DNA of 64,000 nt from Pseudomonas sp. H3(2019) (GTDB taxonomy: Bacteria > Pseudomonadota > Gammaproteobacteria > Pseudomonadales > Pseudomonadaceae): the NCBI RefSeq assembly GCF_007713465.1, contig NZ_VMSG01000002.1:248001-312000 (forward strand). The letters run 5' to 3'. Shown one piece after another: positions 1 to 64,000 of this stretch (its first letter is position 1; each line of letters opens with the position of its first letter). Below the pieces are notes generated by a model that was not told the origin of the DNA, made no database searches, and was given only the letters and a program-made list of their open reading frames with translations. The position numbers and the translations under genes are program-made.

Positions 1-12
1 TTTTTCAGCGAA

Positions 13-639
13 TTACTTGGCCGTGAACTTGGTATAGCTATTAATCAAATTGCGATAGTTCGGCAGACGCTGCGACAGCAGATTCGCCAGACCTTCCATG
101 TCATTGCGCCAGTCGACTTGCAGCTCGCAGGCCACCGCGAACCAGTTCATCAGATGCGCACCGGCGGCCGACATTCGCGCCCACGCCGCTTGTTGCACAG
201 TGGTGTTGAAGGTGCCGGAAGCATCGGTGACCACGAACACTTCAAAACCTTCAGCAAGCGCCGACAGGGTCGGGAACGCCACGCACACGTCAGTCACTAC
301 ACCGGCGATGATCAGTTGCTTGCGACCGGTGGCCTTGATGGCTTTGACGAAGTCTGCGTTGTCCCAGGCGTTGATCTGGCCAGGGCGGGCAATGAACGGC
401 GCGTCCGGGAATTGCTCTTTGAGTTCCGGCACGATCGGGCCGTTCGGGCCGCTGTCGAAACTGGTAGTGAGGATGGTCGGCAGGTTGAAGAACTTGGCGA
501 TGTCGCCCAGCGCCAGGACGTTGTTCTTGAACTCGTTCGGGCTGAAATCCTGCACCAGCGAGATCAGGCCGGTCTGGTGGTCGACCAACAGCACAACGGC
601 ATCATCTTTGTTCAGACGCGAGTAAGGAACGTTGCTCAT
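13..639 (-). CDS. ycaC: YcaC-type isochorismatase-family hydrolase
   Basis: A 208-aa cysteine hydrolase of the isochorismatase superfamily, closest to the YcaC subgroup; the physiological substrate of that subgroup is not settled. The N-terminal VVLLVDHQTGL carries the catalytic Asp, and the VVTDVCV stretch near residue 116-122 has the nucleophile Cys with its usual preceding residues. The length is normal for the family and the protein should be cytoplasmic. An AGGAG ribosome site lies 7 nt before the ATG. The next gene upstream on the same strand starts at 2546, so this could be the last gene of a loose run of detoxification-like genes. The family call is secure; the symbol rests on overall similarity. 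Confidence 0.9.
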   Translation of the reverse strand: MSNVPYSRLNKDDAVVLLVDHQTGLISLVQDFSPNEFKNNVLALGDIAKFFNLPTILTTSFDSGPNGPIVPELKEQFPDAPFIARPGQINAWDNADFVKAIKATGRKQLIIAGVVTDVCVAFPTLSALAEGFEVFVVTDASGTFNTTVQQAAWARMSAAGAHLMNWFAVACELQVDWRNDMEGLANLLSQRLPNYRNLINSYTKFTAK

Positions 640-707
640 GTGAAACTCCTCGGTGGATGGTTGTTGCGCGGAGCACCGGTCACGAAGGCCGGCGCTTTGT
701 ATCGGAA

Positions 708-2546
708 TCAGAAGGCGAAGCAGGAACAGCCGAACGCGCCCCAGAAACCGGCGAAATCGCTGACCGGCGCATTCGACAGGCGCGCTCGTTCATGGCTGTG
801 GGAATGCACGCGGCACGGCCCGCTGCAATGGTGGACCTGAGCCTGCATCGGCGAAGTTGGACGCCAATGACCGGGCACCTTGACCACCGGTGACCAATCC
901 GGCAGCACCGGCACGCTGGCCGGCCCGAGTTTTTCGAAATCGCCGGCGGCGTACACCACCTTGCCGCCGACCACGGTCAGCACCGACTCGATCCACTTGA
1001 TGGCTTCTTCTTCGACACTGAAAAAGTCTGCGGTCAGGGCCACCACGTCAGCCAATTGTCCGACCTTGATCTGGCCTTTCTTGCCCTGTTCGGACGAGAA
1101 CCATGCACTGCCGTGGGTGAACAGTTCCAGCGCGGTCTGCCGCGACAGCCCGTCGCTGTGCAGTTCCATGCCGCCAACGGTACGACCACTGACCATCCAG
1201 TACAGCGAGGTCCAAGGGTTGTAACTGGAAACCCGCGTGGCATCGGTGCCCGCGCCGACAGGGACGCCCTCGGCCAACATGCGCTTGATCGGTGGCGTGG
1301 CTTCGGCAGCCTTGGCGCCATAACGCTCGACGAAGTATTCACCCTGGAACGCCATACGGTCCTGAATCGCAATACCGCCGCCCAGCGCTCTCACCCGCTC
1401 GATATTCTGCGGGGTAATGGTTTCAGCGTGATCGAAGAACCATGGCAAGCCATTGAACGGAATGTCACGATTGACCTTCTCGAACACATCGAGCATACGG
1501 CTGATGGATTCGTTGTAGGTGGCGTGCAGACGGAACGGCCAGCGTTGCTCGACCAAATGGCGAACCACCGGTTCCAGTTCCTGTTCCATGGTCTGCGGCA
1601 GGTCCGGGCGCGGCTCGAGGAAGTCTTCGAAGTCGGCGGCCGAGAACACCAGCATTTCCCCCGCGCCGTTGTGCCGCAGGTAATCGTCGCCCTGGTGCAA
1701 GGTGACGCTGCTGGTCCAGTTCTTGAAGTCGGTCAGCTCTTCCTTGGGCTTCTGGGTGAACAGGTTATAAGCAATGCGAATCGTCAGTTGCTGGTCCTTG
1801 GCCAACTGCTCGATGACTTGGTAATCGTCCGGGTAATTCTGGAAACCGCCGCCGGCATCGATAACGCTGGTCAACCCGAGACGGTTGAGTTCACGCATGA
1901 ACTGGCGGGTCGAGTTGACCTGATATTCCAGCGGCAACTTCGGCCCTTTGGCCAAGGTCGAGTAAAGAATCATCGCGTTGGGACGTGCCACCAGCATGCC
2001 GGTCGGATCGCCATTGGCGTCGCGCACAATCTCGCCACCCGGTGGGTTCGGCGTGTTGCGGGTGTAACCGGCGACCCGCAATGCGGCACGGTTGAGCAAG
2101 GCGCGGTCGTACAAGTGCAAAACGAACACCGGTGTATCCGGCGCAGCCTGGTTGAGTTCTTCCAGGGTCGGCATGCGCTTTTCGGCGAACTGGAATTCGT
2201 TCCAGCCACCGACCACTCGCACCCATTGCGGCGTCGGTGTGCGGTCGGCCTGGTCCTTGAGCATGCGCAAGGCATCGGCCAGGGATGGCACACCTTCCCA
2301 GCGCAGTTCGAGGTTGTAGTTCAAGCCACCACGAATCAGGTGCAAGTGCGAGTCGTTAAGTCCGGGGATGACGCAACGGCCCTTGAGGTCAATGACCTGG
2401 GTGCCCGAACCACGCAGGGCCATGGCCTCGGCATCGGTACCCACCGTGACGAAGCGGCCGTTGGTGATGGCCACCGCACTGGCGAGGGGGTTTTCACGGT
2501 CAACGGTATGAAATTGGCCATTGAACAGAATCAGATCGGCGTTCAT
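708..2546 (-). CDS. YtcJ-type metal-dependent amidohydrolase
   Basis: A 612-aa amidohydrolase of the YtcJ/AepA type (amidohydrolase family 3), which hydrolyses amide or related bonds with bound metal; the substrate is not predictable. The metal site is visible: NDSHLHL about 65 residues from the start gives the HxH pair, DHAET in the second half gives a further His, and GTDATRV gives the late Asp. The last ~60 residues after the family core are Pro/His/Ser-rich and look unconserved. Translation is probably coupled to the upstream gene, because its ATG overlaps the TGA of that gene (ATGA at 2543-2546). A GAGGAAA ribosome site precedes the start. Confidence 0.85.
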   Translation of the reverse strand: MNADLILFNGQFHTVDRENPLASAVAITNGRFVTVGTDAEAMALRGSGTQVIDLKGRCVIPGLNDSHLHLIRGGLNYNLELRWEGVPSLADALRMLKDQADRTPTPQWVRVVGGWNEFQFAEKRMPTLEELNQAAPDTPVFVLHLYDRALLNRAALRVAGYTRNTPNPPGGEIVRDANGDPTGMLVARPNAMILYSTLAKGPKLPLEYQVNSTRQFMRELNRLGLTSVIDAGGGFQNYPDDYQVIEQLAKDQQLTIRIAYNLFTQKPKEELTDFKNWTSSVTLHQGDDYLRHNGAGEMLVFSAADFEDFLEPRPDLPQTMEQELEPVVRHLVEQRWPFRLHATYNESISRMLDVFEKVNRDIPFNGLPWFFDHAETITPQNIERVRALGGGIAIQDRMAFQGEYFVERYGAKAAEATPPIKRMLAEGVPVGAGTDATRVSSYNPWTSLYWMVSGRTVGGMELHSDGLSRQTALELFTHGSAWFSSEQGKKGQIKVGQLADVVALTADFFSVEEEAIKWIESVLTVVGGKVVYAAGDFEKLGPASVPVLPDWSPVVKVPGHWRPTSPMQAQVHHCSGPCRVHSHSHERARLSNAPVSDFAGFWGAFGCSCFAF

Positions 2547-3172
2547 CGCGTTTCCTCAGGCAGAATGGAATGGGACTGGTCGGCTGTCAGCCAGGGGGCG
2601 AACAGTCGGGTCGCCATGGGCATGAACAGGTACACCACCGAGAGCACGATAGTCAGGGTGATCAGGAAGGTGGCGATCACGTAATTGGAGAGCAAAGCGT
2701 TGAGTCGCAGCACTGGCCCCCAGATCAGCGGCACCAGCAGGGTGTGCGGAAAAATCACCATCAATGTCAGCACCGCCTGCTTCCAGCGCGGTGGTGGTGA
2801 TGCGGCATTAGCCAGCGGTGAAAACCAGAATTCATTGATCGGGTGGACCTCGGTCTGGTCGCCGTCCGCCAGCATCGGTGCGGCTTCATTGACCAACTCC
2901 AGCCGTTGCGGCGAATCAAGCCAGCGCTGCATCGCCTCGGTGGAGCAGAAGCGCAGCACGCAGGTGAACATGTCGAGGCCGGCATGCTTGCCGCGAATCA
3001 CGTCCACGCCCAAATGTCCCTCGCGCTGCCCGGCGATACCGACAATGCGCCGCAACCAGGCTTCATAGGGTGCTTCAAAACCGGCCTTGATCCGGTGTTT
3101 GACGATCAAGGTCACTATCTCATCGAAACCCGGCCGTGCGGTTGCAGTGTCGAGGCGATTGGAATCAGACAT
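2543..3172 (-). CDS. ABM-domain (antibiotic biosynthesis monooxygenase-like) membrane protein
   Basis: Residues ~20-120 form a dimeric alpha/beta-barrel ABM-type domain (IRGKHAGLDMFTCVLRF and the following helix). The C-terminal ~80 residues hold two hydrophobic segments (VLTLMVIFPHTLLVPLIWG and VIATFLITLTIVLSVVYLF), so the protein is probably anchored in the inner membrane. This two-part form recurs in pseudomonads and need not relate to antibiotics. I place the start at 3172 because GGAG sits upstream of that ATG; an in-frame ATG at 3199 lacks a ribosome site. It overlaps the amidohydrolase by 4 bp and likely shares its transcript. Confidence 0.75.
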   Translation of the reverse strand: MSDSNRLDTATARPGFDEIVTLIVKHRIKAGFEAPYEAWLRRIVGIAGQREGHLGVDVIRGKHAGLDMFTCVLRFCSTEAMQRWLDSPQRLELVNEAAPMLADGDQTEVHPINEFWFSPLANAASPPPRWKQAVLTLMVIFPHTLLVPLIWGPVLRLNALLSNYVIATFLITLTIVLSVVYLFMPMATRLFAPWLTADQSHSILPEETR

Positions 3173-3324
3173 AACCGAAAGCTCCGGTGAAACGATCATT
3201 GAGCATCAGCCCAGTTGAAAAAACACCGACGTTGATGCGCCGATAACTGATTCGATAGTGCCAATGCCAGGGCACGAAAAATTGAATGCACGTGCTCTCT
3301 TTGCGACCCGGCCTTCAGCAGAGC

Positions 3325-4254
3325 CTAGGGGGTTGTGATGTTCAAGGGCTCAGACATGTACTGAGTGATCCGCGAACGTAACCAGCGCTCTGCCGGATCG
3401 TTGTCGTGAACGCCACTCCAGGCCATCGACAGTTGCGCCGCATCGATGGGAAACGGCGGGTCTTCGGCTCTCAAGGCGCACCCTTCAACCAACGCACACG
3501 CCGCGTAGTCGGGCACGGTGGCGATCATTTCCGTACCGGCGAGCATCGCCCGCAAACCACTGAATTGCGGAACCCCCAGCACCACTCGCCGGGTACGACC
3601 GACCTTGGCCAGATCGAGGTCGATGTTGCCGCTCAGGTCGCCAGAGAACGACACCATCGCGTGGGGTCGCTGGCAGTATTCATCGAGCGTCAGCTCACCG
3701 GGCCGGTTGTCACCGCGTAACACTTTGCAGGCAATATCACGCAGCCTCTTGCGCTTGGCGTTGGCCGGCAATTCGGTGGTGTAACTGACCCCCACGGAAA
3801 TCTCCCCCGACGCCAGCAACGCCGGCATCAACAGATAATTGGCCCGACGCACTACCACTACAATTCCCGGCGCCTCCTGCTGCAGCTGACGCAACAACGG
3901 TGGGAACAAACCAAATTCGGCATCGTCCGAAAGGCCTATGCGAAACACCTCGCAGCTCGTTGCCGGATCAAACTCCTTGGCCCGGCTGACGGCACCCGAG
4001 ATGGTGTCCATTGCCGGTTGCAGCTCTTTAAGAATCGCCAAGGCTCGCGCCGTTGGCTCCATCCCGCGACCGTTGCGCAACAGCAGCGGATCGTCGAACA
4101 AATCCCGTAAGCGGCCCAGCGCAGCGCTGACGGCTGGTTGTCCCACGAACAGTTTTTCAGCCACACGGGTCAGGTTCTTTTCGAACATCAACGCCTCGAA
4201 AATCACCAACAGATTCATGTCTACGCGGCGCAGATCGTTACGGTTCACAGGCAC
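3325..4254 (-). CDS. LysR-family transcriptional regulator
   Basis: A 309-aa LysR regulator of normal family length. Residues 12-70 form the winged helix-turn-helix (MNLLVIFEALMFEKNLTRVA, then GQPAVSAALGRLRDLFDDPL). The remainder is the periplasmic-binding-like effector domain, with a NodD/SyrM-like flavour (LFPPLLRQLQQEAPGI). The gene lies just upstream, on the same strand, of the ABM and amidohydrolase genes, with a 125-152 bp gap, and may regulate them; the inducer is unknown. The 3173-3324 gap holds no other gene. Confidence 0.88.
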   Translation of the reverse strand: MPVNRNDLRRVDMNLLVIFEALMFEKNLTRVAEKLFVGQPAVSAALGRLRDLFDDPLLLRNGRGMEPTARALAILKELQPAMDTISGAVSRAKEFDPATSCEVFRIGLSDDAEFGLFPPLLRQLQQEAPGIVVVVRRANYLLMPALLASGEISVGVSYTTELPANAKRKRLRDIACKVLRGDNRPGELTLDEYCQRPHAMVSFSGDLSGNIDLDLAKVGRTRRVVLGVPQFSGLRAMLAGTEMIATVPDYAACALVEGCALRAEDPPFPIDAAQLSMAWSGVHDNDPAERWLRSRITQYMSEPLNITTP

Positions 4255-4284
4255 AGTCCCATTGTGTTTTCAGCCAGGCGCGAG

Positions 4285-4443
4285 TCAGTCGGACTTCACT
4301 CGATCATCGGCACTTTGGCCGCAGGCTTCTAAGGCCCGTACCTGAGTGGCCATCTGGGTCGGCGCCTGAGCCAGGACGCCAACCGACGTCAGCGCCAATG
4401 CCAGACCGAATCCGCTCAGCGTGCACTTCAGAGAATGCTTCAT
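4285..4443 (-). CDS. Small putative secreted protein
   Basis: A 52-aa reading frame starting MKHSLKC with a hydrophobic stretch (LSGFGLALALTSVGVLAQA) that looks like a signal peptide with an A-Q-A cleavage site, leaving about 26 residues with one Cys. An AAGGTGAAGGC sequence just before the ATG is a good ribosome site. A longer in-frame version starting at 4521 lacks one and is less likely. The gene precedes the LysR gene on the same strand. I recognise no family; it could be a chance frame, but the start signal and signal peptide argue for a real small exported protein. Confidence 0.45.
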   Translation of the reverse strand: MKHSLKCTLSGFGLALALTSVGVLAQAPTQMATQVRALEACGQSADDRVKSD

Positions 4444-4722
4444 GCCTTCACCTTTGATCGAGTCAGAGAAAGCGGCCATCCACACGTCCGCCAGATGAGT
4501 TCGATCATGCACTCGTCCCACACCTGGAAAATTGCAGCCATGTGCTGAGTCAGTGCCGTTGTTCGCTGCCGCACGCGCACGGAATTAACAACGTTTAACT
4601 CGCAAGCCAGCGCCCCGCGACCAAGAATGAAACCCTCTGTGCAGACCTGTTTTCTATTAGCGGGAAGCGGCTGACCTACCGCGCAGTGCGCCAGCGCATC
4701 CCCACCGACACGGAATTTTGTC

Positions 4723-5184
4723 ATGGCCCACATTGAGCGCAACGCCGTCAGGGCGTCGGTCACGCAAACGCGAAAAAACACTACCGGAGGCCTCTCTCCC
4801 TGGCGAGAAAGCCTGGTCAAAAAACTGATCCTCGACGGTCTGAGTGAAACACTGGAAGTCACCGAACTCGCTCGGGCCTGCGCCCTGTCCCGCAGTCATT
4901 TCTCCCGGGCCTTCAAATGCAGCACCGGCCTGTCGCCTCAGGACTGGATTCGTTGCCAGCGCATCGCCCGGGCCAAGCAACTGATCCAGAACACCGACCT
5001 GACCCTGACACAAATCAGTCTGGAGTGCGGGTTCTGCGATCAGGCGCACTTCTGCCACATGTTCACCCGCAGCGAAGGCATCAATCCGTTTGCCTGGCGT
5101 TGTCAGGCGGTGCGTGCCCTGCCCTCTCTCAACAGCAAAAGATCGCAGCCTGCGGCAGCTCCGGGTGTACACATATCCGTGTAG
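4723..5184 (+). CDS. Short AraC/XylS-type DNA-binding regulator
   Basis: A 153-aa protein made almost entirely of the double helix-turn-helix of AraC regulators: LEVTELARACALSRSHFSRAF is the first HTH and LTQISLECGFCDQAHFCHMF the second. It has no separate effector domain, as in other short AraC proteins of pseudomonads. The final ~15 codons (from about KRSQPAAAPG) lie inside a palindromic intergenic repeat at 5137-5209, so the original C-terminus was probably shorter or has been replaced by repeat sequence. The target is unknown; its convergent neighbour is the alpha/beta hydrolase at 5218. Confidence 0.8.
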   Translation: MAHIERNAVRASVTQTRKNTTGGLSPWRESLVKKLILDGLSETLEVTELARACALSRSHFSRAFKCSTGLSPQDWIRCQRIARAKQLIQNTDLTLTQISLECGFCDQAHFCHMFTRSEGINPFAWRCQAVRALPSLNSKRSQPAAAPGVHISV

Positions 5185-5209
5185 GAGCTGGTGCAGCCTG
5201 CGATCTTTT
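5137..5209. repeat. REP-like palindromic repeat / bidirectional hairpin
   Basis: AAAAGATCGCAGCCTGC (from 5137) and GCAGCCTGCGATCTTTT (ending 5209) form long inverted arms around a ~20 bp loop. This is the repeat family often seen between Pseudomonas genes. It sits between convergent genes (AraC end 5184, hydrolase end 5218), where it can serve as a transcription stop in both directions. Confidence 0.8.
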
Positions 5210-5217
5210 GATTTTGA

Positions 5218-6042
5218 TCAGGCCTTGAGGAACGCCAGCAAGTCGGCGTTGAGTTGATCCTTGTGAGTGTCGGTCAGACCATGAGGCGCGCCTGGATAGA
5301 CCAGCAGTTTCGAGCCCTTGACCAGTTTGGCCGAAGCGATGCCGGCGGCCTCGATCGGTACGATCTGGTCAGCGTCGCCATGCACCACCAGAGTCGGCAC
5401 GTCGAACTTTTTCAGGTCTTCGGTGAAGTCGGTTTCGGAGAATGCCTTGATGCAGTCATAGGCATTCTTGTGGCCAGCCGTCATGCCCTGCATCCAGAAC
5501 CAGTCAATCATCCCCTGAGAAGGCTTGGCACCTGGCTTGTTGAAGCCAAAGAACGGCCCGCTGGCGACGTCTTTGTACAACTGTGAACGGTCCGCCAGGG
5601 ACGCCTGGCGCAAACCGTCGAACACTTCCATCGGCAGGCCGCCTGGATTGGCTTCGGTCTTGAGCATCTGTGGCGGCACCGCGGAAATCAGCCCGGCCTT
5701 GGCGACTCGCCCAGTGCCATGACGACCAATGTAACGCGCCACTTCGCCACCGCCGGTGGAGAAACCGAACAGCACCGCGTTTTGCAGATCCAACAGCTCG
5801 ATCAACTGCGCGAGGTCGTCGGCATAGGTGTCCATCTCATTGCCGAACCAGGGCTGGCTGGAGCGGCCGTGACCACGGCGATCATGGGCGATGACCCGGT
5901 AGCCCTTGGACGCCAGGTAGATCATCTGCGATTCCCAACTGTCGGCATTCAACGGCCAGCCGTGGCTGAAGACGATGGGCTGACCGGTGCCCCAGTCCTT
6001 GTAGTAAATCTCGGTACCGTCGCGGGTGGTAAATGTACTCAT
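5218..6042 (-). CDS. Alpha/beta hydrolase, non-heme chloroperoxidase/arylesterase type
   Basis: A 274-aa alpha/beta hydrolase of the cofactor-free haloperoxidase/arylesterase group, which carries out ester hydrolysis and perhydrolysis. The nucleophile elbow is GFSTGG (about residue 94-99), the oxyanion motif is FSHGWPL, the acid is in [11 protein letters not shown], and the catalytic His is in [11 protein letters not shown] near the C-terminus. The length is standard. An AGGAG ribosome site precedes the ATG. It is followed on the same strand, 43 bp upstream, by the flavoprotein gene at 6086-6661, with which it may be co-transcribed. Confidence 0.88.
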
Positions 6043-6085
6043 GGCGATTGCTCCTAAATTACGGCGTCGGGTGTGTTGGTGTGAA

Positions 6086-6661
6086 TCAATTCGATGGATG
6101 GCCCATTCGTTCGGCCAGACGCGCTACCCGCTCGCCCAGGTGCGCGGCGGTGCAGCGATCTTCGGGAGGTGGCGCATGGTCCGGGGACTGTTCGACATTC
6201 GACTGGGCCATGGCCCCCAGTGAACTGCCCAGGCGATTCAATTGCCCATCGAACTTGCCAGCGCTGGAGCGCGCCGGCAGCAGGTCGAGGCCGACCCAGA
6301 TCATCGAGTGCTGGGCCGCGAACACGGCCATCTGCAGCAAGGTGTTGAGCTTGTCGCCGCACAGACAGCCGGAGTTGGTGAACCCGGCAGCCAATTTGTC
6401 GCGCCAGGGCTGCGCCAGGTAGAACGACGCGCTGGCCTCCATGAAGCCCTTGAAGGACGCCGATGCGCTGCCCATGTAAGTCGGGGCACCGAAGATGATC
6501 GCGTCGGCGCGGTGCAAGCAGTCCCACTGCCCGTCCACTTCCTCAACCGGAATCAGCTGGCAAGTACTGCCCAGGTGCCGCTCCACCCCCTGAGCCACAG
6601 CTTCGGCGATGACCCGCGTATGACCATAACCGCTGTGATAGACCACTACCACGTCGCTCAT
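6086..6661 (-). CDS. WrbA-like flavodoxin-family protein
   Basis: A 191-aa flavodoxin-fold FMN protein. The N-terminus [12 protein letters not shown] is the phosphate-binding loop of the WrbA/NAD(P)H:quinone oxidoreductase group, and [18 protein letters not shown] is the second FMN loop. The likely role is two-electron quinone or azo reduction in the cytoplasm. It has a clear AGGAG site 8 nt before the ATG and lies upstream of, and in line with, the haloperoxidase-like hydrolase, so the two probably form a short stress operon. Confidence 0.85.
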
Positions 6662-6993
6662 TCTGGCGTTCTCCTGAAATGTTCATCCCTTTTGCTGCAC
6701 GAAGCACGAAGACCGGTGCCTTCGGTTGATGGACTGGAAGTAGTGTATTTTTGGGGGTAAACCGGGTGCAGGACGAGTTAAACGTTGTTAATTTTCAACG
6801 GTGCACCAAAAGCCCCGACTCAACCTTTTTCCACCGCCGAGCCCAGTAAATACGAGCTTGCGAACGGTGCCGGAAACGCTGCATACAATGCACACACAGG
6901 ACAGTCGCTCGGTCACCGCGTTGCGTTGACTAACAGATTTGAGGAACATGCCCGGATACCGTGTGATAGACGGATGCAAGCAGGAGTGACCCG
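6662..6993. other. Intergenic region between divergent genes
   Basis: About 330 bp between the flavoprotein gene (minus) and the large regulator (plus). It must hold both promoters. I see no convincing coding frame, tRNA or strong palindrome. The only clear signal is the AGGAG ribosome site at 6982-6986 serving the TTG start at 6994. Confidence 0.6.
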
Positions 6994-9789
6994 TTGACCC
7001 GTTCCCCCGAACAGGCCGTACATTTCGGCCCCTACCGGGTCTACCCCGGACAACGCCTGGTGCTGGAGGCCGACCAGCCCCTGCGCCTGGGTCGGCGCGC
7101 CATGGACATTCTGTTGATCCTGCTGGAACACGCCGGGAATGTAGTCAGCAAGCAGCAATTGATCGCGCAGGTCTGGCCCAAATGCGTAGTCGAAGACATC
7201 AATTTGCGAGTACACATGGCGGCGCTGCGCAAAGCCCTCGGCGACGGTCAAGCCGGCCAGCGCTACATCGTCACCGTGGCCCAGCGTGGTTACAGCTTTG
7301 TCGCGCCGTACTCCCTGGAACACGTCGAGCAACGTCCGCCGAGCAGCGGCCACGAGCAGAGCGGCCATAACCTGCCCATTCGTCGGACTCGCATGATTGG
7401 TCGCCAGGTCTTGGTCGACAGTCTTGTCACGCACTTGCCACGCCAACGCTTCATCACCCTCGTCGGCCCTGGCGGTATCGGCAAGACCACGGTGGCACTG
7501 CGCGTCGCCGAACAACTGATCGGTCGCTACCGGGACGGCATTCGACTGCTGGACCTGGCCCCGGTCAGCGACCCGTTGATGATCGCCACCCACCTGGCGA
7601 CGCTGCTGGACCTGTCGTTGCACGACGCTGAACCGATGAACTGCCTCACGACCTTCCTGCGCGATCGGCAAATGCTGCTGGTGATCGACAACTGCGAGCA
7701 TCTGATCGACGCCGTTGCGTTGCTCAGCGAAAGCATCCTGCGTGGCGCGCCCGATGTGCACATTCTGGCCACCAGTCGCGAGAGCCTGCGGGCCGAAGGC
7801 GAATTCGTTCAGCGCCTGGAGTCCCTGGACTGCCCACCACCCATCGCCGCGCTGGACAGCTCCCAGGCCTTGAGTTTTTCGGCTGTGCAATTGTTCGTCG
7901 AACGGGCAATGGCCAGCCATGACAGTTTCGAACTGAGCGATGCCGAACTGCCTCTGGCGATCGAGATTTGCCGCCGCCTGGACGGCATTCCTTTGGCGAT
8001 TGAACTGGCCGCGGCGCAAGTGAACAGCCTTGGCCTGAGTGGATTGCTAACGCAACTGCAAGGCAGTTTTCGTCTGCTCACACAGGGCTGCCAGACGACG
8101 CTGGGTCGGCATCAGACCCTGCGCGCGACACTTGACTGGAGCTTTGAGCTGCTGAGTACCTGCGAACAAATCTGCCTGCGCCGACTGGGTGTGTTCAGGG
8201 GCGGTTTCACGCTGGAATCGGCGGCCGCGGTGATTGTCGGCGAACACATCGAACCCCGCGAGGTGTTTGGCGCGATTACGCAACTGGTGGCCAAGTCACT
8301 GCTGAACGTGGAGGTCGGCGACGAGCAGGTGTTCTACCGTCTGCTCGATACCACCCGCAGCTATGCCCTGGAAAAACTCGACCAGGCCAATGATTTGCCA
8401 GACACCCTGGAACGCCACGCCGAGCGCTGCCTGGCATTGATGCATCAGGCCCAGAACGACTGGGAGCACATCCAGACCGATATATGGATCGAACGTTACG
8501 CCCGCAGTCTGGAAGACATCCGCTCGGCCCTGGACTGGGGCTTGAACGCTCAAGGGCCGCAGGCTGTGGCGATCCGACTGGCATCGGTTTCGACGCCACT
8601 CTGGCAGGAACTGTCGCTGCTCAAGGAACACGGCGTGTACGTGTGCAAGGCCCTGGCAGGGCTCGAATTGACGCCCGAGCCCTGCCCTCGTCTGAAAATG
8701 GCCCTCAAGCTCGCCCTCGGCAGCTCCTGCTACCACACCCAAGGCGGCACCGCCGAAACCGTCGAAGCCTTTGTGAGCGCCAGAACCCTGGCCGAACGCT
8801 GCAACGACGTGGCCGGTCAGCTCAGGGCCGTGTCCGGGCACATGGCGGTCAACCTCAGTTGCGGCAACTACCAAACGGCCCTGGAACAGAGCCTGCAATT
8901 CGATCGTCTGGGTTTACAAGGCAACGCCGCTGTGTCCCTGAGTACACACCGTTTGCAAGTGCTGGCCCTGCACTTTGCCGGGGATCAGCAACGGGCACGG
9001 GAGGTTGCTGAACAAGTCATTGAGCGCATGGCCCAGAGCGGACACCTCAATCGCTTCACCCACGGCTTTGGTGTCCAGTACGACCAGAGCGTCGCCGCCC
9101 TGACCATTCTCGCGCGGATCCTCTGGCTGCAAGGCCATCCGGAAAAGGCCTGGAGCACCGCGCGTCAGGCGCTGGACATTGCGCTCCAGATCGACCACGG
9201 CACGTCCATCTGCTACACGCTGGCACTGTCCGGTTGCCTGATCGCCCACTACAACGGCGACACTCAAACTGCCTGCAACCTCTTGCGCCTGCTGCTCGAA
9301 CAAGCACAAAAACATTCGGTGCTGCTGTTCTACAACTGGGCCCGGCACTACGCGCAGGTGATCGATGGCGATAACGCACATTCGCCCCCGCAACCCGGCG
9401 TCGGGCTGATCAAGGAAATCATGGTCACCCTGGATACCGGTTTCGTCGATGACACATTGCTGGCACGGGCCGAAAACGGCGCTGCGGGTTGGAGCACGGC
9501 GGAAATCCTTCGGGCCAGAGCGAATGCACTGCTTGCAGAAAACAGCCAGAGTGCAGCCGAGACCGTGCTGCTCAAAGCGCTGGCAGTGGCAAAAGCCCAG
9601 GGTGCTCTGGCGTGGGAGCTGCGCACGGCCACATCACTGGCCGAGCTTTGGCAGCGTCAAGGCCGCCACCAACAAGCCCATGACCTGCTGGCGCCGATCT
9701 ACAACCGCTTCACCGAAGGCTTTGCCACACCAGACCTAAGCAAAGTCCGCCGTCTGCTTGACGAGCTGCAGCGACACCGGCCGGCCTGA
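6994..9789 (+). CDS. Winged-helix regulator with NB-ARC-like ATPase and TPR-like tail
   Basis: A 931-aa predicted cytoplasmic transcription regulator. Residues ~10-105 form an OmpR/PhoB-type winged helix (LRLGRRAMDILLILLEHAGN ... RGYSFVAP). Residues ~130-470 form an NTPase with Walker A GPGGIGKTT at 158-166 and Walker B LLVIDNCEH near 229. The rest is helical, Ala/Leu-rich and TPR-like, as in MalT-like STAND regulators. The start is TTG, preceded by AGGAG at a 7-nt distance; no better ATG exists. STAND proteins normally switch on an inducer bound by the tail, which is unknown here. The 3' end overlaps the convergent paralogue at 9736-11232 by 54 bp. Confidence 0.85.
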   Translation: MTRSPEQAVHFGPYRVYPGQRLVLEADQPLRLGRRAMDILLILLEHAGNVVSKQQLIAQVWPKCVVEDINLRVHMAALRKALGDGQAGQRYIVTVAQRGYSFVAPYSLEHVEQRPPSSGHEQSGHNLPIRRTRMIGRQVLVDSLVTHLPRQRFITLVGPGGIGKTTVALRVAEQLIGRYRDGIRLLDLAPVSDPLMIATHLATLLDLSLHDAEPMNCLTTFLRDRQMLLVIDNCEHLIDAVALLSESILRGAPDVHILATSRESLRAEGEFVQRLESLDCPPPIAALDSSQALSFSAVQLFVERAMASHDSFELSDAELPLAIEICRRLDGIPLAIELAAAQVNSLGLSGLLTQLQGSFRLLTQGCQTTLGRHQTLRATLDWSFELLSTCEQICLRRLGVFRGGFTLESAAAVIVGEHIEPREVFGAITQLVAKSLLNVEVGDEQVFYRLLDTTRSYALEKLDQANDLPDTLERHAERCLALMHQAQNDWEHIQTDIWIERYARSLEDIRSALDWGLNAQGPQAVAIRLASVSTPLWQELSLLKEHGVYVCKALAGLELTPEPCPRLKMALKLALGSSCYHTQGGTAETVEAFVSARTLAERCNDVAGQLRAVSGHMAVNLSCGNYQTALEQSLQFDRLGLQGNAAVSLSTHRLQVLALHFAGDQQRAREVAEQVIERMAQSGHLNRFTHGFGVQYDQSVAALTILARILWLQGHPEKAWSTARQALDIALQIDHGTSICYTLALSGCLIAHYNGDTQTACNLLRLLLEQAQKHSVLLFYNWARHYAQVIDGDNAHSPPQPGVGLIKEIMVTLDTGFVDDTLLARAENGAAGWSTAEILRARANALLAENSQSAAETVLLKALAVAKAQGALAWELRTATSLAELWQRQGRHQQAHDLLAPIYNRFTEGFATPDLSKVRRLLDELQRHRPA

Positions 9790-11232
9790 AACCCAGCGTG
9801 CCCGGCTGAGATAGCGGGCATAACGCGTTTCAAACACTCGCCGCAGTCCGCTCAGTTCAAGCTTTTCCAGTACGTAAGTGCGGGTAGTGTTGAGAAACCG
9901 ATAACGTGTCATGCCATTGCCCTGTTCAACCGACAACAGTGATTTCAGCGCCAGCCGTTCTATCACCTCTGCCAGACTGGTGGGCCGCAGCACCGCACAA
10001 CTGATGACGCCGATGGCTGCGTCCAAAGTAAAGGCTATTTTGAACACCGCCAGCCCCTGCAGCACGGTCTGCTCCAGCGGGCTCAGGCGCTGATAGCTCC
10101 AGTCCAACGCAGCCTTGAGCGTCTGATGCCGTGGCACGGCGGTGCGCCGGCCTTGGGTCAGCAGTTGAAAACAATTGTCCAGTTGTGCTCGCAGCCCAAC
10201 CAGTGCCAGCGCATCGATCTGCGCCGCTGCCAGTTCGATGGCCAAGGGCAGACCGTCGAGGCGCCGACAGATTTCCCGCACAGCCTTGAGGTCCTGTTCA
10301 CGCAGAGCAAAGCCTTGTTGGCGGGCACGGGCACAGCTGACAAACAGCTGCACCGCCGAATAGCTCATCGCCTCGCTAACACTCTGCAGCGCCGACATCG
10401 GCGGCACCGCGAGGGCTGGCAAACGCTGAACCGTTTCCCTCGCCGCCCGCAGCGGTTCGCGGCTGGTGACCAGGATCGATAACCGTGGCGCCGAAACCAA
10501 TAGGCCATCCACCAGCGAGCGGCAACGTTCGAGCACGTGCTCGCAATTGTCGAGCACCAGCAATGCATGCCGTGGCGCCAGTGCATCTACGCCAACGTCC
10601 AGTTCAAGGGCCTGGCTCAGATAATCGACGAGCTGCGCAGGGTCATCGATTGACGCCAGATCAACGATCCAGACGCCATCGCGATAGTGCTGCAACAGCT
10701 GTTCGGCCACGCGCAAGGCCACCGTGGTCTTGCCGATACCAGCGGGGCCGACCAATGTCATGAAACGGCGAACCGGCAACTGCCGGACCAGACTGCCAAC
10801 GATCGAATCTCGGCCGGTCACTGGCGTGATCCGTGTCGGCAGGTTGTGCCGGGGCGGCTGAACGGTTTCGATCGAAACCTGCATCCCGTCCGACTCGCGC
10901 TGCACTGGGGCTATGAAGCTATAACCTCGCTGGGGAATATTAACGATGTAGCACCGCCCGTTCTGGCCGTCGCCCAGGGCCCGACGCAGGGCAGCGATGT
11001 GCACGCGCAGGTTGATCTCCTCGACCACCGAAGTCGGCCAGACATGGGCAATCAGTTCTTCCTTGCTGAGCACATTGCCCGCGCGCTCGACCAGTACCTG
11101 GAGGATATCCAGTGCCCGTCCGCCCATACGCAGCGACCGATCACCTTCCAGGATCAGCCGTTGACGAGTGTGAAACACGTACGGGCCAAACCGCAGCACC
11201 GCACTGCTATTTAAATCTCTGAGTCTGTTCAT
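9736..11232 (-). CDS. Winged-helix/ATPase regulator lacking the C-terminal sensor half
   Basis: A 498-aa paralogue of the regulator at 6994-9789. It has the same winged helix (residues ~15-110, ending RGYSFIAP), the same linker (HNLPTRITPVTGR) and Walker A GPAGIGKTT at 162-170, with Walker B LLVLDNCEH. It stops shortly after the ATPase (TRTYVLEKLELSGL...), where the paralogue continues for ~430 residues. Either it is a naturally short form or its tail was lost when the two genes came to face each other: the last 54 bp overlap the other gene's end. Without the sensor half it may act constitutively or by pairing with its partner; that is inference. Confidence 0.8.
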   Translation of the reverse strand: MNRLRDLNSSAVLRFGPYVFHTRQRLILEGDRSLRMGGRALDILQVLVERAGNVLSKEELIAHVWPTSVVEEINLRVHIAALRRALGDGQNGRCYIVNIPQRGYSFIAPVQRESDGMQVSIETVQPPRHNLPTRITPVTGRDSIVGSLVRQLPVRRFMTLVGPAGIGKTTVALRVAEQLLQHYRDGVWIVDLASIDDPAQLVDYLSQALELDVGVDALAPRHALLVLDNCEHVLERCRSLVDGLLVSAPRLSILVTSREPLRAARETVQRLPALAVPPMSALQSVSEAMSYSAVQLFVSCARARQQGFALREQDLKAVREICRRLDGLPLAIELAAAQIDALALVGLRAQLDNCFQLLTQGRRTAVPRHQTLKAALDWSYQRLSPLEQTVLQGLAVFKIAFTLDAAIGVISCAVLRPTSLAEVIERLALKSLLSVEQGNGMTRYRFLNTTRTYVLEKLELSGLRRVFETRYARYLSRARWVSGRPVSLQLVKQTADFA

Positions 11233-11418
11233 GCACGTTCACGTGCTGAAAACCTGGCCCGGCTCAAGGTACTGCATCATCCATTGCACGAGTTCGCCCA
11301 GGCTCCCGCACCTCCATTGCCAAGAGTCCACGAGTATCTTGGCAGGCATGGGTGACGGTACAACGGAGCTGGAGGGAGCGTCACGGCCATCGCGGTGCGC
11401 TGGACGGACAAGAACGCT

Positions 11419-12369
11419 CTAGCTGAACTGTTCGCGGTACTGGGCGGGAGTCAGACCGAGTTTTTCACTGAACAGAAAACGCATGTGCCGCACGCTGCCG
11501 AAGCCGCTTTTGTAGGCGACGGTCTTGAGCGGCAGGTCACTGGTTTCCAGCAGGCTCCTCGCACAGTCGATACGCGCGCTTTGCAGAAACTCCATGGGCG
11601 TAATGTTCACTTCCCGGGCAAACACCCGGGCGAAATGCCGCGCACTCATGTTCGCCAGGCTGGCCATGCGTTCGACGCTGAAGGCTTCATCAAGGTGTTC
11701 GAGCACATGGTTCTGCACTCGGGTCACCGGCGTTTCCTGGGGTGCCACTGCAGCCATCAATGGGCTGAACTGCGCCTGTCCGCCCTGGCGCTTCATCACC
11801 ACTAGCAACACCTTGGCCACGTCCTGGGCGATTTTCTTGCCGTGATCCTGAGCGACCACCGCCAGTGCCAGGTCGATGCCGGCGGTGACCCCGCCAGAGC
11901 TGATCAGGTTGCGATCCTCGACGTAAATCTGATCGGTCTTCACCGTTGCCTCGGGGAAGGCTCGAATCAACCGCTCCGTGTAATGCCAGTGAGTCGTCAC
12001 CCGATAACCGTCCAGCAAACCGGCATGCCCCAATATGAACGCCCCCGTGCAGATCGAGCCATAACCGGCCGACCGACTGACGGCGCCCCGCAACCAGTCG
12101 AGCAACGGTGGATGTTTTTCGTTATAGGCCCCCGGACCGCCCGGTACCAGCAACAGGTCATAGCCCTCGCACGCCTGATCGATATGCATATCCGCCTGAA
12201 CGCTGACACCGTTGGAAGCTCGCAGCAAGCCATGCTCGGTGCCGATCATCGACAGCTGATAACGGTCGCCCGGCTCCAGATAACGGTTGGCGATGGAAAA
12301 CACCTCCATGGGCCCGGCCATATCAAGCAGGAGAAAGTCTGGAAACAGCACCATTGCCACGGTTTTCAT
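11419..12369 (-). CDS. GlxA-type regulator (DJ-1/PfpI + AraC HTH)
   Basis: A 316-aa regulator with two domains. Residues 1-175 form a DJ-1/PfpI (GATase1-like) fold with the nucleophile-elbow Cys in GSICTGAFILGHAG. Residues ~215-312 form an AraC double HTH (VERMASLANMSARHFARVFA, then LKTVAYKSGFGSVRHMRF). Proteins of this type (GlxA, FtrA, GbdR-like) usually respond to small metabolites. Its neighbours are the short winged-helix regulator and, divergently, the pirin gene 215 bp away, which it may control. The flanking gaps (11233-11418 and 12370-12584) hold no further gene. Confidence 0.87.
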   Translation of the reverse strand: MKTVAMVLFPDFLLLDMAGPMEVFSIANRYLEPGDRYQLSMIGTEHGLLRASNGVSVQADMHIDQACEGYDLLLVPGGPGAYNEKHPPLLDWLRGAVSRSAGYGSICTGAFILGHAGLLDGYRVTTHWHYTERLIRAFPEATVKTDQIYVEDRNLISSGGVTAGIDLALAVVAQDHGKKIAQDVAKVLLVVMKRQGGQAQFSPLMAAVAPQETPVTRVQNHVLEHLDEAFSVERMASLANMSARHFARVFAREVNITPMEFLQSARIDCARSLLETSDLPLKTVAYKSGFGSVRHMRFLFSEKLGLTPAQYREQFS

Positions 12370-12584
12370 GGGTTGGAAATCACTGATATCAAAGAAATAG
12401 GAAACGCAGCGTCAGCGCTGAACATTATGGCCATTTGTAACAACAAGAATACATGAACCCGCTCACATAACTGTCAACCTGATCGAGACAGTATTTCAAT
12501 TTCCATCTACTTATTGCACCCACTGATAAACATTAACCTTCTCCTCACTCGGACGAACTCTCGTCCCAAACAGGAGATTTCATC

Positions 12585-13307
12585 ATGCTGACCCTTCGCA
12601 AAGCTTCTGATCGCGGCGCGGCCAATCACGGCTGGTTGAAGTCGCTCCATACCTTTTCCTTTGCCAACTACCGCAATCCGCGGGAGCAGGGTTTTTCCGA
12701 CCTGCTGGTGATCAACGATGACCGCGTGGCAGCCGGTAAAGGCTTTGGCCAACACCCGCACCGGGACATGGAGATTTTCTCCTATGTGCTCGAGGGTGCC
12801 CTGGAACACAAGGACACTTTAGGCACAGGTTCGGTGATCCGCCCCGGCGACGTGCAATTGATGAGCGCCGGCAGCGGCGTGGCGCATAGCGAGTACAACC
12901 ACTCGGCAACCCGGCCGGTGCACTTCCTGCAAATCTGGATCGTACCGGACGTCAGCGGCGCCAAACCGCGTTATCAGCAAGAGCACTTCAGCACGCAGAA
13001 GAAACGCGGTCGCCTGCAACTGATCATCTCCCCTGATGGGGCCAACGGTTCGCTATGGGTTCGCCAGGATGCCCGGGTCTATGCCGGCCTGATCGACGGC
13101 AAAGAAAGCGCCAGTCTCACGCTCGCCGCCAATCGCTACGCCTATGTGCATGTGGCCCGGGGCAAGGTCGAGCTAAACGGCGTGCAATTGCAGGAAGGCG
13201 ATGGCGTGCGGGTTCGCGATGAACAGGCGTTGACCTTGAGCAACGGTGTGGATGCCGAAGTGCTGGTGTTCGATTTGCGTGCGCAAGAACTGCCGCAAAT
13301 GCCATGA
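12585..13307 (+). CDS. Pirin-family protein (bicupin)
   Basis: A 240-aa pirin of the short bacterial type. The N-terminal cupin shows the metal ligands HPHRDMEI (two His, around residues 56-58) followed by LEHKD and GSGVAHSEYNHS (further His/Glu). Known members act as quercetinase or as redox-sensing partners of other proteins; the substrate here is open. An AGGAG site lies 9 nt before the ATG. The gene stands alone, is transcribed away from the GlxA-type regulator, and is followed by a GC-rich hairpin. Confidence 0.9.
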   Translation: MLTLRKASDRGAANHGWLKSLHTFSFANYRNPREQGFSDLLVINDDRVAAGKGFGQHPHRDMEIFSYVLEGALEHKDTLGTGSVIRPGDVQLMSAGSGVAHSEYNHSATRPVHFLQIWIVPDVSGAKPRYQQEHFSTQKKRGRLQLIISPDGANGSLWVRQDARVYAGLIDGKESASLTLAANRYAYVHVARGKVELNGVQLQEGDGVRVRDEQALTLSNGVDAEVLVFDLRAQELPQMP

Positions 13308-13316
13308 CCGTAACTT

Positions 13317-13342
13317 GCCTGGGGGGGGCTGTGCCCCCGGGC
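13317..13342. terminator. GC-rich hairpin after the pirin gene
   Basis: GCCTGGGGG pairs with CCCCCGGGC around a short loop, 10 bp after the pirin stop codon. It is followed only by TT, so it is a strong stem with a weak U-run. Confidence 0.5.
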
Positions 13343-13576
13343 TTCACTCATTGGAATGCGTAAACACTTCGACTATATCTACGATCGCCGCACGGTGAGA
13401 GCCATCCTACAGTCCACGTCTCATATGGATGGAGGAGATTTGTATGGTTTCCAATGAGGCAGGCACCACGAAAGCGGATCTACGGAGCAGCGGGAACTGT
13501 GCTCATCGGGGCGGGATTCGGGTGCTTTCCGGGAATATTGCGGGAACAGCCAAACAAAAACTTTTCTTTGGACCAA

Positions 13577-13610
13577 AAAAAATGGAGCTCTTTTCAGAGA
13601 TCCATTTTTT
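13577..13610. terminator. Bidirectional rho-independent terminator
   Basis: AAAAAATGGA (13577-13586) and TCCATTTTTT (13601-13610) are a perfect 10-bp inverted repeat. The inner stem extends by three more pairs around a TTTTCA loop. The A/T ends supply a U-tract in both orientations, so it can end transcripts from either side. Confidence 0.75.
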
Positions 13611-13616
13611 AATGCC

Positions 13617-13637
13617 TGGAGCGGGAAACGAGACTCG
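13617..13637 (-). other. tRNA-Gly(GCC) 3'-end fragment, att-like site
   Basis: These 21 bp begin TGGAGCGGGAAACGAGAC on the plus strand. Read on the minus strand they match the T-arm and acceptor end of pseudomonad tRNA-Gly(GCC), ending CTCGTTTCCCGCTCCA, from memory of that tRNA. The match stops abruptly: the 5' part of the tRNA is absent, so this is not a functional gene. The last 18 bases of this tRNA are the integration site of ICEclc/PAGI-2-type elements. The simplest reading is an attachment-site copy left by such an element; no integrase is present in the window. Confidence 0.6.
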
Positions 13638-13709
13638 CATCTGGCATCCTACCCATTGAAATCCAAGGGGTTTCTCCTCTCGTCGAAGCAGAAGAAGACT
13701 CAATTCTGA

Positions 13710-13928
13710 ACTTGTTATTGGGACGTCTCAAGAGCAAAAAAGACCGAACTCCAAGGCATATTATTAGGTTCTGCACCTAGCCAGCTGAAAACTGTTATCA
13801 ACCTGAAGGCATCAGTAGCGCAGGCCCAGCTCGAAAAGCGCCTGCTCCGTAGCCCCCTCCTCGTCACCTCGGAGTCCAGCACGGCCACGGCGTACCTACA
13901 CGCACAAATCGAGTATCGCAAGCATTGA
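13710..13928 (+). pseudogene. Degenerate coding remnant, possibly RadC/JAB-like
   Basis: An open plus-strand stretch without a plausible start codon. Its translation has an ELQGILLGSAPSQLKTVINL segment, then RLLRSPLLVTSES and TATAYLHAQIEYRKH, ending at TGA 13926-13928. The spacing loosely recalls the linker region of RadC/JAB proteins, which are common cargo of integrative elements, but the metal motif is absent and the resemblance is weak. An in-frame stop and an apparent frame change lie just upstream. It overlaps the 3' end of the DUF1697 gene on the other strand. Confidence 0.22.
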
Positions 13929-14465
13929 GCGCCAGTTCCTCGTAGTAGCAGGCACCAACAGTTTTTTCTCGAAAAAGCTATTGTTGAGCTTGGTCTTGTT
14001 ATAACCATGCGGACAGTGGAGAAACGCCGTCTTGCCGATAAGGACCACACGCTCCTGCCCCTGTAGGGGCATCGCCAGCCGATCGAATGCTGCCTTGGAG
14101 ACCGGTTCGAACAATAAAGTTGCATGAAACAGCTTGCCCTCCTCTCCGCCTCCCGGCGACAGAGGGTTAGCGGCGATAATCTCTCGAAGCGCCTCGACGC
14201 CAAGCACCAAGACCTCTACCTCATGACCAAAATCGGCCAGGATCATTGCCTTGATCTGGATTGCCAGTACGTCGGCACCGATCTCTTCGGCCTCGAACAC
14301 AACGTTTCCACTTTGCAAGTAGGTACGGACCGCCTGAAAGCCCATGGCCTGAAGGCTGGTCCGCAAATCCGCCATATGAATGGTACGTTTTCCTGAAACA
14401 TTGATTCCGCGCAACAACGCGACAAACTTACTCTTCACTCGAAAAGCCTCATTGATGCTGTCCAT
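13896..14465 (-). CDS. DUF1697 family protein
   Basis: A 190-aa DUF1697 protein of normal length. The family signature is clear: FVALLRGINVSGK near the start, FQAVRTYLQSGNVVFE, then NNSFFEKKLLVPATTRNW close to the C-terminus. The function of the family is unknown. I choose the ATG at 14465, 4 nt after the stop of the thioesterase gene; a longer frame from 14627 would run inside that gene and adds unconserved residues. Its tight spacing makes it the apparent last gene of the biosynthetic operon, so it could be a passenger or an unstudied accessory factor. Confidence 0.8.
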   Translation of the reverse strand: MDSINEAFRVKSKFVALLRGINVSGKRTIHMADLRTSLQAMGFQAVRTYLQSGNVVFEAEEIGADVLAIQIKAMILADFGHEVEVLVLGVEALREIIAANPLSPGGGEEGKLFHATLLFEPVSKAAFDRLAMPLQGQERVVLIGKTAFLHCPHGYNKTKLNNSFFEKKLLVPATTRNWRSMLAILDLCV

Positions 14466-14469
14466 CTCG

Positions 14470-15261
14470 TCACGGCAGTGACAGGAGCAGTTGTCGCAAC
14501 GCAAGCGCCAGTTCTTCCGGCAACGGCTGCAGATAGAAGTGGTTGCCACTGAAAACCCGACTCTTGAACGTGCCGCAGGTAGTATGACGCCATGCTGAAA
14601 GCTCGCTGTAATCGACTTCGGGATCATGGGCGCCGCAATAAGCCGTCAGTGCGGTTTTAAGTATGCCGCCAGGCAGCGGCAAATAGGTTTCGATCAATTC
14701 GAAATCAGCACGCAAGCTGGGCAGAAAAACCTCCAGCAAGCCCTCGTCGGCCATTACAGAGTCCGGCGTGCCGCTCAGCGACTGCAGCACGTTCAGAAAC
14801 TGCTCCTTCGGCAGGTCATAAAAGGATCGTCTCCGCGCGGGAAGATGGGGGGCCCTGCGCCCCGAAACAACCACATGACGCAGATGGCTCAAACCATTTG
14901 CCTCGCATTTCCTGGCGATTTCATAAGCCACTGCGGCCCCCATACTGTGCCCGAACAAGGCGAATGGCTCGTCCATGAAAGGCTTCAGCGCCTCGAATAA
15001 CGGATCGATCAGATCCGCCATCTTTGTGTAGGTTGGCTCCTGTCGTCTAGCTTCACGCCCGGGCAACGCCACTCGGCATATCTCGATGTCGTGGCCCAGC
15101 AGACTCCCCCAGCGACTGAAAAATGACGCCCCTCCCCCCGCATGGGCGAAACACAATAGCCTGATTCGATGCGCACCGCGCACGACAGGCATTCTCAGCC
15201 AGGGGGATTGCGGGCTTGCGCGCTCAGCGCCGACGCTATCCGATACCCGCTCCATCAACAT
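14470..15261 (-). CDS. Type II thioesterase (LnmN-like)
   Basis: A 263-aa stand-alone alpha/beta-hydrolase thioesterase of the kind that frees blocked carrier domains in NRPS/PKS systems. LLCFAHAGGGASFFSRW is the oxyanion region, GHSMG at 104-108 gives Ser106, the Asp is in YCGAHDPEV, and the His is in FSGNHFYLQ. In the leinamycin cluster the equivalent gene is lnmN, also following the HMGS homologue. A GGGAGGGGG ribosome site precedes the ATG at 15261. It overlaps the MbtH gene by 7 bp, so expression is surely coupled. Confidence 0.9.
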   Translation of the reverse strand: MLMERVSDSVGAERASPQSPWLRMPVVRGAHRIRLLCFAHAGGGASFFSRWGSLLGHDIEICRVALPGREARRQEPTYTKMADLIDPLFEALKPFMDEPFALFGHSMGAAVAYEIARKCEANGLSHLRHVVVSGRRAPHLPARRRSFYDLPKEQFLNVLQSLSGTPDSVMADEGLLEVFLPSLRADFELIETYLPLPGGILKTALTAYCGAHDPEVDYSELSAWRHTTCGTFKSRVFSGNHFYLQPLPEELALALRQLLLSLP

Positions 15262-15470
15262 GGTGCCCCCTCCCTCATACTTTTGGGACGGATGTCATGC
15301 CAGACCCTCTCGACATGAGCCAGGCATGCGTCCCTGGAGCCTTGAAACGTCGGGTTGCATTCAGTCCACCCCAGCGGCAATGATCGTGTCCGGGGCCAAA
15401 CCGAGTACTGCTCTTCATCGTTTACCACAACGCAAAATTCGAGAGTGGGGGTTTGCAATTGCTTGTCCAT
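15255..15470 (-). CDS. MbtH-like protein
   Basis: A 71-aa MbtH-family chaperone. The hallmark residues are present: VVVNDEEQYSVWP, PLGWTE, CLAHVERVWHDIRPKS. MbtH proteins bind NRPS adenylation domains and support their folding or activity. The only adenylation domain in the window is the cysteine-type one of the 4206-aa protein, its likely client; a starter-loading A domain elsewhere is another candidate. An AAGGA site lies 7 nt before the ATG. The gene overlaps the downstream thioesterase gene and lies 34 bp after the HMGS-like gene. Confidence 0.93.
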   Translation of the reverse strand: MDKQLQTPTLEFCVVVNDEEQYSVWPRTRSLPLGWTECNPTFQGSRDACLAHVERVWHDIRPKSMREGAPC

Positions 15471-15504
15471 CCGTTGTCCTTAGAATCCGTTCAAGAGCGC
15501 ATGC

Positions 15505-16737
15505 TCAAATCCATCGATATTTACGGTGGTAGTTTTCAATACCGTCCAACGCGAGCATGCGCTGCCCACTCGGCCTACCGACATGAAATTTTTCTAGCCC
15601 GGCGGTATCGATCTTGCGATGTTCAACCGCCTGCAGACAACGCAGGTTCTCAGTCAAGATCTGCTGATATTCGGCGAAACTCAATAAGTAGCGCTGATCC
15701 AGCCGCCCCTTGATATCCATTTTTGCTAGCGCATCGTGTGAGGATTCGTCGATGGTGACGCTGAAAAATTCCGATGAGCAGCCTGACCCGTACGAAAACA
15801 TGCCGACCCTGGCGCACCCTTGCACAGGGGCGTGGTCGATTGTGCTCGCCAAAGCCAGATAGACCGAAGCCGAGCAAAGGTTACCCACCCGGCTCGGGTA
15901 CTTCAGGGACGGCGAGACGCGTCGCGAAAAGTCGTCCACGATCTGCTCTGGCCGCCAGCCCGAATGCTCACGCATCATTTTGCGGTGACCCGCCTTGACC
16001 AACCCGGAGAATGGTGTGTGCATCGCCAGGTAATTGAAGGTGTCGGTAAAGCTGACGCCATCGACCTTGGAGGTGTAGTCGGCATAGCTGTTGCTGAAAC
16101 AATCCAGATAAGTAAACAGAGAGCCGTCTACATCGGCAATTTCGAAAGTGCTGGTCGGCCGCGCCGAATCCATGGTTTCGAAACTGTAATTGCCGAAGGC
16201 TCCCAGATCGAACCGAGCGATCTGCCCGTCCTCTGCCAGCAGGATCGCCGCCGCCCCGTGGCCTACTGTTGGCTCCATGTATTCCGCACGCTGGTCGACC
16301 AGCGCGACGTCGGTGCCGATGATCAGCACTTTGGCGCCGGGCGCCACTCCCGAAGCCAGATATCCGACGGCCATCTGCACGGCAGCGGTCGAAGCGAAAC
16401 ACGCCTGTTTGACCTCCATGATCCGGCAGTTCCGGCTGAGCCCCAAATGGGCATGGACATAGGATGAAATCGACTTGCTGTAATCAATTCCGGACTCGCT
16501 GCCGATGATCAGTACGGCAATCGCGTTCTTTTCCTCTTCCGACATCTGCTCGAGGATGGGAAGCGCCGCGTTGACGGCATTGGTGATCGGATCCTCGAAC
16601 GGCAGCGCGACGGCGCGCTCCATCATCATCAGATTATCCAGCCGGGCGCTATCCAGTCCGCGCGCTTCAAACAACGTCGCCACCGGGATCTGGGCGATGC
16701 CGCAATACACATTCAACGCTTCAATGCCAACGTGCAT
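15505..16737 (-). CDS. HMG-CoA synthase homologue for beta-branching (LnmM-like)
   Basis: A 410-aa HMGS-family enzyme of the polyketide beta-branching type. It adds the alpha-carbon of an acyl-ACP to the beta-keto group of a carrier-bound chain. The catalytic set is intact: Glu81 in GSESGID, Cys113 in KQACFAST, His240 in LAMHTPFSG. Normal partners are a donor ACP (gene just upstream) and one or two crotonase-type dehydratase/decarboxylases, none of which I find here. The donor is probably propionyl-ACP rather than acetyl-ACP, because an LnmK homologue replaces the usual decarboxylating KS. GGGGGA precedes the ATG; the ACP gene ends 9 bp upstream. Confidence 0.93.
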   Translation of the reverse strand: MHVGIEALNVYCGIAQIPVATLFEARGLDSARLDNLMMMERAVALPFEDPITNAVNAALPILEQMSEEEKNAIAVLIIGSESGIDYSKSISSYVHAHLGLSRNCRIMEVKQACFASTAAVQMAVGYLASGVAPGAKVLIIGTDVALVDQRAEYMEPTVGHGAAAILLAEDGQIARFDLGAFGNYSFETMDSARPTSTFEIADVDGSLFTYLDCFSNSYADYTSKVDGVSFTDTFNYLAMHTPFSGLVKAGHRKMMREHSGWRPEQIVDDFSRRVSPSLKYPSRVGNLCSASVYLALASTIDHAPVQGCARVGMFSYGSGCSSEFFSVTIDESSHDALAKMDIKGRLDQRYLLSFAEYQQILTENLRCLQAVEHRKIDTAGLEKFHVGRPSGQRMLALDGIENYHRKYRWI

Positions 16738-16746
16738 AGTTCCCCC

Positions 16747-16992
16747 TTATCGCTCACAGGCTGCGCACAGATAATCAATCAAGGCATCAATATCCTTGAG
16801 CGCGCTGAAGTCGGCCAACGGCAACTTCAACTTCAACTTCTGCAGTAACGTCGCGATGATTTCGACCCGATCCACCGAGTCGGCACCCAGGTCCCTGATA
16901 TGTCGATCGCCACGGATCTCGTCAGTACGCACACTGGGCAGAATTGAAACGATGACGTCTTTAACCGCGTTTGCTATGTCTGTTCTATTCAT
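16747..16992 (-). CDS. Discrete donor acyl carrier protein (LnmL-like)
   Basis: An 81-aa free ACP. The phosphopantetheine attachment motif is GADSVDR with Ser39; helix II (VEIIATLLQKLKLKLPL) has the usual amphipathic pattern. Its place between the LnmK-like enzyme and the HMGS homologue marks it as the donor carrier: it should receive methylmalonyl, keep propionyl after decarboxylation, and present it to the HMGS. It needs a phosphopantetheinyl transferase, not encoded in this window. The gaps to its neighbours are short (9 and 16 bp), consistent with one operon. Confidence 0.92.
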   Translation of the reverse strand: MNRTDIANAVKDVIVSILPSVRTDEIRGDRHIRDLGADSVDRVEIIATLLQKLKLKLPLADFSALKDIDALIDYLCAACER

Positions 16993-17008
16993 TATCTGGC
17001 ACTTGCAA

Positions 17009-17959
17009 TTAAAGTTGGACCGTAGCCACGGCCATCATGCGATCTGCGGATTTTTCGAAGATCACAACATTGAAAATTTTCTGAGCGTGAGGATTGCCTG
17101 GATCGACCCATAACTGGGCCTCCAGCATCAGTACCGCACTCATGTTGGCGTTCCCCATGAAACAGATCTGGTGATCGAGCACGGCCCGATCCATAAAGCT
17201 TTGGTCTTCCCAGGCCATCTTGCGCCACAGGCGGAGAATGGCCTGGTCGACAATGGTGAAATAGCTGGCGAAATACAGCAGTCCCACACCATTGAGATCG
17301 CGCGTGATATCGACCTGGTATTCGAACCGCTCCTGCGCCACGCACTGCAATTGGGCCTTTTGCTCCTCTGTCAGAAAGCTACCGTTGCGGCGGGCGTAAT
17401 CGTAGACCAGGCGCGGTGAGTACCGGGCCGGCAGCTGGGGCAGATGCTCGCTGACGAAATCGACCGGACTCGACTTTTGCAGCTTCTCGTTGCTGCCGCC
17501 TTCCGTCCGGACCAGCCAGCGGTTGAAGTTCTGGATAAACATACAATTGTCAGGCGTGCGCTGATAGAACGTATCCAGATCCAGAGGCTCGGCGTACAGC
17601 GTCCCTTCGCTGGCCCGGCTGATCAGGTGCAGGGTCAGGACCGATTCGCTGCCGAAGCCAAATACATTGCTGTCGACCTGCAACATATCCCCAAACGTCA
17701 ACGTCCCCGGATGGAAGTCCGGGCTAGCCTTGATGTGGTAGTAATAAAAACCAAGATACGTGGGACTGCCCTGCTCGTTTCTGGCGTTGTAAACATCCGT
17801 GCCGCAAAACTGGCTCACCGCATCCCAGGTCCAGTCTCCCACCTGGCCGACAAACAGCGAGTTGGGGCCGCACATGCCCGGCTTGATGCGGGCACGGCGA
17901 ACGATCTGGTTCGGTTGGCGGGTGCAAACCGAGGGTTCGGAAACAACATCTTCACTCAT
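17009..17959 (-). CDS. LnmK-type bifunctional acyltransferase/decarboxylase
   Basis: A 316-aa double-hotdog protein of the LnmK / 'Pnap_2097' biosynthetic family. LnmK loads methylmalonyl-CoA onto its ACP and decarboxylates it to propionyl-ACP. Supporting features are the conserved-looking N-terminus (CGPNSLFVGQVGDWTW), LGFYYYHIKASPDFHPG, an NxFGFGSES loop, and position between the giant PKS and the discrete ACP, exactly as lnmK sits in lnm. The LnmK catalytic Tyr (Tyr62, from memory) probably corresponds to Tyr57 or one of Tyr68-74; an alignment would settle it. I use the ATG at 17959 (GAGAG upstream); GTG at 17965 is the alternative. Confidence 0.85.
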   Translation of the reverse strand: MSEDVVSEPSVCTRQPNQIVRRARIKPGMCGPNSLFVGQVGDWTWDAVSQFCGTDVYNARNEQGSPTYLGFYYYHIKASPDFHPGTLTFGDMLQVDSNVFGFGSESVLTLHLISRASEGTLYAEPLDLDTFYQRTPDNCMFIQNFNRWLVRTEGGSNEKLQKSSPVDFVSEHLPQLPARYSPRLVYDYARRNGSFLTEEQKAQLQCVAQERFEYQVDITRDLNGVGLLYFASYFTIVDQAILRLWRKMAWEDQSFMDRAVLDHQICFMGNANMSAVLMLEAQLWVDPGNPHAQKIFNVVIFEKSADRMMAVATVQL

Positions 17960-17968
17960 GATCACTCT

Positions 17969-18820
17969 CTACTTTGCAAAGGCCATAGTGTTATCGAGTG
18001 TTTCGACATGGCTCTGCCGAATCACGATCTGGTGCTGCGCCAGGAAGTCCTCGATGAGGTCGTTGCACTCCTGCGCATTGGTCAAGGTCACGAAGTGCCC
18101 GCCAGTTTCGATCATCTCCAAAACCGCACCAGGAATGCTGTCGCGCAGCGTCAGGGTGGTTTGCGCAGAAATGACCGAGTCGTGACGGCCTTGCAGGATC
18201 AGGCTCGGGACAGCGATATCAGCCAGCATCGCGCGCAAATCCGGCAGATGGGTGAATTCATCCAGATACTTGAGCCCCATACGTGGGTCCATGCTCTCGC
18301 AACGCAGCAGCGTCTCCGATACGCGTTGTCGTTCTAGTGTCAGCCGCGGATCGTCGACATGGGAGGCAATGAGTGCCATATCCTCTGCGATCACCTCAAC
18401 CAACGGACTGACCTTGCCATCGCGGTTGCCGACCTTGTAAGAGCTGCAGATCAGCGTCAACGTCGCGCTCAAGTGCGGATAGCGATGCACAAACGCCTGT
18501 GCCTGCAGGCCTCCGGCCGAGATCCCGGCGATATGCATCGGCCCGGTGACCCCCAGCGTTTCCAACACGTGCACAAACAGATCGGCCACGCCGTCGAGTG
18601 ACAAAGGAACCTGTGCATTCGTGGCACCGACGCCGGGATGGTGAATCGTCACCACGCGGAATCGTTCCGACAGGGACTTGAACTGGTAGGCGAATAATCC
18701 GGCGCCTATGTTGAACGGATGCATCAGCAACAACACCGGCCCCTGCCCTGCCGACATCACTTCGACCTGCCCCCCCTTCACCTCGACCAATTGCCGTACG
18801 ACTTCCGGGAAAATTTCCTG
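17969..18820 (-). other. C-terminal thioesterase domain
   Basis: The last ~280 residues form an alpha/beta-hydrolase TE: GISAGG with Ser6589, LQGRHDSVIS for the acid and TGGHFVTL for the His. It should release the chain, most likely as a macrolactam or macrolactone, as in the leinamycin family. Confidence 0.88.
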
Positions 18821-21800
18821 CACCACACGATAGTTTTCTTCGACAACCCGTGATGCAGCATTGGTCGCGCGCTCCAGCATCTTGCGGTCAGGCCGGACCT
18901 CGACGGGGGCGGTGCTCCCGGCGATATCAAGCAGGTGGAATCGCGCTTCGGAACGTGCCGCATTCGAGTCGTCGGCGGTCAACAGCAAGACGTGGGCATC
19001 GGATTGGAACAGGGCTACCAGCCGATCGGCCAATTCGCATACCACTGTGAAATTCAGTCCGACCGGAATTGCCAGGCGGATGCATTGATTCAGCGACTCG
19101 TCGCCCGGGCTGGCCAGATGACGCGCAGCCCGAATACCGGTTTCGCGGTAAATCCAGGCAAGGCAGGATTCCACCGGATACGCGGCACCGCGGTACCGAG
19201 GCATTGCGGACACATCGAGCAAGACGCAGTGCGTGCCCGGCATCGCGCCACGCACTGGCGCCCCGGCATCGCGCAGACGCTGCCACAGCTGCGCCACGCA
19301 TTGCATGCGCTGAGTCACCAACTTACGGACCTTGGTTCGATCGCCCAGCACCCTGGCCAGCAGCGAGCGATTCTCCAGATTTAGCTCGTTGCCGCGCAAC
19401 GCGGCGCGCTCATCGATATGAGTCGCGATGCTCGCATCAGACGTCGCGACCAGGCCGCCGTAACTGCAGCCGAAGTCTTTGCTCATACCCATGCTTACCG
19501 CATCCGCCTGTTGCAAAATCTGACCGGCGACATCCCACAGATCCTGTTCAGCAAACCCCTCTTCGTTCTGAATGATGCAAAGCGCGTTCTCCAGCAGACG
19601 GGTCGCGTCCATCACCAGTATCGTGTCATGGCGATGGGCGAGTTCCCGCGCCAGGCGCAGGTTGGCCAGCGAAACGGCACGACCACCACGCGCATTGTTA
19701 CTCAACTCCACCGCGACAAATGCGCAGCCATTGGGGCAGGACAGCAGCTTTTCCTCAAGATCACTCAGATCGAAATTGCCGGAGAACGGTGCGCCCGAAT
19801 CATCGCCAGATTCCGCCGCCACCACCACTTCGCTCAAATCATGATCCATCAGGTTGAAGGTCCAGCTCGGGAACAAGGCATTGCTCAATACCCGGCGACC
19901 GCGTTTAGGCAAGGCGCGGCACAGCATCGCCTCCGCCGTGCGGCCAGACCCTGCCGCCCGCACGAACTTGAACGGTAGTAACGTCTGTTGATCGAGTCGG
20001 TAATCAACGCTTCCTCCAAGTAACTTGGAGCGCATTTCGGCCATACGACCGGAAATGAATCCCGCCTCAAGCTCCGACCAGGAATCCGTCATCAAATCGT
20101 ACGGCACCTCACCGGGCGCCAGGCGTACCGGGTTATAGCCGACGGCGCGTAATTGCCTTTCGCGCAGCCCCACTTGTGTGTCAGGAAGCGCTTGGGTTTC
20201 GACCTCCAGAGCCTCTTGCACTTCAGCAACGGCTACAGGGGTATCGCCCGCCTTGGGACTCGCGATCATAAGCAGAATGTCGGATACCGGGGTGCTGTCG
20301 GCCTCATCGGCGCGACACAGATAGACCGGCAGGTTGGTCGGTGCGAACTTGTTCTTGAACTGCACATTGCCGTCGTTGTTGACCAGGCCCAGTTCGCGCA
20401 GCTCTTGCAGAGTGCGCTCGGCCTGCACATCGGCATTGGCCGAATCGCAAACCTTGACGCCAAAAGTGCCGCCGAAGCTGAAGAAGGTATCGCCCTCGGC
20501 AATCCGCTGCTCAAAGATCTTGGCAATGGCGAATTCCAGGCCGCCCGCCGGCGCCTGCGCGCCATAGAACTCCAGGTCCAGCAGATAACCGTTCTCGGAC
20601 GGGATATGCGTCACGATGATGGCGTTGGCCAGCGTGTCATCGACAAAGGTCAGGAACATGCGATGACGTTCGGCCAACACACCTGCTCCGATTTCGGCTC
20701 GCACCGTCGCCACATAAGGATTGACCATTTGCTTGGTGCTGGCCCACTGGTCGATCACCGCAACAATCTGCTGATCGATGGCCGGATCGCTGCCGACGCG
20801 GTATTCCTCGGTACGGCACTGGCCACTGGCTTCGAACTTGTTCACCAGATAACGCAACTTGCGCATTTTGCTGCCCGACAGTGTGAATTCGGCGAGGTTT
20901 TCCAGTCGCTGCACCACGCCGAACGGCGTGGCCGTAATGGCGATATCCCCAGCCCGTTCCAGACGCATCAGCGACAGGAAGTTGGCTTTCATCCCGTGTT
21001 CGCGACCAAACTCGATGTACTCCTGCGCCAACTCCGGCGCGTAGTCCTCGGTACCGACATAACTGAACGAAAACAGCACATCCCCTGCTTGGGAACAGTT
21101 GAAATAACCCAAGCGCCGTTTGCCAATGAAGACATAGGGCGCAATGTCCCGTCCGGGCAACCCGCCTTCCTTACCATGCAGCAGGTGCAATTGCCGCACG
21201 GTCTCGTCCAGCTCGGGCCATTTCGGCAGACTCTGCTTCTTGACGAACAGCGCCTGACGATCGTCGATCGGCGTCTCCGACAATGGGCTTGCGTCGTGCG
21301 CCACCTCATTACTCGATGCCACCACGCCGCTCACGTCGCTATCCCCCAAGAACGCCGCGAGGGCTGCAATGGTCGTCATATCGAACAACAAGCTCTTCTT
21401 CAACGGACCGAACTCGCCTTCCAGCGCGCTGATCACTCGCAACATGTCAAACGACGTCATCCATTGCGAAAACGCCTGCTCGGGGGCGGGCTCTCGCTCC
21501 AGGGTGCGCTCAATCAGTCCGAAGAGGCGCTGTTCCAGCGATTCGCCCGGCGCCGGAATAACCTCGGCCTCGACAGTTGTTTCCCTGTCTGCCACTGCCG
21601 GTGCGGCAGCAGGCTGTTCGGCGATGCCCGCAGTGGTACAGGCACGTTGCTCGCAGTAGTCCGTCAGTAGCTCGACCGTATTGTGTTCATACACCTGCGC
21701 AGCTTGCACATCCCAGCCAAAACGCTGGTTCAGACGGCGGATCAACTGGATGCCGAAGATTGAATCCAGCCCCAGGTCGACGAACGGAACGGTCTCGTCG

Positions 21801-24800
21801 ATCTCTCCCACGGGGATATCCAGCAGCTCGGACAGTGCTTCGCGCAGAAAGCCCGCAATCTCGAGTGGGTCAATACTTACCGCCGTCGTCGAATCGGGTT
21901 CCGTTGAGCGTACTGGACTCATAGGCTGCGCACCGAAAGCCGCTTCGGTCGTCGCAACAGGAGCCACCGCGACGACGGGCCCCACCCCAGACAACTGGAT
22001 CTTGCCTGACACGCGAGGCGTCGATATCTGGACGGGTGAGTCCACCAGCGGCAACGGCAAGGCCTGCGACACATTGTGCGTATGCACGGCCTCATGCACC
22101 GCTGGCAGCGCCGTTACGGCGCTGAACCAATGATGCTTGCGCGCAAAGGCGAAGCTCACCACGCCGCCCAAGCGCGGCAACCCCGCAGGCAACCATGCAT
22201 GCCAGTCAACCTGCGCTCCAACGACCCAAGCCTGGGCCATCTGGCGCAAACCGGCACCATTCGCGGGCGCCGGGATCATCTGCTCCGCCAGTCCCGACAG
22301 TGCCGAGTCATGCATGCCCTGAGAGGCCATCGTCAACTCGGTGACAAGGCTTGCGGCATCCTGCGCCAGCACCACCAGACGATGCGGGAACGCCTCCCGA
22401 CCATGGGCAAGAGTGGCGGCCAGCGCACGCAGATCAAGCGCGGTATTTTTTTCGATAAAGCGCGCCAGACTTGCCGCATAAGCCAGCAGGGCCTCCGCGC
22501 TCGGCGCGGACAGCAGGAAGGGCAGAACACCGGTCGACCCCGCATGGACGGCGCGCGCGGGATAAGACTCCACAATCACATGCGCATTGGTGCCACCGAA
22601 CCCGAACGAGCTGATGCCGGCGCGCTGCACGGAACCCGAGGCGGTTTCAATATCGCGTGGCCATGGCGTCGTGTTGGCGACCACATAGAACGGCGTACTC
22701 TCCAGGCGCAGGAATGGATTGACCTGACGGAAATGCAGGTTGCCTGGCAGTTGCCCATGCTTCATCGCCAACACCACTTTGAGCAGGCCGGCAATGCCGG
22801 CCGCGGCCTCCAGATGGCCGATATGGGTCTTCACCGAGCCGATTCCGACCTTCGCAACAGCGCACGGCATGCGGCCGGGGTCTTGGGCCAGCTCGGCGAA
22901 TGCCATTTTCAGGCCCTCCACCTCGATCGGATCGCCCAATCGGGTACCCGTGCCGTGCGCTTCGACATAACTCACGCTCGCCGGGTCGATATCGGCGTTG
23001 CGGTAAGCCTGAACGATAGCGCGGGCCTGAGCCTTCGAGCTCGGCGCTGTCAACGAGTTCGTGCGTCCGCCATGGCTTACAGCGCTGCCGCGGATGACTG
23101 CATAGATCGGCGCACCCTCGGCCAGCGCCGCGCTCAGCGGCGCCAGCAGCACGGCCCCCGCACCTTCACCACGTACATAGCCGTCGGCGTCGGCATCGAA
23201 TGTCTTGCAGCGAGCATCCGCGCTGAGCATGCCCGACTGGGTAAAGGCTTCGAACAACCCGGGTGCCAGCGTCAGATTCACGCCACCTGCGAGCGCCTTA
23301 TCACACTCGCCGTTGCGTATCGCGCTCACTGCCCGGTGAATCGCTACTAACGCGCTGGAACATGCTGTATCGACTGCCTCGCTCGGACCCTGTAGATCCA
23401 GCACATAGGACACTCGATTCGCCAGGATAGAGTGGGCGATACCCGTCGCAGTATGACCGTCCATGGCAAGGCCCTGGGCAGTCATCAGATCGTTGTAGTC
23501 GGTAGTCCCGACGCCGACGAATACGCCGGTGGTCGAGCCGGCCAGCGAAGACGGCGGATAGCCGGCATCTTCAATCGCCCGCCAGGCCACCTCCAGAAAC
23601 ACGCGCTGCTGCGGATCCATCGACGCGGCTTCGCTTGGCGCTATCTTGAAGAAGCGTGCATCGAAGGCGCCCACATTGTCGATAAAACCCGCGCGAATCC
23701 CGTGCATCGCGGGATCTGTATTGAGCTCCGTGCGCTCGGCCGGAACAGCCTGCACCAGATCATCGCCCGCCATCAAATGAGCCCAGAATGCATCGAGGTC
23801 TTCCGACTTTGGCATCCGGCCGGCAATGCCGATAATCGCAATCGGATCATCTGCCTGGTGCCGCTCCTGCTCCACCTTTGTCACTGCCGCCGGTACTTCA
23901 ACGACCGAGACGGGGCCTGGCGTTTCGGTCCAAGTAACCGCAGCAACTGGAACCTGACCGCCCAGGTGGCTGGAATCGACGCAGGTCAGCAGATAATCGG
24001 AGAAGGCCTCCAGCGTTGGGCAATCGAACAGAACCTGCGGCAGCAGATCGAGTCCGAATGCCTGGTTCACCTCGACCAGCAGTTCGGTCAGCGACACCGA
24101 GTCGAAACCGCTGTCCAGGAAGTCGGCGGTCAGATCGACGTCACCAGGCTCAAGCATCAGGAAGCGCGCCGCCATGCGCTGCAGCTCGCGCCTGATCGCA
24201 ACGGCACTGCCCTCGTGCACGGTCTGCGGCGATGCCAGAATGTCGGCCTTCGTAACGGCGACAGGGGATGGCGACGGGACTCTCGAGCCACCACTCGGCG
24301 GTTCAGGCATCGGCGGCAGAGCGGCCGCCACGTAGTGGGCGAATGCACTGAGCGTAGGGCAGTCGAATAACACTTGCGGCAATAGATCCAGACCAAAGTG
24401 CTGGTTTACCTCGGTCAGAAGCTCTGTCAAGGAGACCGAATCGAAACCACTGTCCAACAGTTCGGCCGACAAATCGACATCGGCCTCGTCAACCATCAGG
24501 AAGCCCGCAGCCATGTTTTGCAGAGCGGCCTCGACTTCTACGAGCGTCGATGCAGCGCTTGTGGACCGCTGCGCAGCGGGCGTCGGCACCTGCTCGGCGA
24601 CAACGGCGGCGCGTGCGAACAGCATAGGCGCGATGCGCAAGCCCGAGATGTCGGCCAGCACCTGCCCATCGGGGTTAAGCAGACTTAGATCGAAACGACG
24701 CGCGCCCGGCGTCTCCTGGCCGACCTCACGGGCCCAGACCAGCACCTCTGCGGGCAACTCTGCATACAGCGAGAAATTGTCGAATCCTATCGGAACATAG

Positions 24801-27800
24801 CCCCTGGAATGCGGGTCGCGGTCCAGGGCGGCCAAGCTCTGCAAGGCACCATCAAGTATGGACGGATGCAATAGCAATTCGTGGCTGGCCTTCGCTACGC
24901 TCGCTGGCATGGCAAGCTCGGCCAACGCCTCGCGATCGCCCAATTGCAGGTGGCGAATGACCTTGAAGCCTGGACCGTGATCCAGCCCCGACGCCAGCAG
25001 CATCTCGTACAACACATCCCCAGCCAATGGCTGCGGGCAGTGCATGCCGAGCGCGGCCATATCAACAGCCTCAGGCTGCGTTGCGTAATCACTTCCCAGA
25101 TGTCCATCGCAGTAAACTGTGCCGTTTTCGCCGCTAATCTGGAACGCGGTTTTGCTGCCCTCACCCTTCAGCCGCAGTTGCAGGCTGGGAACCCCTTTCT
25201 CCAGGTTGAGCGGCGACAGCCAGCGCACATCGCCGAAACGCAGCGGCGCACCGGAACGCCCCAGCGCTTGCCGTACCCATTCCAGGTAAAACATGCCGGG
25301 AAGCCAGCGCTGGCCACGAATCCTGTGTTCAAGGCAATAGAATGCGTTCGGATCAAGTGCCAGCGCAATCACACGCTCATCGGGCCTGGCCACGGGCAGC
25401 TCCAGGTCGATCCAATACCGCTTGTGTTCGAAGGGATAGCCGGGAAGCTCCACCCGCTTGGGCGCAATGCCGCGCCACAGCCCACGCCAGTCAATGCGTA
25501 CACCCTGCACCCAGGCCTGCCCCAACTTGGCCAGATTACGCTTTTGCAGCAGCGACACGATGAAGGAGGCACCCTCCTCATCCGCCAGCATCTCTTTCAC
25601 GCTCTGGTCCTTGCCATCGTCGTATATCACCGCCGCGTGTTCCTCCCCCCTGGCGAAGGTACGCAGGGCCTGGGCAAGCGTCGCGTGATCACGCGCTATA
25701 ACGGTGACCCGCTCGCCCATTTCGCGCCGACCTGTCTGGCTGGTATACGCCAACTCATCCAGCGAGCAGGCCGCCCCTGGCGCGCTTTCGATGAAATCGG
25801 CGTTGTCGTCGGCCCATTGCGCCAACCTCTCGCGAGTTCTGGCCGACAACACGAACAGTACGGGCTGATCGGTGTCGCGTTCGACGTGCTGCGCGCGCCG
25901 GTCCTCATACTCTTCGAGGATCAGATGGGCATTGGCCCCGCCAGCGCCGAAGGAGCTGAGTCCGGCGCGGCGCGGGTATTCCCTCACGCCGTCGCCCAGG
26001 TCCAACAGAGGACGCTCCCAGGGCTGCAACTGACGTTGAGGATGAAACGGCGAATGCTCGAAGTCGATTTTCGGATTCAGGGTTTCAAGGTGGAGACACG
26101 GCACCAGCTGCTTGTGCTTGAACTGCAGCAATACCTTGGTCAAGCCGACGATTCCCGCCGCACCTTCCAGATGCCCGACGTTGGCCTTCACCGATCCGAT
26201 TGCTGTCGATGCAACAGCGCCCCCGCTTGCCGCCGACTTAAACGCACGGGTCAGACTGCCGACCTCGATCGGATCACCCAGCGCCGTGCCGGTACCGTGC
26301 AACTCCACATAGGATACGGTTTGCGGCTCGACCCCGCTTTTCTTGAACACCCGCTCGATCAATTGTGCCTGGGCGTTTGGATTCGGCACGGTGTAGCCGC
26401 CAGTCTTGCCACCTGCATTCACAAGAGAGCCCTTGATCACCGCCAAGATCGTATCGCCGTCCGCCTCGGCCGCGGCCAGTGGCTTAAGCAACACCGCGCC
26501 TACCCCTTCTCCGGGTGCGAAGCCATCAGCCCGCGCGTCGAACACCATGCTGCGGCCGTGGCTCGACAACATGTTCAAGGCACCGAGCGAAGCAAAATGC
26601 GCGGGGTGCAAGATCACGTTCACCCCGCCAGCAATCGCCACGCGACACTCCTCGCGCAGCAGGCTTTCGCAGGCGAGGTGCACTGCAGTCAACGAGGATG
26701 AGCAGGCAGAATCGACCGCGAAGCTCGGCCCTTGCAGGTTGAAGCAGTACGATACCCGGTTAGCCAGCGACCAATGCGCAGAATGCCCCCCTGAAAGCTG
26801 GCCAGCATCCCAGCGCGTGGCTGCTAATTGGCCGTAGGCACCATACATGGAGCCTACGAAGACGCCCGTGTTCACCTCTTTGGTGTATTCGCCGAGATGG
26901 CCGGCCGACTCCAGCAGACTCCAGCAGGTCTCCAGGAACAGCCGTTCCTGCGGATCCATGTTCACAGCGTCCCGCGGCAGGATGCCGAACAAGCCGGGAT
27001 CGAATTGATCGACCTGATCCAGGTACCCCGCAGGGCCTGCGTGCAGCCCTTGACGCAGGTAGGCCTGCCAATCTTCGCGACTGGAGGGGACCTCCCCGAC
27101 GCAATCCGCGCCCAGCGCCAGGTTTTGCCAGAGCTGTTCCACCGTCGACGAGTTCGGGTAGCGGCCGCAAACGCCGATGACCGCGATATCGCCACCGTGC
27201 CGTGCCGTATCAACCGGCTCGTGTGCAGGCGCCGGGGACGCTGCTAGCGGCACTAGGGTGTCTATCTGCGCGGGCGCAGGCGTCGTCGCGGGGGCGCTTC
27301 CCAGTAAGCGGCCGAGCGCGGTCGCATGGGTGCCGACGAGGTGCTGGCCCAATTGTTCGATGGTTAACTGCTCGAACAGCAAGGTTGCAGGTAGGTCGCC
27401 AAGGTCCAGCTCCAACTGCGCGATGATCTTTTGGCTGTTGAGCGAATCAACGCCGAAACTTTCAAAGGTCGCCCATTCATCCAACTCGGCGGGCTCGAAT
27501 TTCAAAATGTCGCCGAACACACGCTTGAGATATCCTCGCACACGCGGCAGGAGCGACGCGTCCTGTTCGTACCCTTCCTCCCGAGAAGGGATGTGTGCGG
27601 CTGAAAGGACGGACGAGGCCACTTGTGGCTCGCCGCCTATCAGACGTGCCTCGGACGCGTGCGCCTCGCACAGATAGCCCGCCAGCGTGAACAGGGTCAT
27701 GTATTCGAACAGCAGGGTCGCGGGCAGATTGCCGAAATCATTTTCCAGGCGAGCAGTGATGTTCTGACCGATCAGGGAATCGACGCCGAAACTTTCAAAG

Positions 27801-30800
27801 GTCGCGTGCTCATCCAACGCCAGCGGATCGAACTTCAAGGTTTCAGCAAAAATCCGCTTCAGATAGCTCATTACACCGTTGGCCAACCCGCCCCCTTCTT
27901 GCCCAGCGGAGGCCTGCGGCACCGCCCGTGTCGGTGCGGACGGCATTGACCCGGTACGCTGAACACCCGCGTTGGCGGCAGGCTTGACACCCCGAACCGC
28001 TGCGACGATCAACGCCTGGTCCAGATCATCCTCAGCCAACCCTGGAAGTCCCTCGATGCGCACGGCACCGAACCCGGCCTGATCCAATACGGAACGCCAC
28101 TGCTGTGTGGAAGACATCGGGGCATGCGGCAAGCGCAGCGCGTTGTCCTGGTACGCCCACCACCCCGACAGCAAGCCGAAGGTCAGCGTCAGGAAATCAT
28201 GCACACGCGTCACTTCGTTGACGAATACCTCGCCGCCTGTGCCGAGCAGCCACGCAATGTTGCGCATCCCCTCTGCCAGATCCGGCACCACATGCAGCAC
28301 CATGGTTGCCAGCACGATATCGTAGCTACCCTGAGCGAAGCCCTGTTGTTGCGGCGACTTGCCGATATCCAGCAGCTCGAATGTCAGGTACGGGTAATCC
28401 GGCGCGTAGTTCTGCTTGCCGTGGAGCAAGAAAGCGCTGGAGACATCGGTATAGCAATACTCAACCGGTAGCCCGGCCAACGCCGGCAATAAGCCGGAGG
28501 TCGTGCCGCCAGTGCCGGCGCCGATTTCCAGTATCCGCACCGGACGCCCGCTCGCTTCGATCACGCGTTTGGCCGCGGCTACCACTGCGCGAGCCAGCAA
28601 TTCATTGTAAAAGTTGGCAATGACCTGGCCCTTGTAGATCTGCTGCACCAGGGCCATCGAGCCTTTGGGGAACAAGACCTCCATCGGATTGCGCCGGCCA
28701 GCGATGACCTCCATGAGATTGCCGACACAGGTTTCGAGCAGTGCGACATGCGGCCGCATATCCGGGTGCTGTTCCAGCAACCGTTGACGGATCGGCGCCA
28801 CCGCCTGAACCGGCGCGGCGCCGACCATCGAGTGATCGTCAAGCCTCCAGCCGCCGCTACGGACAGCGGCGTCGAGCAGCGCGTCGAACAAGCGGGCAAA
28901 TCCGGGCTGAACACCCGCACGTCGACCGAGTTCATCGCGTGTAACTTGCCCGCCCGGCTCCGGCATCCAGCCGCTGGCCTGCAGAGCCTCGGCCAGTAGC
29001 GCCCGGCTCAATGTCTCAAGTAGCTGGTAGCCCTTGCGCGACGACGAAAGCGCCTCGGGCATTTGCGTGTACTCCTGCCGCCCCTGCCCGATCCCGAACC
29101 AATCACTCAAGCAATGCGCCTGCGCCTTGATCACCAGCGTCTGCGGCAGACGTTGCACCAGGATGCGCTCAATGGCCTCTGCTGCCTCGGGAATTTCGAT
29201 CGACCCCAGCCCTATCGCCGCCATGCGCTTGCGGTAACTCTCGCCAGACACGGCGCCGATGCTGCCCCAGTAGCCCCAGTTGATCACGCACACCGGATAG
29301 GTGCTGCGCGCACGCAGATTCAAGGCGAACGCGTCTTCGAAAGTGCTAGCGGCGGCATAGTTGGCCTGCCCGCCCGCCTCAACGAATGACGCCGCCGTGG
29401 AGAACAGCAGCAAGAAATCGATCGGATGTCCGTGCAGCACGCGTTCGAGTACCGCCATGCCGGTGACCTTGGGCGCCAGCACCGCATTGAAGGCAGCCTC
29501 GTCCATCGTCGCAAGGGACATGTCGCGAAAAACACCGCCGATGTGCAGCACCCCACGCAGCGTCCCTTGGCGGCTGCCAATCTGTTCGACAACGCGGCGC
29601 ATGGCCGTTTCGTCACACAGGTCCGCCTGAAAGTACTCCGCCTGTCCGCCAAGACTGGCGACCTGACGAATCTTGTCCCGGATACTGTCATCTTCGGGCC
29701 GACGTCCTACCCAAGCCAGCCGGGCCTGGGCGCTTCGAGCGAGATAGCGGCTGACTTCAAAGCCCAGTCCGCCCGCGCCGCCTATGACCAGGTACGTGCC
29801 GCCCTTGACCAGGGCGCTGCTGCTGGCCGGACGAGAGAGCCTGACGGTCTCGAATATACGCTGCAAACGCTTCTGGCCGCGCAGCGCTGTCACCCCTCGT
29901 ACGGCTCGCTCACGCGCGATTCTCGGGGCCAGCGCTTCCACAGAAGACGCATGGTAGGGCCCGGCATCAATGCAATCGACATTCCAGCGCGAATACTCCG
30001 ACGCCACGGCACGTGCCATCCCCAGCAGTCCGGCACCATACGACTGGACCGTATCGCCTGCCTGCGCATCGACCACGCCATGCAGTACGAACTTCAGGCT
30101 CAGCGCCTGACGGCGGTGTGGACCATCGATCAGCTGTTTGATCAGGAGGAACGCCAAGCGCATCGTTGGATCGTGCTCCGGCGCCGTGACGCCGCCCGAT
30201 GCTCCGGCAAGGAAATAGATTGCATCGTAGACGTGCTCTGAATCGGGCAGGTCGCTCAACGCGCCGAGCGTGACCTGACCGCCCGCGTGGTGGCGCTGCA
30301 ACGCTCGCGCGAGCTCGGTGGCTTGCGGTGCATGCAAGATCAGCACGCGCTGCGGCGCGACGGCAGCCGTCTCCTGCACGGGGGCTTCGCGCCATACCGG
30401 TACATAGCTCATACCGTCCAGCACGTCACGGGTTGCGCGCAATGAAAAGCCTTGGCAGCGGATGCAAACCTGCCCTTCGGCATCCGTCACCAGCACACTG
30501 TACTGATGCTTGCCGGTACGTTTAACGTACGAATAGCTTCTGGTGGTGGTAATCGCCTGCACGAACTCCAAGGTATCGAGCGCAAAAGGCACCACAGGAC
30601 CGCCGTCCCCCTGCCCCTGCAAAGCCGCGATCGCCTGGAACGCGCCATCCATCACACTTGGATGCATATGGTATTTGCCATAGGCCGGGTCCTTGCTCGG
30701 CTCGACCACGATGCGGCCCAGTGCCTCCTGATCGTTAAAGCTGACCGACTCCAGTACGCGAAAACGTTCGCCATAGTTAATGCCTGCATCGGCAAAGGCC

Positions 30801-33800
30801 TGGTAGATCTCCTGATTCGACACCGATCGGTTCGCCCGTTCGGCGATGCTCGCCAGGTCGATAATCTCGCGCACCAGTTCGCGCTGCGGCTCGACGATCA
30901 GACCGCTGACATAAGGCATGCTTGGGCCGTCGTCGGGAGACTCCAAGGTGAAGGTGGTCTGCTCGTTTCTCTGAATAACGCGCAGCACCAATTTGCTGTC
31001 ACCGCCGGCTATGAAGGGACGTAACCAGCGAACTTTCGCCAGATGCACCGGGGCGTTCAGATTGCCGTTGAGCGCGACCGACACCGCCATTTCCAGGCTG
31101 GCAACGCCGGGCAGCACTGGCTGGCCGTTGACCACATGGTCGGCCACCAACCATGCGCTGGCAGCCAGAGTGCAGGTAAAAACTTGGCCGTCATCGTTGT
31201 TGTCGGCCATAGCGGACATTCCAAGCAGCATGTTCACATTCTCAGATTGATTAACGTGGAATTCACGGGGCACGCTTTGTGCGTGAATCCCTTGCGGATG
31301 GTCCAGCCAGTGGCGGTCGCGTGCGAACGGATAGGTTGGCAGGCTGATGCGGCGATACCGCTTGGCTTGCGGCCACTGTGACCAGTCGAATTCAGCGCCG
31401 GCGACATAGGCCTGCACCACGTCCTGCAACGCTTGGACGTGCGCGACGGCGTCGGGAGACTCGGCCCAGGTGTTCATCAACGCCGAGCATTCGCCGGGGG
31501 ACAGCCGTTCGGCGGGAAGACGGGCAACAGGCTCGCTGCCACGGCTGGAAAGTGCGTCATCAAGGCATGCCCGCAAATCCGCCGGGTGGGTGACCACCCA
31601 TGCCTGGCGGCAGGGAAAGTGACTGCGCCCGGCCGCCAGGGTGAATGCCAGGTCGGCCATCTCCGGCCCGTCGTCGCCCTCGCCCAGCCAGGCACGTAAA
31701 TCGCGCATCCGCTGTAGCAGTGCGGCCGGAGTACGTCCGGACAGCATGACCGGATAGGCCGGTGCAGCGGGCAGGGCATGACGCGGCGCCGGCTCGATAT
31801 CGCCGACCACCAGGTGGCAATTGGTACCGCTGAAACCGAAGCTGCTGACCCCCGCCAGCCGGCGCCCGTTCGGCCCTGGCTGCCAATCGCTCAGTTCGGC
31901 GCAGATGTACAGCGGACTATCGCTCAGATCAATCTTGGGATTCAGGCGGGAGAACTGCAGCGTCGGTGGCTGCTGACGGTGACGTAGCCCCAGAAGCAGC
32001 TTCATCAGGCTGGCTACCCCGGCCGCCATGGTGGTGTGGCCGATGTTTGATTTGACCGAACCCAGACCACAGGTTTTTCCCCTTTCGCCCATAGGGCCGA
32101 ATACCCGCTTGAGGGCGTTGACCTCAATCGGGTCTCCCAACAGGGTGCCGGTACCATGTGTCTCGATATAGCCGATATCGGATGGTGAGAGTCCCGCCTT
32201 GCTCAGCACCTGGCGCACCAGCGCTTCTTGTGCATCGGCGCTCGGTGCAGTAATGCCGTTGCTCTTGCCATCGCTGTTGCTACCCGAGGCGTACACCACG
32301 CCCAGGATGTTGTCTGCGTCACGCAGCGCTTGCTCCAGATTCTTCAGGACCACTACGCCGGCGCCCTCGCCCAGCACGGTGCCGTTGGCATCGGCATCGA
32401 ACGGTGCACAGCGACCACTTGGCGAAAGAATGCCCATCTTGCCCGACCGGACCTGCAATTGCGGCGTGAGCATCAGGGCCACGCCCCCTGCCAGCGCCAT
32501 ATCGCATTCGCCGCTGCGGATACTTTCGCAAGCCAGATGAATCGCGACCAGCGAAGACGAGCACGCGGTATCGACCGCCAGTGCGGGACCGCTCAAATTC
32601 AGCCGGTAGGAAATGCGTGCCGCCAGGATGGATGGCACAACCCCGAGAAAGGCTTCGCCGGTATTTTCTTGATTGGCCGCTTCAATCCATTCGATATAGT
32701 CGCCGACGGCGCAACCGACATAGACGCCACACGTCGATTTTTGCGCCGCGTCGCCGCCGTACCCCGCGTCCTCCAGCGCGGCCCAGGCCTCCTCCAGAAA
32801 CAGGCGTTGCTGGGGATCCATCAGTTGCGCAGCCAGCGGTGAAATGTTGAACACCCCGGCATCGAAACGATCCACTTCGTCGAGCAAGGCAGCGGTCTTG
32901 GTATTTGTCTTGCCCGGCAGACGGCCGTCTTCATTGAAAAAGCTCGCATGGCCCCATCGCCGGGGATCGACTTCGCGGGCGCTGCAACGGCCACGTGCCA
33001 GGTTCTCCCAGAAATGCTCCAGGTCGGGCGCATCGGCGAAGCGCCCGGACATGCCGATGATCGCCACGCCGCCGGGCGCGTGCCCGCCAGTCATCCGCAG
33101 TACAGCAGGCTCGTCCCTGGCCGGCGCATCGTCCGGCTCCCTGTAGCCGTTGGCCTCCAGTTGCGCTTCGATAAAGCGCGTCAGGTCATCGATACTCGGG
33201 TGATCGAAGATCGCCACCACTTCCAACTCAAGTGCGAATGCCTGGTTGACCGTATTAATGACCTCCAGTGCGCCGGTCGACTCCAGCCCGGCGTCACTGA
33301 AACTCTGGGTCGGATCAAGCTCCCCCGGATTCAAATACAGTACTTTGCTCAGGCACTGATCAAGGAAACGCCTCACCTGCCCATGCAATCCGACGGGCTT
33401 GGTGTAAGGCATCGCAGGTGCGGTTGGCAACGCCGCCGAAGCGGTCTGCCCGTTCCATTGCAGAGACGACTCGCCGGCTTGTGCGGCCCTCCACCCACCG
33501 AGCCAAAGGTGTTCTTCGTCGAATGGGTAGACCGGTAATGAAACACGTGATGGATGCCCGCCCTTGGCATAACATGCCTTCCAGATCACCTCGGCCCCGG
33601 CCTGCCAGGCCCGTGCCAGCGGCACTAACTGCCCCGACTGGAACCAGGCGCGGGCAGTGTCGGCCTCAAGGTGAGCCGGCACCTCGAGAGACTCGCCCCA
33701 AAACGCACCGGGCGGTGGTGGGCCTCCATGGACGAAGCTCTCCAGCGCTTCAATCAACTGGCTCGCGCTCGACACGACAACGGCCAGCCGCTTCGCCATT

Positions 33801-36800
33801 GGGGAGCGGCCTGTCTGCAAGGTGTAACTCATGTCGCGCAGGTTCGGGAGCGCTTGCGTGACAGCGTCCGCGCCATCGAAACAATCGGCGATGCGGCTCT
33901 CCATGGTCAGCGCCTGCGCGCCCTGCCCATCGCGCGACAGGCTGTCGAGCCCGATCACATCCAGCCCCATGTCGCCGAAAGTAGCCTGATGGTCGACCTC
34001 ACTCGCGTCGACACCCAGTAAGTAGGCCACCTTCGCGACCAGCTCAACGCGACCGTTGTGCTGTGCCATTGCGCCGGGCTCACGGCGACGGCGCAGCCAC
34101 TGCACGAATTGCTGCACATAACGGCGCAGCACGTCCTCGCTGCGCGCCGACAGCGTGAATACGTTCGGTTCGCGCCAATCACCCACGGTCTGCGACGCCG
34201 GGTACTCCTCCAGCAACATGTGTACGTTGCTGCCGCCGGCACCGAATGCGCTGATCCCCGCAACCCGGCCACTGCCGTCGGCCGGGCGCGGCCAATCACC
34301 CAATTCGCGCTGAACACGCACCGGAGAATGAGCAAAATCGATATGTGGGTTCAAGGTTTCAGCGTGCAGAGAAGGCGCCAATTGCCCATGACGCATCTGC
34401 AGCAAGACTTTGCTTACCGCAGCAATACCCGCAGCACTTTCCAGATGGCCGATATTCGACTTCACCGAACCGATTGCGATCGATTGCGGTGCCAGATCCA
34501 CGTCCTTGAACGCCTGGCGGATGCCTTCAACCTCGATCGGATCGCCGAGCGATGTGCCGGTACCATGCGCCTCTATATAGTCCAGCCGGCGCGGATCAAT
34601 TCGGGCGCGCTGCATGGCCGCGTGCAGCAGCGAGGCCTGCGCCGCAGGGCTCGGCACCGTGTAGCCACTGGTCTTGCCGCTATGGTTTAGCGCCGAACCG
34701 CGAATCACCGCATAGACATGATCGCCGTCGGCCAAGGCACGCTTGAGTGACTTGAGCAGGACCACCCCAGCGCCCTCGCCCGGCACATAACCGGTGCCGC
34801 CTTCACCAAAGCTGCGGCATAAGCCGTCGTCCGAGAGGAAATGATGTTCGGCGAGCTGCAGATACTTATCCGGATGCAGTATCAGGTTGACCCCCCCGGC
34901 CAGTGCCAGGTCGCACTCACCGCTGCGCAGGCTTTCAGCGGCGAAATGCAAGGCCGTCAGCGAGGACGAGCACATGGTATCGACACTGACGCTCGGTCCA
35001 CGCAAGTTCAGGCAATACGAAACCCGGTTGGCCACCGAGGCATGCAGCGCGGTCGGGATTGCCGGTTCGTGCGCCGCACGGACCGACTGATAATGATTCC
35101 ACATCACCCCGGCAAACACGCCGACCCGATCCTCCTCCAGCGCCTGCGGCGTATATCCGGCGTCTTCCAGCGCCTGCCAACAGACGGTCAGGAACTGGCG
35201 CTCCTGCGGGTCCATCAGCTCCGCGTCACGGCGTGAAATACCGAAGAACGCCGCATCGAAATGTGCCGCCCTGTCGATAAAACCGCCCTTGTTCCCGTAG
35301 GTCCTGCCGGGCTGCCCGCGACGCGGATCGAAAAATGCTGCATGGTCCCAGCGCGCTACGGGCACTTCGCGCACACAATCCCTGCCATCGGCCAGGTTTT
35401 GCCAGAACTCATCCTGAGACTCAGATCCCGGATAGCGCCCAGCCAGGCCGATGATGGCGATTGCATCGGCCACTTCGGCCACCGCCTGCAATGAAGCCGG
35501 CGAGCCGGCGTCCGTGAGCGCCAGCGTGCGCTGGAACACCGGTGTATCGCCATAGGCCACCGTCACGCTGCCCTGTGCACACGCCAGCAAGGTTTGCAGG
35601 GCAGACAGGGCGGCTTCGGTCGACATCGGATGCAAGCCAGAGCGTTGCTTGCCCTGCTCAAGCACTTGCTCGGACACGGTCATGCCGCCTTCGCGCCAAT
35701 ACGGCCAGCCGATGGCAAGCGACAAGCCGGAGCAGTCCGGCTGGGTCGCGCGCCAGTCCGTATAGGCTTCCAGGTAGGCGTTAGCGTAGGCGTAGTCGCT
35801 CTGGCCAATATTGGCCACGCTGGCGGAGATCGACGAGAACGTCACAAAGAAGTCCAGAGCATCGCGACGAGTCGCCCGATCCAGGTTGCGCACGCCCGCT
35901 AATTTTGGCGCCAGTACGGCCTGGATATCGGTGCGCTGCTTGCGGAAAAATAGAGCATCGCGTACCTCTCCCGCACAATGCATCACGCCGTTCAGTTCGC
36001 CGAAAAGCTGACGCGTTTGCGCCAACGCCACGTCGAGCGCCTTGGCAGCGGTTAGATCGGCTTGCAGGTAATGAATGTCCAAGCCGTCGCGGCGCCATGT
36101 CGCAACGGCCGTTTCGTCGATACTGCGGCGTCCGAGCAGCATGATGCTGGCCCCGTAACTGCGCGCCAGAAACTCGGCCAATTGACGGCCGATACCGCCC
36201 GCCCCACCCGCGATCAGGTACTTACCCTGGCGTCGCAAGCGCTGCGTTTGATCGAGCTGTTCGGCAAAGCGCCGTTCGGCAAAGCGCAGTACATGGCGGC
36301 CACCGTCGGCCACCCAGACAGCAGGCTCAGGTGTGACTACGCCGAACTCTCGCAGCACGCCGCCGGCATCCGCCTGGTCCTGCGCCAGCATCCGGCACCA
36401 GATGCCAGGCATCTCATGCAAAACGGTACGGACAAACGCCGCGAGGGCCCGAAAACTCGGTGACTCATGCACCTGGTCACCCGTGACCAGCAGACACAGC
36501 CGAACCTGTACTTTTCTGTCGCACAGCATCTTGAGTAGCTGCCATGCGCTCAACAAGACCTGCTCGGCATCCATTGAACCGGACAATTGCAGCACAAGAT
36601 GCTGTTCGCCATCCGTGATCAAGTCCTCTCCCAGGCGCGCCCTGCCCAGTCGATCGGGGGTCAGCCCATAGCAGCGTGCGAAGTCTTGCGCCAAGGCATC
36701 CTCGACATCCAGCAGCATCAAACGGGGCAAATGGGGCAAAGGCTCGAGCACCTCACTCGCTTGCCACACCGGCTGGTAGTAGCTGAACTCGGCCGTAGTC

Positions 36801-38284
36801 TGTGCAGCGCCCGGTACGGGTTGAGCGCTCGATACTGCCGCCAAGCCGGCCCCTGCCACCGGACCGTAGCGCTCATTCAGATGCTGGGTCAGGCTGTCGA
36901 TATCGGGAAACTCGAACAGCAAGGTCGGGTACAGCGCCTGCCCGATAAACTCACCCAACTGCTCGCTGAGCTTGAGCATGTCCACCGACTCCAGCCCCAG
37001 CGAATAGAATCCTGTCTGGGTCGCCACCTGCTCGGTGTCAATGCCGAGCCGCTCGGCGATACGCTCGATCACAAAGCGACGCAGCGTTTCGTCCGAAGCC
37101 TGCGGCGACGGCGCTCCTGGTACATGATCCAGGCCGACATCGGCACCAAACGTCTGGCAAAGATGCTGGCTCAACAGCCTGATACTCCCGAACTCGAATA
37201 GCAACGTGGGGTACAACGCAGCCTTCACCACCGTTTGCAGGCGCTCGCTCAACGCGAGCATCTGCACCGACTCCAACCCAAGGTCATAAAACCCGGCGTC
37301 AGGGTCGATACCGGCCTGCGCGATGCCTAGCACCTGTGCTACCCATTGCGTCAGCAAGGTTGCGATCGGAGCACTGTCTGCGCCGGTTGCAGGTCTCTGC
37401 GCAACGGGTTCCACGACCACCGGCACACCGGCCGCCTCCTCGACCAAACGCCGGATCAGCCCAGAATTGCGGATGCATTTGCAGGTCAGCTTGCCGAAAT
37501 GCGCGAGCACTTCGCCCTGTGCATTGAGAATGAAGTAACTGTTGCTGATGACATCCTTCGAGGGCGCCAACACTTCAGGCGAGGGCACATACACATAGCA
37601 GGGCCCCTGAGCGGACTGCGGTGCACGGAAGCTCTGGATATACACCGGAATGAACGGCTGACCGGGATCGAACTCGGTCATTGCAAAAGCGAGCAGCGTG
37701 GATGAGTCGAGCTTGGCCGGATGGATATAGAACTGCCCTTCGCTCTCGCGATTTGCCTCGTCGAGCTGCATCTCGGCCAATAGATAGCCATCGCCCTGAT
37801 ACATCTTGCCGAAGCACTTCATTGCCGCGCCATGAATGATCTGTTCGCTGCGGGCGATGCGGTAGACCTCCTCGGTGTCGCGCACACGACTCGCCAATGC
37901 GATCAGCGCCGCAACATCGATAACGGGATCGGCGTCCGCCACGGAGAACTGCAGCTGCGCGCGGAAGTTTTCCCGCCAGGGGCCGTCCTCGTGCTCATCC
38001 ATAAACTGGCTTTGCCCGCGCACTTGCCACACATCGTCGGCGCCAGGCTCCAGCGTCACGCGAATACGGCGGTCCCGGCCCTCGGTGGTGGCGATAGCTT
38101 CAGGGAACAAGATGTCACGCAACTGCGCGCGCGATCGGTCCATCCCCTGAGCCTCAATGATGCGGAATACGATATCCAGGAAGGTAGCGCCCGGCATCAG
38201 GGAAACATCATGCACATGATGGTTCTGCATAATGAAATCCGAATGCATCAACACGACATTGCATTCGATCTTGGATGAATTCAT
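17969..38284 (-). CDS. Giant AT-less PKS ending in DUF2156-SH-TE (LnmJ-like)
   Basis: A 6771-aa modular polyketide synthase. Order by residue: DH-like 1-285, ACP ~339, ACP ~434, KR ~505-880; KS ~935-1350, carrier-like insert ~1395-1460, ACP ~1665; KS ~1735-2160, DH ~2350-2620, KR ~2810-3030, C-methyltransferase ~3060-3410, ACP ~3495, ACP ~3615; KS ~3700-4130, DH ~4300-4570, ACP ~4615, ACP ~4730; KS ~4805-5240, ACP ~5507, ACP ~5610; DUF2156 ~5670-6005; PLP lyase-like SH ~6035-6435; TE ~6490-6771. No acyltransferase domain follows any KS, so malonyl units must come from a trans-acting AT. All four KSs keep Cys-His-His. The ATG overlaps the stop of the 4206-aa gene (ATGA 38281-38284). Domain order and tail are those of LnmJ. 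Confidence 0.95.
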   Translation of the reverse strand: MNSSKIECNVVLMHSDFIMQNHHVHDVSLMPGATFLDIVFRIIEAQGMDRSRAQLRDILFPEAIATTEGRDRRIRVTLEPGADDVWQVRGQSQFMDEHEDGPWRENFRAQLQFSVADADPVIDVAALIALASRVRDTEEVYRIARSEQIIHGAAMKCFGKMYQGDGYLLAEMQLDEANRESEGQFYIHPAKLDSSTLLAFAMTEFDPGQPFIPVYIQSFRAPQSAQGPCYVYVPSPEVLAPSKDVISNSYFILNAQGEVLAHFGKLTCKCIRNSGLIRRLVEEAAGVPVVVEPVAQRPATGADSAPIATLLTQWVAQVLGIAQAGIDPDAGFYDLGLESVQMLALSERLQTVVKAALYPTLLFEFGSIRLLSQHLCQTFGADVGLDHVPGAPSPQASDETLRRFVIERIAERLGIDTEQVATQTGFYSLGLESVDMLKLSEQLGEFIGQALYPTLLFEFPDIDSLTQHLNERYGPVAGAGLAAVSSAQPVPGAAQTTAEFSYYQPVWQASEVLEPLPHLPRLMLLDVEDALAQDFARCYGLTPDRLGRARLGEDLITDGEQHLVLQLSGSMDAEQVLLSAWQLLKMLCDRKVQVRLCLLVTGDQVHESPSFRALAAFVRTVLHEMPGIWCRMLAQDQADAGGVLREFGVVTPEPAVWVADGGRHVLRFAERRFAEQLDQTQRLRRQGKYLIAGGAGGIGRQLAEFLARSYGASIMLLGRRSIDETAVATWRRDGLDIHYLQADLTAAKALDVALAQTRQLFGELNGVMHCAGEVRDALFFRKQRTDIQAVLAPKLAGVRNLDRATRRDALDFFVTFSSISASVANIGQSDYAYANAYLEAYTDWRATQPDCSGLSLAIGWPYWREGGMTVSEQVLEQGKQRSGLHPMSTEAALSALQTLLACAQGSVTVAYGDTPVFQRTLALTDAGSPASLQAVAEVADAIAIIGLAGRYPGSESQDEFWQNLADGRDCVREVPVARWDHAAFFDPRRGQPGRTYGNKGGFIDRAAHFDAAFFGISRRDAELMDPQERQFLTVCWQALEDAGYTPQALEEDRVGVFAGVMWNHYQSVRAAHEPAIPTALHASVANRVSYCLNLRGPSVSVDTMCSSSLTALHFAAESLRSGECDLALAGGVNLILHPDKYLQLAEHHFLSDDGLCRSFGEGGTGYVPGEGAGVVLLKSLKRALADGDHVYAVIRGSALNHSGKTSGYTVPSPAAQASLLHAAMQRARIDPRRLDYIEAHGTGTSLGDPIEVEGIRQAFKDVDLAPQSIAIGSVKSNIGHLESAAGIAAVSKVLLQMRHGQLAPSLHAETLNPHIDFAHSPVRVQRELGDWPRPADGSGRVAGISAFGAGGSNVHMLLEEYPASQTVGDWREPNVFTLSARSEDVLRRYVQQFVQWLRRRREPGAMAQHNGRVELVAKVAYLLGVDASEVDHQATFGDMGLDVIGLDSLSRDGQGAQALTMESRIADCFDGADAVTQALPNLRDMSYTLQTGRSPMAKRLAVVVSSASQLIEALESFVHGGPPPPGAFWGESLEVPAHLEADTARAWFQSGQLVPLARAWQAGAEVIWKACYAKGGHPSRVSLPVYPFDEEHLWLGGWRAAQAGESSLQWNGQTASAALPTAPAMPYTKPVGLHGQVRRFLDQCLSKVLYLNPGELDPTQSFSDAGLESTGALEVINTVNQAFALELEVVAIFDHPSIDDLTRFIEAQLEANGYREPDDAPARDEPAVLRMTGGHAPGGVAIIGMSGRFADAPDLEHFWENLARGRCSAREVDPRRWGHASFFNEDGRLPGKTNTKTAALLDEVDRFDAGVFNISPLAAQLMDPQQRLFLEEAWAALEDAGYGGDAAQKSTCGVYVGCAVGDYIEWIEAANQENTGEAFLGVVPSILAARISYRLNLSGPALAVDTACSSSLVAIHLACESIRSGECDMALAGGVALMLTPQLQVRSGKMGILSPSGRCAPFDADANGTVLGEGAGVVVLKNLEQALRDADNILGVVYASGSNSDGKSNGITAPSADAQEALVRQVLSKAGLSPSDIGYIETHGTGTLLGDPIEVNALKRVFGPMGERGKTCGLGSVKSNIGHTTMAAGVASLMKLLLGLRHRQQPPTLQFSRLNPKIDLSDSPLYICAELSDWQPGPNGRRLAGVSSFGFSGTNCHLVVGDIEPAPRHALPAAPAYPVMLSGRTPAALLQRMRDLRAWLGEGDDGPEMADLAFTLAAGRSHFPCRQAWVVTHPADLRACLDDALSSRGSEPVARLPAERLSPGECSALMNTWAESPDAVAHVQALQDVVQAYVAGAEFDWSQWPQAKRYRRISLPTYPFARDRHWLDHPQGIHAQSVPREFHVNQSENVNMLLGMSAMADNNDDGQVFTCTLAASAWLVADHVVNGQPVLPGVASLEMAVSVALNGNLNAPVHLAKVRWLRPFIAGGDSKLVLRVIQRNEQTTFTLESPDDGPSMPYVSGLIVEPQRELVREIIDLASIAERANRSVSNQEIYQAFADAGINYGERFRVLESVSFNDQEALGRIVVEPSKDPAYGKYHMHPSVMDGAFQAIAALQGQGDGGPVVPFALDTLEFVQAITTTRSYSYVKRTGKHQYSVLVTDAEGQVCIRCQGFSLRATRDVLDGMSYVPVWREAPVQETAAVAPQRVLILHAPQATELARALQRHHAGGQVTLGALSDLPDSEHVYDAIYFLAGASGGVTAPEHDPTMRLAFLLIKQLIDGPHRRQALSLKFVLHGVVDAQAGDTVQSYGAGLLGMARAVASEYSRWNVDCIDAGPYHASSVEALAPRIARERAVRGVTALRGQKRLQRIFETVRLSRPASSSALVKGGTYLVIGGAGGLGFEVSRYLARSAQARLAWVGRRPEDDSIRDKIRQVASLGGQAEYFQADLCDETAMRRVVEQIGSRQGTLRGVLHIGGVFRDMSLATMDEAAFNAVLAPKVTGMAVLERVLHGHPIDFLLLFSTAASFVEAGGQANYAAASTFEDAFALNLRARSTYPVCVINWGYWGSIGAVSGESYRKRMAAIGLGSIEIPEAAEAIERILVQRLPQTLVIKAQAHCLSDWFGIGQGRQEYTQMPEALSSSRKGYQLLETLSRALLAEALQASGWMPEPGGQVTRDELGRRAGVQPGFARLFDALLDAAVRSGGWRLDDHSMVGAAPVQAVAPIRQRLLEQHPDMRPHVALLETCVGNLMEVIAGRRNPMEVLFPKGSMALVQQIYKGQVIANFYNELLARAVVAAAKRVIEASGRPVRILEIGAGTGGTTSGLLPALAGLPVEYCYTDVSSAFLLHGKQNYAPDYPYLTFELLDIGKSPQQQGFAQGSYDIVLATMVLHVVPDLAEGMRNIAWLLGTGGEVFVNEVTRVHDFLTLTFGLLSGWWAYQDNALRLPHAPMSSTQQWRSVLDQAGFGAVRIEGLPGLAEDDLDQALIVAAVRGVKPAANAGVQRTGSMPSAPTRAVPQASAGQEGGGLANGVMSYLKRIFAETLKFDPLALDEHATFESFGVDSLIGQNITARLENDFGNLPATLLFEYMTLFTLAGYLCEAHASEARLIGGEPQVASSVLSAAHIPSREEGYEQDASLLPRVRGYLKRVFGDILKFEPAELDEWATFESFGVDSLNSQKIIAQLELDLGDLPATLLFEQLTIEQLGQHLVGTHATALGRLLGSAPATTPAPAQIDTLVPLAASPAPAHEPVDTARHGGDIAVIGVCGRYPNSSTVEQLWQNLALGADCVGEVPSSREDWQAYLRQGLHAGPAGYLDQVDQFDPGLFGILPRDAVNMDPQERLFLETCWSLLESAGHLGEYTKEVNTGVFVGSMYGAYGQLAATRWDAGQLSGGHSAHWSLANRVSYCFNLQGPSFAVDSACSSSLTAVHLACESLLREECRVAIAGGVNVILHPAHFASLGALNMLSSHGRSMVFDARADGFAPGEGVGAVLLKPLAAAEADGDTILAVIKGSLVNAGGKTGGYTVPNPNAQAQLIERVFKKSGVEPQTVSYVELHGTGTALGDPIEVGSLTRAFKSAASGGAVASTAIGSVKANVGHLEGAAGIVGLTKVLLQFKHKQLVPCLHLETLNPKIDFEHSPFHPQRQLQPWERPLLDLGDGVREYPRRAGLSSFGAGGANAHLILEEYEDRRAQHVERDTDQPVLFVLSARTRERLAQWADDNADFIESAPGAACSLDELAYTSQTGRREMGERVTVIARDHATLAQALRTFARGEEHAAVIYDDGKDQSVKEMLADEEGASFIVSLLQKRNLAKLGQAWVQGVRIDWRGLWRGIAPKRVELPGYPFEHKRYWIDLELPVARPDERVIALALDPNAFYCLEHRIRGQRWLPGMFYLEWVRQALGRSGAPLRFGDVRWLSPLNLEKGVPSLQLRLKGEGSKTAFQISGENGTVYCDGHLGSDYATQPEAVDMAALGMHCPQPLAGDVLYEMLLASGLDHGPGFKVIRHLQLGDREALAELAMPASVAKASHELLLHPSILDGALQSLAALDRDPHSRGYVPIGFDNFSLYAELPAEVLVWAREVGQETPGARRFDLSLLNPDGQVLADISGLRIAPMLFARAAVVAEQVPTPAAQRSTSAASTLVEVEAALQNMAAGFLMVDEADVDLSAELLDSGFDSVSLTELLTEVNQHFGLDLLPQVLFDCPTLSAFAHYVAAALPPMPEPPSGGSRVPSPSPVAVTKADILASPQTVHEGSAVAIRRELQRMAARFLMLEPGDVDLTADFLDSGFDSVSLTELLVEVNQAFGLDLLPQVLFDCPTLEAFSDYLLTCVDSSHLGGQVPVAAVTWTETPGPVSVVEVPAAVTKVEQERHQADDPIAIIGIAGRMPKSEDLDAFWAHLMAGDDLVQAVPAERTELNTDPAMHGIRAGFIDNVGAFDARFFKIAPSEAASMDPQQRVFLEVAWRAIEDAGYPPSSLAGSTTGVFVGVGTTDYNDLMTAQGLAMDGHTATGIAHSILANRVSYVLDLQGPSEAVDTACSSALVAIHRAVSAIRNGECDKALAGGVNLTLAPGLFEAFTQSGMLSADARCKTFDADADGYVRGEGAGAVLLAPLSAALAEGAPIYAVIRGSAVSHGGRTNSLTAPSSKAQARAIVQAYRNADIDPASVSYVEAHGTGTRLGDPIEVEGLKMAFAELAQDPGRMPCAVAKVGIGSVKTHIGHLEAAAGIAGLLKVVLAMKHGQLPGNLHFRQVNPFLRLESTPFYVVANTTPWPRDIETASGSVQRAGISSFGFGGTNAHVIVESYPARAVHAGSTGVLPFLLSAPSAEALLAYAASLARFIEKNTALDLRALAATLAHGREAFPHRLVVLAQDAASLVTELTMASQGMHDSALSGLAEQMIPAPANGAGLRQMAQAWVVGAQVDWHAWLPAGLPRLGGVVSFAFARKHHWFSAVTALPAVHEAVHTHNVSQALPLPLVDSPVQISTPRVSGKIQLSGVGPVVAVAPVATTEAAFGAQPMSPVRSTEPDSTTAVSIDPLEIAGFLREALSELLDIPVGEIDETVPFVDLGLDSIFGIQLIRRLNQRFGWDVQAAQVYEHNTVELLTDYCEQRACTTAGIAEQPAAAPAVADRETTVEAEVIPAPGESLEQRLFGLIERTLEREPAPEQAFSQWMTSFDMLRVISALEGEFGPLKKSLLFDMTTIAALAAFLGDSDVSGVVASSNEVAHDASPLSETPIDDRQALFVKKQSLPKWPELDETVRQLHLLHGKEGGLPGRDIAPYVFIGKRRLGYFNCSQAGDVLFSFSYVGTEDYAPELAQEYIEFGREHGMKANFLSLMRLERAGDIAITATPFGVVQRLENLAEFTLSGSKMRKLRYLVNKFEASGQCRTEEYRVGSDPAIDQQIVAVIDQWASTKQMVNPYVATVRAEIGAGVLAERHRMFLTFVDDTLANAIIVTHIPSENGYLLDLEFYGAQAPAGGLEFAIAKIFEQRIAEGDTFFSFGGTFGVKVCDSANADVQAERTLQELRELGLVNNDGNVQFKNKFAPTNLPVYLCRADEADSTPVSDILLMIASPKAGDTPVAVAEVQEALEVETQALPDTQVGLRERQLRAVGYNPVRLAPGEVPYDLMTDSWSELEAGFISGRMAEMRSKLLGGSVDYRLDQQTLLPFKFVRAAGSGRTAEAMLCRALPKRGRRVLSNALFPSWTFNLMDHDLSEVVVAAESGDDSGAPFSGNFDLSDLEEKLLSCPNGCAFVAVELSNNARGGRAVSLANLRLARELAHRHDTILVMDATRLLENALCIIQNEEGFAEQDLWDVAGQILQQADAVSMGMSKDFGCSYGGLVATSDASIATHIDERAALRGNELNLENRSLLARVLGDRTKVRKLVTQRMQCVAQLWQRLRDAGAPVRGAMPGTHCVLLDVSAMPRYRGAAYPVESCLAWIYRETGIRAARHLASPGDESLNQCIRLAIPVGLNFTVVCELADRLVALFQSDAHVLLLTADDSNAARSEARFHLLDIAGSTAPVEVRPDRKMLERATNAASRVVEENYRVVQEIFPEVVRQLVEVKGGQVEVMSAGQGPVLLLMHPFNIGAGLFAYQFKSLSERFRVVTIHHPGVGATNAQVPLSLDGVADLFVHVLETLGVTGPMHIAGISAGGLQAQAFVHRYPHLSATLTLICSSYKVGNRDGKVSPLVEVIAEDMALIASHVDDPRLTLERQRVSETLLRCESMDPRMGLKYLDEFTHLPDLRAMLADIAVPSLILQGRHDSVISAQTTLTLRDSIPGAVLEMIETGGHFVTLTNAQECNDLIEDFLAQHQIVIRQSHVETLDNTMAFAK
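18980..20180 (-). other. PLP-dependent C-S lyase-like 'SH' domain
   Basis: Residues ~6035-6435 are a tryptophanase/tyrosine phenol-lyase-type fold inside a PKS. Visible marks are LPFKFVRAAGSGRTAEAML, SNALFPSWTFNLMDHD, VMDATRLLEN and SMGMSKDFGCSYGG. Lys6269 (codon at 19478-19480) is the expected Schiff-base lysine. LnmJ SH is a cysteine lyase that leaves cysteine sulfur on the polyketide beta-branch; the same role is likely here. Confidence 0.85.
20270..21270 (-). other. DUF2156 domain (leinamycin 'DUF')
   Basis: Residues ~5670-6005, from KWPELDETVRQLHLLHG to about LCRADEADSTPVSDIL, resemble DUF2156, a GNAT-like fold also found at the end of lysyl-phosphatidylglycerol synthases. In LnmJ a DUF domain stands directly before the SH domain and is a defining mark of the family. 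Its exact role is not known. Confidence 0.8.
21330..23870 (-). other. Terminal KS-ACP-ACP module, likely beta-branching site
   Basis: The last KS is complete (VDTACSSAL, EAHGTGTRLGDP, HIGHLEAAAG). It is followed by a canonical ACP (DLGLDSIFGI) and a divergent second carrier (FSQWMTSFDMLRV) that keeps the Ser but loses the usual Gly-x-Asp. No KR or DH is present, so the beta-keto group is free for HMGS-type branching. In leinamycin, branching and sulfur insertion also take place on the last module. Confidence 0.75.
23970..27190 (-). other. KS-DH-ACP-ACP module
   Basis: The KS is complete (VDSACSSSL, ELHGTGTALGDP, VGHLEGAAG). The DH keeps HRIRGQRWLP and HPSILDGALQ. Two nearly identical ACPs follow (both DSGFDSVSLTELL), clearly a recent tandem duplication. 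There is a DH but no KR in this module, so reduction would have to come from a KR in trans (the SDR at 54266-55024 is a candidate) or from a neighbouring module. Confidence 0.85.
27310..33080 (-). other. KS-DH-KR-MT-ACP-ACP module
   Basis: The KS is complete (VDTACSSSL, ETHGTGTLLGDP, SNIGHTTMAAG). The DH has both catalytic motifs (HVVNGQPVLP; HPSVMDGAFQ). The KR shows GGAGGLGFEV and FSTAASFVEAGGQANYAAAS. The C-methyltransferase has the SAM loop ILEIGAGTGGTTS. Twin ACPs (both FGVDSL) close the module. Predicted output: an alpha-methylated, unsaturated two-carbon unit. Confidence 0.87.
33170..35480 (-). other. KS-ACP module with carrier-like insert
   Basis: The KS has VDTMCSSSL, EAHGTGTSLGDP and SNIGHLESAAG, so it is competent for elongation. 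Between the two halves of its post-KS linker (LSARSEDVLRRYVQQF and MSYTLQTGRSPMAKR) lies an extra segment at about 33.9-34.1 kb (LVAKVAYLLGVDASEVD, then FGDMGLDVIGLDSL). It looks like the first half of a carrier domain. A normal ACP (FSDAGLESTGALEV) ends the module. No reductive domains are present, so the beta-keto group should persist. Confidence 0.85.
35540..37320 (-). other. ACP-ACP-KR segment of the split module
   Basis: Two carriers with DLGLESVQML and SLGLESVDML active-site motifs are followed by a complete ketoreductase: NADPH loop GGAGGIGRQL, catalytic FSSISASVAN and SDYAYANAYL. The ACPs precede the KR, an order typical of trans-AT systems. Together with the DH-like domain and the KS at 38.5-39.75 kb, this makes one elongation module split over two proteins. 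Confidence 0.85.
37430..38284 (-). other. N-terminal DH-like domain of the giant PKS
   Basis: Residues 1-285 form a double-hotdog DH-like domain opening the protein, without its own KS. The His motif reads HHVHDVSLMP: His22 is kept, but the usual Gly is Asp. The Asp motif reads HPAKLDSSTL: Asp is kept, but the usual Gln is Leu. It completes a module whose KS ends the 4206-aa protein. It may be a true dehydratase with altered surroundings or a related double-bond-shifting or structural domain. Confidence 0.7.
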
Positions 38285-41200
38285 AGCGAGTCTTCCGCAA
38301 AAGCATTAGATGAAGAATGGTTCGAGCGCGCCGAGGCCACGTCCCCCTGCCGGCCGAAATCCAGTCTCAACGGGGACAAGCCGGCGGGCGCCGTCTTGGA
38401 GTCGACCTCCAACCAGCAACGAACGCGTTGGAACGAGGGCCTTGGCAATGACGGGCGCACTGGCGCGGTCCGTGACTGGGCGGCATCAAGCGAGCTGACG
38501 ATCAGGTGCACATTAGTGCCGCCCAGACCGAATGCGCTGATACCCGCCGCACGCATTCCGTTGATCGCCGGCCAATCGCGCAGCACGGTATTGGGATAGA
38601 ACGGCGAGGTCTGGAAGTCGAAACGCGGATTGGGGGTGTCGCAGAACAGGGTCGGCGGCAATTGGCCGTGTTTAAGACACAGGACTGCTTTGAACAGCCC
38701 CGCGATGCCGGCCGCGCTCAACAGATGCCCGACGTTCGACTTCACGCTGCCTATAGCGCAGAAACCTTCCCGTCCGGTGTGCTCCCGGAAGACGTCCGTC
38801 AGAGCTTTGAGTTCGATCGGGTCACCGATCATGGTGCCGGTGCCATGTGCCTCCACCATGCCGATGTTTTCCGCCGTCAGGCCGCTGGCCGCTAAGGCTC
38901 GCCGAATCACCTGGCTTTGCGCCTTGGGATTTGGCGTGGTCAATCCCATAGTCCGCCCATCATTGTTGGCGGCGACACCACGAATGACCGCATGGATCGG
39001 GTCGCCGTCGCGCAGCGCCGCGTCCAGCCTCTTGAGCAACAGAACGCCACAACCCTCTCCCGGCACGAAGCCATCTGCGCCCTTGTCGAACGTGCGACAC
39101 CGGCCGCTTGGCGACAAGGCGCGCGCTTCGGAAAACTCCAGGTACGGCTCTTCGTCCAGCAAAATGTCTACGCCACCCGCCAGCGCCAACGCCGACTCGC
39201 CCAGGGCCAGGCTCTGGCAGGCCAGTTGCAGCGCCGACAAGGCTGACGAGCACGCGCTGTCCACCACCATGCAGGGGCCGCAAAAATCGAAATGGTGCGC
39301 GACCCGCGCGGCAATGAAGTTCTGATCGCCCCCAAGGCCGGCCTGTCCTAACTGACCCGCCATGCGACGGCGGTAACCCGACATGCGCGCACCGATATAG
39401 ATACCGACATCCTTGCCCGACAGCTCTTGCGGCGCGTAGCCCGCGTCGCTCAGGCAGTTGGCCGACTCTTCCAGCATCATGCGGATCGCCGGATCGCATT
39501 CACTGGCTTCCTGGCGCGACATGTTGAAATAGCCGGGATCGAAGTCTTCAATGCCGGAAATGAAGCCTCCCCACTTGCTGATGCTCTTCCCTGCCTGGTG
39601 AGCCGGTCGGTAGAAGCGCTCTATGTCCCATCGGCTGGACGGCACTTCATGCACGGCGCAATGGCCCTGCTTCAGGTTGTTCCAGAAGGTCTCAATATCC
39701 GGGGCATCGGGAAAACGTCCCGACATACCAACGATGGCAATATCGTGCCGGAGCGCCGGCACCATGGCCGACTCGGCCAAGGCTTGCGCATGTTCCGCTG
39801 GCGGCTGCGAGGGGGATTGCGCGGCGATCTCAAAGACCCCAAGGTATCGGCTCAACTCATTGAGGGTCGGATAATCGAGCAAAGCCGACGGTTCGAGCGG
39901 TCGACCGATTTCCCGCTCGATCGCATGAATCAGTTCAACCATCATCACCGATTCGACGCCCAGATCGCTGAAGTGGGCCTGAGGGTCGAGGTCCGAGAGC
40001 CGGATGCGCAACATGTCCGAAAAAATCTGCATGAGCCACGCAGCCACGCGTTTCTCGGCAATGACGCCTGGCGAAGCAGGAAGAGGAGCCGCAGAATGCG
40101 GCGACACAGCGTCGAAATGAGGCATCACGTCTGCAATCTCCCTGTTTGAAACCAATGGCAGCGGCACGATGTTGGCGTGCTCCTTGAGCGCCAGCACACG
40201 ATCCAGCAAGCGCAACCCCTGCCGGTTACTGATCGCCTCCAAGCCCAGTCGGCTGCACGCTTCGCGGCTGGCATCGCTGCCGGAGCTTTGCGCCCAGAAC
40301 GGCCAATTCACTGCGCGGTAGGCGTGCTGGCCCTTGGAGTGCATATGGGCAACGAAGCGATCCATGCAGACATTGGCGGCGGCATAGTCGCTGACACCCG
40401 CACCCAATGCCCCGACGACAGCGCTGATGGAGGAAAACGCCAGGAAAAACTCCAGACGATCCGGCGTGCACGCCTCGGCCAAACAGCACAGCCCGGTGAA
40501 CTTGGGCGCGAATGAAGACTCGATTTGCGCCGGGGTCTTGTGCACGAATGCCGGACGGCCTTGCGAACCGTTGCCAGCGCAATGAATAACCCCACGAATC
40601 TCGCCAAGCGAACGACGCACGTCCGCCAGAAAGGATTGCAACCGCTGAACGTCGGTCAAGATCGACGCCGCCGTCATGACTTGTGCACCCGCAGCCTCCA
40701 GGGCACGGACATTGGCAACAGCCTCACGCTGCCAGGTTGGCAAGTCGGGATCATCCCAGCCGGCGCGCGGCGGCAATGCCCGCGAGCCGATCAATGCCAG
40801 CTTGCGCGCGCCGCGCCGCGCCCATTCGAGCGCGATCATCGCTCCCAGGCCACGCAGGCCGCCGGTGATCAGATAGACCGCATCCGGGTCGAGACGGTAG
40901 GTCTCGGCGGAAACGGGAGCAATCGGCTTCAAGTACGGCACATAACGCTGACCGTGCCGGTAGCACACTTCGACCGACTGGCGCACGTCATGCCATTCAG
41001 TCAGCAATGCCTGGATCTCTTGCCCGCCGTCCGGATCCAGGTCGATGGTGCGCAGCGTGATTTTCTTATGCTCGGCGGCCAACGTTTTGATGAAGGAAGC
41101 CATCTGCACCCCCAGCAAATTACTGGCTTCGCCCTGCACGGAGTGCAACCCGTTGCTGGCATGCATCACCCGTAGCAACTGGCCGGCAGGCGCTGTCACC

Positions 41201-44200
41201 ATCACCTGTTGCAGCAGTGCGAGGCGATCCAGCCAGCTGTTCGATGCCTGTCCGGCGTCCAGGTCGCAAAGGTCGATCCAGCCTGCAATGGGGACCTGGC
41301 TCCGTATCAGCTCAGCCAGTTGCGTCCGGGTACGCTCGATGCCGACGGCCCTGTCCGCGTCACCGCTCTGTACGTCGATGCCTAACACGCTTGCCGTCTG
41401 AGGGCCTAGCCGCTCCACCAGACGTCGAGCCATGTCCAGGCTGCCTTCAGAGGCCAGGCAGACGATGCGCCCGGTCAACAGCGGTGCCATACCAGCGCCG
41501 CCAACCTCTTGCCGCCAGGCCTGCGCAAACAGTGGCATGTCATCAGTCAACGGCTGCGCCGCTATGGGCGCCGCCTGCGGCGCCAGCCAGCAACGTTGCT
41601 GCGCGAACGGATAAATCGGCAGAGATGTCAGCCCGCAACGCACAGGGCGCTGCAGTTGGCTCCAGTCGGCCTCACCACCCGCCACCCAATAGCGCGCCAG
41701 CTGCCGCAGGGCGGCCCGGTCGCTCGCCAGTTCAGGACAGGACGATGCCGGTTCACGAGCATCGTCGGCATTGGCGCTCAGCCAGGCCGACGGTCTGTCT
41801 TGCAGGAACGCCTCCAGCTCGTCGCGCAGTTGCGCAACGCTATCGACCACCAGAGCCAGCCGGTGCTTCATTGGCTCCCGGCCGATTTGTGCGGTGTAAG
41901 CAAGATCTGCCAGGCGTTGCGGTAGATCGAGTATCTCCAACCAGTGGCCGGCCAGGCGGCGCAACGCATCCGAGGTCTTGGCCGATATCAGGATCAACTG
42001 CGGCGCGTCATCGTTCATACCGACCGTTTCAACTGCGTCGAAGGACTCTACGATCAAGTGACCATTCGCCCCACCCGCCCCGAACGAACTGATGCCGGCG
42101 CGTCGCGGTGCACCGCCTTGCGTGATCCAGTCCGCGCTCAAGCGCTGCAGGCGGAATGGAGCGCTTTCCCAGGCGATGTTCGGGTTGAGTGCTTGCGCAT
42201 GTAACGAGCAGGCAAACCGCCGATGCTTCATCTGCAACACCAACTTGGTCAGCCCGGCAATGCCGGCGGCGGCTTCCAGGTGGCCAATCTGCGACTTCAC
42301 GGAGCCGATCGCGCACGCACCGGCTGCCAGGCCGGAACCCTCGAAGGCATAGGTCAGCCCGTTGATTTCCACCGGGTCGCCAAGCGCCGTGCCGGTGCCA
42401 TGCGCCTCTATGTAGGAAATACTGCCGGACTCAACCTGCGCGTCTTGCAGTGCGCTGCGGATCAGGCGAGCGTGGGCCAGCGGATTAGGCACCATGTAGC
42501 CATTGGTTCGGCCACCATGGTTGATCGCACTCCCCTTGATAACCGCATGAATACGGTCGCCATCGGCCAGGGCTGCGTGCAACGGCTTGAGCAATACGGC
42601 GCCCGCGCCTTCCCCGGGAATGAACCCGTCGCCGCCGGCACCGAAGCTACGGCAACGGTGGTCGCTGGATACCATCTTCAGCCGATCGAGGGCAATGTAC
42701 TTGTCCGGGTGCAGGCTCAGATTGACCCCGCCTGCCAGCGCGACCGCGCACTCGCCACGACGCAGGCTTTGAATCGCCAGGTGAATGGCCGTCAGTGAAG
42801 ACGAGCACATTGTATCGACGGTCAGGCTCGGCCCTTGCGCGCCGAGGAAGTAGGACACCCGGTTGGCGATGTCGGCAAGCGCAGAGCCGGATGACACAGG
42901 CCCTCCGCGCAGCGTCTGCTCCACCCCGAAGTAGTGATACTCGCTGTACATCGAACCGACGAAAACCCCGCACCCAGCTTCATGGGCGCGACGCAAACGC
43001 TCTGCTCCGTAGCCGGCATCTTCCAGGGTGTGCCACATGACCTGCATGAACAAACGGGTCTGTGGGTCGAGCAGATCCGCGTCACGCGGAGAAATGTTGA
43101 AGAACAGCGGATCGAACAGATCGACCCGATCCAGAAAGCCTCCCCACATCAGCTCGACAGGCCAACCTGTCTCGGTGCGCTCTGGCGGAAGTTGCCGGAT
43201 GCAATCGGTGCCAGCCTCGAGATTGGCCCAGAACCGGTTGAGGTTATCGGCGCCGGGGTAACGCCCGGCGATGCCGATGATCGCGATATCCAAGTCGGGA
43301 CGCTGTCCCGCGTCACTCACCGGCCCAGTCGCCGGTGCCGTGTCCAAATGCCGCCGCAAGGCCTGCCCATGTCGATCGCTCAACGCCCGGGCTACCGAGC
43401 GCAGATCGGCATGTTCGAATAGCAATGTCTTGGAAACGCCGCCAAGATCGCGTGTCAGCATCGCGTTGATGTCGGTCACGATCAGCGACGACAACCCCAG
43501 GTGTTCGAGGGGCTGCTCGGCACGCACGCGCTCGACCGGCAAGCCGGAACATTCGGCATACAGGCCGCACAGGTAGCGCTCAGCGGCGGCCTGCACATCG
43601 TGGGGCGCCTCCGTGTGTTCATCAGCGGCCTTGGATCGCTCGGCATGGTCCAGCCAGTGGCTATCGCCTGAGAACGGGTATGTCGGCAGTGACACGCGCC
43701 GAGGCGGTCGTCCCTGCCATAGGTTTTCCCAGTCAACCCGCGTGCCGGTAAGCCAGCGCGCGCAGACTTCGTGCGGATGTACGGGAGCGACGGCCTCGTC
43801 AGGCTGGTCCGTTTCAACGTGTCCAAGTGCATAAGCGGCATCGTCCCGGCGCTGCAAATAGGCCGTGAGCCCGCGCCGCAGATCCGACAGGGTGCGGCAA
43901 CGCAATAGAAGACGATGGCCCATATCGACACGCCCTGTCTGCAGGGTATAGGCAAGCGCGTCCAGGGGCGTTTCGATTTCGTTCGCCAACTGCTCCAACA
44001 CTGCCTGGGCCAAGCTATCCAACTGTGCCACGCTGGCAGCGGACAATGGCACGGCCAGCATTTCATCCCCCAGCCTCGACAACCCGCCTTCGCTGCGCGT
44101 ACTCGGTGCCGCGCGCAACAGCGCAAAAGCATGGGTACCTGATGCCCCCACGGCGTTGATCAGCGCGGTGTGCCCCGACCAACGCTCGACCTGTTCGGCG

Positions 44201-47200
44201 ACACGCAAAATGCTCCCCTGCAAGGCGCTCAGCCTGTGCGCAGGATCAGCCAACAGCGTGGGGGCGACCTCACCATGGCGCATCTGCAGCAGTACCTTGA
44301 TCACCTGCGCCATTCCGGCTGCCGCCTCAAGGTGACCGATATTCGGTTTGAGCGTGCCAATGGTCAGCTCGCGCCCACGCGTCGAGAACACCTGCTCCAG
44401 CGCTTCAAGTTCGGCACTGTCGGCGATGCTGGCCCCGGCCGCCGCGCACTCGACATAATCGACCTCTTGCACGCTGACACCCGCGCCGTCGAGTAACGCA
44501 CTCAACGAACCGGCCAACGCGGCCGAATCAGGTGCGCCGTAACGCGCCACCTTGCCTGCATGCACGACATGGCAAGCGTCCAGCAAGGCATAGGTGTGAT
44601 CATTCCCGAGTTGCGCCGCAGCCTGCGGACGCAGCAAAACAGCGCTGCATCCCTCTCCTGGCGTCCACCCCGAGGCCTCACCATCGAACGCACAGGGGAC
44701 GCTCTGCCCAGACAACAGGTTCAGCCCTGTCAACAGCCCTGCGTGATACGGATGAGCAATCAGATTGACCGCTGCCACGATTGCGGCATCGCATTGCCCG
44801 CTGTCCAGGCTGTTCTTCGCCAATTGCAGCGCGCTCAACGAAGACGAACACGAGGTATTGACGGCCAGGCTCGGACCGTTGAAATCGAAGAAATGCGAAA
44901 TGCGGTTGGCTATATCGGAAGCCGAGCCCGCCACCGCAGCCAACCCGCTATCACGCCATGTGTCGGCGCCCTGCTGCTGGTAGTCGTGCCACATCACCGC
45001 CACAAAGACACCGACCCTGGGCGCCTGGTTGCGCAATGACCGGGCGGTATGACCCGCATCCTCCAGGCATGCCCACACCGTTTGCAGCAACAGTCGGGTC
45101 TGTGGATCAAGTGTTTTGGCCTCGCGGGGCGAAACATGGAAAAGCGCGTGATCGAACTGATCGATCCTGTTTATGAAGCCTCCCTGCAAATCGGGAAACT
45201 GCGCTGCCCATTCGCGTGTACTCGGCACGGAGCCGATCGCGCGTCGACCGTCGCGCAAGCATTGCCACAGCTTGTCAGGCGTATCGGCGCAAGCAAATTG
45301 CCCCGCCATACCGATAATCGCCACCGGTGCGGTGATAGTGGTCGATGCCGGCGAGGCCGCGGGTGCCGCCTCCCCGAACCATGGCACGGCATGACCGCCA
45401 CCCGGCGTCCTCGCCATGCTTCCTCCCAGGAACCCATACAGGAACCCATGGGACTCGCTCAGGCAGAAAGCTGCGCGCAAGGCATCAACATCCATCGCGC
45501 CTATGCCACACAGACCAATGCGGCTGTCAACCTGTCCCATGCTCAACAGCTGGGCCATATGCCCGGCTTCCAGCTGCAGATAGCGTTGGCTCTGGTCGCC
45601 GTACAGCGGCTCGATTCCCTTGCTTTCGCCAATCAGGAACAGGCCGATGGCGGCGCGATCGTACAAGGGCCGGTTATAGTAGAAATGCTGCTCGCGGTTC
45701 AGTCCGTGGGCATCGTCGACGCGCACCAACCGATGTTGCAGCGGATGGTAGTAGTACCCCCCCTCCTCCAGCCCGGTCACTGCGCCAGCTTTGACGTGCA
45801 GATAGGTCTGCACCGCGTAGGTGCTACCAGCCGAAGCATACAAGGAGGCCTTACCGTCATCGCGGCTGACCGTGCGCAACAGGCCCAGCAGACGGCTCAT
45901 ATCCTCAAGTGCGATGGGCGCCGCGCCGAACTCCCGATGGCTGGCACGCCAGTCATAGTAGTCATCATGCAGCACCCTTTCCGGCAGAGCGACGGACGAT
46001 AAGGCCGCAGCGCAGACACGCAGATTCTGTTGGCGCGCCTTGAACTCAGACACGGCCCCGGCGTCAAGCAGGTCAACCGCAACCGGTTTCTGCGCAGGGC
46101 CGACCGCAGCATCGCCACGCGGATCGTGAGCCGGCACCGGTGTTGGAACGGGCTCCGCAATCGGCCCGGACAGCAAGCCATGCAACACTCGCGCAATGCC
46201 TTCCACACTCGCATGGGCCACCAACGCAGAAACCGGTACGCGGGTTCCGTACTGTCGCTGCAAGGCGTTCGAAACCTGAATCATGGTGAATGAAGACGCC
46301 CCCAGATCCCACAAGTCGGCACTGTGGGCCACAACCGTCAGCGACAACTGCTCGGCGAATAGACCTTCAAGCACCGTGCGTAAGGTCTCCTCGCTCGGTC
46401 CAGTCTGTGCAATCGGCTGTGCCGTCACGGGTGAGGCGTCCTCTTCCCGCGGAATCGGCCAGGGCAGTGCTGCGCGATCGACCTTACCGTTCGAAGTGCA
46501 TGGCAGCGCATCGATGAAGCAGATGAAGTTGGGCACCATATAGACGGGCAAAGTCTTTGCGACATGTTCGCGCAGCGTTTTGACGCCCGGTCGCTCCGAC
46601 CTGGCAATGACATAGGCCACCAGCTTCCGATCCCCGGTATGGTCGTCTCGAGCCAGTGTCAGTGCCTCCTTGACGCCAGGGTGCGAGCGCAACTGGAAGT
46701 CGATCTCTTCCAGCTCGACCCGATTACCACGAATTTTGACCTGACCGTCGATGCGGCCGATGAAGGTCAGGTTGCCGTCTGGCAGATAGGCTGCGCGGTC
46801 GCCTGTGCGGTATAGCCGCTGGCCAGGAGTGCGGCTGTAAGGGTCGGGAATGAAGCTTGCCGCAGTCAGCGTCGAGCGTCTCCAATAGCCCACGCTCAGA
46901 CAATCACCGCCAATAAACAGGTCGCCCTCTACGCCCACTGGACAGGGGTCGAGTGCATCATCCAGTACGTGGTAGCGCGAATTGTCGATCGGCACGCCAT
47001 AGGGAATGCTGCGCCAGGTCGGATCGATCGCACCGACGTGAAAGTAATTCGACCACACAGTGGCTTCAGTTGCGCCGCCCAGGTTGATAATCCGCGCATA
47101 TGGGAAAACGCCACGCACCTCATCGGGCAAACTCAGCGGGGTAAAATCGCCGCTCAGGAATACCACCCGAAGATGGCCGCCCTCCCCGGTCATCCGGGTC

Positions 47201-50200
47201 TGCGTCAACAGTGGGCTGAGTTGATGCAACGCTGCCGGCGATGAGTTCCAGAAACTGATCGGGTGGCGTAGCAGAATATCCATCAACAGCCCGGGATCCT
47301 TACGCTCGCAAACGTCTGCAATGTAAAGCCCGGCACCGCAGCCCAGAAGCCCGAACAGATCGAAGACCGACAGATCGAACCCGAGAGAGGCTACCGCCAG
47401 ACCGACGTCGTCCGGCCCGAAGGCAAAGTTCTTGTTTGCCCAATTGAGCAGGTTGAGCAGAGCCTTGTGCGCGACCAGCACGCCTTTGGGTTTTCCGGTA
47501 CTGCCCGAGGTATAGATAATGTAGGCAGAGCTGTCCACGCGTGCCGTGCGCTGCGGATCACGCTGCGCACGCGAGTCATCGCCTGGGCATGTCTGCCCTA
47601 ACCCGAACACCCGGCATGGCAGCCCGGCGGTGTCCGGTCCATCGAGTGACTCAACGATCATGTGCCGCGCACCGGCATCGCTAAGGATGGTCTCCATTCG
47701 CTCCTTGGGCAGGCCGGGATCAAGCGGCAGGTAGGCGCCGCCCGCCTTGTGCACCGCCAGCACTGCAGCGACCATCAACGGACTTGGCTGCACGCTGATG
47801 GCCACAAGCACTTCAGGACCGACGCCTGCGTCTTTCAATTGCCAGGCGATGTAGTTGGCGAAGCGATTGAGTTCGGCGAAATTCATATCGCCATGCTTGC
47901 CCCGCAACGCGATGGCCAGCGGGCGGATTCGCGCTTGCGACTCAATGAACTGATAAGGCAGAAGGTCTGTTTCGTAGGCCGCCTCTGTATCGTTCCAGGC
48001 ATACAGAATGGTTTCGCGTTCCGATTGACTCATGCCTGTACATGCTGCTTCGGCGCCCACATGCTCCCAGTCGTCAGCGCAAGCCAGCGTCTCGATCAAG
48101 TGCTGGTATTCAGCGAACATGGTGCGTAACTGTCCGGCTTCGAAATCGCCCTCCACCGCATCCCAATAAAAATGCAGCGTGTCCGACTCCAGCACGCTGA
48201 TGGCGTCAAGCGACACATCTGGCGTATAGGTGATCCACGGTCCGACACTCACCTCGGTAGGCACGTCTGGCAACTGCCCGTCAAAAATGCCGGTGTAAAC
48301 CACCGGTAAAGCGAAAGCATCGTCTCGCCGATGCTTCATGACCTTCTTGCGCAGCTCCGCCAGCCCCGATGCAGACACCAAGGGCGGCTCTGCATTGAAG
48401 TCCGCCTGATGCCGCCGTGCGCGTTCAAGCAGAGAACACGCGGCGGCGGCGCGCAACCAACTCAAGCCGGTGTATTCGCCCGGCCGATAGGCATTGTATG
48501 CAGCACTCCAGCGCACCACCGTTATCGAGAAGTCGCGTTTCTGATAACCGGCCAGCACCGTCATGAACGCTGCACTGAGCAGTGCATCTGCCGACAAGTT
48601 GTGCTGCTGTAATCGCTGCTGCACCCGTGCCCACCGATCAACTCGCCCTTCCAGACGTACGCGCAGACGCTCGACCGGACGCAACTCGACCGGCTTGAGC
48701 ACCGGACCGGCGGGAAGGTCTTGCAGCCGCTGCACCCAATATGCGCGCGCAGCATCACTCACCGGAGACATATGAACCAAGTCGCGCGCGCGCTCAAAAT
48801 CGGTGTGAGATATCGACGTTGGCAATATGTACGAAGGGTCGGCATACAAACAGAGCAACTCACGCGCCAGACGCAGAATGCTGACGGCATCCACTAATGC
48901 CAGATCAATTGCGCAATGCACCGTCGCCACATCGCCGCCGTTCGTTGTCACGCGAATATCGAACGGTGGCCAGTGGTCGAGCGCAAAGCTCTTCCCCGCC
49001 ATGCCATCGCGCAACGCGGCGATGGCACCCGCGCCATCCGCCACAGTCGACAGGTCGTAAACCGGGATGCAGAGCCCTTTCGGCGCAGGCGCCAGCACAT
49101 GCAACAGCCCATCGCTGCCATAAACGCTATGCAGCACCTCGTAATGGCCTATCAGCTGCTGCCAGGCGTTCTCCAAACGCTCCAGAGCGAAATTACGCAC
49201 CTGGAAACTCTGGTAGACCTGGCACCCTTCGTCACCGAGTGTGCGCGCCACCCAATAGGCCTGTTGCAGATCGCTGGGTTGCCTGGAGTGCAGGTTGCCG
49301 CACCGGCCGTGAAAGCTGTGCAGGCCATTGATGAAATGCGCGAACAAGGCGTCTGCCAGATGCTGCGGAAAATACCGCTCATCGATATCCCAATGCACCT
49401 GCAGGGCGCCTTCTTCTTCCTTGATTTCGTGTTCCAGATACACACCGGACGTCACATTGCTCTCATGGCAAAGCAACTGCTCGAAGCTTGGCCCATGCTC
49501 AAACTGATCCGCCAAGTCCAACAGGCTGGAAAACACTACCGGTAATGGAGGCACGGCGTGCCCGCCGGCCTGCTTGCGCAACTGCCTGACGGCAACCACC
49601 CCGTCCACTCCGGCATGGCCGATGTCTTGCCACACGGCACGATGAGTCTGGCGCGCATAATCTTCGGCGGAGTCTCCTGGCACACCTGCGACAAACACCA
49701 TGCTGCCGGTAAACGGCCCAACCAGGCCTCGCGCCTGGCGCTCCAGCCAAGGCCGGTTATTGGTCGTCAACACCAATGAAAACGGCTGCTCGGGGCCGGT
49801 CCGATACAATGCCTGTGCAAAGACGCTGAGCACCAGGGATGACGGTGACACCTCCAATCGGGTGGCCAGTTGTTTCAACGCCTGCCAGATCGGCGCCGCA
49901 ATGCGCGCCCGCAAGCTGCGTCGGACACTCTCGCTGCCGGTCGGCCTCGGTTGTGCCAAAAGACAAGCAGGCGCACCAGGGAGGTTGCTCAGCCGCTTCC
50001 CCCAGTAGGCAAGATCAGCGTGGAAACTGTCGTCACGTGTGCGTGCCTCCAGCCCCTCCAGCGCCCGGCTCAAATCCAGGCTGATCGTCGGCAACGGTGA
50101 ATCAGGGTGGTGGTAGCTGCGCCACCATTGTTGCAGCAAAATTGCCAGTCCGATGCCATCGGTCAGCATGCCATCAATGCAGAAATGTACGTGCACAGCC

Positions 50201-50901
50201 CCCTGCGTCAGGGTGGCTTCGATGGAAAAGTAAGGGGGGGCATCAGCGCGAAAACGTGTGCCGCACAGGCGGGCACGTACCCTATCCAGATGTATCTGCA
50301 ATGTCGCGGGCGTAAATTCACGCGCGTCATGGACTGCGATGCCCCACGGGGCAGTATGCGGCAGAATACCTTGCGTGCCATCCGGCCCCACCACCACACG
50401 CAGCATCTTCTGATGCGTCACCACCTGCTGCCAGGCACCCTTCAGGCGAGCCACATCCGCGTCCGGCAACACGAACTCTCGGTACAAATTGCAGCCGACA
50501 GCGTCCGGATTTTCTTCGTCCAGTCTCGACATGAAATAGGATTGTTGAATCGGGGTCAGGGCGAATGACCCGCTCCGCCCGTCAGCAGGAATGCTTCCGG
50601 TGACGGGCGCCAAGTGCTCCTGTCGCTGCGCGATATGGGCCTGGATCAAGTCCAGCATGGCCTCCAGCGAAGGGGTTTCGATCAGTTGCTGCATTTCCAT
50701 ACTGATCTGGAATGTCTTCTTTATTGCCAGCCACAAGGACACCATTTGCAACGAAGACAGCCGGTACTGACTGAGTGGCCCGCGCCAATCCAGTGAGTGA
50801 TTGGGCCTGCCAATATCGCCCAATATAGCGGCGACTCTGGCTTTTAAGTCTTCAGTGCCAACACCAGACACCTCCTGCGTAGTTCCTTGCTGGTCAAACA
50901 T
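38281..50901 (-). CDS. Hybrid NRPS-PKS with thiazole module (LnmI-like)
   Basis: A 4206-aa megasynthase. Order by residue: carrier ~17-95 (Ser50); Cy ~112-545; Cy ~550-960; A ~985-1490; PCP ~1537; Ox ~1600-1830; KS ~1860-2280 (non-elongating by sequence); ACP ~2471; KS ~2525-2950; KR core ~3340-3520; ACP ~3648; KS ~3720-4140, ending the protein. It makes a thiazole from Cys and begins polyketide extension. It lacks any AT. The domain series and the split after a terminal KS match LnmI. A GAGGGAAAT ribosome site lies before the ATG. It is followed with a 4-bp overlap by the 6771-aa PKS, so the two proteins are translationally coupled. Confidence 0.95.
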   Translation of the reverse strand: MFDQQGTTQEVSGVGTEDLKARVAAILGDIGRPNHSLDWRGPLSQYRLSSLQMVSLWLAIKKTFQISMEMQQLIETPSLEAMLDLIQAHIAQRQEHLAPVTGSIPADGRSGSFALTPIQQSYFMSRLDEENPDAVGCNLYREFVLPDADVARLKGAWQQVVTHQKMLRVVVGPDGTQGILPHTAPWGIAVHDAREFTPATLQIHLDRVRARLCGTRFRADAPPYFSIEATLTQGAVHVHFCIDGMLTDGIGLAILLQQWWRSYHHPDSPLPTISLDLSRALEGLEARTRDDSFHADLAYWGKRLSNLPGAPACLLAQPRPTGSESVRRSLRARIAAPIWQALKQLATRLEVSPSSLVLSVFAQALYRTGPEQPFSLVLTTNNRPWLERQARGLVGPFTGSMVFVAGVPGDSAEDYARQTHRAVWQDIGHAGVDGVVAVRQLRKQAGGHAVPPLPVVFSSLLDLADQFEHGPSFEQLLCHESNVTSGVYLEHEIKEEEGALQVHWDIDERYFPQHLADALFAHFINGLHSFHGRCGNLHSRQPSDLQQAYWVARTLGDEGCQVYQSFQVRNFALERLENAWQQLIGHYEVLHSVYGSDGLLHVLAPAPKGLCIPVYDLSTVADGAGAIAALRDGMAGKSFALDHWPPFDIRVTTNGGDVATVHCAIDLALVDAVSILRLARELLCLYADPSYILPTSISHTDFERARDLVHMSPVSDAARAYWVQRLQDLPAGPVLKPVELRPVERLRVRLEGRVDRWARVQQRLQQHNLSADALLSAAFMTVLAGYQKRDFSITVVRWSAAYNAYRPGEYTGLSWLRAAAACSLLERARRHQADFNAEPPLVSASGLAELRKKVMKHRRDDAFALPVVYTGIFDGQLPDVPTEVSVGPWITYTPDVSLDAISVLESDTLHFYWDAVEGDFEAGQLRTMFAEYQHLIETLACADDWEHVGAEAACTGMSQSERETILYAWNDTEAAYETDLLPYQFIESQARIRPLAIALRGKHGDMNFAELNRFANYIAWQLKDAGVGPEVLVAISVQPSPLMVAAVLAVHKAGGAYLPLDPGLPKERMETILSDAGARHMIVESLDGPDTAGLPCRVFGLGQTCPGDDSRAQRDPQRTARVDSSAYIIYTSGSTGKPKGVLVAHKALLNLLNWANKNFAFGPDDVGLAVASLGFDLSVFDLFGLLGCGAGLYIADVCERKDPGLLMDILLRHPISFWNSSPAALHQLSPLLTQTRMTGEGGHLRVVFLSGDFTPLSLPDEVRGVFPYARIINLGGATEATVWSNYFHVGAIDPTWRSIPYGVPIDNSRYHVLDDALDPCPVGVEGDLFIGGDCLSVGYWRRSTLTAASFIPDPYSRTPGQRLYRTGDRAAYLPDGNLTFIGRIDGQVKIRGNRVELEEIDFQLRSHPGVKEALTLARDDHTGDRKLVAYVIARSERPGVKTLREHVAKTLPVYMVPNFICFIDALPCTSNGKVDRAALPWPIPREEDASPVTAQPIAQTGPSEETLRTVLEGLFAEQLSLTVVAHSADLWDLGASSFTMIQVSNALQRQYGTRVPVSALVAHASVEGIARVLHGLLSGPIAEPVPTPVPAHDPRGDAAVGPAQKPVAVDLLDAGAVSEFKARQQNLRVCAAALSSVALPERVLHDDYYDWRASHREFGAAPIALEDMSRLLGLLRTVSRDDGKASLYASAGSTYAVQTYLHVKAGAVTGLEEGGYYYHPLQHRLVRVDDAHGLNREQHFYYNRPLYDRAAIGLFLIGESKGIEPLYGDQSQRYLQLEAGHMAQLLSMGQVDSRIGLCGIGAMDVDALRAAFCLSESHGFLYGFLGGSMARTPGGGHAVPWFGEAAPAASPASTTITAPVAIIGMAGQFACADTPDKLWQCLRDGRRAIGSVPSTREWAAQFPDLQGGFINRIDQFDHALFHVSPREAKTLDPQTRLLLQTVWACLEDAGHTARSLRNQAPRVGVFVAVMWHDYQQQGADTWRDSGLAAVAGSASDIANRISHFFDFNGPSLAVNTSCSSSLSALQLAKNSLDSGQCDAAIVAAVNLIAHPYHAGLLTGLNLLSGQSVPCAFDGEASGWTPGEGCSAVLLRPQAAAQLGNDHTYALLDACHVVHAGKVARYGAPDSAALAGSLSALLDGAGVSVQEVDYVECAAAGASIADSAELEALEQVFSTRGRELTIGTLKPNIGHLEAAAGMAQVIKVLLQMRHGEVAPTLLADPAHRLSALQGSILRVAEQVERWSGHTALINAVGASGTHAFALLRAAPSTRSEGGLSRLGDEMLAVPLSAASVAQLDSLAQAVLEQLANEIETPLDALAYTLQTGRVDMGHRLLLRCRTLSDLRRGLTAYLQRRDDAAYALGHVETDQPDEAVAPVHPHEVCARWLTGTRVDWENLWQGRPPRRVSLPTYPFSGDSHWLDHAERSKAADEHTEAPHDVQAAAERYLCGLYAECSGLPVERVRAEQPLEHLGLSSLIVTDINAMLTRDLGGVSKTLLFEHADLRSVARALSDRHGQALRRHLDTAPATGPVSDAGQRPDLDIAIIGIAGRYPGADNLNRFWANLEAGTDCIRQLPPERTETGWPVELMWGGFLDRVDLFDPLFFNISPRDADLLDPQTRLFMQVMWHTLEDAGYGAERLRRAHEAGCGVFVGSMYSEYHYFGVEQTLRGGPVSSGSALADIANRVSYFLGAQGPSLTVDTMCSSSLTAIHLAIQSLRRGECAVALAGGVNLSLHPDKYIALDRLKMVSSDHRCRSFGAGGDGFIPGEGAGAVLLKPLHAALADGDRIHAVIKGSAINHGGRTNGYMVPNPLAHARLIRSALQDAQVESGSISYIEAHGTGTALGDPVEINGLTYAFEGSGLAAGACAIGSVKSQIGHLEAAAGIAGLTKLVLQMKHRRFACSLHAQALNPNIAWESAPFRLQRLSADWITQGGAPRRAGISSFGAGGANGHLIVESFDAVETVGMNDDAPQLILISAKTSDALRRLAGHWLEILDLPQRLADLAYTAQIGREPMKHRLALVVDSVAQLRDELEAFLQDRPSAWLSANADDAREPASSCPELASDRAALRQLARYWVAGGEADWSQLQRPVRCGLTSLPIYPFAQQRCWLAPQAAPIAAQPLTDDMPLFAQAWRQEVGGAGMAPLLTGRIVCLASEGSLDMARRLVERLGPQTASVLGIDVQSGDADRAVGIERTRTQLAELIRSQVPIAGWIDLCDLDAGQASNSWLDRLALLQQVMVTAPAGQLLRVMHASNGLHSVQGEASNLLGVQMASFIKTLAAEHKKITLRTIDLDPDGGQEIQALLTEWHDVRQSVEVCYRHGQRYVPYLKPIAPVSAETYRLDPDAVYLITGGLRGLGAMIALEWARRGARKLALIGSRALPPRAGWDDPDLPTWQREAVANVRALEAAGAQVMTAASILTDVQRLQSFLADVRRSLGEIRGVIHCAGNGSQGRPAFVHKTPAQIESSFAPKFTGLCCLAEACTPDRLEFFLAFSSISAVVGALGAGVSDYAAANVCMDRFVAHMHSKGQHAYRAVNWPFWAQSSGSDASREACSRLGLEAISNRQGLRLLDRVLALKEHANIVPLPLVSNREIADVMPHFDAVSPHSAAPLPASPGVIAEKRVAAWLMQIFSDMLRIRLSDLDPQAHFSDLGVESVMMVELIHAIEREIGRPLEPSALLDYPTLNELSRYLGVFEIAAQSPSQPPAEHAQALAESAMVPALRHDIAIVGMSGRFPDAPDIETFWNNLKQGHCAVHEVPSSRWDIERFYRPAHQAGKSISKWGGFISGIEDFDPGYFNMSRQEASECDPAIRMMLEESANCLSDAGYAPQELSGKDVGIYIGARMSGYRRRMAGQLGQAGLGGDQNFIAARVAHHFDFCGPCMVVDSACSSALSALQLACQSLALGESALALAGGVDILLDEEPYLEFSEARALSPSGRCRTFDKGADGFVPGEGCGVLLLKRLDAALRDGDPIHAVIRGVAANNDGRTMGLTTPNPKAQSQVIRRALAASGLTAENIGMVEAHGTGTMIGDPIELKALTDVFREHTGREGFCAIGSVKSNVGHLLSAAGIAGLFKAVLCLKHGQLPPTLFCDTPNPRFDFQTSPFYPNTVLRDWPAINGMRAAGISAFGLGGTNVHLIVSSLDAAQSRTAPVRPSLPRPSFQRVRCWLEVDSKTAPAGLSPLRLDFGRQGDVASARSNHSSSNAFAEDSL
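38290..39750 (-). other. Terminal KS of the split module
   Basis: A complete KS (VDSACSSAL, EAHGTGTMIGDP, NVGHLLSAAG) ends the protein. The matching DH-like, ACP, ACP and KR domains are at the start of the next protein, so the chain must cross a protein boundary within one module. Confidence 0.88.
39800..43310 (-). other. KS-KR-ACP module
   Basis: A complete KS (VDTMCSSSL, EAHGTGTALGDP, QIGHLEAAAG) is followed by a KR (GGLRGLGAMIAL; FSSISAVVGA; SDYAAANVCM) and an ACP (DLGVESVMMVEL). It should leave a beta-hydroxyl after the first extension of the thiazolyl starter. Confidence 0.88.
43310..45330 (-). other. Non-elongating KS (KS0) and ACP
   Basis: The KS keeps Cys2018 (NTSCSSSL) and the second His (NIGHLEAAAG). 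The HGTGT motif reads A-A-A-G-A, with Ala2153 in the place of the catalytic His. Decarboxylative condensation should be impossible, so it would only pass the thiazolyl chain to the following ACP (HLGLSSLIVTD). Confidence 0.88.
45420..50570 (-). other. Cy-Cy-A(Cys)-PCP-Ox thiazole module
   Basis: Two heterocyclisation domains stand in tandem. Cy1 has Asp243...Asp248 but Gly at the Ser place (CIDGMLTDGIG); Cy2 has the full DxxxxDxxS (DLALVDAVS, Asp666 to Ser674). The A domain has IIYTSGSTGKPKG and a binding-pocket code I read as D-L-F-N-F-S-L-V-W, close to the cysteine code DLYNLSLIW. The PCP (LGASSFTM) is followed by a SagB/ThcOx-type flavin oxidase domain (GGYYYHP; QLEAGHMAQ), which would oxidise thiazoline to thiazole. 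Confidence 0.9.
50617..50853 (-). other. N-terminal carrier (starter) domain
   Basis: Residues ~17-95 form a carrier domain with the active-site region LSQYRLSSLQMVSL (Ser50); the usual Gly is Arg. It precedes the first Cy domain, so it must bring the starter acyl or aminoacyl group. No adenylation or loading domain is attached. In leinamycin a free A domain and a free PCP do this job; here the PCP appears fused. Confidence 0.75.
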
Positions 50902-51298
50902 ATTTCCCTCACGCCGACTTAGATCAACAGTTTATAAATTAAGTGCTAAAGGGAATAAATAATGCTCAATATTGGCCACCCATGAAAAATCTGAATGAGG
51001 CGCCAAAATCCGAACAAGTAATTGACGTTGCCCAGGCAAGCGGCCTGGGCAAAAAAGATCATGAGGGAAATGCGAGGGGATTTTCGTTCAGCGAATTTTG
51101 TCGTTAACAAGAACAGCATCAAGACCGGTATCAACATCACCGGCTTGATGCTTTCTTATGAAATACGACATTACGAGTGGCGAGCGATGTGAGCGTGCAC
51201 AACAGGTAGCTTTTCATTCAGCAGGAACACAGCATTCAGCCTTTGAATTGTATTGCCTCAAGAGCGTAGTCTGTATCGCGGCCTCCACGAAAAAAATA
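50902..51298. other. Intergenic region upstream of the NRPS-PKS gene
   Basis: About 400 bp, AT-rich compared with its neighbours, between the SnoaL-like gene and the 4206-aa gene. A minus-strand frame at 50946-51137 would give a ~63-aa hydrophobic peptide, but it has no ribosome site and no family that I recognise. A T-run follows the SnoaL-like stop codon on the minus strand. The region could carry an internal promoter for the megasynthase genes; I cannot point to one with confidence. Confidence 0.45.
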
Positions 51299-51661
51299 TT
51301 AGTGCACGTACGTCCGCATCCCGCCTTCCACTGCGCCGGTTTGTCGCCATATCTTTCCATCACGAATGACATAGATGCCGAATGCAACTTCGGTATGCCC
51401 CTGAACTTTCATGGTCGAGCGGACCATCACCACATCGTCGCCGTGAATATATTCATTCATTTCAACGAACTCCAGGTCCAACTTCATATACTGCTCGATG
51501 GTCTCCCGAATTTTCTCGCGCCCTTCCAACACACCCTGAAAACGAATCCATACCGCCTCGGGATGATAAAGCTCCATCAGGCCATCGAGATCACGATTGG
51601 CCAGGCACTGCGCTTGTCGCATAAAAATATCATGAAACTGTGGAACGGCTGACTGATCCAT
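51299..51661 (-). CDS. SnoaL-like / NTF2-fold protein
   Basis: A 120-aa cone-shaped NTF2-like protein (SnoaL/DUF4440 group). Features are LANRDLDGLMELYHPEAVW near the start, the helix EGREKIRETIEQYM, and a strand-rich C-terminal half (VVMVRSTMKV). Related proteins act as polyketide cyclases, epoxide hydrolases, isomerases or simple ligand binders; this sequence does not say which. AAGGAGAGG precedes the ATG, and the SRPBCC gene ends 13 bp upstream. It is a candidate tailoring enzyme of the pathway. Confidence 0.78.
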   Translation of the reverse strand: MDQSAVPQFHDIFMRQAQCLANRDLDGLMELYHPEAVWIRFQGVLEGREKIRETIEQYMKLDLEFVEMNEYIHGDDVVMVRSTMKVQGHTEVAFGIYVIRDGKIWRQTGAVEGGMRTYVH

Positions 51662-51674
51662 TGCCTCTCCTTAG

Positions 51675-52115
51675 TCATTCTGCCTGCGGAATTTTGCAAG
51701 CATCCGGCGTAGCGCCCTGCACTTCCCCACTCGCCAAATACTGTTGTATTGCATTGAAGTATTTGCGCCCAAGCCCAACCCCCAAGTGCTCTACTTCATT
51801 CGTCGGTACACCATGCTGAGTCCAGGACATCCGGGTCCCATCCTCGACTTCGTCCAACTGAATGTTGACGATCGAATAGATGCCCTCCTCCCAGCTATAA
51901 CAATCACGCCAGGCCATCACCAGGCGATGCTCCGGGTGCAATTCCAGAAAGTAGCCCTTGATGTAGCCACCGAACAACGAGAAATGCGCCCCAGGCCGTG
52001 CATCCATTTCCGCAGACATACCGGTGAAGTTCGCAAACTCCACCGGATCTGTCAGACAGCGATAGACAGCACTTCGGCCCGCAGTAAAAACAAACTGCTT
52101 GCTAACTTTATGCAT
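51675..52115 (-). CDS. SRPBCC (AHSA1-like) protein
   Basis: A 146-aa helix-grip protein of the START/Bet v1 superfamily, AHSA1 branch. The N-terminal strand and helix VYRCLTDPVEFANF, the DARPGAHFSLFGGYIKGYFL turn and the C-terminal helix GLGRKYFNAIQQYL are typical. Such proteins bind hydrophobic ligands; some act as polyketide cyclases or aromatases. Placed between a SnoaL-like gene and the two repeat proteins, it likely handles an intermediate or the product. AAGG lies 7 nt before the ATG. Confidence 0.78.
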   Translation of the reverse strand: MHKVSKQFVFTAGRSAVYRCLTDPVEFANFTGMSAEMDARPGAHFSLFGGYIKGYFLELHPEHRLVMAWRDCYSWEEGIYSIVNIQLDEVEDGTRMSWTQHGVPTNEVEHLGVGLGRKYFNAIQQYLASGEVQGATPDACKIPQAE

Positions 52116-52128
52116 GACCGAACCTTAA

Positions 52129-53013
52129 CTAGACGTTGCGCTTGAACTGGACAGGCGAAAATGCGAAGTCGAACATACTGCCTTCCACAAACATCCGGCT
52201 CCAGTTGCCACCGCCCTTTTCCAATGGGAGCGTTTCGCGGAAGTACAGCTCGCGCACCTCAGGATCAGTCGCATGAAGCTTGATCAATGGATAGTACGAG
52301 CCGATATCTTTCATGGCGATGAGCCAATGCAGCGTATCGGAAGCACCGAACGCGTCCTCGTACAGGAAGCATGTCGCCTCGCCGCGCGCCTTGCTATTGA
52401 TTGAGTCCACCACATCGCGCGCAAACTGCCGCCCTTCAGAGCGGAACTCGTACTTGAGCTGGGCGCTGCGGTGAAGCATCAGGCCAGCGTTTGCCGAGTG
52501 GATGATCTCGTTCAGCGGGAAGGTAAATTGATGGTACGCCGGCGGCAAACCGATAAGCGGCTGGCTGGGCTTCACTTCAACGACAGCCGCTGCGGCACCG
52601 TACATGCCACGGAACTGCGGGAGCATCACCGTCGCCTTGATCGATCCGTCGATGAACATCGTATCCCAGGCAGCACCGCCCTTGGAGGCAGGCAGCGCAT
52701 TCTGCTCCAGTATTTTGCAGAAATGGTCATCCCGCGTCGCCATTTCGCACAACTCATTGTAGTCATTCAATGAGCTCAAATGCAGGAGCACATGCAGATG
52801 ACCCAGAGTGCCCAGCTCTTGAAAGCTCAGCATGGTGACGCGATCTTTCTTCACCTCATTGATATACGACGCGGTCTCATGCAAAAGGCGCAGCGCCTCG
52901 TTGCGATAACCGTTTTTCAACTGGGCGACCACTTCTACGACAACGCCGGCATTGGAACTCTGCAAGCTATTCCAGGGAGCCGAGCCAGTCTGGTACTGCG
53001 CTGATTCAATCAT
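52129..53013 (-). CDS. Two-repeat protein of unknown function (copy 2)
   Basis: A 294-aa protein built from two related ~120-residue units. Unit A starts at about SSNAGVVVEVVAQLKNGYRN; unit B starts at SANAGLMLHRSAQLKYEFRS. Each continues with an alpha-helix, a strand with LYE-like residues, a LHWLI/LHVLL stretch, and ends in GG-x-W-x-x-MF plus GS. The pattern suggests a dimeric alpha/beta-barrel fused to itself, perhaps a binding protein or cofactorless enzyme. It is a paralogue of the next gene upstream. No signal peptide, membrane segment or metal motif stands out. Confidence 0.7.
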   Translation of the reverse strand: MIESAQYQTGSAPWNSLQSSNAGVVVEVVAQLKNGYRNEALRLLHETASYINEVKKDRVTMLSFQELGTLGHLHVLLHLSSLNDYNELCEMATRDDHFCKILEQNALPASKGGAAWDTMFIDGSIKATVMLPQFRGMYGAAAAVVEVKPSQPLIGLPPAYHQFTFPLNEIIHSANAGLMLHRSAQLKYEFRSEGRQFARDVVDSINSKARGEATCFLYEDAFGASDTLHWLIAMKDIGSYYPLIKLHATDPEVRELYFRETLPLEKGGGNWSRMFVEGSMFDFAFSPVQFKRNV

Positions 53014-53042
53014 GGTTAGTCCTTTAGCGTCGGAGTGAAAGA

Positions 53043-53960
53043 TTAAAAATCTTTAGTTGGATGCTGCGGGCAAAGCAGAACCTCACTGATACTGCCCGGT
53101 ACGAACAAGCGGCTCCAATCAGAGTGAGAACCGCCTCCCTCGACCCAACTCCTGGTCAACACGTCCCGCATACCGCTGTCTTGCGCCAGGAATTCGATGA
53201 GATGTTGATAATCTTCGTAGCACTCGAGATGAATGAGCCAATGCAGGCGGTCAACCGCGCCGAAATGTTCCTCATAGACAAAACACGTTACATAGCCCGC
53301 CAAATGCCGATTCAGGTAATCGGCATAGGCACGAGCAAAAACGCGTGCCTCCGAGCGATATTGAAAGTCGACCTGCGCTTGACGCATGATGATCATTCGC
53401 GCATTGCTGGAGTGCAGGAGTTGCGCTGCAGGCTGCTTGGACTGATACAGGGCCAAACGGGACTCTGCATCGGGAACGGGTTGAGGGCTGTGCGTTCCAT
53501 TGAAACCCCAGTAGTGAGGTGTCAGCACCCTTTCCTGGAACGTGCCTGAGAATAAGGCTGTCCAATCGCCACCACGTTCACTCTCCGGTGCGCGGTTGCG
53601 CATGAAAATCTCGCCGAATGCCGGATCAACTGCAGCGAGTCGATGGAAGCGCATGTAATCTGCAAGGCTACGCAAATGAATGAACCAGTGGATTCGATCC
53701 TGCTGGCCGAACGTTTCTTCGTACAGGAACGAGCTAATAAACCCTTTTTGGGTTTTATTAGTATGTTCGCAAATCTCCAAGGCGCACTCGCGGGCCTGGT
53801 TGCGGAACTCATTTGTTACCTGGCCGCTGCGCTGCACAATCACACCACAATTGGCGCTATTCAACAGTTCGTCAGCAGCGACACTGGTCTGCTTCAACGC
53901 CGGAGGAATATATGCCTGCAGTTCAATTTGCTCCGGTGTAAATGGCGACTTACTCTTCAT
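53043..53960 (-). CDS. Two-repeat protein of unknown function (copy 1)
   Basis: A 305-aa paralogue of the protein at 52129-53013 with the same two-unit plan. Unit A includes NSANCGVIVQRSGQVTNEFR, SFLYEETFGQQDRIHWFIHL and GGDWTALF; unit B includes HSSNARMIIMRQAQVDFQYR, CFVYEEHFGAVDRLHWLIHL and SDWSRLFVPGS. The shared YEE-F-G-DR-HW-IHL core is the most conserved part and may be the functional site. It is the first gene of the minus-strand operon, starting ~300 bp from the divergent SDR gene. The role is unknown; operon position ties it to the pathway. Confidence 0.7.
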   Translation of the reverse strand: MKSKSPFTPEQIELQAYIPPALKQTSVAADELLNSANCGVIVQRSGQVTNEFRNQARECALEICEHTNKTQKGFISSFLYEETFGQQDRIHWFIHLRSLADYMRFHRLAAVDPAFGEIFMRNRAPESERGGDWTALFSGTFQERVLTPHYWGFNGTHSPQPVPDAESRLALYQSKQPAAQLLHSSNARMIIMRQAQVDFQYRSEARVFARAYADYLNRHLAGYVTCFVYEEHFGAVDRLHWLIHLECYEDYQHLIEFLAQDSGMRDVLTRSWVEGGGSHSDWSRLFVPGSISEVLLCPQHPTKDF

Positions 53961-54265
53961 TGTCTCGGGACCCTTTGACTAACACTCTATATCAAACCCG
54001 TGCACTTCATCACAGCATGACCAAGATACTCAGCAGTCATCTGTACCGATCGACACCCTAAAATCAAATCCAATCGACGTGCGCTCAATTGTGAGCGCAT
54101 TTCTCAATTTAGTTATTCAACAGGCCACGCCCCACGCTTAGCTGGCGCGCTGTACGACTGAAATGAATACCGAACTTTCGCTCAGATTTGAGCAACCGTT
54201 AACACCCTCAGTCTCTACCATCGCGACAAATCTGAAGCTCAACTAAATCACGCCAGCCTACTTAT
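53961..54265. promoter_or_regulatory. Divergent promoter region of the two pathway operons
   Basis: About 305 bp, AT-rich, between the first gene of the minus-strand biosynthetic operon and the plus-strand SDR-mutase-MeaB operon. It must contain both promoters. The one clear signal is the palindrome at 54080-54099. No coding frame is convincing. Confidence 0.65.
54080..54099. promoter_or_regulatory. Operator-like palindrome
   Basis: TGCGCTCA and TGAGCGCA form perfect 8-bp inverted arms around ATTG, in the middle of the divergent promoter region. The size and symmetry suit a dimeric repressor (TetR, LacI or GntR type). No matching regulator is adjacent in the window. Confidence 0.6.
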
Positions 54266-55024
54266 ATGACTATGAATAATCACTCGAAATGGGTTGTTTT
54301 GACCGGCGCAACACGCGGAATTGGCCGCGCTATCGCCGGGCATCTAGCCCAGGCTGGCTATGACCTGATTCTGCCAACCAGAGATCCCGCGACTGCCGAA
54401 CATGTCGCGCTAGAACTGAAGATGCTGGGCGCTCGCGCAGTTGTATACCCGTGCGATCTTTCCATTGCGCAGCAAGTAGAAGACTTTGCCAAGACCGTGC
54501 TAAAGGAAATGGGGACGCCCTATGGTTTCGTTTCATGTGCAGGCATGACATGCGACGGGCTGAGCTTTCAGCTCGACATCGCCAAAGTCCAGAAAACTTT
54601 CCAGGTCAATCTGTTTTCCACCATGCAGCTGACAGGACAGTTCGCCATGCCCATGGGACGCGCGGGCGGCGGCCGTATTGTGTTGATCAGCTCGGTTTCC
54701 GCCTGGCTCGGCAATCGTGGCAACGCAGCCTATGCAGCGACCAAGGGCGGACTCCAGGCCTATATGAAATCGGTTCTGGAGGAGTTTTCGCGCCGGGGAG
54801 TGACGATCAACGCGGTACTACCAGGTTTCATCAACACAGACATGACACAGGGTCGCGACGAATGGATCGAGCGTATGTCCAAGCGAATCCCCGCACAAAG
54901 AGTCGGCACACCAGATGACGTCGCCAATGCCGTCGGCTTTCTCTTGGCGCCAGGTGCTTCCTACATCAACGGCGCTGAGCTGGCCGTCGACGGCGGCATG
55001 TCGGCGACATTGGGACTGAATTAA
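54266..55024 (+). CDS. SDR-family ketoreductase (FabG-like)
   Basis: A 252-aa classical short-chain dehydrogenase. The NAD(P) loop is TGATRGIG, the catalytic Ser lies in [10 protein letters not shown], and Tyr/Lys lie in AYAATKGG; the C-terminal DGGMSA is also typical. FabG-like enzymes reduce beta-ketoacyl-ACP. As first gene of the mutase operon it could be a trans-acting ketoreductase for the KS-DH-ACP-ACP module, which has a DH but no KR, or a late tailoring enzyme. The ribosome site is weak; a second ATG at 54272 is possible. Confidence 0.88.
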
Positions 55025-55041
55025 TCAAGGAAGCCCGACCC

Positions 55042-57192
55042 ATGACAGTGAAACCGGCCGAAGGTGCCACGCTTGAGGACTGGCAAGCAACCATTGAGCG
55101 TCAGTTTGGCGCTGACCATCTAGAGTGGCAGACGGAGGAAGGTATCCGTGTCAAGGCGCTGTACACCGCGGACGATATCCAAGGCCTGCCGCATATAAAC
55201 TCGCTGCCGGGTTTTGCTCCATTCCTTCGAGGGCCGCAGGCAAGCATGTACGCGGGCCGCCCTTGGACCATACGCCAATACGCAGGCTTTTCATCGGCGG
55301 AGGAGTCCAATGGTTTTTATAAACGCACGCTGGCCGCAGGTGGTCAAGGCATCAGTGTTGCGTTCGATCTCGCCACCCAGCGCGGCTACGATTCAGATCA
55401 TCCAAGGGTGTTCGCCGACGTCGGAAAAACCGGCGTCGCCATCGACAGCGTCGAGGATATGAAAATCCTGTTCGACGGAATCCCGTTGGACAAAGTATCT
55501 GTGTCGATGACAATGAACGGCGCGGCCCTGCCCATTCTAGCCTGCCTGATTGTTGCGGCCGAAGAGCAAGGCGTGGATCAAGGTGCACTGTCCGGCACGA
55601 TACAAAATGATGTTCTCAAGGAGTTCGTGGTACGCAACACGTATATCTATCCATTGAGGCCTTCGATGCGCATTGTGCGCGACATCATCGCATACGCCTC
55701 AGAGCATATGCCGAAGTTCAATCCGATCTCGATTTCCGGCTACCATTTCCAGGAGGCCGGTGCACCGCCTGCGCTGGAATTGGCCTATACCTTGGCCGAC
55801 GGAAAGGAATACATCAAAACAGCGTTGTCGGCCGGACTGACCATCGATCAATTCGCGCCGAGGCTGTCGTTCTTCTGGGGCATCGGGATGAACTTCTATG
55901 TCGAGATCGCCAAGCTACGCGCTGCGCGCGTACTGTGGAGCCAGATCGTCGATGAGTTTTCTCCGACGACCCCCAAATCGCGCATCCTGCGAGCACACAG
56001 CCAGACCTCAGGCTGGTCGCTCACCGAGCAAGATCCATACAACAACATTGTGCGCACCACGTTAGAGGCCATGGCGGCGGTTTTTGGCGGTACCCAGTCT
56101 CTGCACACCAATGCGTTCGACGAAGCCATCGCCCTGCCCTCCGAAACCAGTGCGCGGATCGCGCGAAATACCCAATTGATATTGCAGGAAGAGAGCGGCA
56201 TCACAAATGTGATCGACCCATGGGGAGGCTCCTACATGATGGAGTCACTGACTCAGGCCATGATCGATCAAGCGAGCCAGCTAATAGCCGAGATCGACGC
56301 GGCTGGCGGCATGACGCAAGCCGTGGAGCAGGGACTTCCGAAAATGCGCATCGAGGAGTTCGCCGCCAGCCGACAAGCCCGGATAGACCGAAATGAACAC
56401 GTGATCGTCGGCGTCAACAAGTTTCCACCTCCCGACGAGGCGCCGCTGGAAACTCGCGAGATCGATAATGCCGCAGTCCTGGAGAACCAAATCCGCCGCT
56501 TGGCGTCACTGCGCGCAAATCGCGATGAACCGGCCACCCAGGCAGCACTGGCGATGCTCCAGCAGGCGGCCCAAAACGATGCCAGTAATCTACTGGTGGT
56601 CACTATCGACGCGATTCGCGCCAAGGCGACCGTGGGTGAGGTTTGTGAGACGCTTGAGCGGGTATGGGGACGCCATCGTGTGACAAGTGCAACGATTTCC
56701 GGCGTCTATGCCTCGGCCTATCGCGACGATCCAGACTGGAATACGTTGGTACGCTCGGTCGAACAGTTCGAGCGCGACCAGGGCCGACGACCGCGCATGC
56801 TGGTGGGCAAGCTGGGTCAGGATGGCCATGACCGAGGCGCCAAAATAATCGCCACGGCCTTCGCCGATATCGGCTTCGACGTCGATATGTCGCCAATGTT
56901 CTCCACACCGCGGGAGTTGGCCAAGCAGGCAGTGGAAAATGACGTGCATGTTGTCGGAATCTCTTCGTTGGCCGGCGGACACAAGATCCTGGTCCCTCAA
57001 GTCATGGAGGCCCTGCGCGAGTTCGGCGCGGACGAAACACTGGTTGTGGTAGGCGGCGTCATTCCACAAGCCGACTATGCATTCTTACTGTCGCTGGGCG
57101 TTGCCGGCATATACGGCCCCGGCACACGGATTCCCCAAGCCGCGATCAGCATCATGGACGCCATCCAGCGCCAAACCCAATCCCATGCCTGA
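55042..57192 (+). CDS. Methylmalonyl-CoA mutase, single-chain
   Basis: A 716-aa adenosylcobalamin-dependent mutase containing both the TIM-barrel (residues ~20-560) and the B12-binding domain (~580-705). It interconverts succinyl-CoA and (2R)-methylmalonyl-CoA. Tyr80 ([11 protein letters not shown]), Arg198 (VVRNTYIYP) and His235 ([11 protein letters not shown]) are the residues that separate methylmalonyl- from isobutyryl-CoA mutase (Tyr/Arg rather than Phe/Gln). The lower cobalt ligand is His596 in DGHDRG. No small MutA subunit is present, so a homodimer of large chains is expected. AAGGAAG precedes the ATG, 17 bp after the SDR. The MeaB gene overlaps its end. The likely job is feeding the LnmK homologue. 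Confidence 0.95.
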
Positions 57193-58153
57193 CATCGATC
57201 CTGCGCGCTTGCGAGCGGGTGATCGCCGCTCGCTCGCACGCGCCATTACCTTGTGCGAAAGCAGCAATTACGCAGACATGGAAAAGGCGCAGTTGCTGCT
57301 GGATGCCATCATGCCCTACACCGGCAACAGCCTGCGCATCGGTATTTCAGGTGTGCCGGGGGCCGGCAAATCAACCTTCATCGAAGCATTCGGCCTCGAC
57401 TGGGTTGAGCAAGGCAAAAAGGTCGCCGTACTCGCGATCGATCCCAGCTCGCCGCTGGTCGGCGGTAGCATCCTGGGCGACAAGACGCGCATGGAGGAAT
57501 TGGCCAAACTGGATGCCGCCTTCATACGCCCATCACCAAGCCGGGGCTGCCAAGGGGGCGTTGCCGAACGCACACGCGAGGCGATATTGCTGTGCGAGGC
57601 CGCCGGCTTCGACATCATCATTGTCGAAACGGTTGGCGTCGGTCAGTCCGAGTTCGATGTTGCGCGCATGGTCGACTTTTTCATGGTGCTGCTCTTGCCC
57701 AATGCCGGCGATGAGCTGCAGGGCATCAAGCGCGGCATTCTGGAACTGGCGGATCTGTTGATCATCAATAAGTGCGATGGCCCGAATCGGGCGCAGGCGC
57801 AGTCGGCCAAAGCCAACTACCAATCCGCTCTACGCCTGTTGCGCTCTGCCGCGCACGGGAGCGCAGAGGTTGTCACATGCTCGGCCTTACTGCGTGAGGA
57901 AATCGGCTTGATCAGACAGCGCATCGAAGACTTCGCCAAAATGGGTCAGCAAGCAGGTTGGTTTCAAACCCGTCGGCAAAGCCAGAACGGCGAATGGATG
58001 CGCTACATTTTGCAGCGAATGCTGGAAAACAGCCTGTATTGCCACGAAGGCGTCCGTCACCGGCTACCCGAGCTGGAGAACGCTGTCATCGAAGGTCTCA
58101 TCACACCGCTGACCGCAGCGCGCCAGTTAATGACAATCCTGCGCTCTGACTAA
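57185..58153 (+). CDS. meaB: MeaB/ArgK GTPase chaperone of the mutase
   Basis: A 322-aa G3E P-loop GTPase that protects and reloads methylmalonyl-CoA mutase with adenosylcobalamin. GVPGAGKS at 56-63 is the P-loop, [20 protein letters not shown] is the family signature, ETVGVGQSE is switch II, and NKCDG gives base specificity. I choose the ATG at 57185, which overlaps the mutase stop by 8 bp; a longer frame from 57077 lies inside the mutase and adds unconserved sequence. Mutase-MeaB pairs are common, and the overlap indicates coupled translation. Confidence 0.93.
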
Positions 58154-58239
58154 AAAGAGTACCTGGCCACTCAGGAGGCGAAACGCGCGGTCCCCCTCAT
58201 CCTCCATAGCCGAATCGGGCATGCCGCTGACGGCGAATT

Positions 58240-58273
58240 GCAGCCCGCCCAGGCGATAACCTGGGAGGGCTGC
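58240..58273. terminator. Stem-loop between convergent operons
   Basis: GCAGCCCGCCCAGG (58240-58253) and CCTGGGAGGGCTGC (58260-58273) pair with one mismatch around CGATAA. It lies between the MeaB and RND gene ends. There is no U-run, so it is a stem-loop with probable, not certain, terminator function. Confidence 0.5.
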
Positions 58274-58299
58274 GACCCGTAACATAGCCTTGAAGCACA

Positions 58300-61200
58300 T
58301 CAGATCGAGTAGGACTCTTCGCGAACATCGACCTTGTTTTTGCCTTTTAGCAACCGTCGCAGCGTTCGCTTAAGATCGTCGAAGCAGGTGAATACCACCG
58401 GTACAACCAACAGGCTCAGCACAGTCGACGTCACCAGCCCGCCAATCACTGCGATGGCCATCGGTGAACGGAAGCTGGGATCGATGCCTATTCCCAATGC
58501 GACCGGGAGCATTCCCGCCCCCATTGCAATGGATGTCATCACGATCGGACGCACCCGACTGCGGGCAGCCATCAGTAGTGCGTCATTCCGGCTGGCGCCG
58601 TTGCGGATTGCCGTGATTGCATAGTCCACCAGCAGAATGGAGTTCTTGGTTGCAATGCCCATTAACATGATCAGTCCGATCATAGTCGGGAGTGACAAGG
58701 AACTGTGCCCCACCAATAGCGCTACGAACGCGCCACCGATCGACAAGGGCAGTGCCACCATAATGGTCATCGGCTGCATAAAATCACGGAACAGCAATAC
58801 CAGGACCATGTATATACATACCACTCCGGTCAGCATGGCCAGCAAAAATCCGGCAAACAGCTTCTGCATCTCCGCAGTATCGCCAAACGATGCGCGGGAA
58901 ATGCCCGGCGGCAGATGTGCCACGCTTGGCAACTCGTCGACCGCCGCGCTGACGTCCCCGAGCGAGCGTCCATTGAGCTCCACATCGAACACCACCACGC
59001 GAGCGCCGTCATAACGGTCAATCTGGCTCGGCCCGCTCGACAAGCTGATGTCCGCCACCTGGCTGAGCATTACTTTTGAGCCGTTAGCGGTTGGAATCTT
59101 CAACTGGCGCAAGGCATTCAGGTCGTGCTGCAGCCCCTCCGGCAATCGCACCACAATGGGAACCTGGCGCTCTGGCAGGTTCAGCTTCGCCAGCGCGATG
59201 TCAAACTCTCCCACCGTGGAGACGCGCAGCGTGTTGGCTATGTCCGTGGCCGTCACGTCCAATTCGGCGGCGCGTGCGTTATTAACCGTGATACCCAGTT
59301 CCGGACGGATCAGGCTGGCACTGGAACTGACGCCTCCGACGCCGGGCAAGGTGCGCAGATCCCGGGCGATCGCCTGGGCCGCCGATTGCAGCGCGACACT
59401 GTCGCTGCTGGTGATCGCCAGCTGGTACTTCTCGCCAGCCGCCCCCAGACCGATGGCCAGCCTCACGCCGGGAATCGACTGCAGAGCCTCGCGCAGGTTT
59501 CCTTCAATAGCCGACTTGCGAACCTGACGGTCCTGGCGGTCTGCCAGCATCACGATCAGGCTGGCCTTGTTCACGCCGGACATCGTGCCGCCGTCAAGTG
59601 GATTGCTGCCCGCGGCCCCACCACCAATCGCGGTATATACACGTGTCACGTAAGGCTGCTGAAGAATAATTGCGCGCGCCTGCTCTGCTGCCGCAGTCGT
59701 ATCGGCCAACGTCGCGCCGGGCACTAGCTCCAGCTTGACCATGGTTTGCGAACGGTCATCCGGTGGGACGAAATCGCTGGACAACAGGGGTGCCAGCAAC
59801 AGCGACCCGATAAAGAACATCACCGACATCGCGATTGTCGACTTGCGGTGGCTTAGGCACCAACTCGCCACTTTCAGATAAGCCTTCGTCAGCCGCCCCT
59901 CCTCAGGGGCCTTCGACGCAACTGGCTTCAGTAAATAGGCCGCCAGCATCGGCGTCAGCATGCGCGCCACCAGCAACGAGGCCAGCACGGCCATGGCCGC
60001 AGTCCAGCCGAACTGCATGAAGAACTTGCCCGGCACACCGCCCATAAAAGCGGTCGGCAGAAACACGGCCACCAGGGTGAGCGTCGTGGCGATCACCGCC
60101 ATACCGATTTCGTTGGCACCTTCCATGGCCGCTTGATAAGGCGTTTTCCCGGCGCGTAGATTGCGGTAGATGTTTTCGATTTCAACGATGGCGTCGTCCA
60201 CCAGTACGCCGACCACCAACGCCAGCGCCAACAAGGTAACGGTGTTCAACGTAAAACCGAGGCTCGCCATGCCGATGAATGTTGGAAGCAAGGACAGCGG
60301 CAATGCGGTGGCGACGATCAAGGTTGCCCGCAGGTTACGCAAGAACCACAACACCACCAGCACCGCGAGCAATGCGCCCTCGTAAAGCACGTTCATCGAT
60401 CCGCGAAAAGACTCCAGCACCGGTACTGCCGTGTTATAGGCTTGCGTCACGATGAGCGTCGGACGCTCGCTCTGCAAACGCTCGAGCGACTTGCGCACGC
60501 CATCCGCCACCTCGATCTCGCTGGCATTGCGGCTGCGTGTAATTTCCACGCCGACCACCATATGCCCGTCGAGCATCGCCAGCGAGCGTCGTTCGGCAGT
60601 CGTATCGCTTACCGTCGCCACTTGATCCAGCCGGATGCGCCGCCCGCCGCCTATCGACAGCTCCATCCGTGCCAATTGATCGACCGATTGCGCGGTGGCG
60701 ATGGTACGCAACGCCTGTTCTCCACCGACAATATAGGTACGCCCACCCGAGGCTTCACGCTGAGTCTTTGCCAACTGATCGGATATCTCGGCTGCAGAAA
60801 CGTTCAGCGACGCCATTGCAACGGGATCAAGTGCCACACGGATTTCCCGGTCGAGTCCGCCGACTCTGCTCACGCCTCCAATACCGGACACTGAGCGCAA
60901 TGCCTTGATCATTGTATTGTCGATGTACCAGGACAACTGTTCCTCATCCATGCGCGAGTCCGCCACGGTATAGATCAGAAACGGCGTGCTGGTGAACTCG
61001 ACTTTGCCAATCACCGGGTCGTTGACGTCCGCCGGCAACGTGGAGCGCACGCCGTTAACGGCGTTGCGTACGTCCTCCATCGCCTGCGAAACGGATCGGT
61101 CCATCAGGAACTCGACAGAGAGCAGCACCAAACCGTCCTGCACCTTGGAATAGACATGCTTGACACCTTGCAAGCCGATGACCGCGCTTTCCAACTTGCG

Positions 61201-61392
61201 CGCGACCTCCACTTCAAGCTGAGCCGCCGCCGCGCCCTTGAGCGTCGTAGTGATGGTAACGGTGGGCAGATCGACATCGGGAAAGTCTTGTACTTTCAAG
61301 CTGGAAAATGCCATCAAGCCGATCAGCGCCAACAGCACAAACAGCATGATGACCGGAACAGGATTACGGATAGACCACGAAGAGAAATTCAT
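58300..61392 (-). CDS. RND efflux pump, inner-membrane subunit (AcrB/MexB family)
   Basis: A 1030-aa proton-driven RND transporter of the HAE1 type, the usual length. It begins with the cytoplasmic start and first helix (SSWSIRNPVPVIMLFVLLAL). VGVLVDDAIVEIENIYRN in helix 4 holds the Asp pair of the proton relay, and the two large periplasmic loops follow helices 1 and 7. It works with the adaptor (8 bp upstream) and the outer-membrane channel. Placed beside the mutase operon and near the PKS, it may export the product or protect the host; a general drug pump is the alternative. Confidence 0.93.
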   Translation of the reverse strand: MNFSSWSIRNPVPVIMLFVLLALIGLMAFSSLKVQDFPDVDLPTVTITTTLKGAAAAQLEVEVARKLESAVIGLQGVKHVYSKVQDGLVLLSVEFLMDRSVSQAMEDVRNAVNGVRSTLPADVNDPVIGKVEFTSTPFLIYTVADSRMDEEQLSWYIDNTMIKALRSVSGIGGVSRVGGLDREIRVALDPVAMASLNVSAAEISDQLAKTQREASGGRTYIVGGEQALRTIATAQSVDQLARMELSIGGGRRIRLDQVATVSDTTAERRSLAMLDGHMVVGVEITRSRNASEIEVADGVRKSLERLQSERPTLIVTQAYNTAVPVLESFRGSMNVLYEGALLAVLVVLWFLRNLRATLIVATALPLSLLPTFIGMASLGFTLNTVTLLALALVVGVLVDDAIVEIENIYRNLRAGKTPYQAAMEGANEIGMAVIATTLTLVAVFLPTAFMGGVPGKFFMQFGWTAAMAVLASLLVARMLTPMLAAYLLKPVASKAPEEGRLTKAYLKVASWCLSHRKSTIAMSVMFFIGSLLLAPLLSSDFVPPDDRSQTMVKLELVPGATLADTTAAAEQARAIILQQPYVTRVYTAIGGGAAGSNPLDGGTMSGVNKASLIVMLADRQDRQVRKSAIEGNLREALQSIPGVRLAIGLGAAGEKYQLAITSSDSVALQSAAQAIARDLRTLPGVGGVSSSASLIRPELGITVNNARAAELDVTATDIANTLRVSTVGEFDIALAKLNLPERQVPIVVRLPEGLQHDLNALRQLKIPTANGSKVMLSQVADISLSSGPSQIDRYDGARVVVFDVELNGRSLGDVSAAVDELPSVAHLPPGISRASFGDTAEMQKLFAGFLLAMLTGVVCIYMVLVLLFRDFMQPMTIMVALPLSIGGAFVALLVGHSSLSLPTMIGLIMLMGIATKNSILLVDYAITAIRNGASRNDALLMAARSRVRPIVMTSIAMGAGMLPVALGIGIDPSFRSPMAIAVIGGLVTSTVLSLLVVPVVFTCFDDLKRTLRRLLKGKNKVDVREESYSI

Positions 61393-61400
61393 AGGGAGCC

Positions 61401-62534
61401 TTAGTTTTCCACGCGAACGAGATCGCCATCTGCCAAAAAGCCCGCCCCCTTGCTCACAACCAATGCGTTTGGCGGCACCCCTTCTACTTCTATCATGGCG
61501 CCCTCCTCCCGCCCGGGACGCACCCGCACCTGCCGCGCCACGTCCTGACCATCAATGACAAACACGCTAGACAGACCATCGCGCAAAACCAGCGCGCTGC
61601 CTGGGACCATCAGTGCCTCGCTGTTGCCAACCGGTATTTCACCAGCGACAAACATACCTGGCTTCAAATACTGGGAATGGGCTTCGTCGTTCGGCAGATC
61701 GATGTAAACCAATACATTGCGGCTGCGAGTATCGACAGTGGGGGCAACCTTGCGGACCTTGCCCGTCACCACGACACCACCGGGCGCGAACACGGATACG
61801 GCGACGTCGGGGTGGATGGTCGCACTGTCATTGGCGGTTACCTCTGCATGCCATTCCATCCTTCCCTGGCGGACCATGCGGAATAGTTCTTGGCCCGCCT
61901 GGCAGATCGTTCCCACTGCAACGCTGCGCGCGGAGATCACGCCATCGTCAGGCGCGACAATAAGTGTCTGCTTCAAGCGCAGCAGTTCTGCCGCCAGCCT
62001 GGCCTGCGCCAGTTGCACGCGTGCAGCGCTGGAACCTTCCTGCGTCACCGCGAAGGTGATCTGCTGCTTGCTCAGCGCGCCGTTATCACCAAGCGCCTGA
62101 ACTCGCGCCAGGTTCTCCTGTGCATCCTGATGAAGCGCTGCGGCTTCCGCGACGCTGGCTTGGCCCTGGGCAATGAGGATGCGGATTTCCTCGTCGGCGA
62201 ACGTAGCCAGCACCTGGCCCTTCTTCACCCGATCACCGACATTGGCGCGCACATCGGTCAGGCGCAAATTGCCCAGGTTCGTGCCGATGATGGACTCCTG
62301 CCAAGCCACGACATCGCCGTTCGCCGAAATACGCTGGGACAGTGGCAGAGTTGCCGGTTTGACGACTGCTACCGTCAATGATGCCTTAGGCTGCTTCGGC
62401 TCGCTGTCCTGCGGTGTCTTGTGGCCCGCCGAGGCGAATGCGGCCACCGCTGCAGCTGCGACCATCAGCGAAATGGCCAAGCGTTTGAAACGTGACACCT
62501 TGAAGCGAAGTTTGTCGGCATATACGCGAAACAT
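61401..62534 (-). CDS. RND periplasmic adaptor (membrane fusion protein)
   Basis: A 377-aa HlyD/AcrA-type adaptor: N-terminal membrane anchor (LAISLMVAAAAVAAFASAG), lipoyl-like halves, an alpha-hairpin (~residues 120-190), beta-barrel and membrane-proximal domain. I choose the ATG at 62534, with GGGGAAAT upstream; a longer frame from 62642 would lie inside the channel gene. The anchor looks like a transmembrane helix rather than a lipobox. Spacing of 8 bp to the pump and 16 bp to the channel gene indicates one operon. Confidence 0.9.
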   Translation of the reverse strand: MFRVYADKLRFKVSRFKRLAISLMVAAAAVAAFASAGHKTPQDSEPKQPKASLTVAVVKPATLPLSQRISANGDVVAWQESIIGTNLGNLRLTDVRANVGDRVKKGQVLATFADEEIRILIAQGQASVAEAAALHQDAQENLARVQALGDNGALSKQQITFAVTQEGSSAARVQLAQARLAAELLRLKQTLIVAPDDGVISARSVAVGTICQAGQELFRMVRQGRMEWHAEVTANDSATIHPDVAVSVFAPGGVVVTGKVRKVAPTVDTRSRNVLVYIDLPNDEAHSQYLKPGMFVAGEIPVGNSEALMVPGSALVLRDGLSSVFVIDGQDVARQVRVRPGREEGAMIEVEGVPPNALVVSKGAGFLADGDLVRVEN

Positions 62535-62550
62535 CGATTTCCCCGGGATA

Positions 62551-63999
62551 TCAAGAATTGGACGAGTCGTTCGGGGCCCATTGGCCGCCGACCGCTTTGT
62601 AGAGGATGATCCAGTTCGCCAATTGCTCGCGCTGCTGATCAAGCAGTCGTAACTGACTGGAAATCAGCATGCGCCGCAGCACTTCAAACTCGATCACATT
62701 GATGGAACCGACGCTCAGGCGCGCCTGGCCGGCGTCGAACTGCGACTGGTACTTAGCGACCGCCTGACGCAGGCTTTTTTCGCTCGGCCGCCCGGCATCG
62801 AGCCGGACCATCGTGGCCTCAACCTCGCGCACCGCTGCCCTGACCGTGCGCTGGTATTCGCCCACGGCCTGGTCGTAACGTGCCTGGCTCTGCTCGACCT
62901 CCGCCTTGAGTTGCCCGCCGTTGAAGATCGGCACAGACAAGGTTGGCCCGAACGACCAACTGGAGCCGCTCAATGTGCTGTTCCCACTGGAGGAACGGTT
63001 GCCCCCGATGCTGCCCAGGAGACTGAGCGAGGGATAGCGTCGCGCCTGCGAGACATGAATCTCCTCCTGCGCCACCACTACATGCTGTGCCGCCACTCGG
63101 ATGTCGGGACGCTGGCTCAAGACGTCGGCAGGGACCGCATGCACTGCAAAGGCTCGTGGATGAGGTAACTCCGCCGCCGCGGGGCCCAGACGGCTGCGCA
63201 AAACGCTTTCGTCGATATCCGTCAACTCAACCAGTACCTTGAGGAGTACATCGGCCTCGGCCCCCGCCAGGATCAACCGGCTTTGTGACTCTGCGGCTCC
63301 GGCATCCAGTAACCCGGCCTCGTCATCGCTGGCCAGACCAACGTGGTGCAGAGTCCGCAATATTCGGGCACTGCTCAGCAACGATTCCCGGGTGTTCTCC
63401 TCCAGTCGCTGCCGTATTTGCAGCGCGCGCAGGTTTAGGTAAGCATTGGCCACTTCAGCCGCCAGACTTGTCCGCGCGTCGTGCCATTCGATTTGACGCG
63501 CGGCTTCTCGCGCAAGCGTGGCCCTGCGCTGGCTGGCGACGCCGCCCCACAGATCGATCTCCCAACTGGCATCGATGTTGGCATAGCCGTTGGTAGCCGT
63601 CACTGCAGGTTGAACGAACGCGTTGGTACTGCGTGCGCGTTCATAACCGGCATTGCCCGAAATGCGCGGCCACAGTTGCGCGCCGACCACCTTCGCCTCG
63701 GCGCGAGCTTCATCGATCCGCGCCTGGGCAATCTGCACGCTGGGGCTGGCTTGCTGAGCAGCGCTCAGCAACTTCAGCAGAACGTCATCATCACAGGCGC
63801 TCCACCACTGCTGTAATGCAACCACCCGTTCCGATGAGGGGAGAGGGGCATTCCACTGCTTTGTCCTGATCTGAAGTTGTGACACCTGTGCTGCATCTGG
63901 CGGGTAAGCCGTGCATCCTCCAAGTGCCAGATAGATTGTCAGGATGGGAGTAATGCACTTTCTCTTGGGGTGAATGGGTGTCCTATTTACCTTAAACAT
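62551..63999 (-). CDS. Outer-membrane efflux lipoprotein (OprM/NodT family)
   Basis: A 482-aa TolC-like channel protein. LALGGC with Cys29 is a lipobox, and two similar halves of coiled-coil and beta-strand repeat follow (QIAQARIDEARAEAKVVGAQ early; VEQSQARYDQAVGEYQRTV late). It completes the tripartite pump. The ATG at 63999 sits at the very edge of the window, so its ribosome site cannot be seen and a start further upstream cannot be excluded, though the signal peptide length is already normal. Confidence 0.9.
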   Translation of the reverse strand: MFKVNRTPIHPKRKCITPILTIYLALGGCTAYPPDAAQVSQLQIRTKQWNAPLPSSERVVALQQWWSACDDDVLLKLLSAAQQASPSVQIAQARIDEARAEAKVVGAQLWPRISGNAGYERARSTNAFVQPAVTATNGYANIDASWEIDLWGGVASQRRATLAREAARQIEWHDARTSLAAEVANAYLNLRALQIRQRLEENTRESLLSSARILRTLHHVGLASDDEAGLLDAGAAESQSRLILAGAEADVLLKVLVELTDIDESVLRSRLGPAAAELPHPRAFAVHAVPADVLSQRPDIRVAAQHVVVAQEEIHVSQARRYPSLSLLGSIGGNRSSSGNSTLSGSSWSFGPTLSVPIFNGGQLKAEVEQSQARYDQAVGEYQRTVRAAVREVEATMVRLDAGRPSEKSLRQAVAKYQSQFDAGQARLSVGSINVIEFEVLRRMLISSQLRLLDQQREQLANWIILYKAVGGQWAPNDSSNS

Positions 64000-64000
64000 G

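What the first reader, a model, noticed from the sequence alone, without database searches (positions are those of the whole stretch)
14470..50901. Leinamycin-type biosynthetic locus in a Pseudomonas
Seen: the minus-strand order NRPS-PKS, giant PKS, LnmK-like, ACP, HMGS-like, MbtH, type II TE reproduces lnmI-J-K-L-M-N with one small insertion. The domain logic also matches: Cys thiazole module, AT-less modules, a module split between the two giants, six competent KSs plus one KS lacking its catalytic His, DUF-SH-TE tail. Known: the leinamycin family (thiazole macrolactams with polyketide sulfur) was defined from actinobacteria. Inference: a Gram-negative branch of the family, with a product likely related to but different from leinamycin.
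Basis: partly seen in the sequence, partly recalled or inferred. Interest (0 to 1): 0.95.

Follow-up and report, generated by a model that had tools for sequence, protein, structure and literature searches.

The report
P450-free leinamycin-family cluster in Pseudomonas
A Pseudomonas genome carries a gene cluster of the leinamycin family, whose described members come from actinobacteria, in a pared-down form: it has no cytochrome P450 gene and brings its own vitamin-B12-dependent mutase, which would supply the building block for the family's sulfur-bearing branch.

Summary
All 7 KS domains match the KS at the same position in LnmI/LnmJ of the leinamycin producer Streptomyces sp. CB01635, each scoring above the best of 29 sampled Pseudomonas KSs. 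The terminal module is KS-ACP-ACP-DUF-SH-TE; its DUF-SH falls with LNM-type proteins. The nearest named relative in the tree is Endozoicomonas sp. G2_1. Shared differences from LNM: no P450 in the cluster, no KR found in the penultimate module, an SDR-mutase pair. A mutase match occurs in 2 of 199 genomes of the genus, this one included. A 2026 paper says every lnm-type cluster identified has a P450. The genome is almost certainly Pseudomonas sp. H3: a 2019 table lists this cluster, to the base, as "Leinamycin 8%". Betaproteobacterial LNM-type J proteins form a second Gram-negative lineage. The product is unknown.

The parts
14470..15261 (-). type II thioesterase (LnmN counterpart by place, 45% over 232 aa to CB01635)
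   Evidence: PF00975 E 1e-46; blastp
15255..15470 (-). MbtH-like protein (no lnm counterpart found; 44% over 59 aa to one in the Endozoicomonas cluster)
   Evidence: PF03621 E 4e-18
15505..16737 (-). HMG-CoA-synthase homologue (LnmM counterpart by place, 59%)
   Evidence: PF08540; TIGR01835 E 1e-68, below its cut-off
16747..16992 (-). discrete donor ACP (LnmL counterpart by place, 53%)
   Evidence: PF00550
17009..17965 (-). LnmK-type acyltransferase/decarboxylase (48%); the Tyr of the PTYL motif is invariant in a 20-row alignment
   Evidence: PF18238 E 3e-73, TIGR04098 (66), PDB 4hzn (17), alignment (23)
17969..38284 (-). J: AT-less PKS, DH-ACP-ACP-KR-KS-ACP-KS-DH-KR-MT-ACP-ACP-KS-DH-ACP-ACP-KS-ACP-ACP-DUF-SH-TE
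17990..18847 (-). thioesterase domain of J
18950..20227 (-). SH (PLP-dependent C-S lyase) domain of J
   Evidence: PF01212; PDB 9cen E 2e-64; tree
20285..21217 (-). DUF domain (LPG_synthase_C match) of J
   Evidence: PF09924
21338..21853 (-). tandem, divergent ACPs of the terminal module
23981..27190 (-). penultimate PKS module KS-DH-ACP-ACP: intact KS and DH motifs but no KR found (LnmJ has one here)
37430..38284 (-). DH at the N-terminus of J, completing the module begun by the last KS of I
38281..50901 (-). I: NRPS-PKS, PCP-Cy-Cy-A-PCP-Ox-KS-ACP-KS-KR-ACP-KS
38485..39744 (-). last KS of I, the upstream half of the split module
44113..45327 (-). KS lacking the first catalytic His (VECAAAGA), same motif in LnmI
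45382..50568 (-). Cy-Cy-A-PCP-Ox: predicted Cys thiazole module, A pocket motifs as in LnmI
51299..51661 (-). SnoaL-like protein (57% to an ORF of the CB01635 lnm region)
   Evidence: PF12680
51675..52115 (-). AHSA1-like protein (50% to one in the Endozoicomonas cluster)
   Evidence: PF08327
52129..53013 (-). DUF6039 protein a (41% to lnm, 52% to Endozoicomonas)
   Evidence: PF19505 E 3e-90
53043..53960 (-). DUF6039 protein b (35% to lnm, 54% to Endozoicomonas)
   Evidence: PF19505 E 7e-91
54266..55024 (+). FabG-like SDR; candidate trans-acting ketoreductase (inferred)
   Evidence: TIGR01830 E 1e-60, below its cut-off; Endozoicomonas 55%
55042..57192 (+). methylmalonyl-CoA mutase, single-chain with B12 domain
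   Evidence: NF006944 1183 bits over cut-off 876; PDB mitochondrial MUT
57077..58153 (+). MeaB, mutase-associated GTPase (true start probably downstream)
   Evidence: NF006958 438 bits over cut-off 329
58300..61392 (-). RND efflux pump, predicted exporter
   Evidence: PF00873
61401..62642 (-). HlyD-type membrane fusion protein
62551..63999 (-). outer-membrane efflux protein; its longest frame starts 12 bases past the window end
   Evidence: script
13395..13637 (+). left copy of a direct repeat that ends in the 3' end of tRNA-Gly; right copy is 7.9-8.2 kb past the window end
   Evidence: 76% over 257 columns

Best explanation
This is a leinamycin-family hybrid NRPS/trans-AT-PKS gene cluster in a Pseudomonas, predicted to make a thiazole-containing macrolactam that would leave the enzyme with a hydropersulfide and a propionyl-derived branch at C-3. 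Shown by sequence: the core LNM parts are present, in LNM module order, from 14470 to about 7 kb past the window end (no discrete LnmP was found). Inferred steps: the stand-alone A domain loads an amino acid onto the N-terminal carrier of I; the Cy-A-PCP-Ox module adds Cys and makes the thiazole; the KS without His is passed over, as I recall its LnmI twin to be; six competent KS modules extend the chain with malonyl units from the trans AT-OX; methylmalonyl-CoA mutase with MeaB makes (R)-methylmalonyl-CoA from succinyl-CoA; the LnmK homologue turns that into propionyl-ACP; HMGS and ECH build the carboxylated beta-branch on the first tandem ACP; DUF adds (thio)cysteine and SH cleaves the C-S bond; TE closes the ring; the RND pump exports it. 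In the penultimate module, where no KR is found, the neighbouring FabG-like SDR likely reduces in trans (weakest step). With no P450 in the cluster, the nascent product would not receive the P450 oxidations of leinamycin.
For: Homologues in the cluster of the LNM producer CB01635: TEII 45%, HMGS 59, ACP 53, LnmK 48, J 45 (best segment, 2153 aa), I 45 (4411 columns), SnoaL 57, DUF6039 41 and 35, AT-OX 57 (443-aa segment), ECH 41, Crp 31. Same domain order except the points named. 7 of 7 KSs match the same position in LNM and group by position. DUF-SH: 73 LNM-type rows and 31 others split by one branch at 100. Tandem ACPs: first and second copies separate in 67 of 67 pairs, this one included. 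Lost-His KS motif shared with LnmI. Mutase: full-length equivalog; PF01642 in 2 of 199 genomes of the genus, the other a partial match. SDR-mutase divergent from the DUF6039 pair in both this cluster and Endozoicomonas. P450: 1 in the whole genome, on another contig; 0 in the Endozoicomonas genome; 36 matches in CB01635, three of them on the lnm contig at 9.3-9.8 and 68.4-69.2 kb.
Against: No expression, product or enzyme data. The loading A domain is 27% identical to the ORF I take for LnmQ, and its best match in the CB01635 stretch is another NRPS (29%); no discrete LnmP homologue was found, so the starter unit is unknown. The trans-KR role of the SDR is guessed from absence and neighbourhood; the module could simply leave a ketone. 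MeaB, PPTase and the RND trio have no counterpart in the Endozoicomonas stretch examined. In the unrooted DUF-SH tree this clade lies nearer than LnmJ to the branch that leads to the non-LNM rows (a fork of support 83 joins them). One published regularity of lnm-type clusters, at least one P450 gene, is not met.
Confidence: 0.85

Rival explanations
1. The penultimate module has no ketoreduction at all: its DH is idle or acts otherwise, the chain keeps a ketone there, and the SDR-mutase pair serves something else.
For: No KR in J residues 3301-6771 by Pfam; Endozoicomonas, P0002 and P0004 also show none. The SDR scores below the FabG equivalog cut-off.
Against: DH catalytic motifs are intact, which suggests a beta-hydroxy substrate; an SDR lies in this cluster and in that of Endozoicomonas; the PfaD-family OX domain is present and would need an enoyl substrate.
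Confidence: 0.4
2. SDR, mutase and MeaB are metabolic passengers unrelated to the assembly line.
For: They are on the opposite strand; MeaB is absent from the Endozoicomonas stretch; no mutase homologue was found in the 80 kb around lnm of CB01635 or in the flanks (up to 10 kb) of 64 LnmK loci (the Endozoicomonas mutase lies about 45 kb off, so those flanks are too short to count).
Against: Same SDR-mutase/DUF6039 divergent arrangement in two distant genera; the mutase product is the substrate of LnmK-type enzymes (PMC9396626, PMC9570651 passages); the family is nearly absent from the genus sample.
Confidence: 0.2
3. The locus is a non-LNM trans-AT PKS that merely carries a DUF-SH didomain, like the other DUF-SH families.
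For: DUF-SH occurs in many non-LNM PKSs (31 of 104 rows here; three other families in PMC8479088).
Against: Position-by-position KS match, terminal module, K-L-M order, AT-OX and ECH all match LNM.
Confidence: 0.03
4. The cluster is a silent or decaying island remnant.
For: Flanking direct repeat and rearranged tRNA site; no expression data.
Against: The 23 cluster reading frames translated have no internal stop, including 20.3 and 12.6 kb genes; catalytic motifs looked at are conserved apart from the one KS His that LnmI lacks too.
Confidence: 0.12

Closest known systems
Leinamycin (lnm) cluster, read here from Streptomyces sp. CB01635, named as an LNM producer in PMC8479088
   Same: I-J-K-L-M-N gene order, module order, lost-His KS, tandem ACP-DUF-SH-TE tail, AT-OX, ECH, Crp-type regulator, two DUF6039 genes, SnoaL gene
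   Different: lnm has two P450 ORFs in the 80 kb read, a KR in the penultimate module and a discrete PCP; no MbtH, SDR, mutase or MeaB counterpart was found there
Unnamed LNM-type cluster of Endozoicomonas sp. G2_1 (NZ_JAGHQT010000003.1)
   Same: Same J domain order incl. KR-less penultimate module; MbtH, AHSA1, DUF6039 pair, SDR, mutase, the 239-aa protein and A domain; no P450 match in that genome
   Different: Three terminal ACPs; no MeaB, PPTase or RND trio found in the 80 kb; J 43% identical (5867 columns)
Guangnanmycin, weishanmycin, largimycin clusters
   Same: Terminal module and sulfur chemistry as described in PMC8479088, PMC7618002, PMC9396626 (gnm, wsm and lrg sequences were not compared by name here)
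   Different: From Streptomyces; P450 genes (PMC13200230); ECH2 domain and second HMGS in wsm and lrg, absent here
Betaproteobacterial LNM-architecture PKS proteins (Burkholderia, Paraburkholderia, Verminephrobacter, Pseudoduganella)
   Same: LNM-type J ending ACP-ACP-DUF-SH-TE
   Different: Separate DUF-SH clade; KR kept in the penultimate module; ECH domain listed in J for the six named Burkholderia, Paraburkholderia and Verminephrobacter proteins. Their clusters were not read, except 17.7 kb of Pseudoduganella

Membership tests
Leinamycin (LNM) family cluster | Terminal module KS-ACP-ACP-DUF-SH-TE (PMC7618002) | tested here: met
Leinamycin (LNM) family cluster | Eight modules in all (PMC7618002) | tested here: met
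   Loading plus Cys modules and six competent KS modules; the seventh KS lacks His exactly as in LnmI, which with LnmJ also has seven KSs. Not counting that KS is my reading
Leinamycin (LNM) family cluster | The two terminal ACPs fall in separate clades (PMC7618002) | tested here: met
   67 of 67 pairs split. Of 73 LNM-type rows six were not counted: three with one terminal ACP found, three with three (Endozoicomonas twice, P0004)
Leinamycin (LNM) family cluster | lnmKLM homologues in that order after J (PMC9396626) | tested here: met
Leinamycin (LNM) family cluster | AT-less PKS served by an LnmG-type discrete AT-OX, and an LnmF-type ECH | tested here: met
   L012 493-2772 and 2754-3527, beyond the window end
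Leinamycin (LNM) family cluster | DUF-SH groups with LNM-type, KSs with LNM KSs | tested here: met
Leinamycin (LNM) family cluster | Reported regularity, not a definition: at least one P450 gene in the cluster (PMC13200230) | tested here: not met
   No P450 haem motif in ORFs at 13.6-72 kb; PF00067 once in the genome, on contig C26
Leinamycin (LNM) family cluster | SH acts as thiocysteine lyase; product has C-3 sulfur and a thiazole or oxazole macrocycle | not testable with these tools
   SKD stretch (PLP lysine, recalled) conserved; no assay
tRNA-integrated genomic island | Direct repeat of the tRNA 3' end at both ends | tested here: met
tRNA-integrated genomic island | Integrase gene | tested here: inconclusive
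   A short ORF beside tRNA-Gly looks by eye like an integrase start; Pfam finds nothing
tRNA-integrated genomic island | Empty site in relatives | tested here: inconclusive
   Synteny with 4 of 4 relatives read breaks at the tRNA-Gly end and near 13.31-13.35 kb, but the two flanks are not neighbours there

The most novel reading that the evidence does not exclude
A gammaproteobacterial, P450-free branch of the leinamycin family that releases the hydropersulfide macrolactam as its finished product, makes its own (R)-methylmalonyl-CoA with a cluster-borne B12 mutase because the host genus has almost none, and has moved one ketoreductase out of the assembly line into a free-standing SDR.
Probability: 0.4. 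Interest if true: 0.78.

Novelty: new variant of a known kind. Interest (0 to 1): 0.62.

Why it matters
LNM-family compounds are antitumour agents whose described members come from actinomycetes. A cluster in a fast-growing, genetically tractable genus makes open questions testable: what DUF does, what the DUF6039 proteins do, whether a P450-free pathway stops at the hydropersulfide, and whether a bacterium whose relatives nearly all lack methylmalonyl-CoA mutase must acquire that supply along with the pathway.

Tried and rejected
Non-LNM DUF-SH family: rejected on KS positions, tail and K-L-M order. Origin from another Pseudomonas trans-AT PKS: rejected, the best of 29 sampled Pseudomonas KSs always scores below the LNM counterpart (those 29 were each a genome's best match to one KS of this cluster among 199 genomes, so KSs close to the other six may have been missed). 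Naming the starter amino acid from the A domain: not possible; the pocket stretch differs from the presumed LnmQ and resembles Endozoicomonas; PDB matches are to many A domains. A clean empty site for the island: not found; tRNA-Cys and tRNA-Leu, which follow tRNA-Gly in G002 and G011, lie on contig C17 here without tRNA-Gly. DUF6039 fold: two-row AlphaFold model, mean pLDDT 61; the 50 Foldseek matches listed of 1373 include chlorite dismutase, sulfur oxygenase reductase and putative monooxygenases with TM-scores 0.20-0.50, too weak for a function. DUF6039 in the family of the Endozoicomonas genome: 1 of 395, that genome itself. Plasmid carriage: LnmK matches 7 plasmid records, six actinobacterial and one weak Roseobacter, none Pseudomonas. 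Literature; three returned more papers than listed (20 of 50, 15 of 22, 25 of 38), so absence from print is not shown.

Full report
OBSERVATION. The window is contig C22:248001-312000 of a 5.86 Mb genome. Pfam and NCBIfam confirm LnmK (PF18238, TIGR04098), donor ACP, HMG-CoA-synthase homologue, MbtH and type II TE. PDB sequence comparison ties the LnmK homologue to the solved LnmK-type enzyme (4hzn, E 2e-93) and the SH domain to a chain called 'Polyketide Synthase Protein' (9cen, E 2e-64) ahead of tyrosine phenol-lyases.

THE CLUSTER IS LARGER THAN REPORTED. Past the window end, on the same contig (L012 = C22:311500-331000), follow an AT-OX protein (759 aa; fabD and PfaD-family models above cut-off), an enoyl-CoA hydratase, a PPTase, a 239-aa protein without Pfam match, a stand-alone A domain and a Crp-type regulator. 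After these come tRNA-Gly and genes that I read as pgsA, uvrC and gacA (by eye; UvrC confirmed). Inside the window, SnoaL, AHSA1 and two DUF6039 genes lie upstream of I, with SDR, methylmalonyl-CoA mutase and MeaB running the other way, then an RND efflux trio.

COMPARISON WITH LEINAMYCIN. PMC8479088 (parts 1 and 3 of 7, and passages) names Streptomyces sp. CB01635 as an LNM producer; its cluster was reached through the LnmK scan (L024) and read over 80 kb. Homologues of TEII, HMGS, ACP, LnmK, J, I, SnoaL, both DUF6039 genes, AT-OX, ECH and Crp are there. I infer gene names LnmN, M, L, K, J, I, G, F, O from order and similarity. The domain order of I equals LnmI (whose N-terminal carrier scores weakly), and J equals LnmJ but for duplicated ACPs, the place of one ACP and a missing KR in the penultimate module. 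The KS without His carries the motif VECAAAGA in both; the skipping of that KS in LNM is recalled and hinted at by reference titles in PMC9570651, not tested.

KS AND SH RELATIONSHIPS. For 7 of 7 KSs the best CB01635 match is the KS at the same position (54-69% identity), always scoring above the best of 29 Pseudomonas KSs (34-54%). In a 70-row tree each groups with its LNM counterpart, support 91-100. In a 104-row DUF-SH tree, 73 rows ending DUF-SH-TE and 31 others are separated by one branch at 100. This protein joins P0002 (79% identical over the searched region, from a source without a name), P0004 and Endozoicomonas in a clade at 100, apart from the clade of Burkholderia, Paraburkholderia, Verminephrobacter and Pseudoduganella. 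The tree is unrooted, and this clade lies nearer than LnmJ to the branch leading to the non-LNM rows (fork of support 83) (quick trees, SH-aLRT only; the two types were assigned with domain models built from this protein). First and second terminal ACPs separate in 67 of 67 two-ACP proteins; six of the 73 LNM-type rows had one or three and were not counted. PMC7618002 (parts 1-2 of 6 read) reports the same for 29 PKSs. No LnmK tree was built.

DISTRIBUTION. LnmK (PF18238) occurs in 1 of 398 genomes of the genus and 2 of 369 of the class, the second being the Endozoicomonas genome by its coordinates. The genome-contig scan gave 64 LnmK loci, mostly actinobacterial; 32 of 64 have an SH domain within the flanks held (some loci are cut short by contig ends). 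The host's own record is left out of that scan.

WHAT IS DIFFERENT. [quoted passage not shown] Here no ORF of 60 aa or more within 13.6-72 kb has the haem motif; the genome has one P450 match, on another contig, and the Endozoicomonas genome none. The CB01635 contig with lnm has P450 matches at 9.3-9.8 and 68.4-69.2 kb. (2) Mutase: single-chain methylmalonyl-CoA mutase, equivalog score well over cut-off, best PDB match the mitochondrial enzyme. PF01642 is found in 2 of 199 genomes of the genus, the other matching positions 5-184 of 512 only. LnmK-type enzymes take methylmalonyl-CoA (PMC9396626 and PMC9570651, passages). That the mutase feeds LnmK is inference; the (R) configuration is recalled. 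(3) No KR in the penultimate module in this protein, P0002, P0004 and Endozoicomonas; P0009 and P0014 also show none, though models built from this protein's KRs could miss divergent ones (Pfam agrees for this protein). A FabG-like SDR sits beside the mutase here and in Endozoicomonas. (4) The loading A domain is 27% identical to the presumed LnmQ and 42% to Endozoicomonas. No discrete LnmP was found; the N-terminal carrier of I may do its job, though LnmI also starts with a carrier-like stretch.

IDENTITY OF THE STRAIN AND PRIOR ART. UvrC is 96% identical to a multispecies Pseudomonas cluster. PMC6906695 (parts 1-2 of 4 and a passage read) lists for Pseudomonas sp. H3, from a heap, cluster 12 'transAT-PKS,NRPS 245,969-338,222, Leinamycin 8%'. 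The low end of J minus 20,000 is 245,969, and the second Met of the A-domain gene plus 20,000 is 338,222; genome sizes are 5,865,301 bp in 49 contigs there and 5,859,860 in 48 here. So this locus is in print as one table row, not discussed in the parts read. PMC8479088 reports that DUF-SH clusters are widespread and names three families besides LNM; its supplementary figures were not available. PMC7930024 (passages) reports an expanded leinamycin family without naming these hosts in the text seen. The founding survey (PMC5748217) is not held.

MOBILITY. A 257-column direct repeat (76%) ending in the tRNA-Gly 3' end flanks the cluster at 13395-13637 and, in window-based coordinates, 71945-72199. 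Synteny with the four relatives read stops at the tRNA-Gly end and at 13.31-13.35 kb, but these flanks are not adjacent in the relatives, and tRNA-Cys and tRNA-Leu lie on another contig. Acquisition at tRNA-Gly followed by rearrangement is the likely reading; an intact integrase was not found beside the tRNA.

VERDICT. Membership in the LNM family is as firm as sequence can make it; activity and product are untested. The new content is the variant: P450-free, mutase-equipped, without a KR in one module, shared with Endozoicomonas.

Noticed in passing
window 13395-13637 and L012:8446-8700: Direct repeat ending in the tRNA-Gly 3' end on both sides of the cluster; tRNA-Cys and tRNA-Leu that follow this tRNA in G002 and G011 are on contig C17 here (L148:9123-9476).
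   Followed up: partly
L012:8322-8555 (-): Short ORF beside tRNA-Gly whose second half looks by eye like the start of a P4-type tyrosine integrase; Pfam finds no match.
   Followed up: partly
window 33845-34057 (J residues about 1410-1480): Weak ACP-like insert between a KS and the next ACP; LnmJ has a weak match at the corresponding place (residues 1460-1522).
   Followed up: no
window 52129-53960: DUF6039 pair with counterparts in lnm and Endozoicomonas; low-confidence model shows two similar alpha/beta halves, weakly matching chlorite dismutase, sulfur oxygenase reductase and putative monooxygenases.
   Followed up: partly
L029, L035, L048, L057: One Planctomycetota MAG (OFTM357) has four LnmK loci with KS domains but no SH or HMGS match in the flanks held, so LnmK may serve other pathways there.
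   Followed up: no
proteins P0046, P0050, P0052, P0056, P0059, P0065; locus L032: Second Gram-negative lineage with LNM-type J proteins (Burkholderia, Verminephrobacter, Paraburkholderia, Pseudoduganella).
   Followed up: partly
window 6994-11232: Two Trans_reg_C proteins with STAND/AAA-type NTPase matches on opposite strands, partly similar in DNA sequence, just outside the cluster.
   Followed up: no
L013:12458-13750: Protein that by eye resembles a cystathionine gamma-lyase/synthase, about 20 kb left of the cluster; PMC8479088 reports such lyases as a source of thiocysteine in the Streptomyces producers.
   Followed up: no
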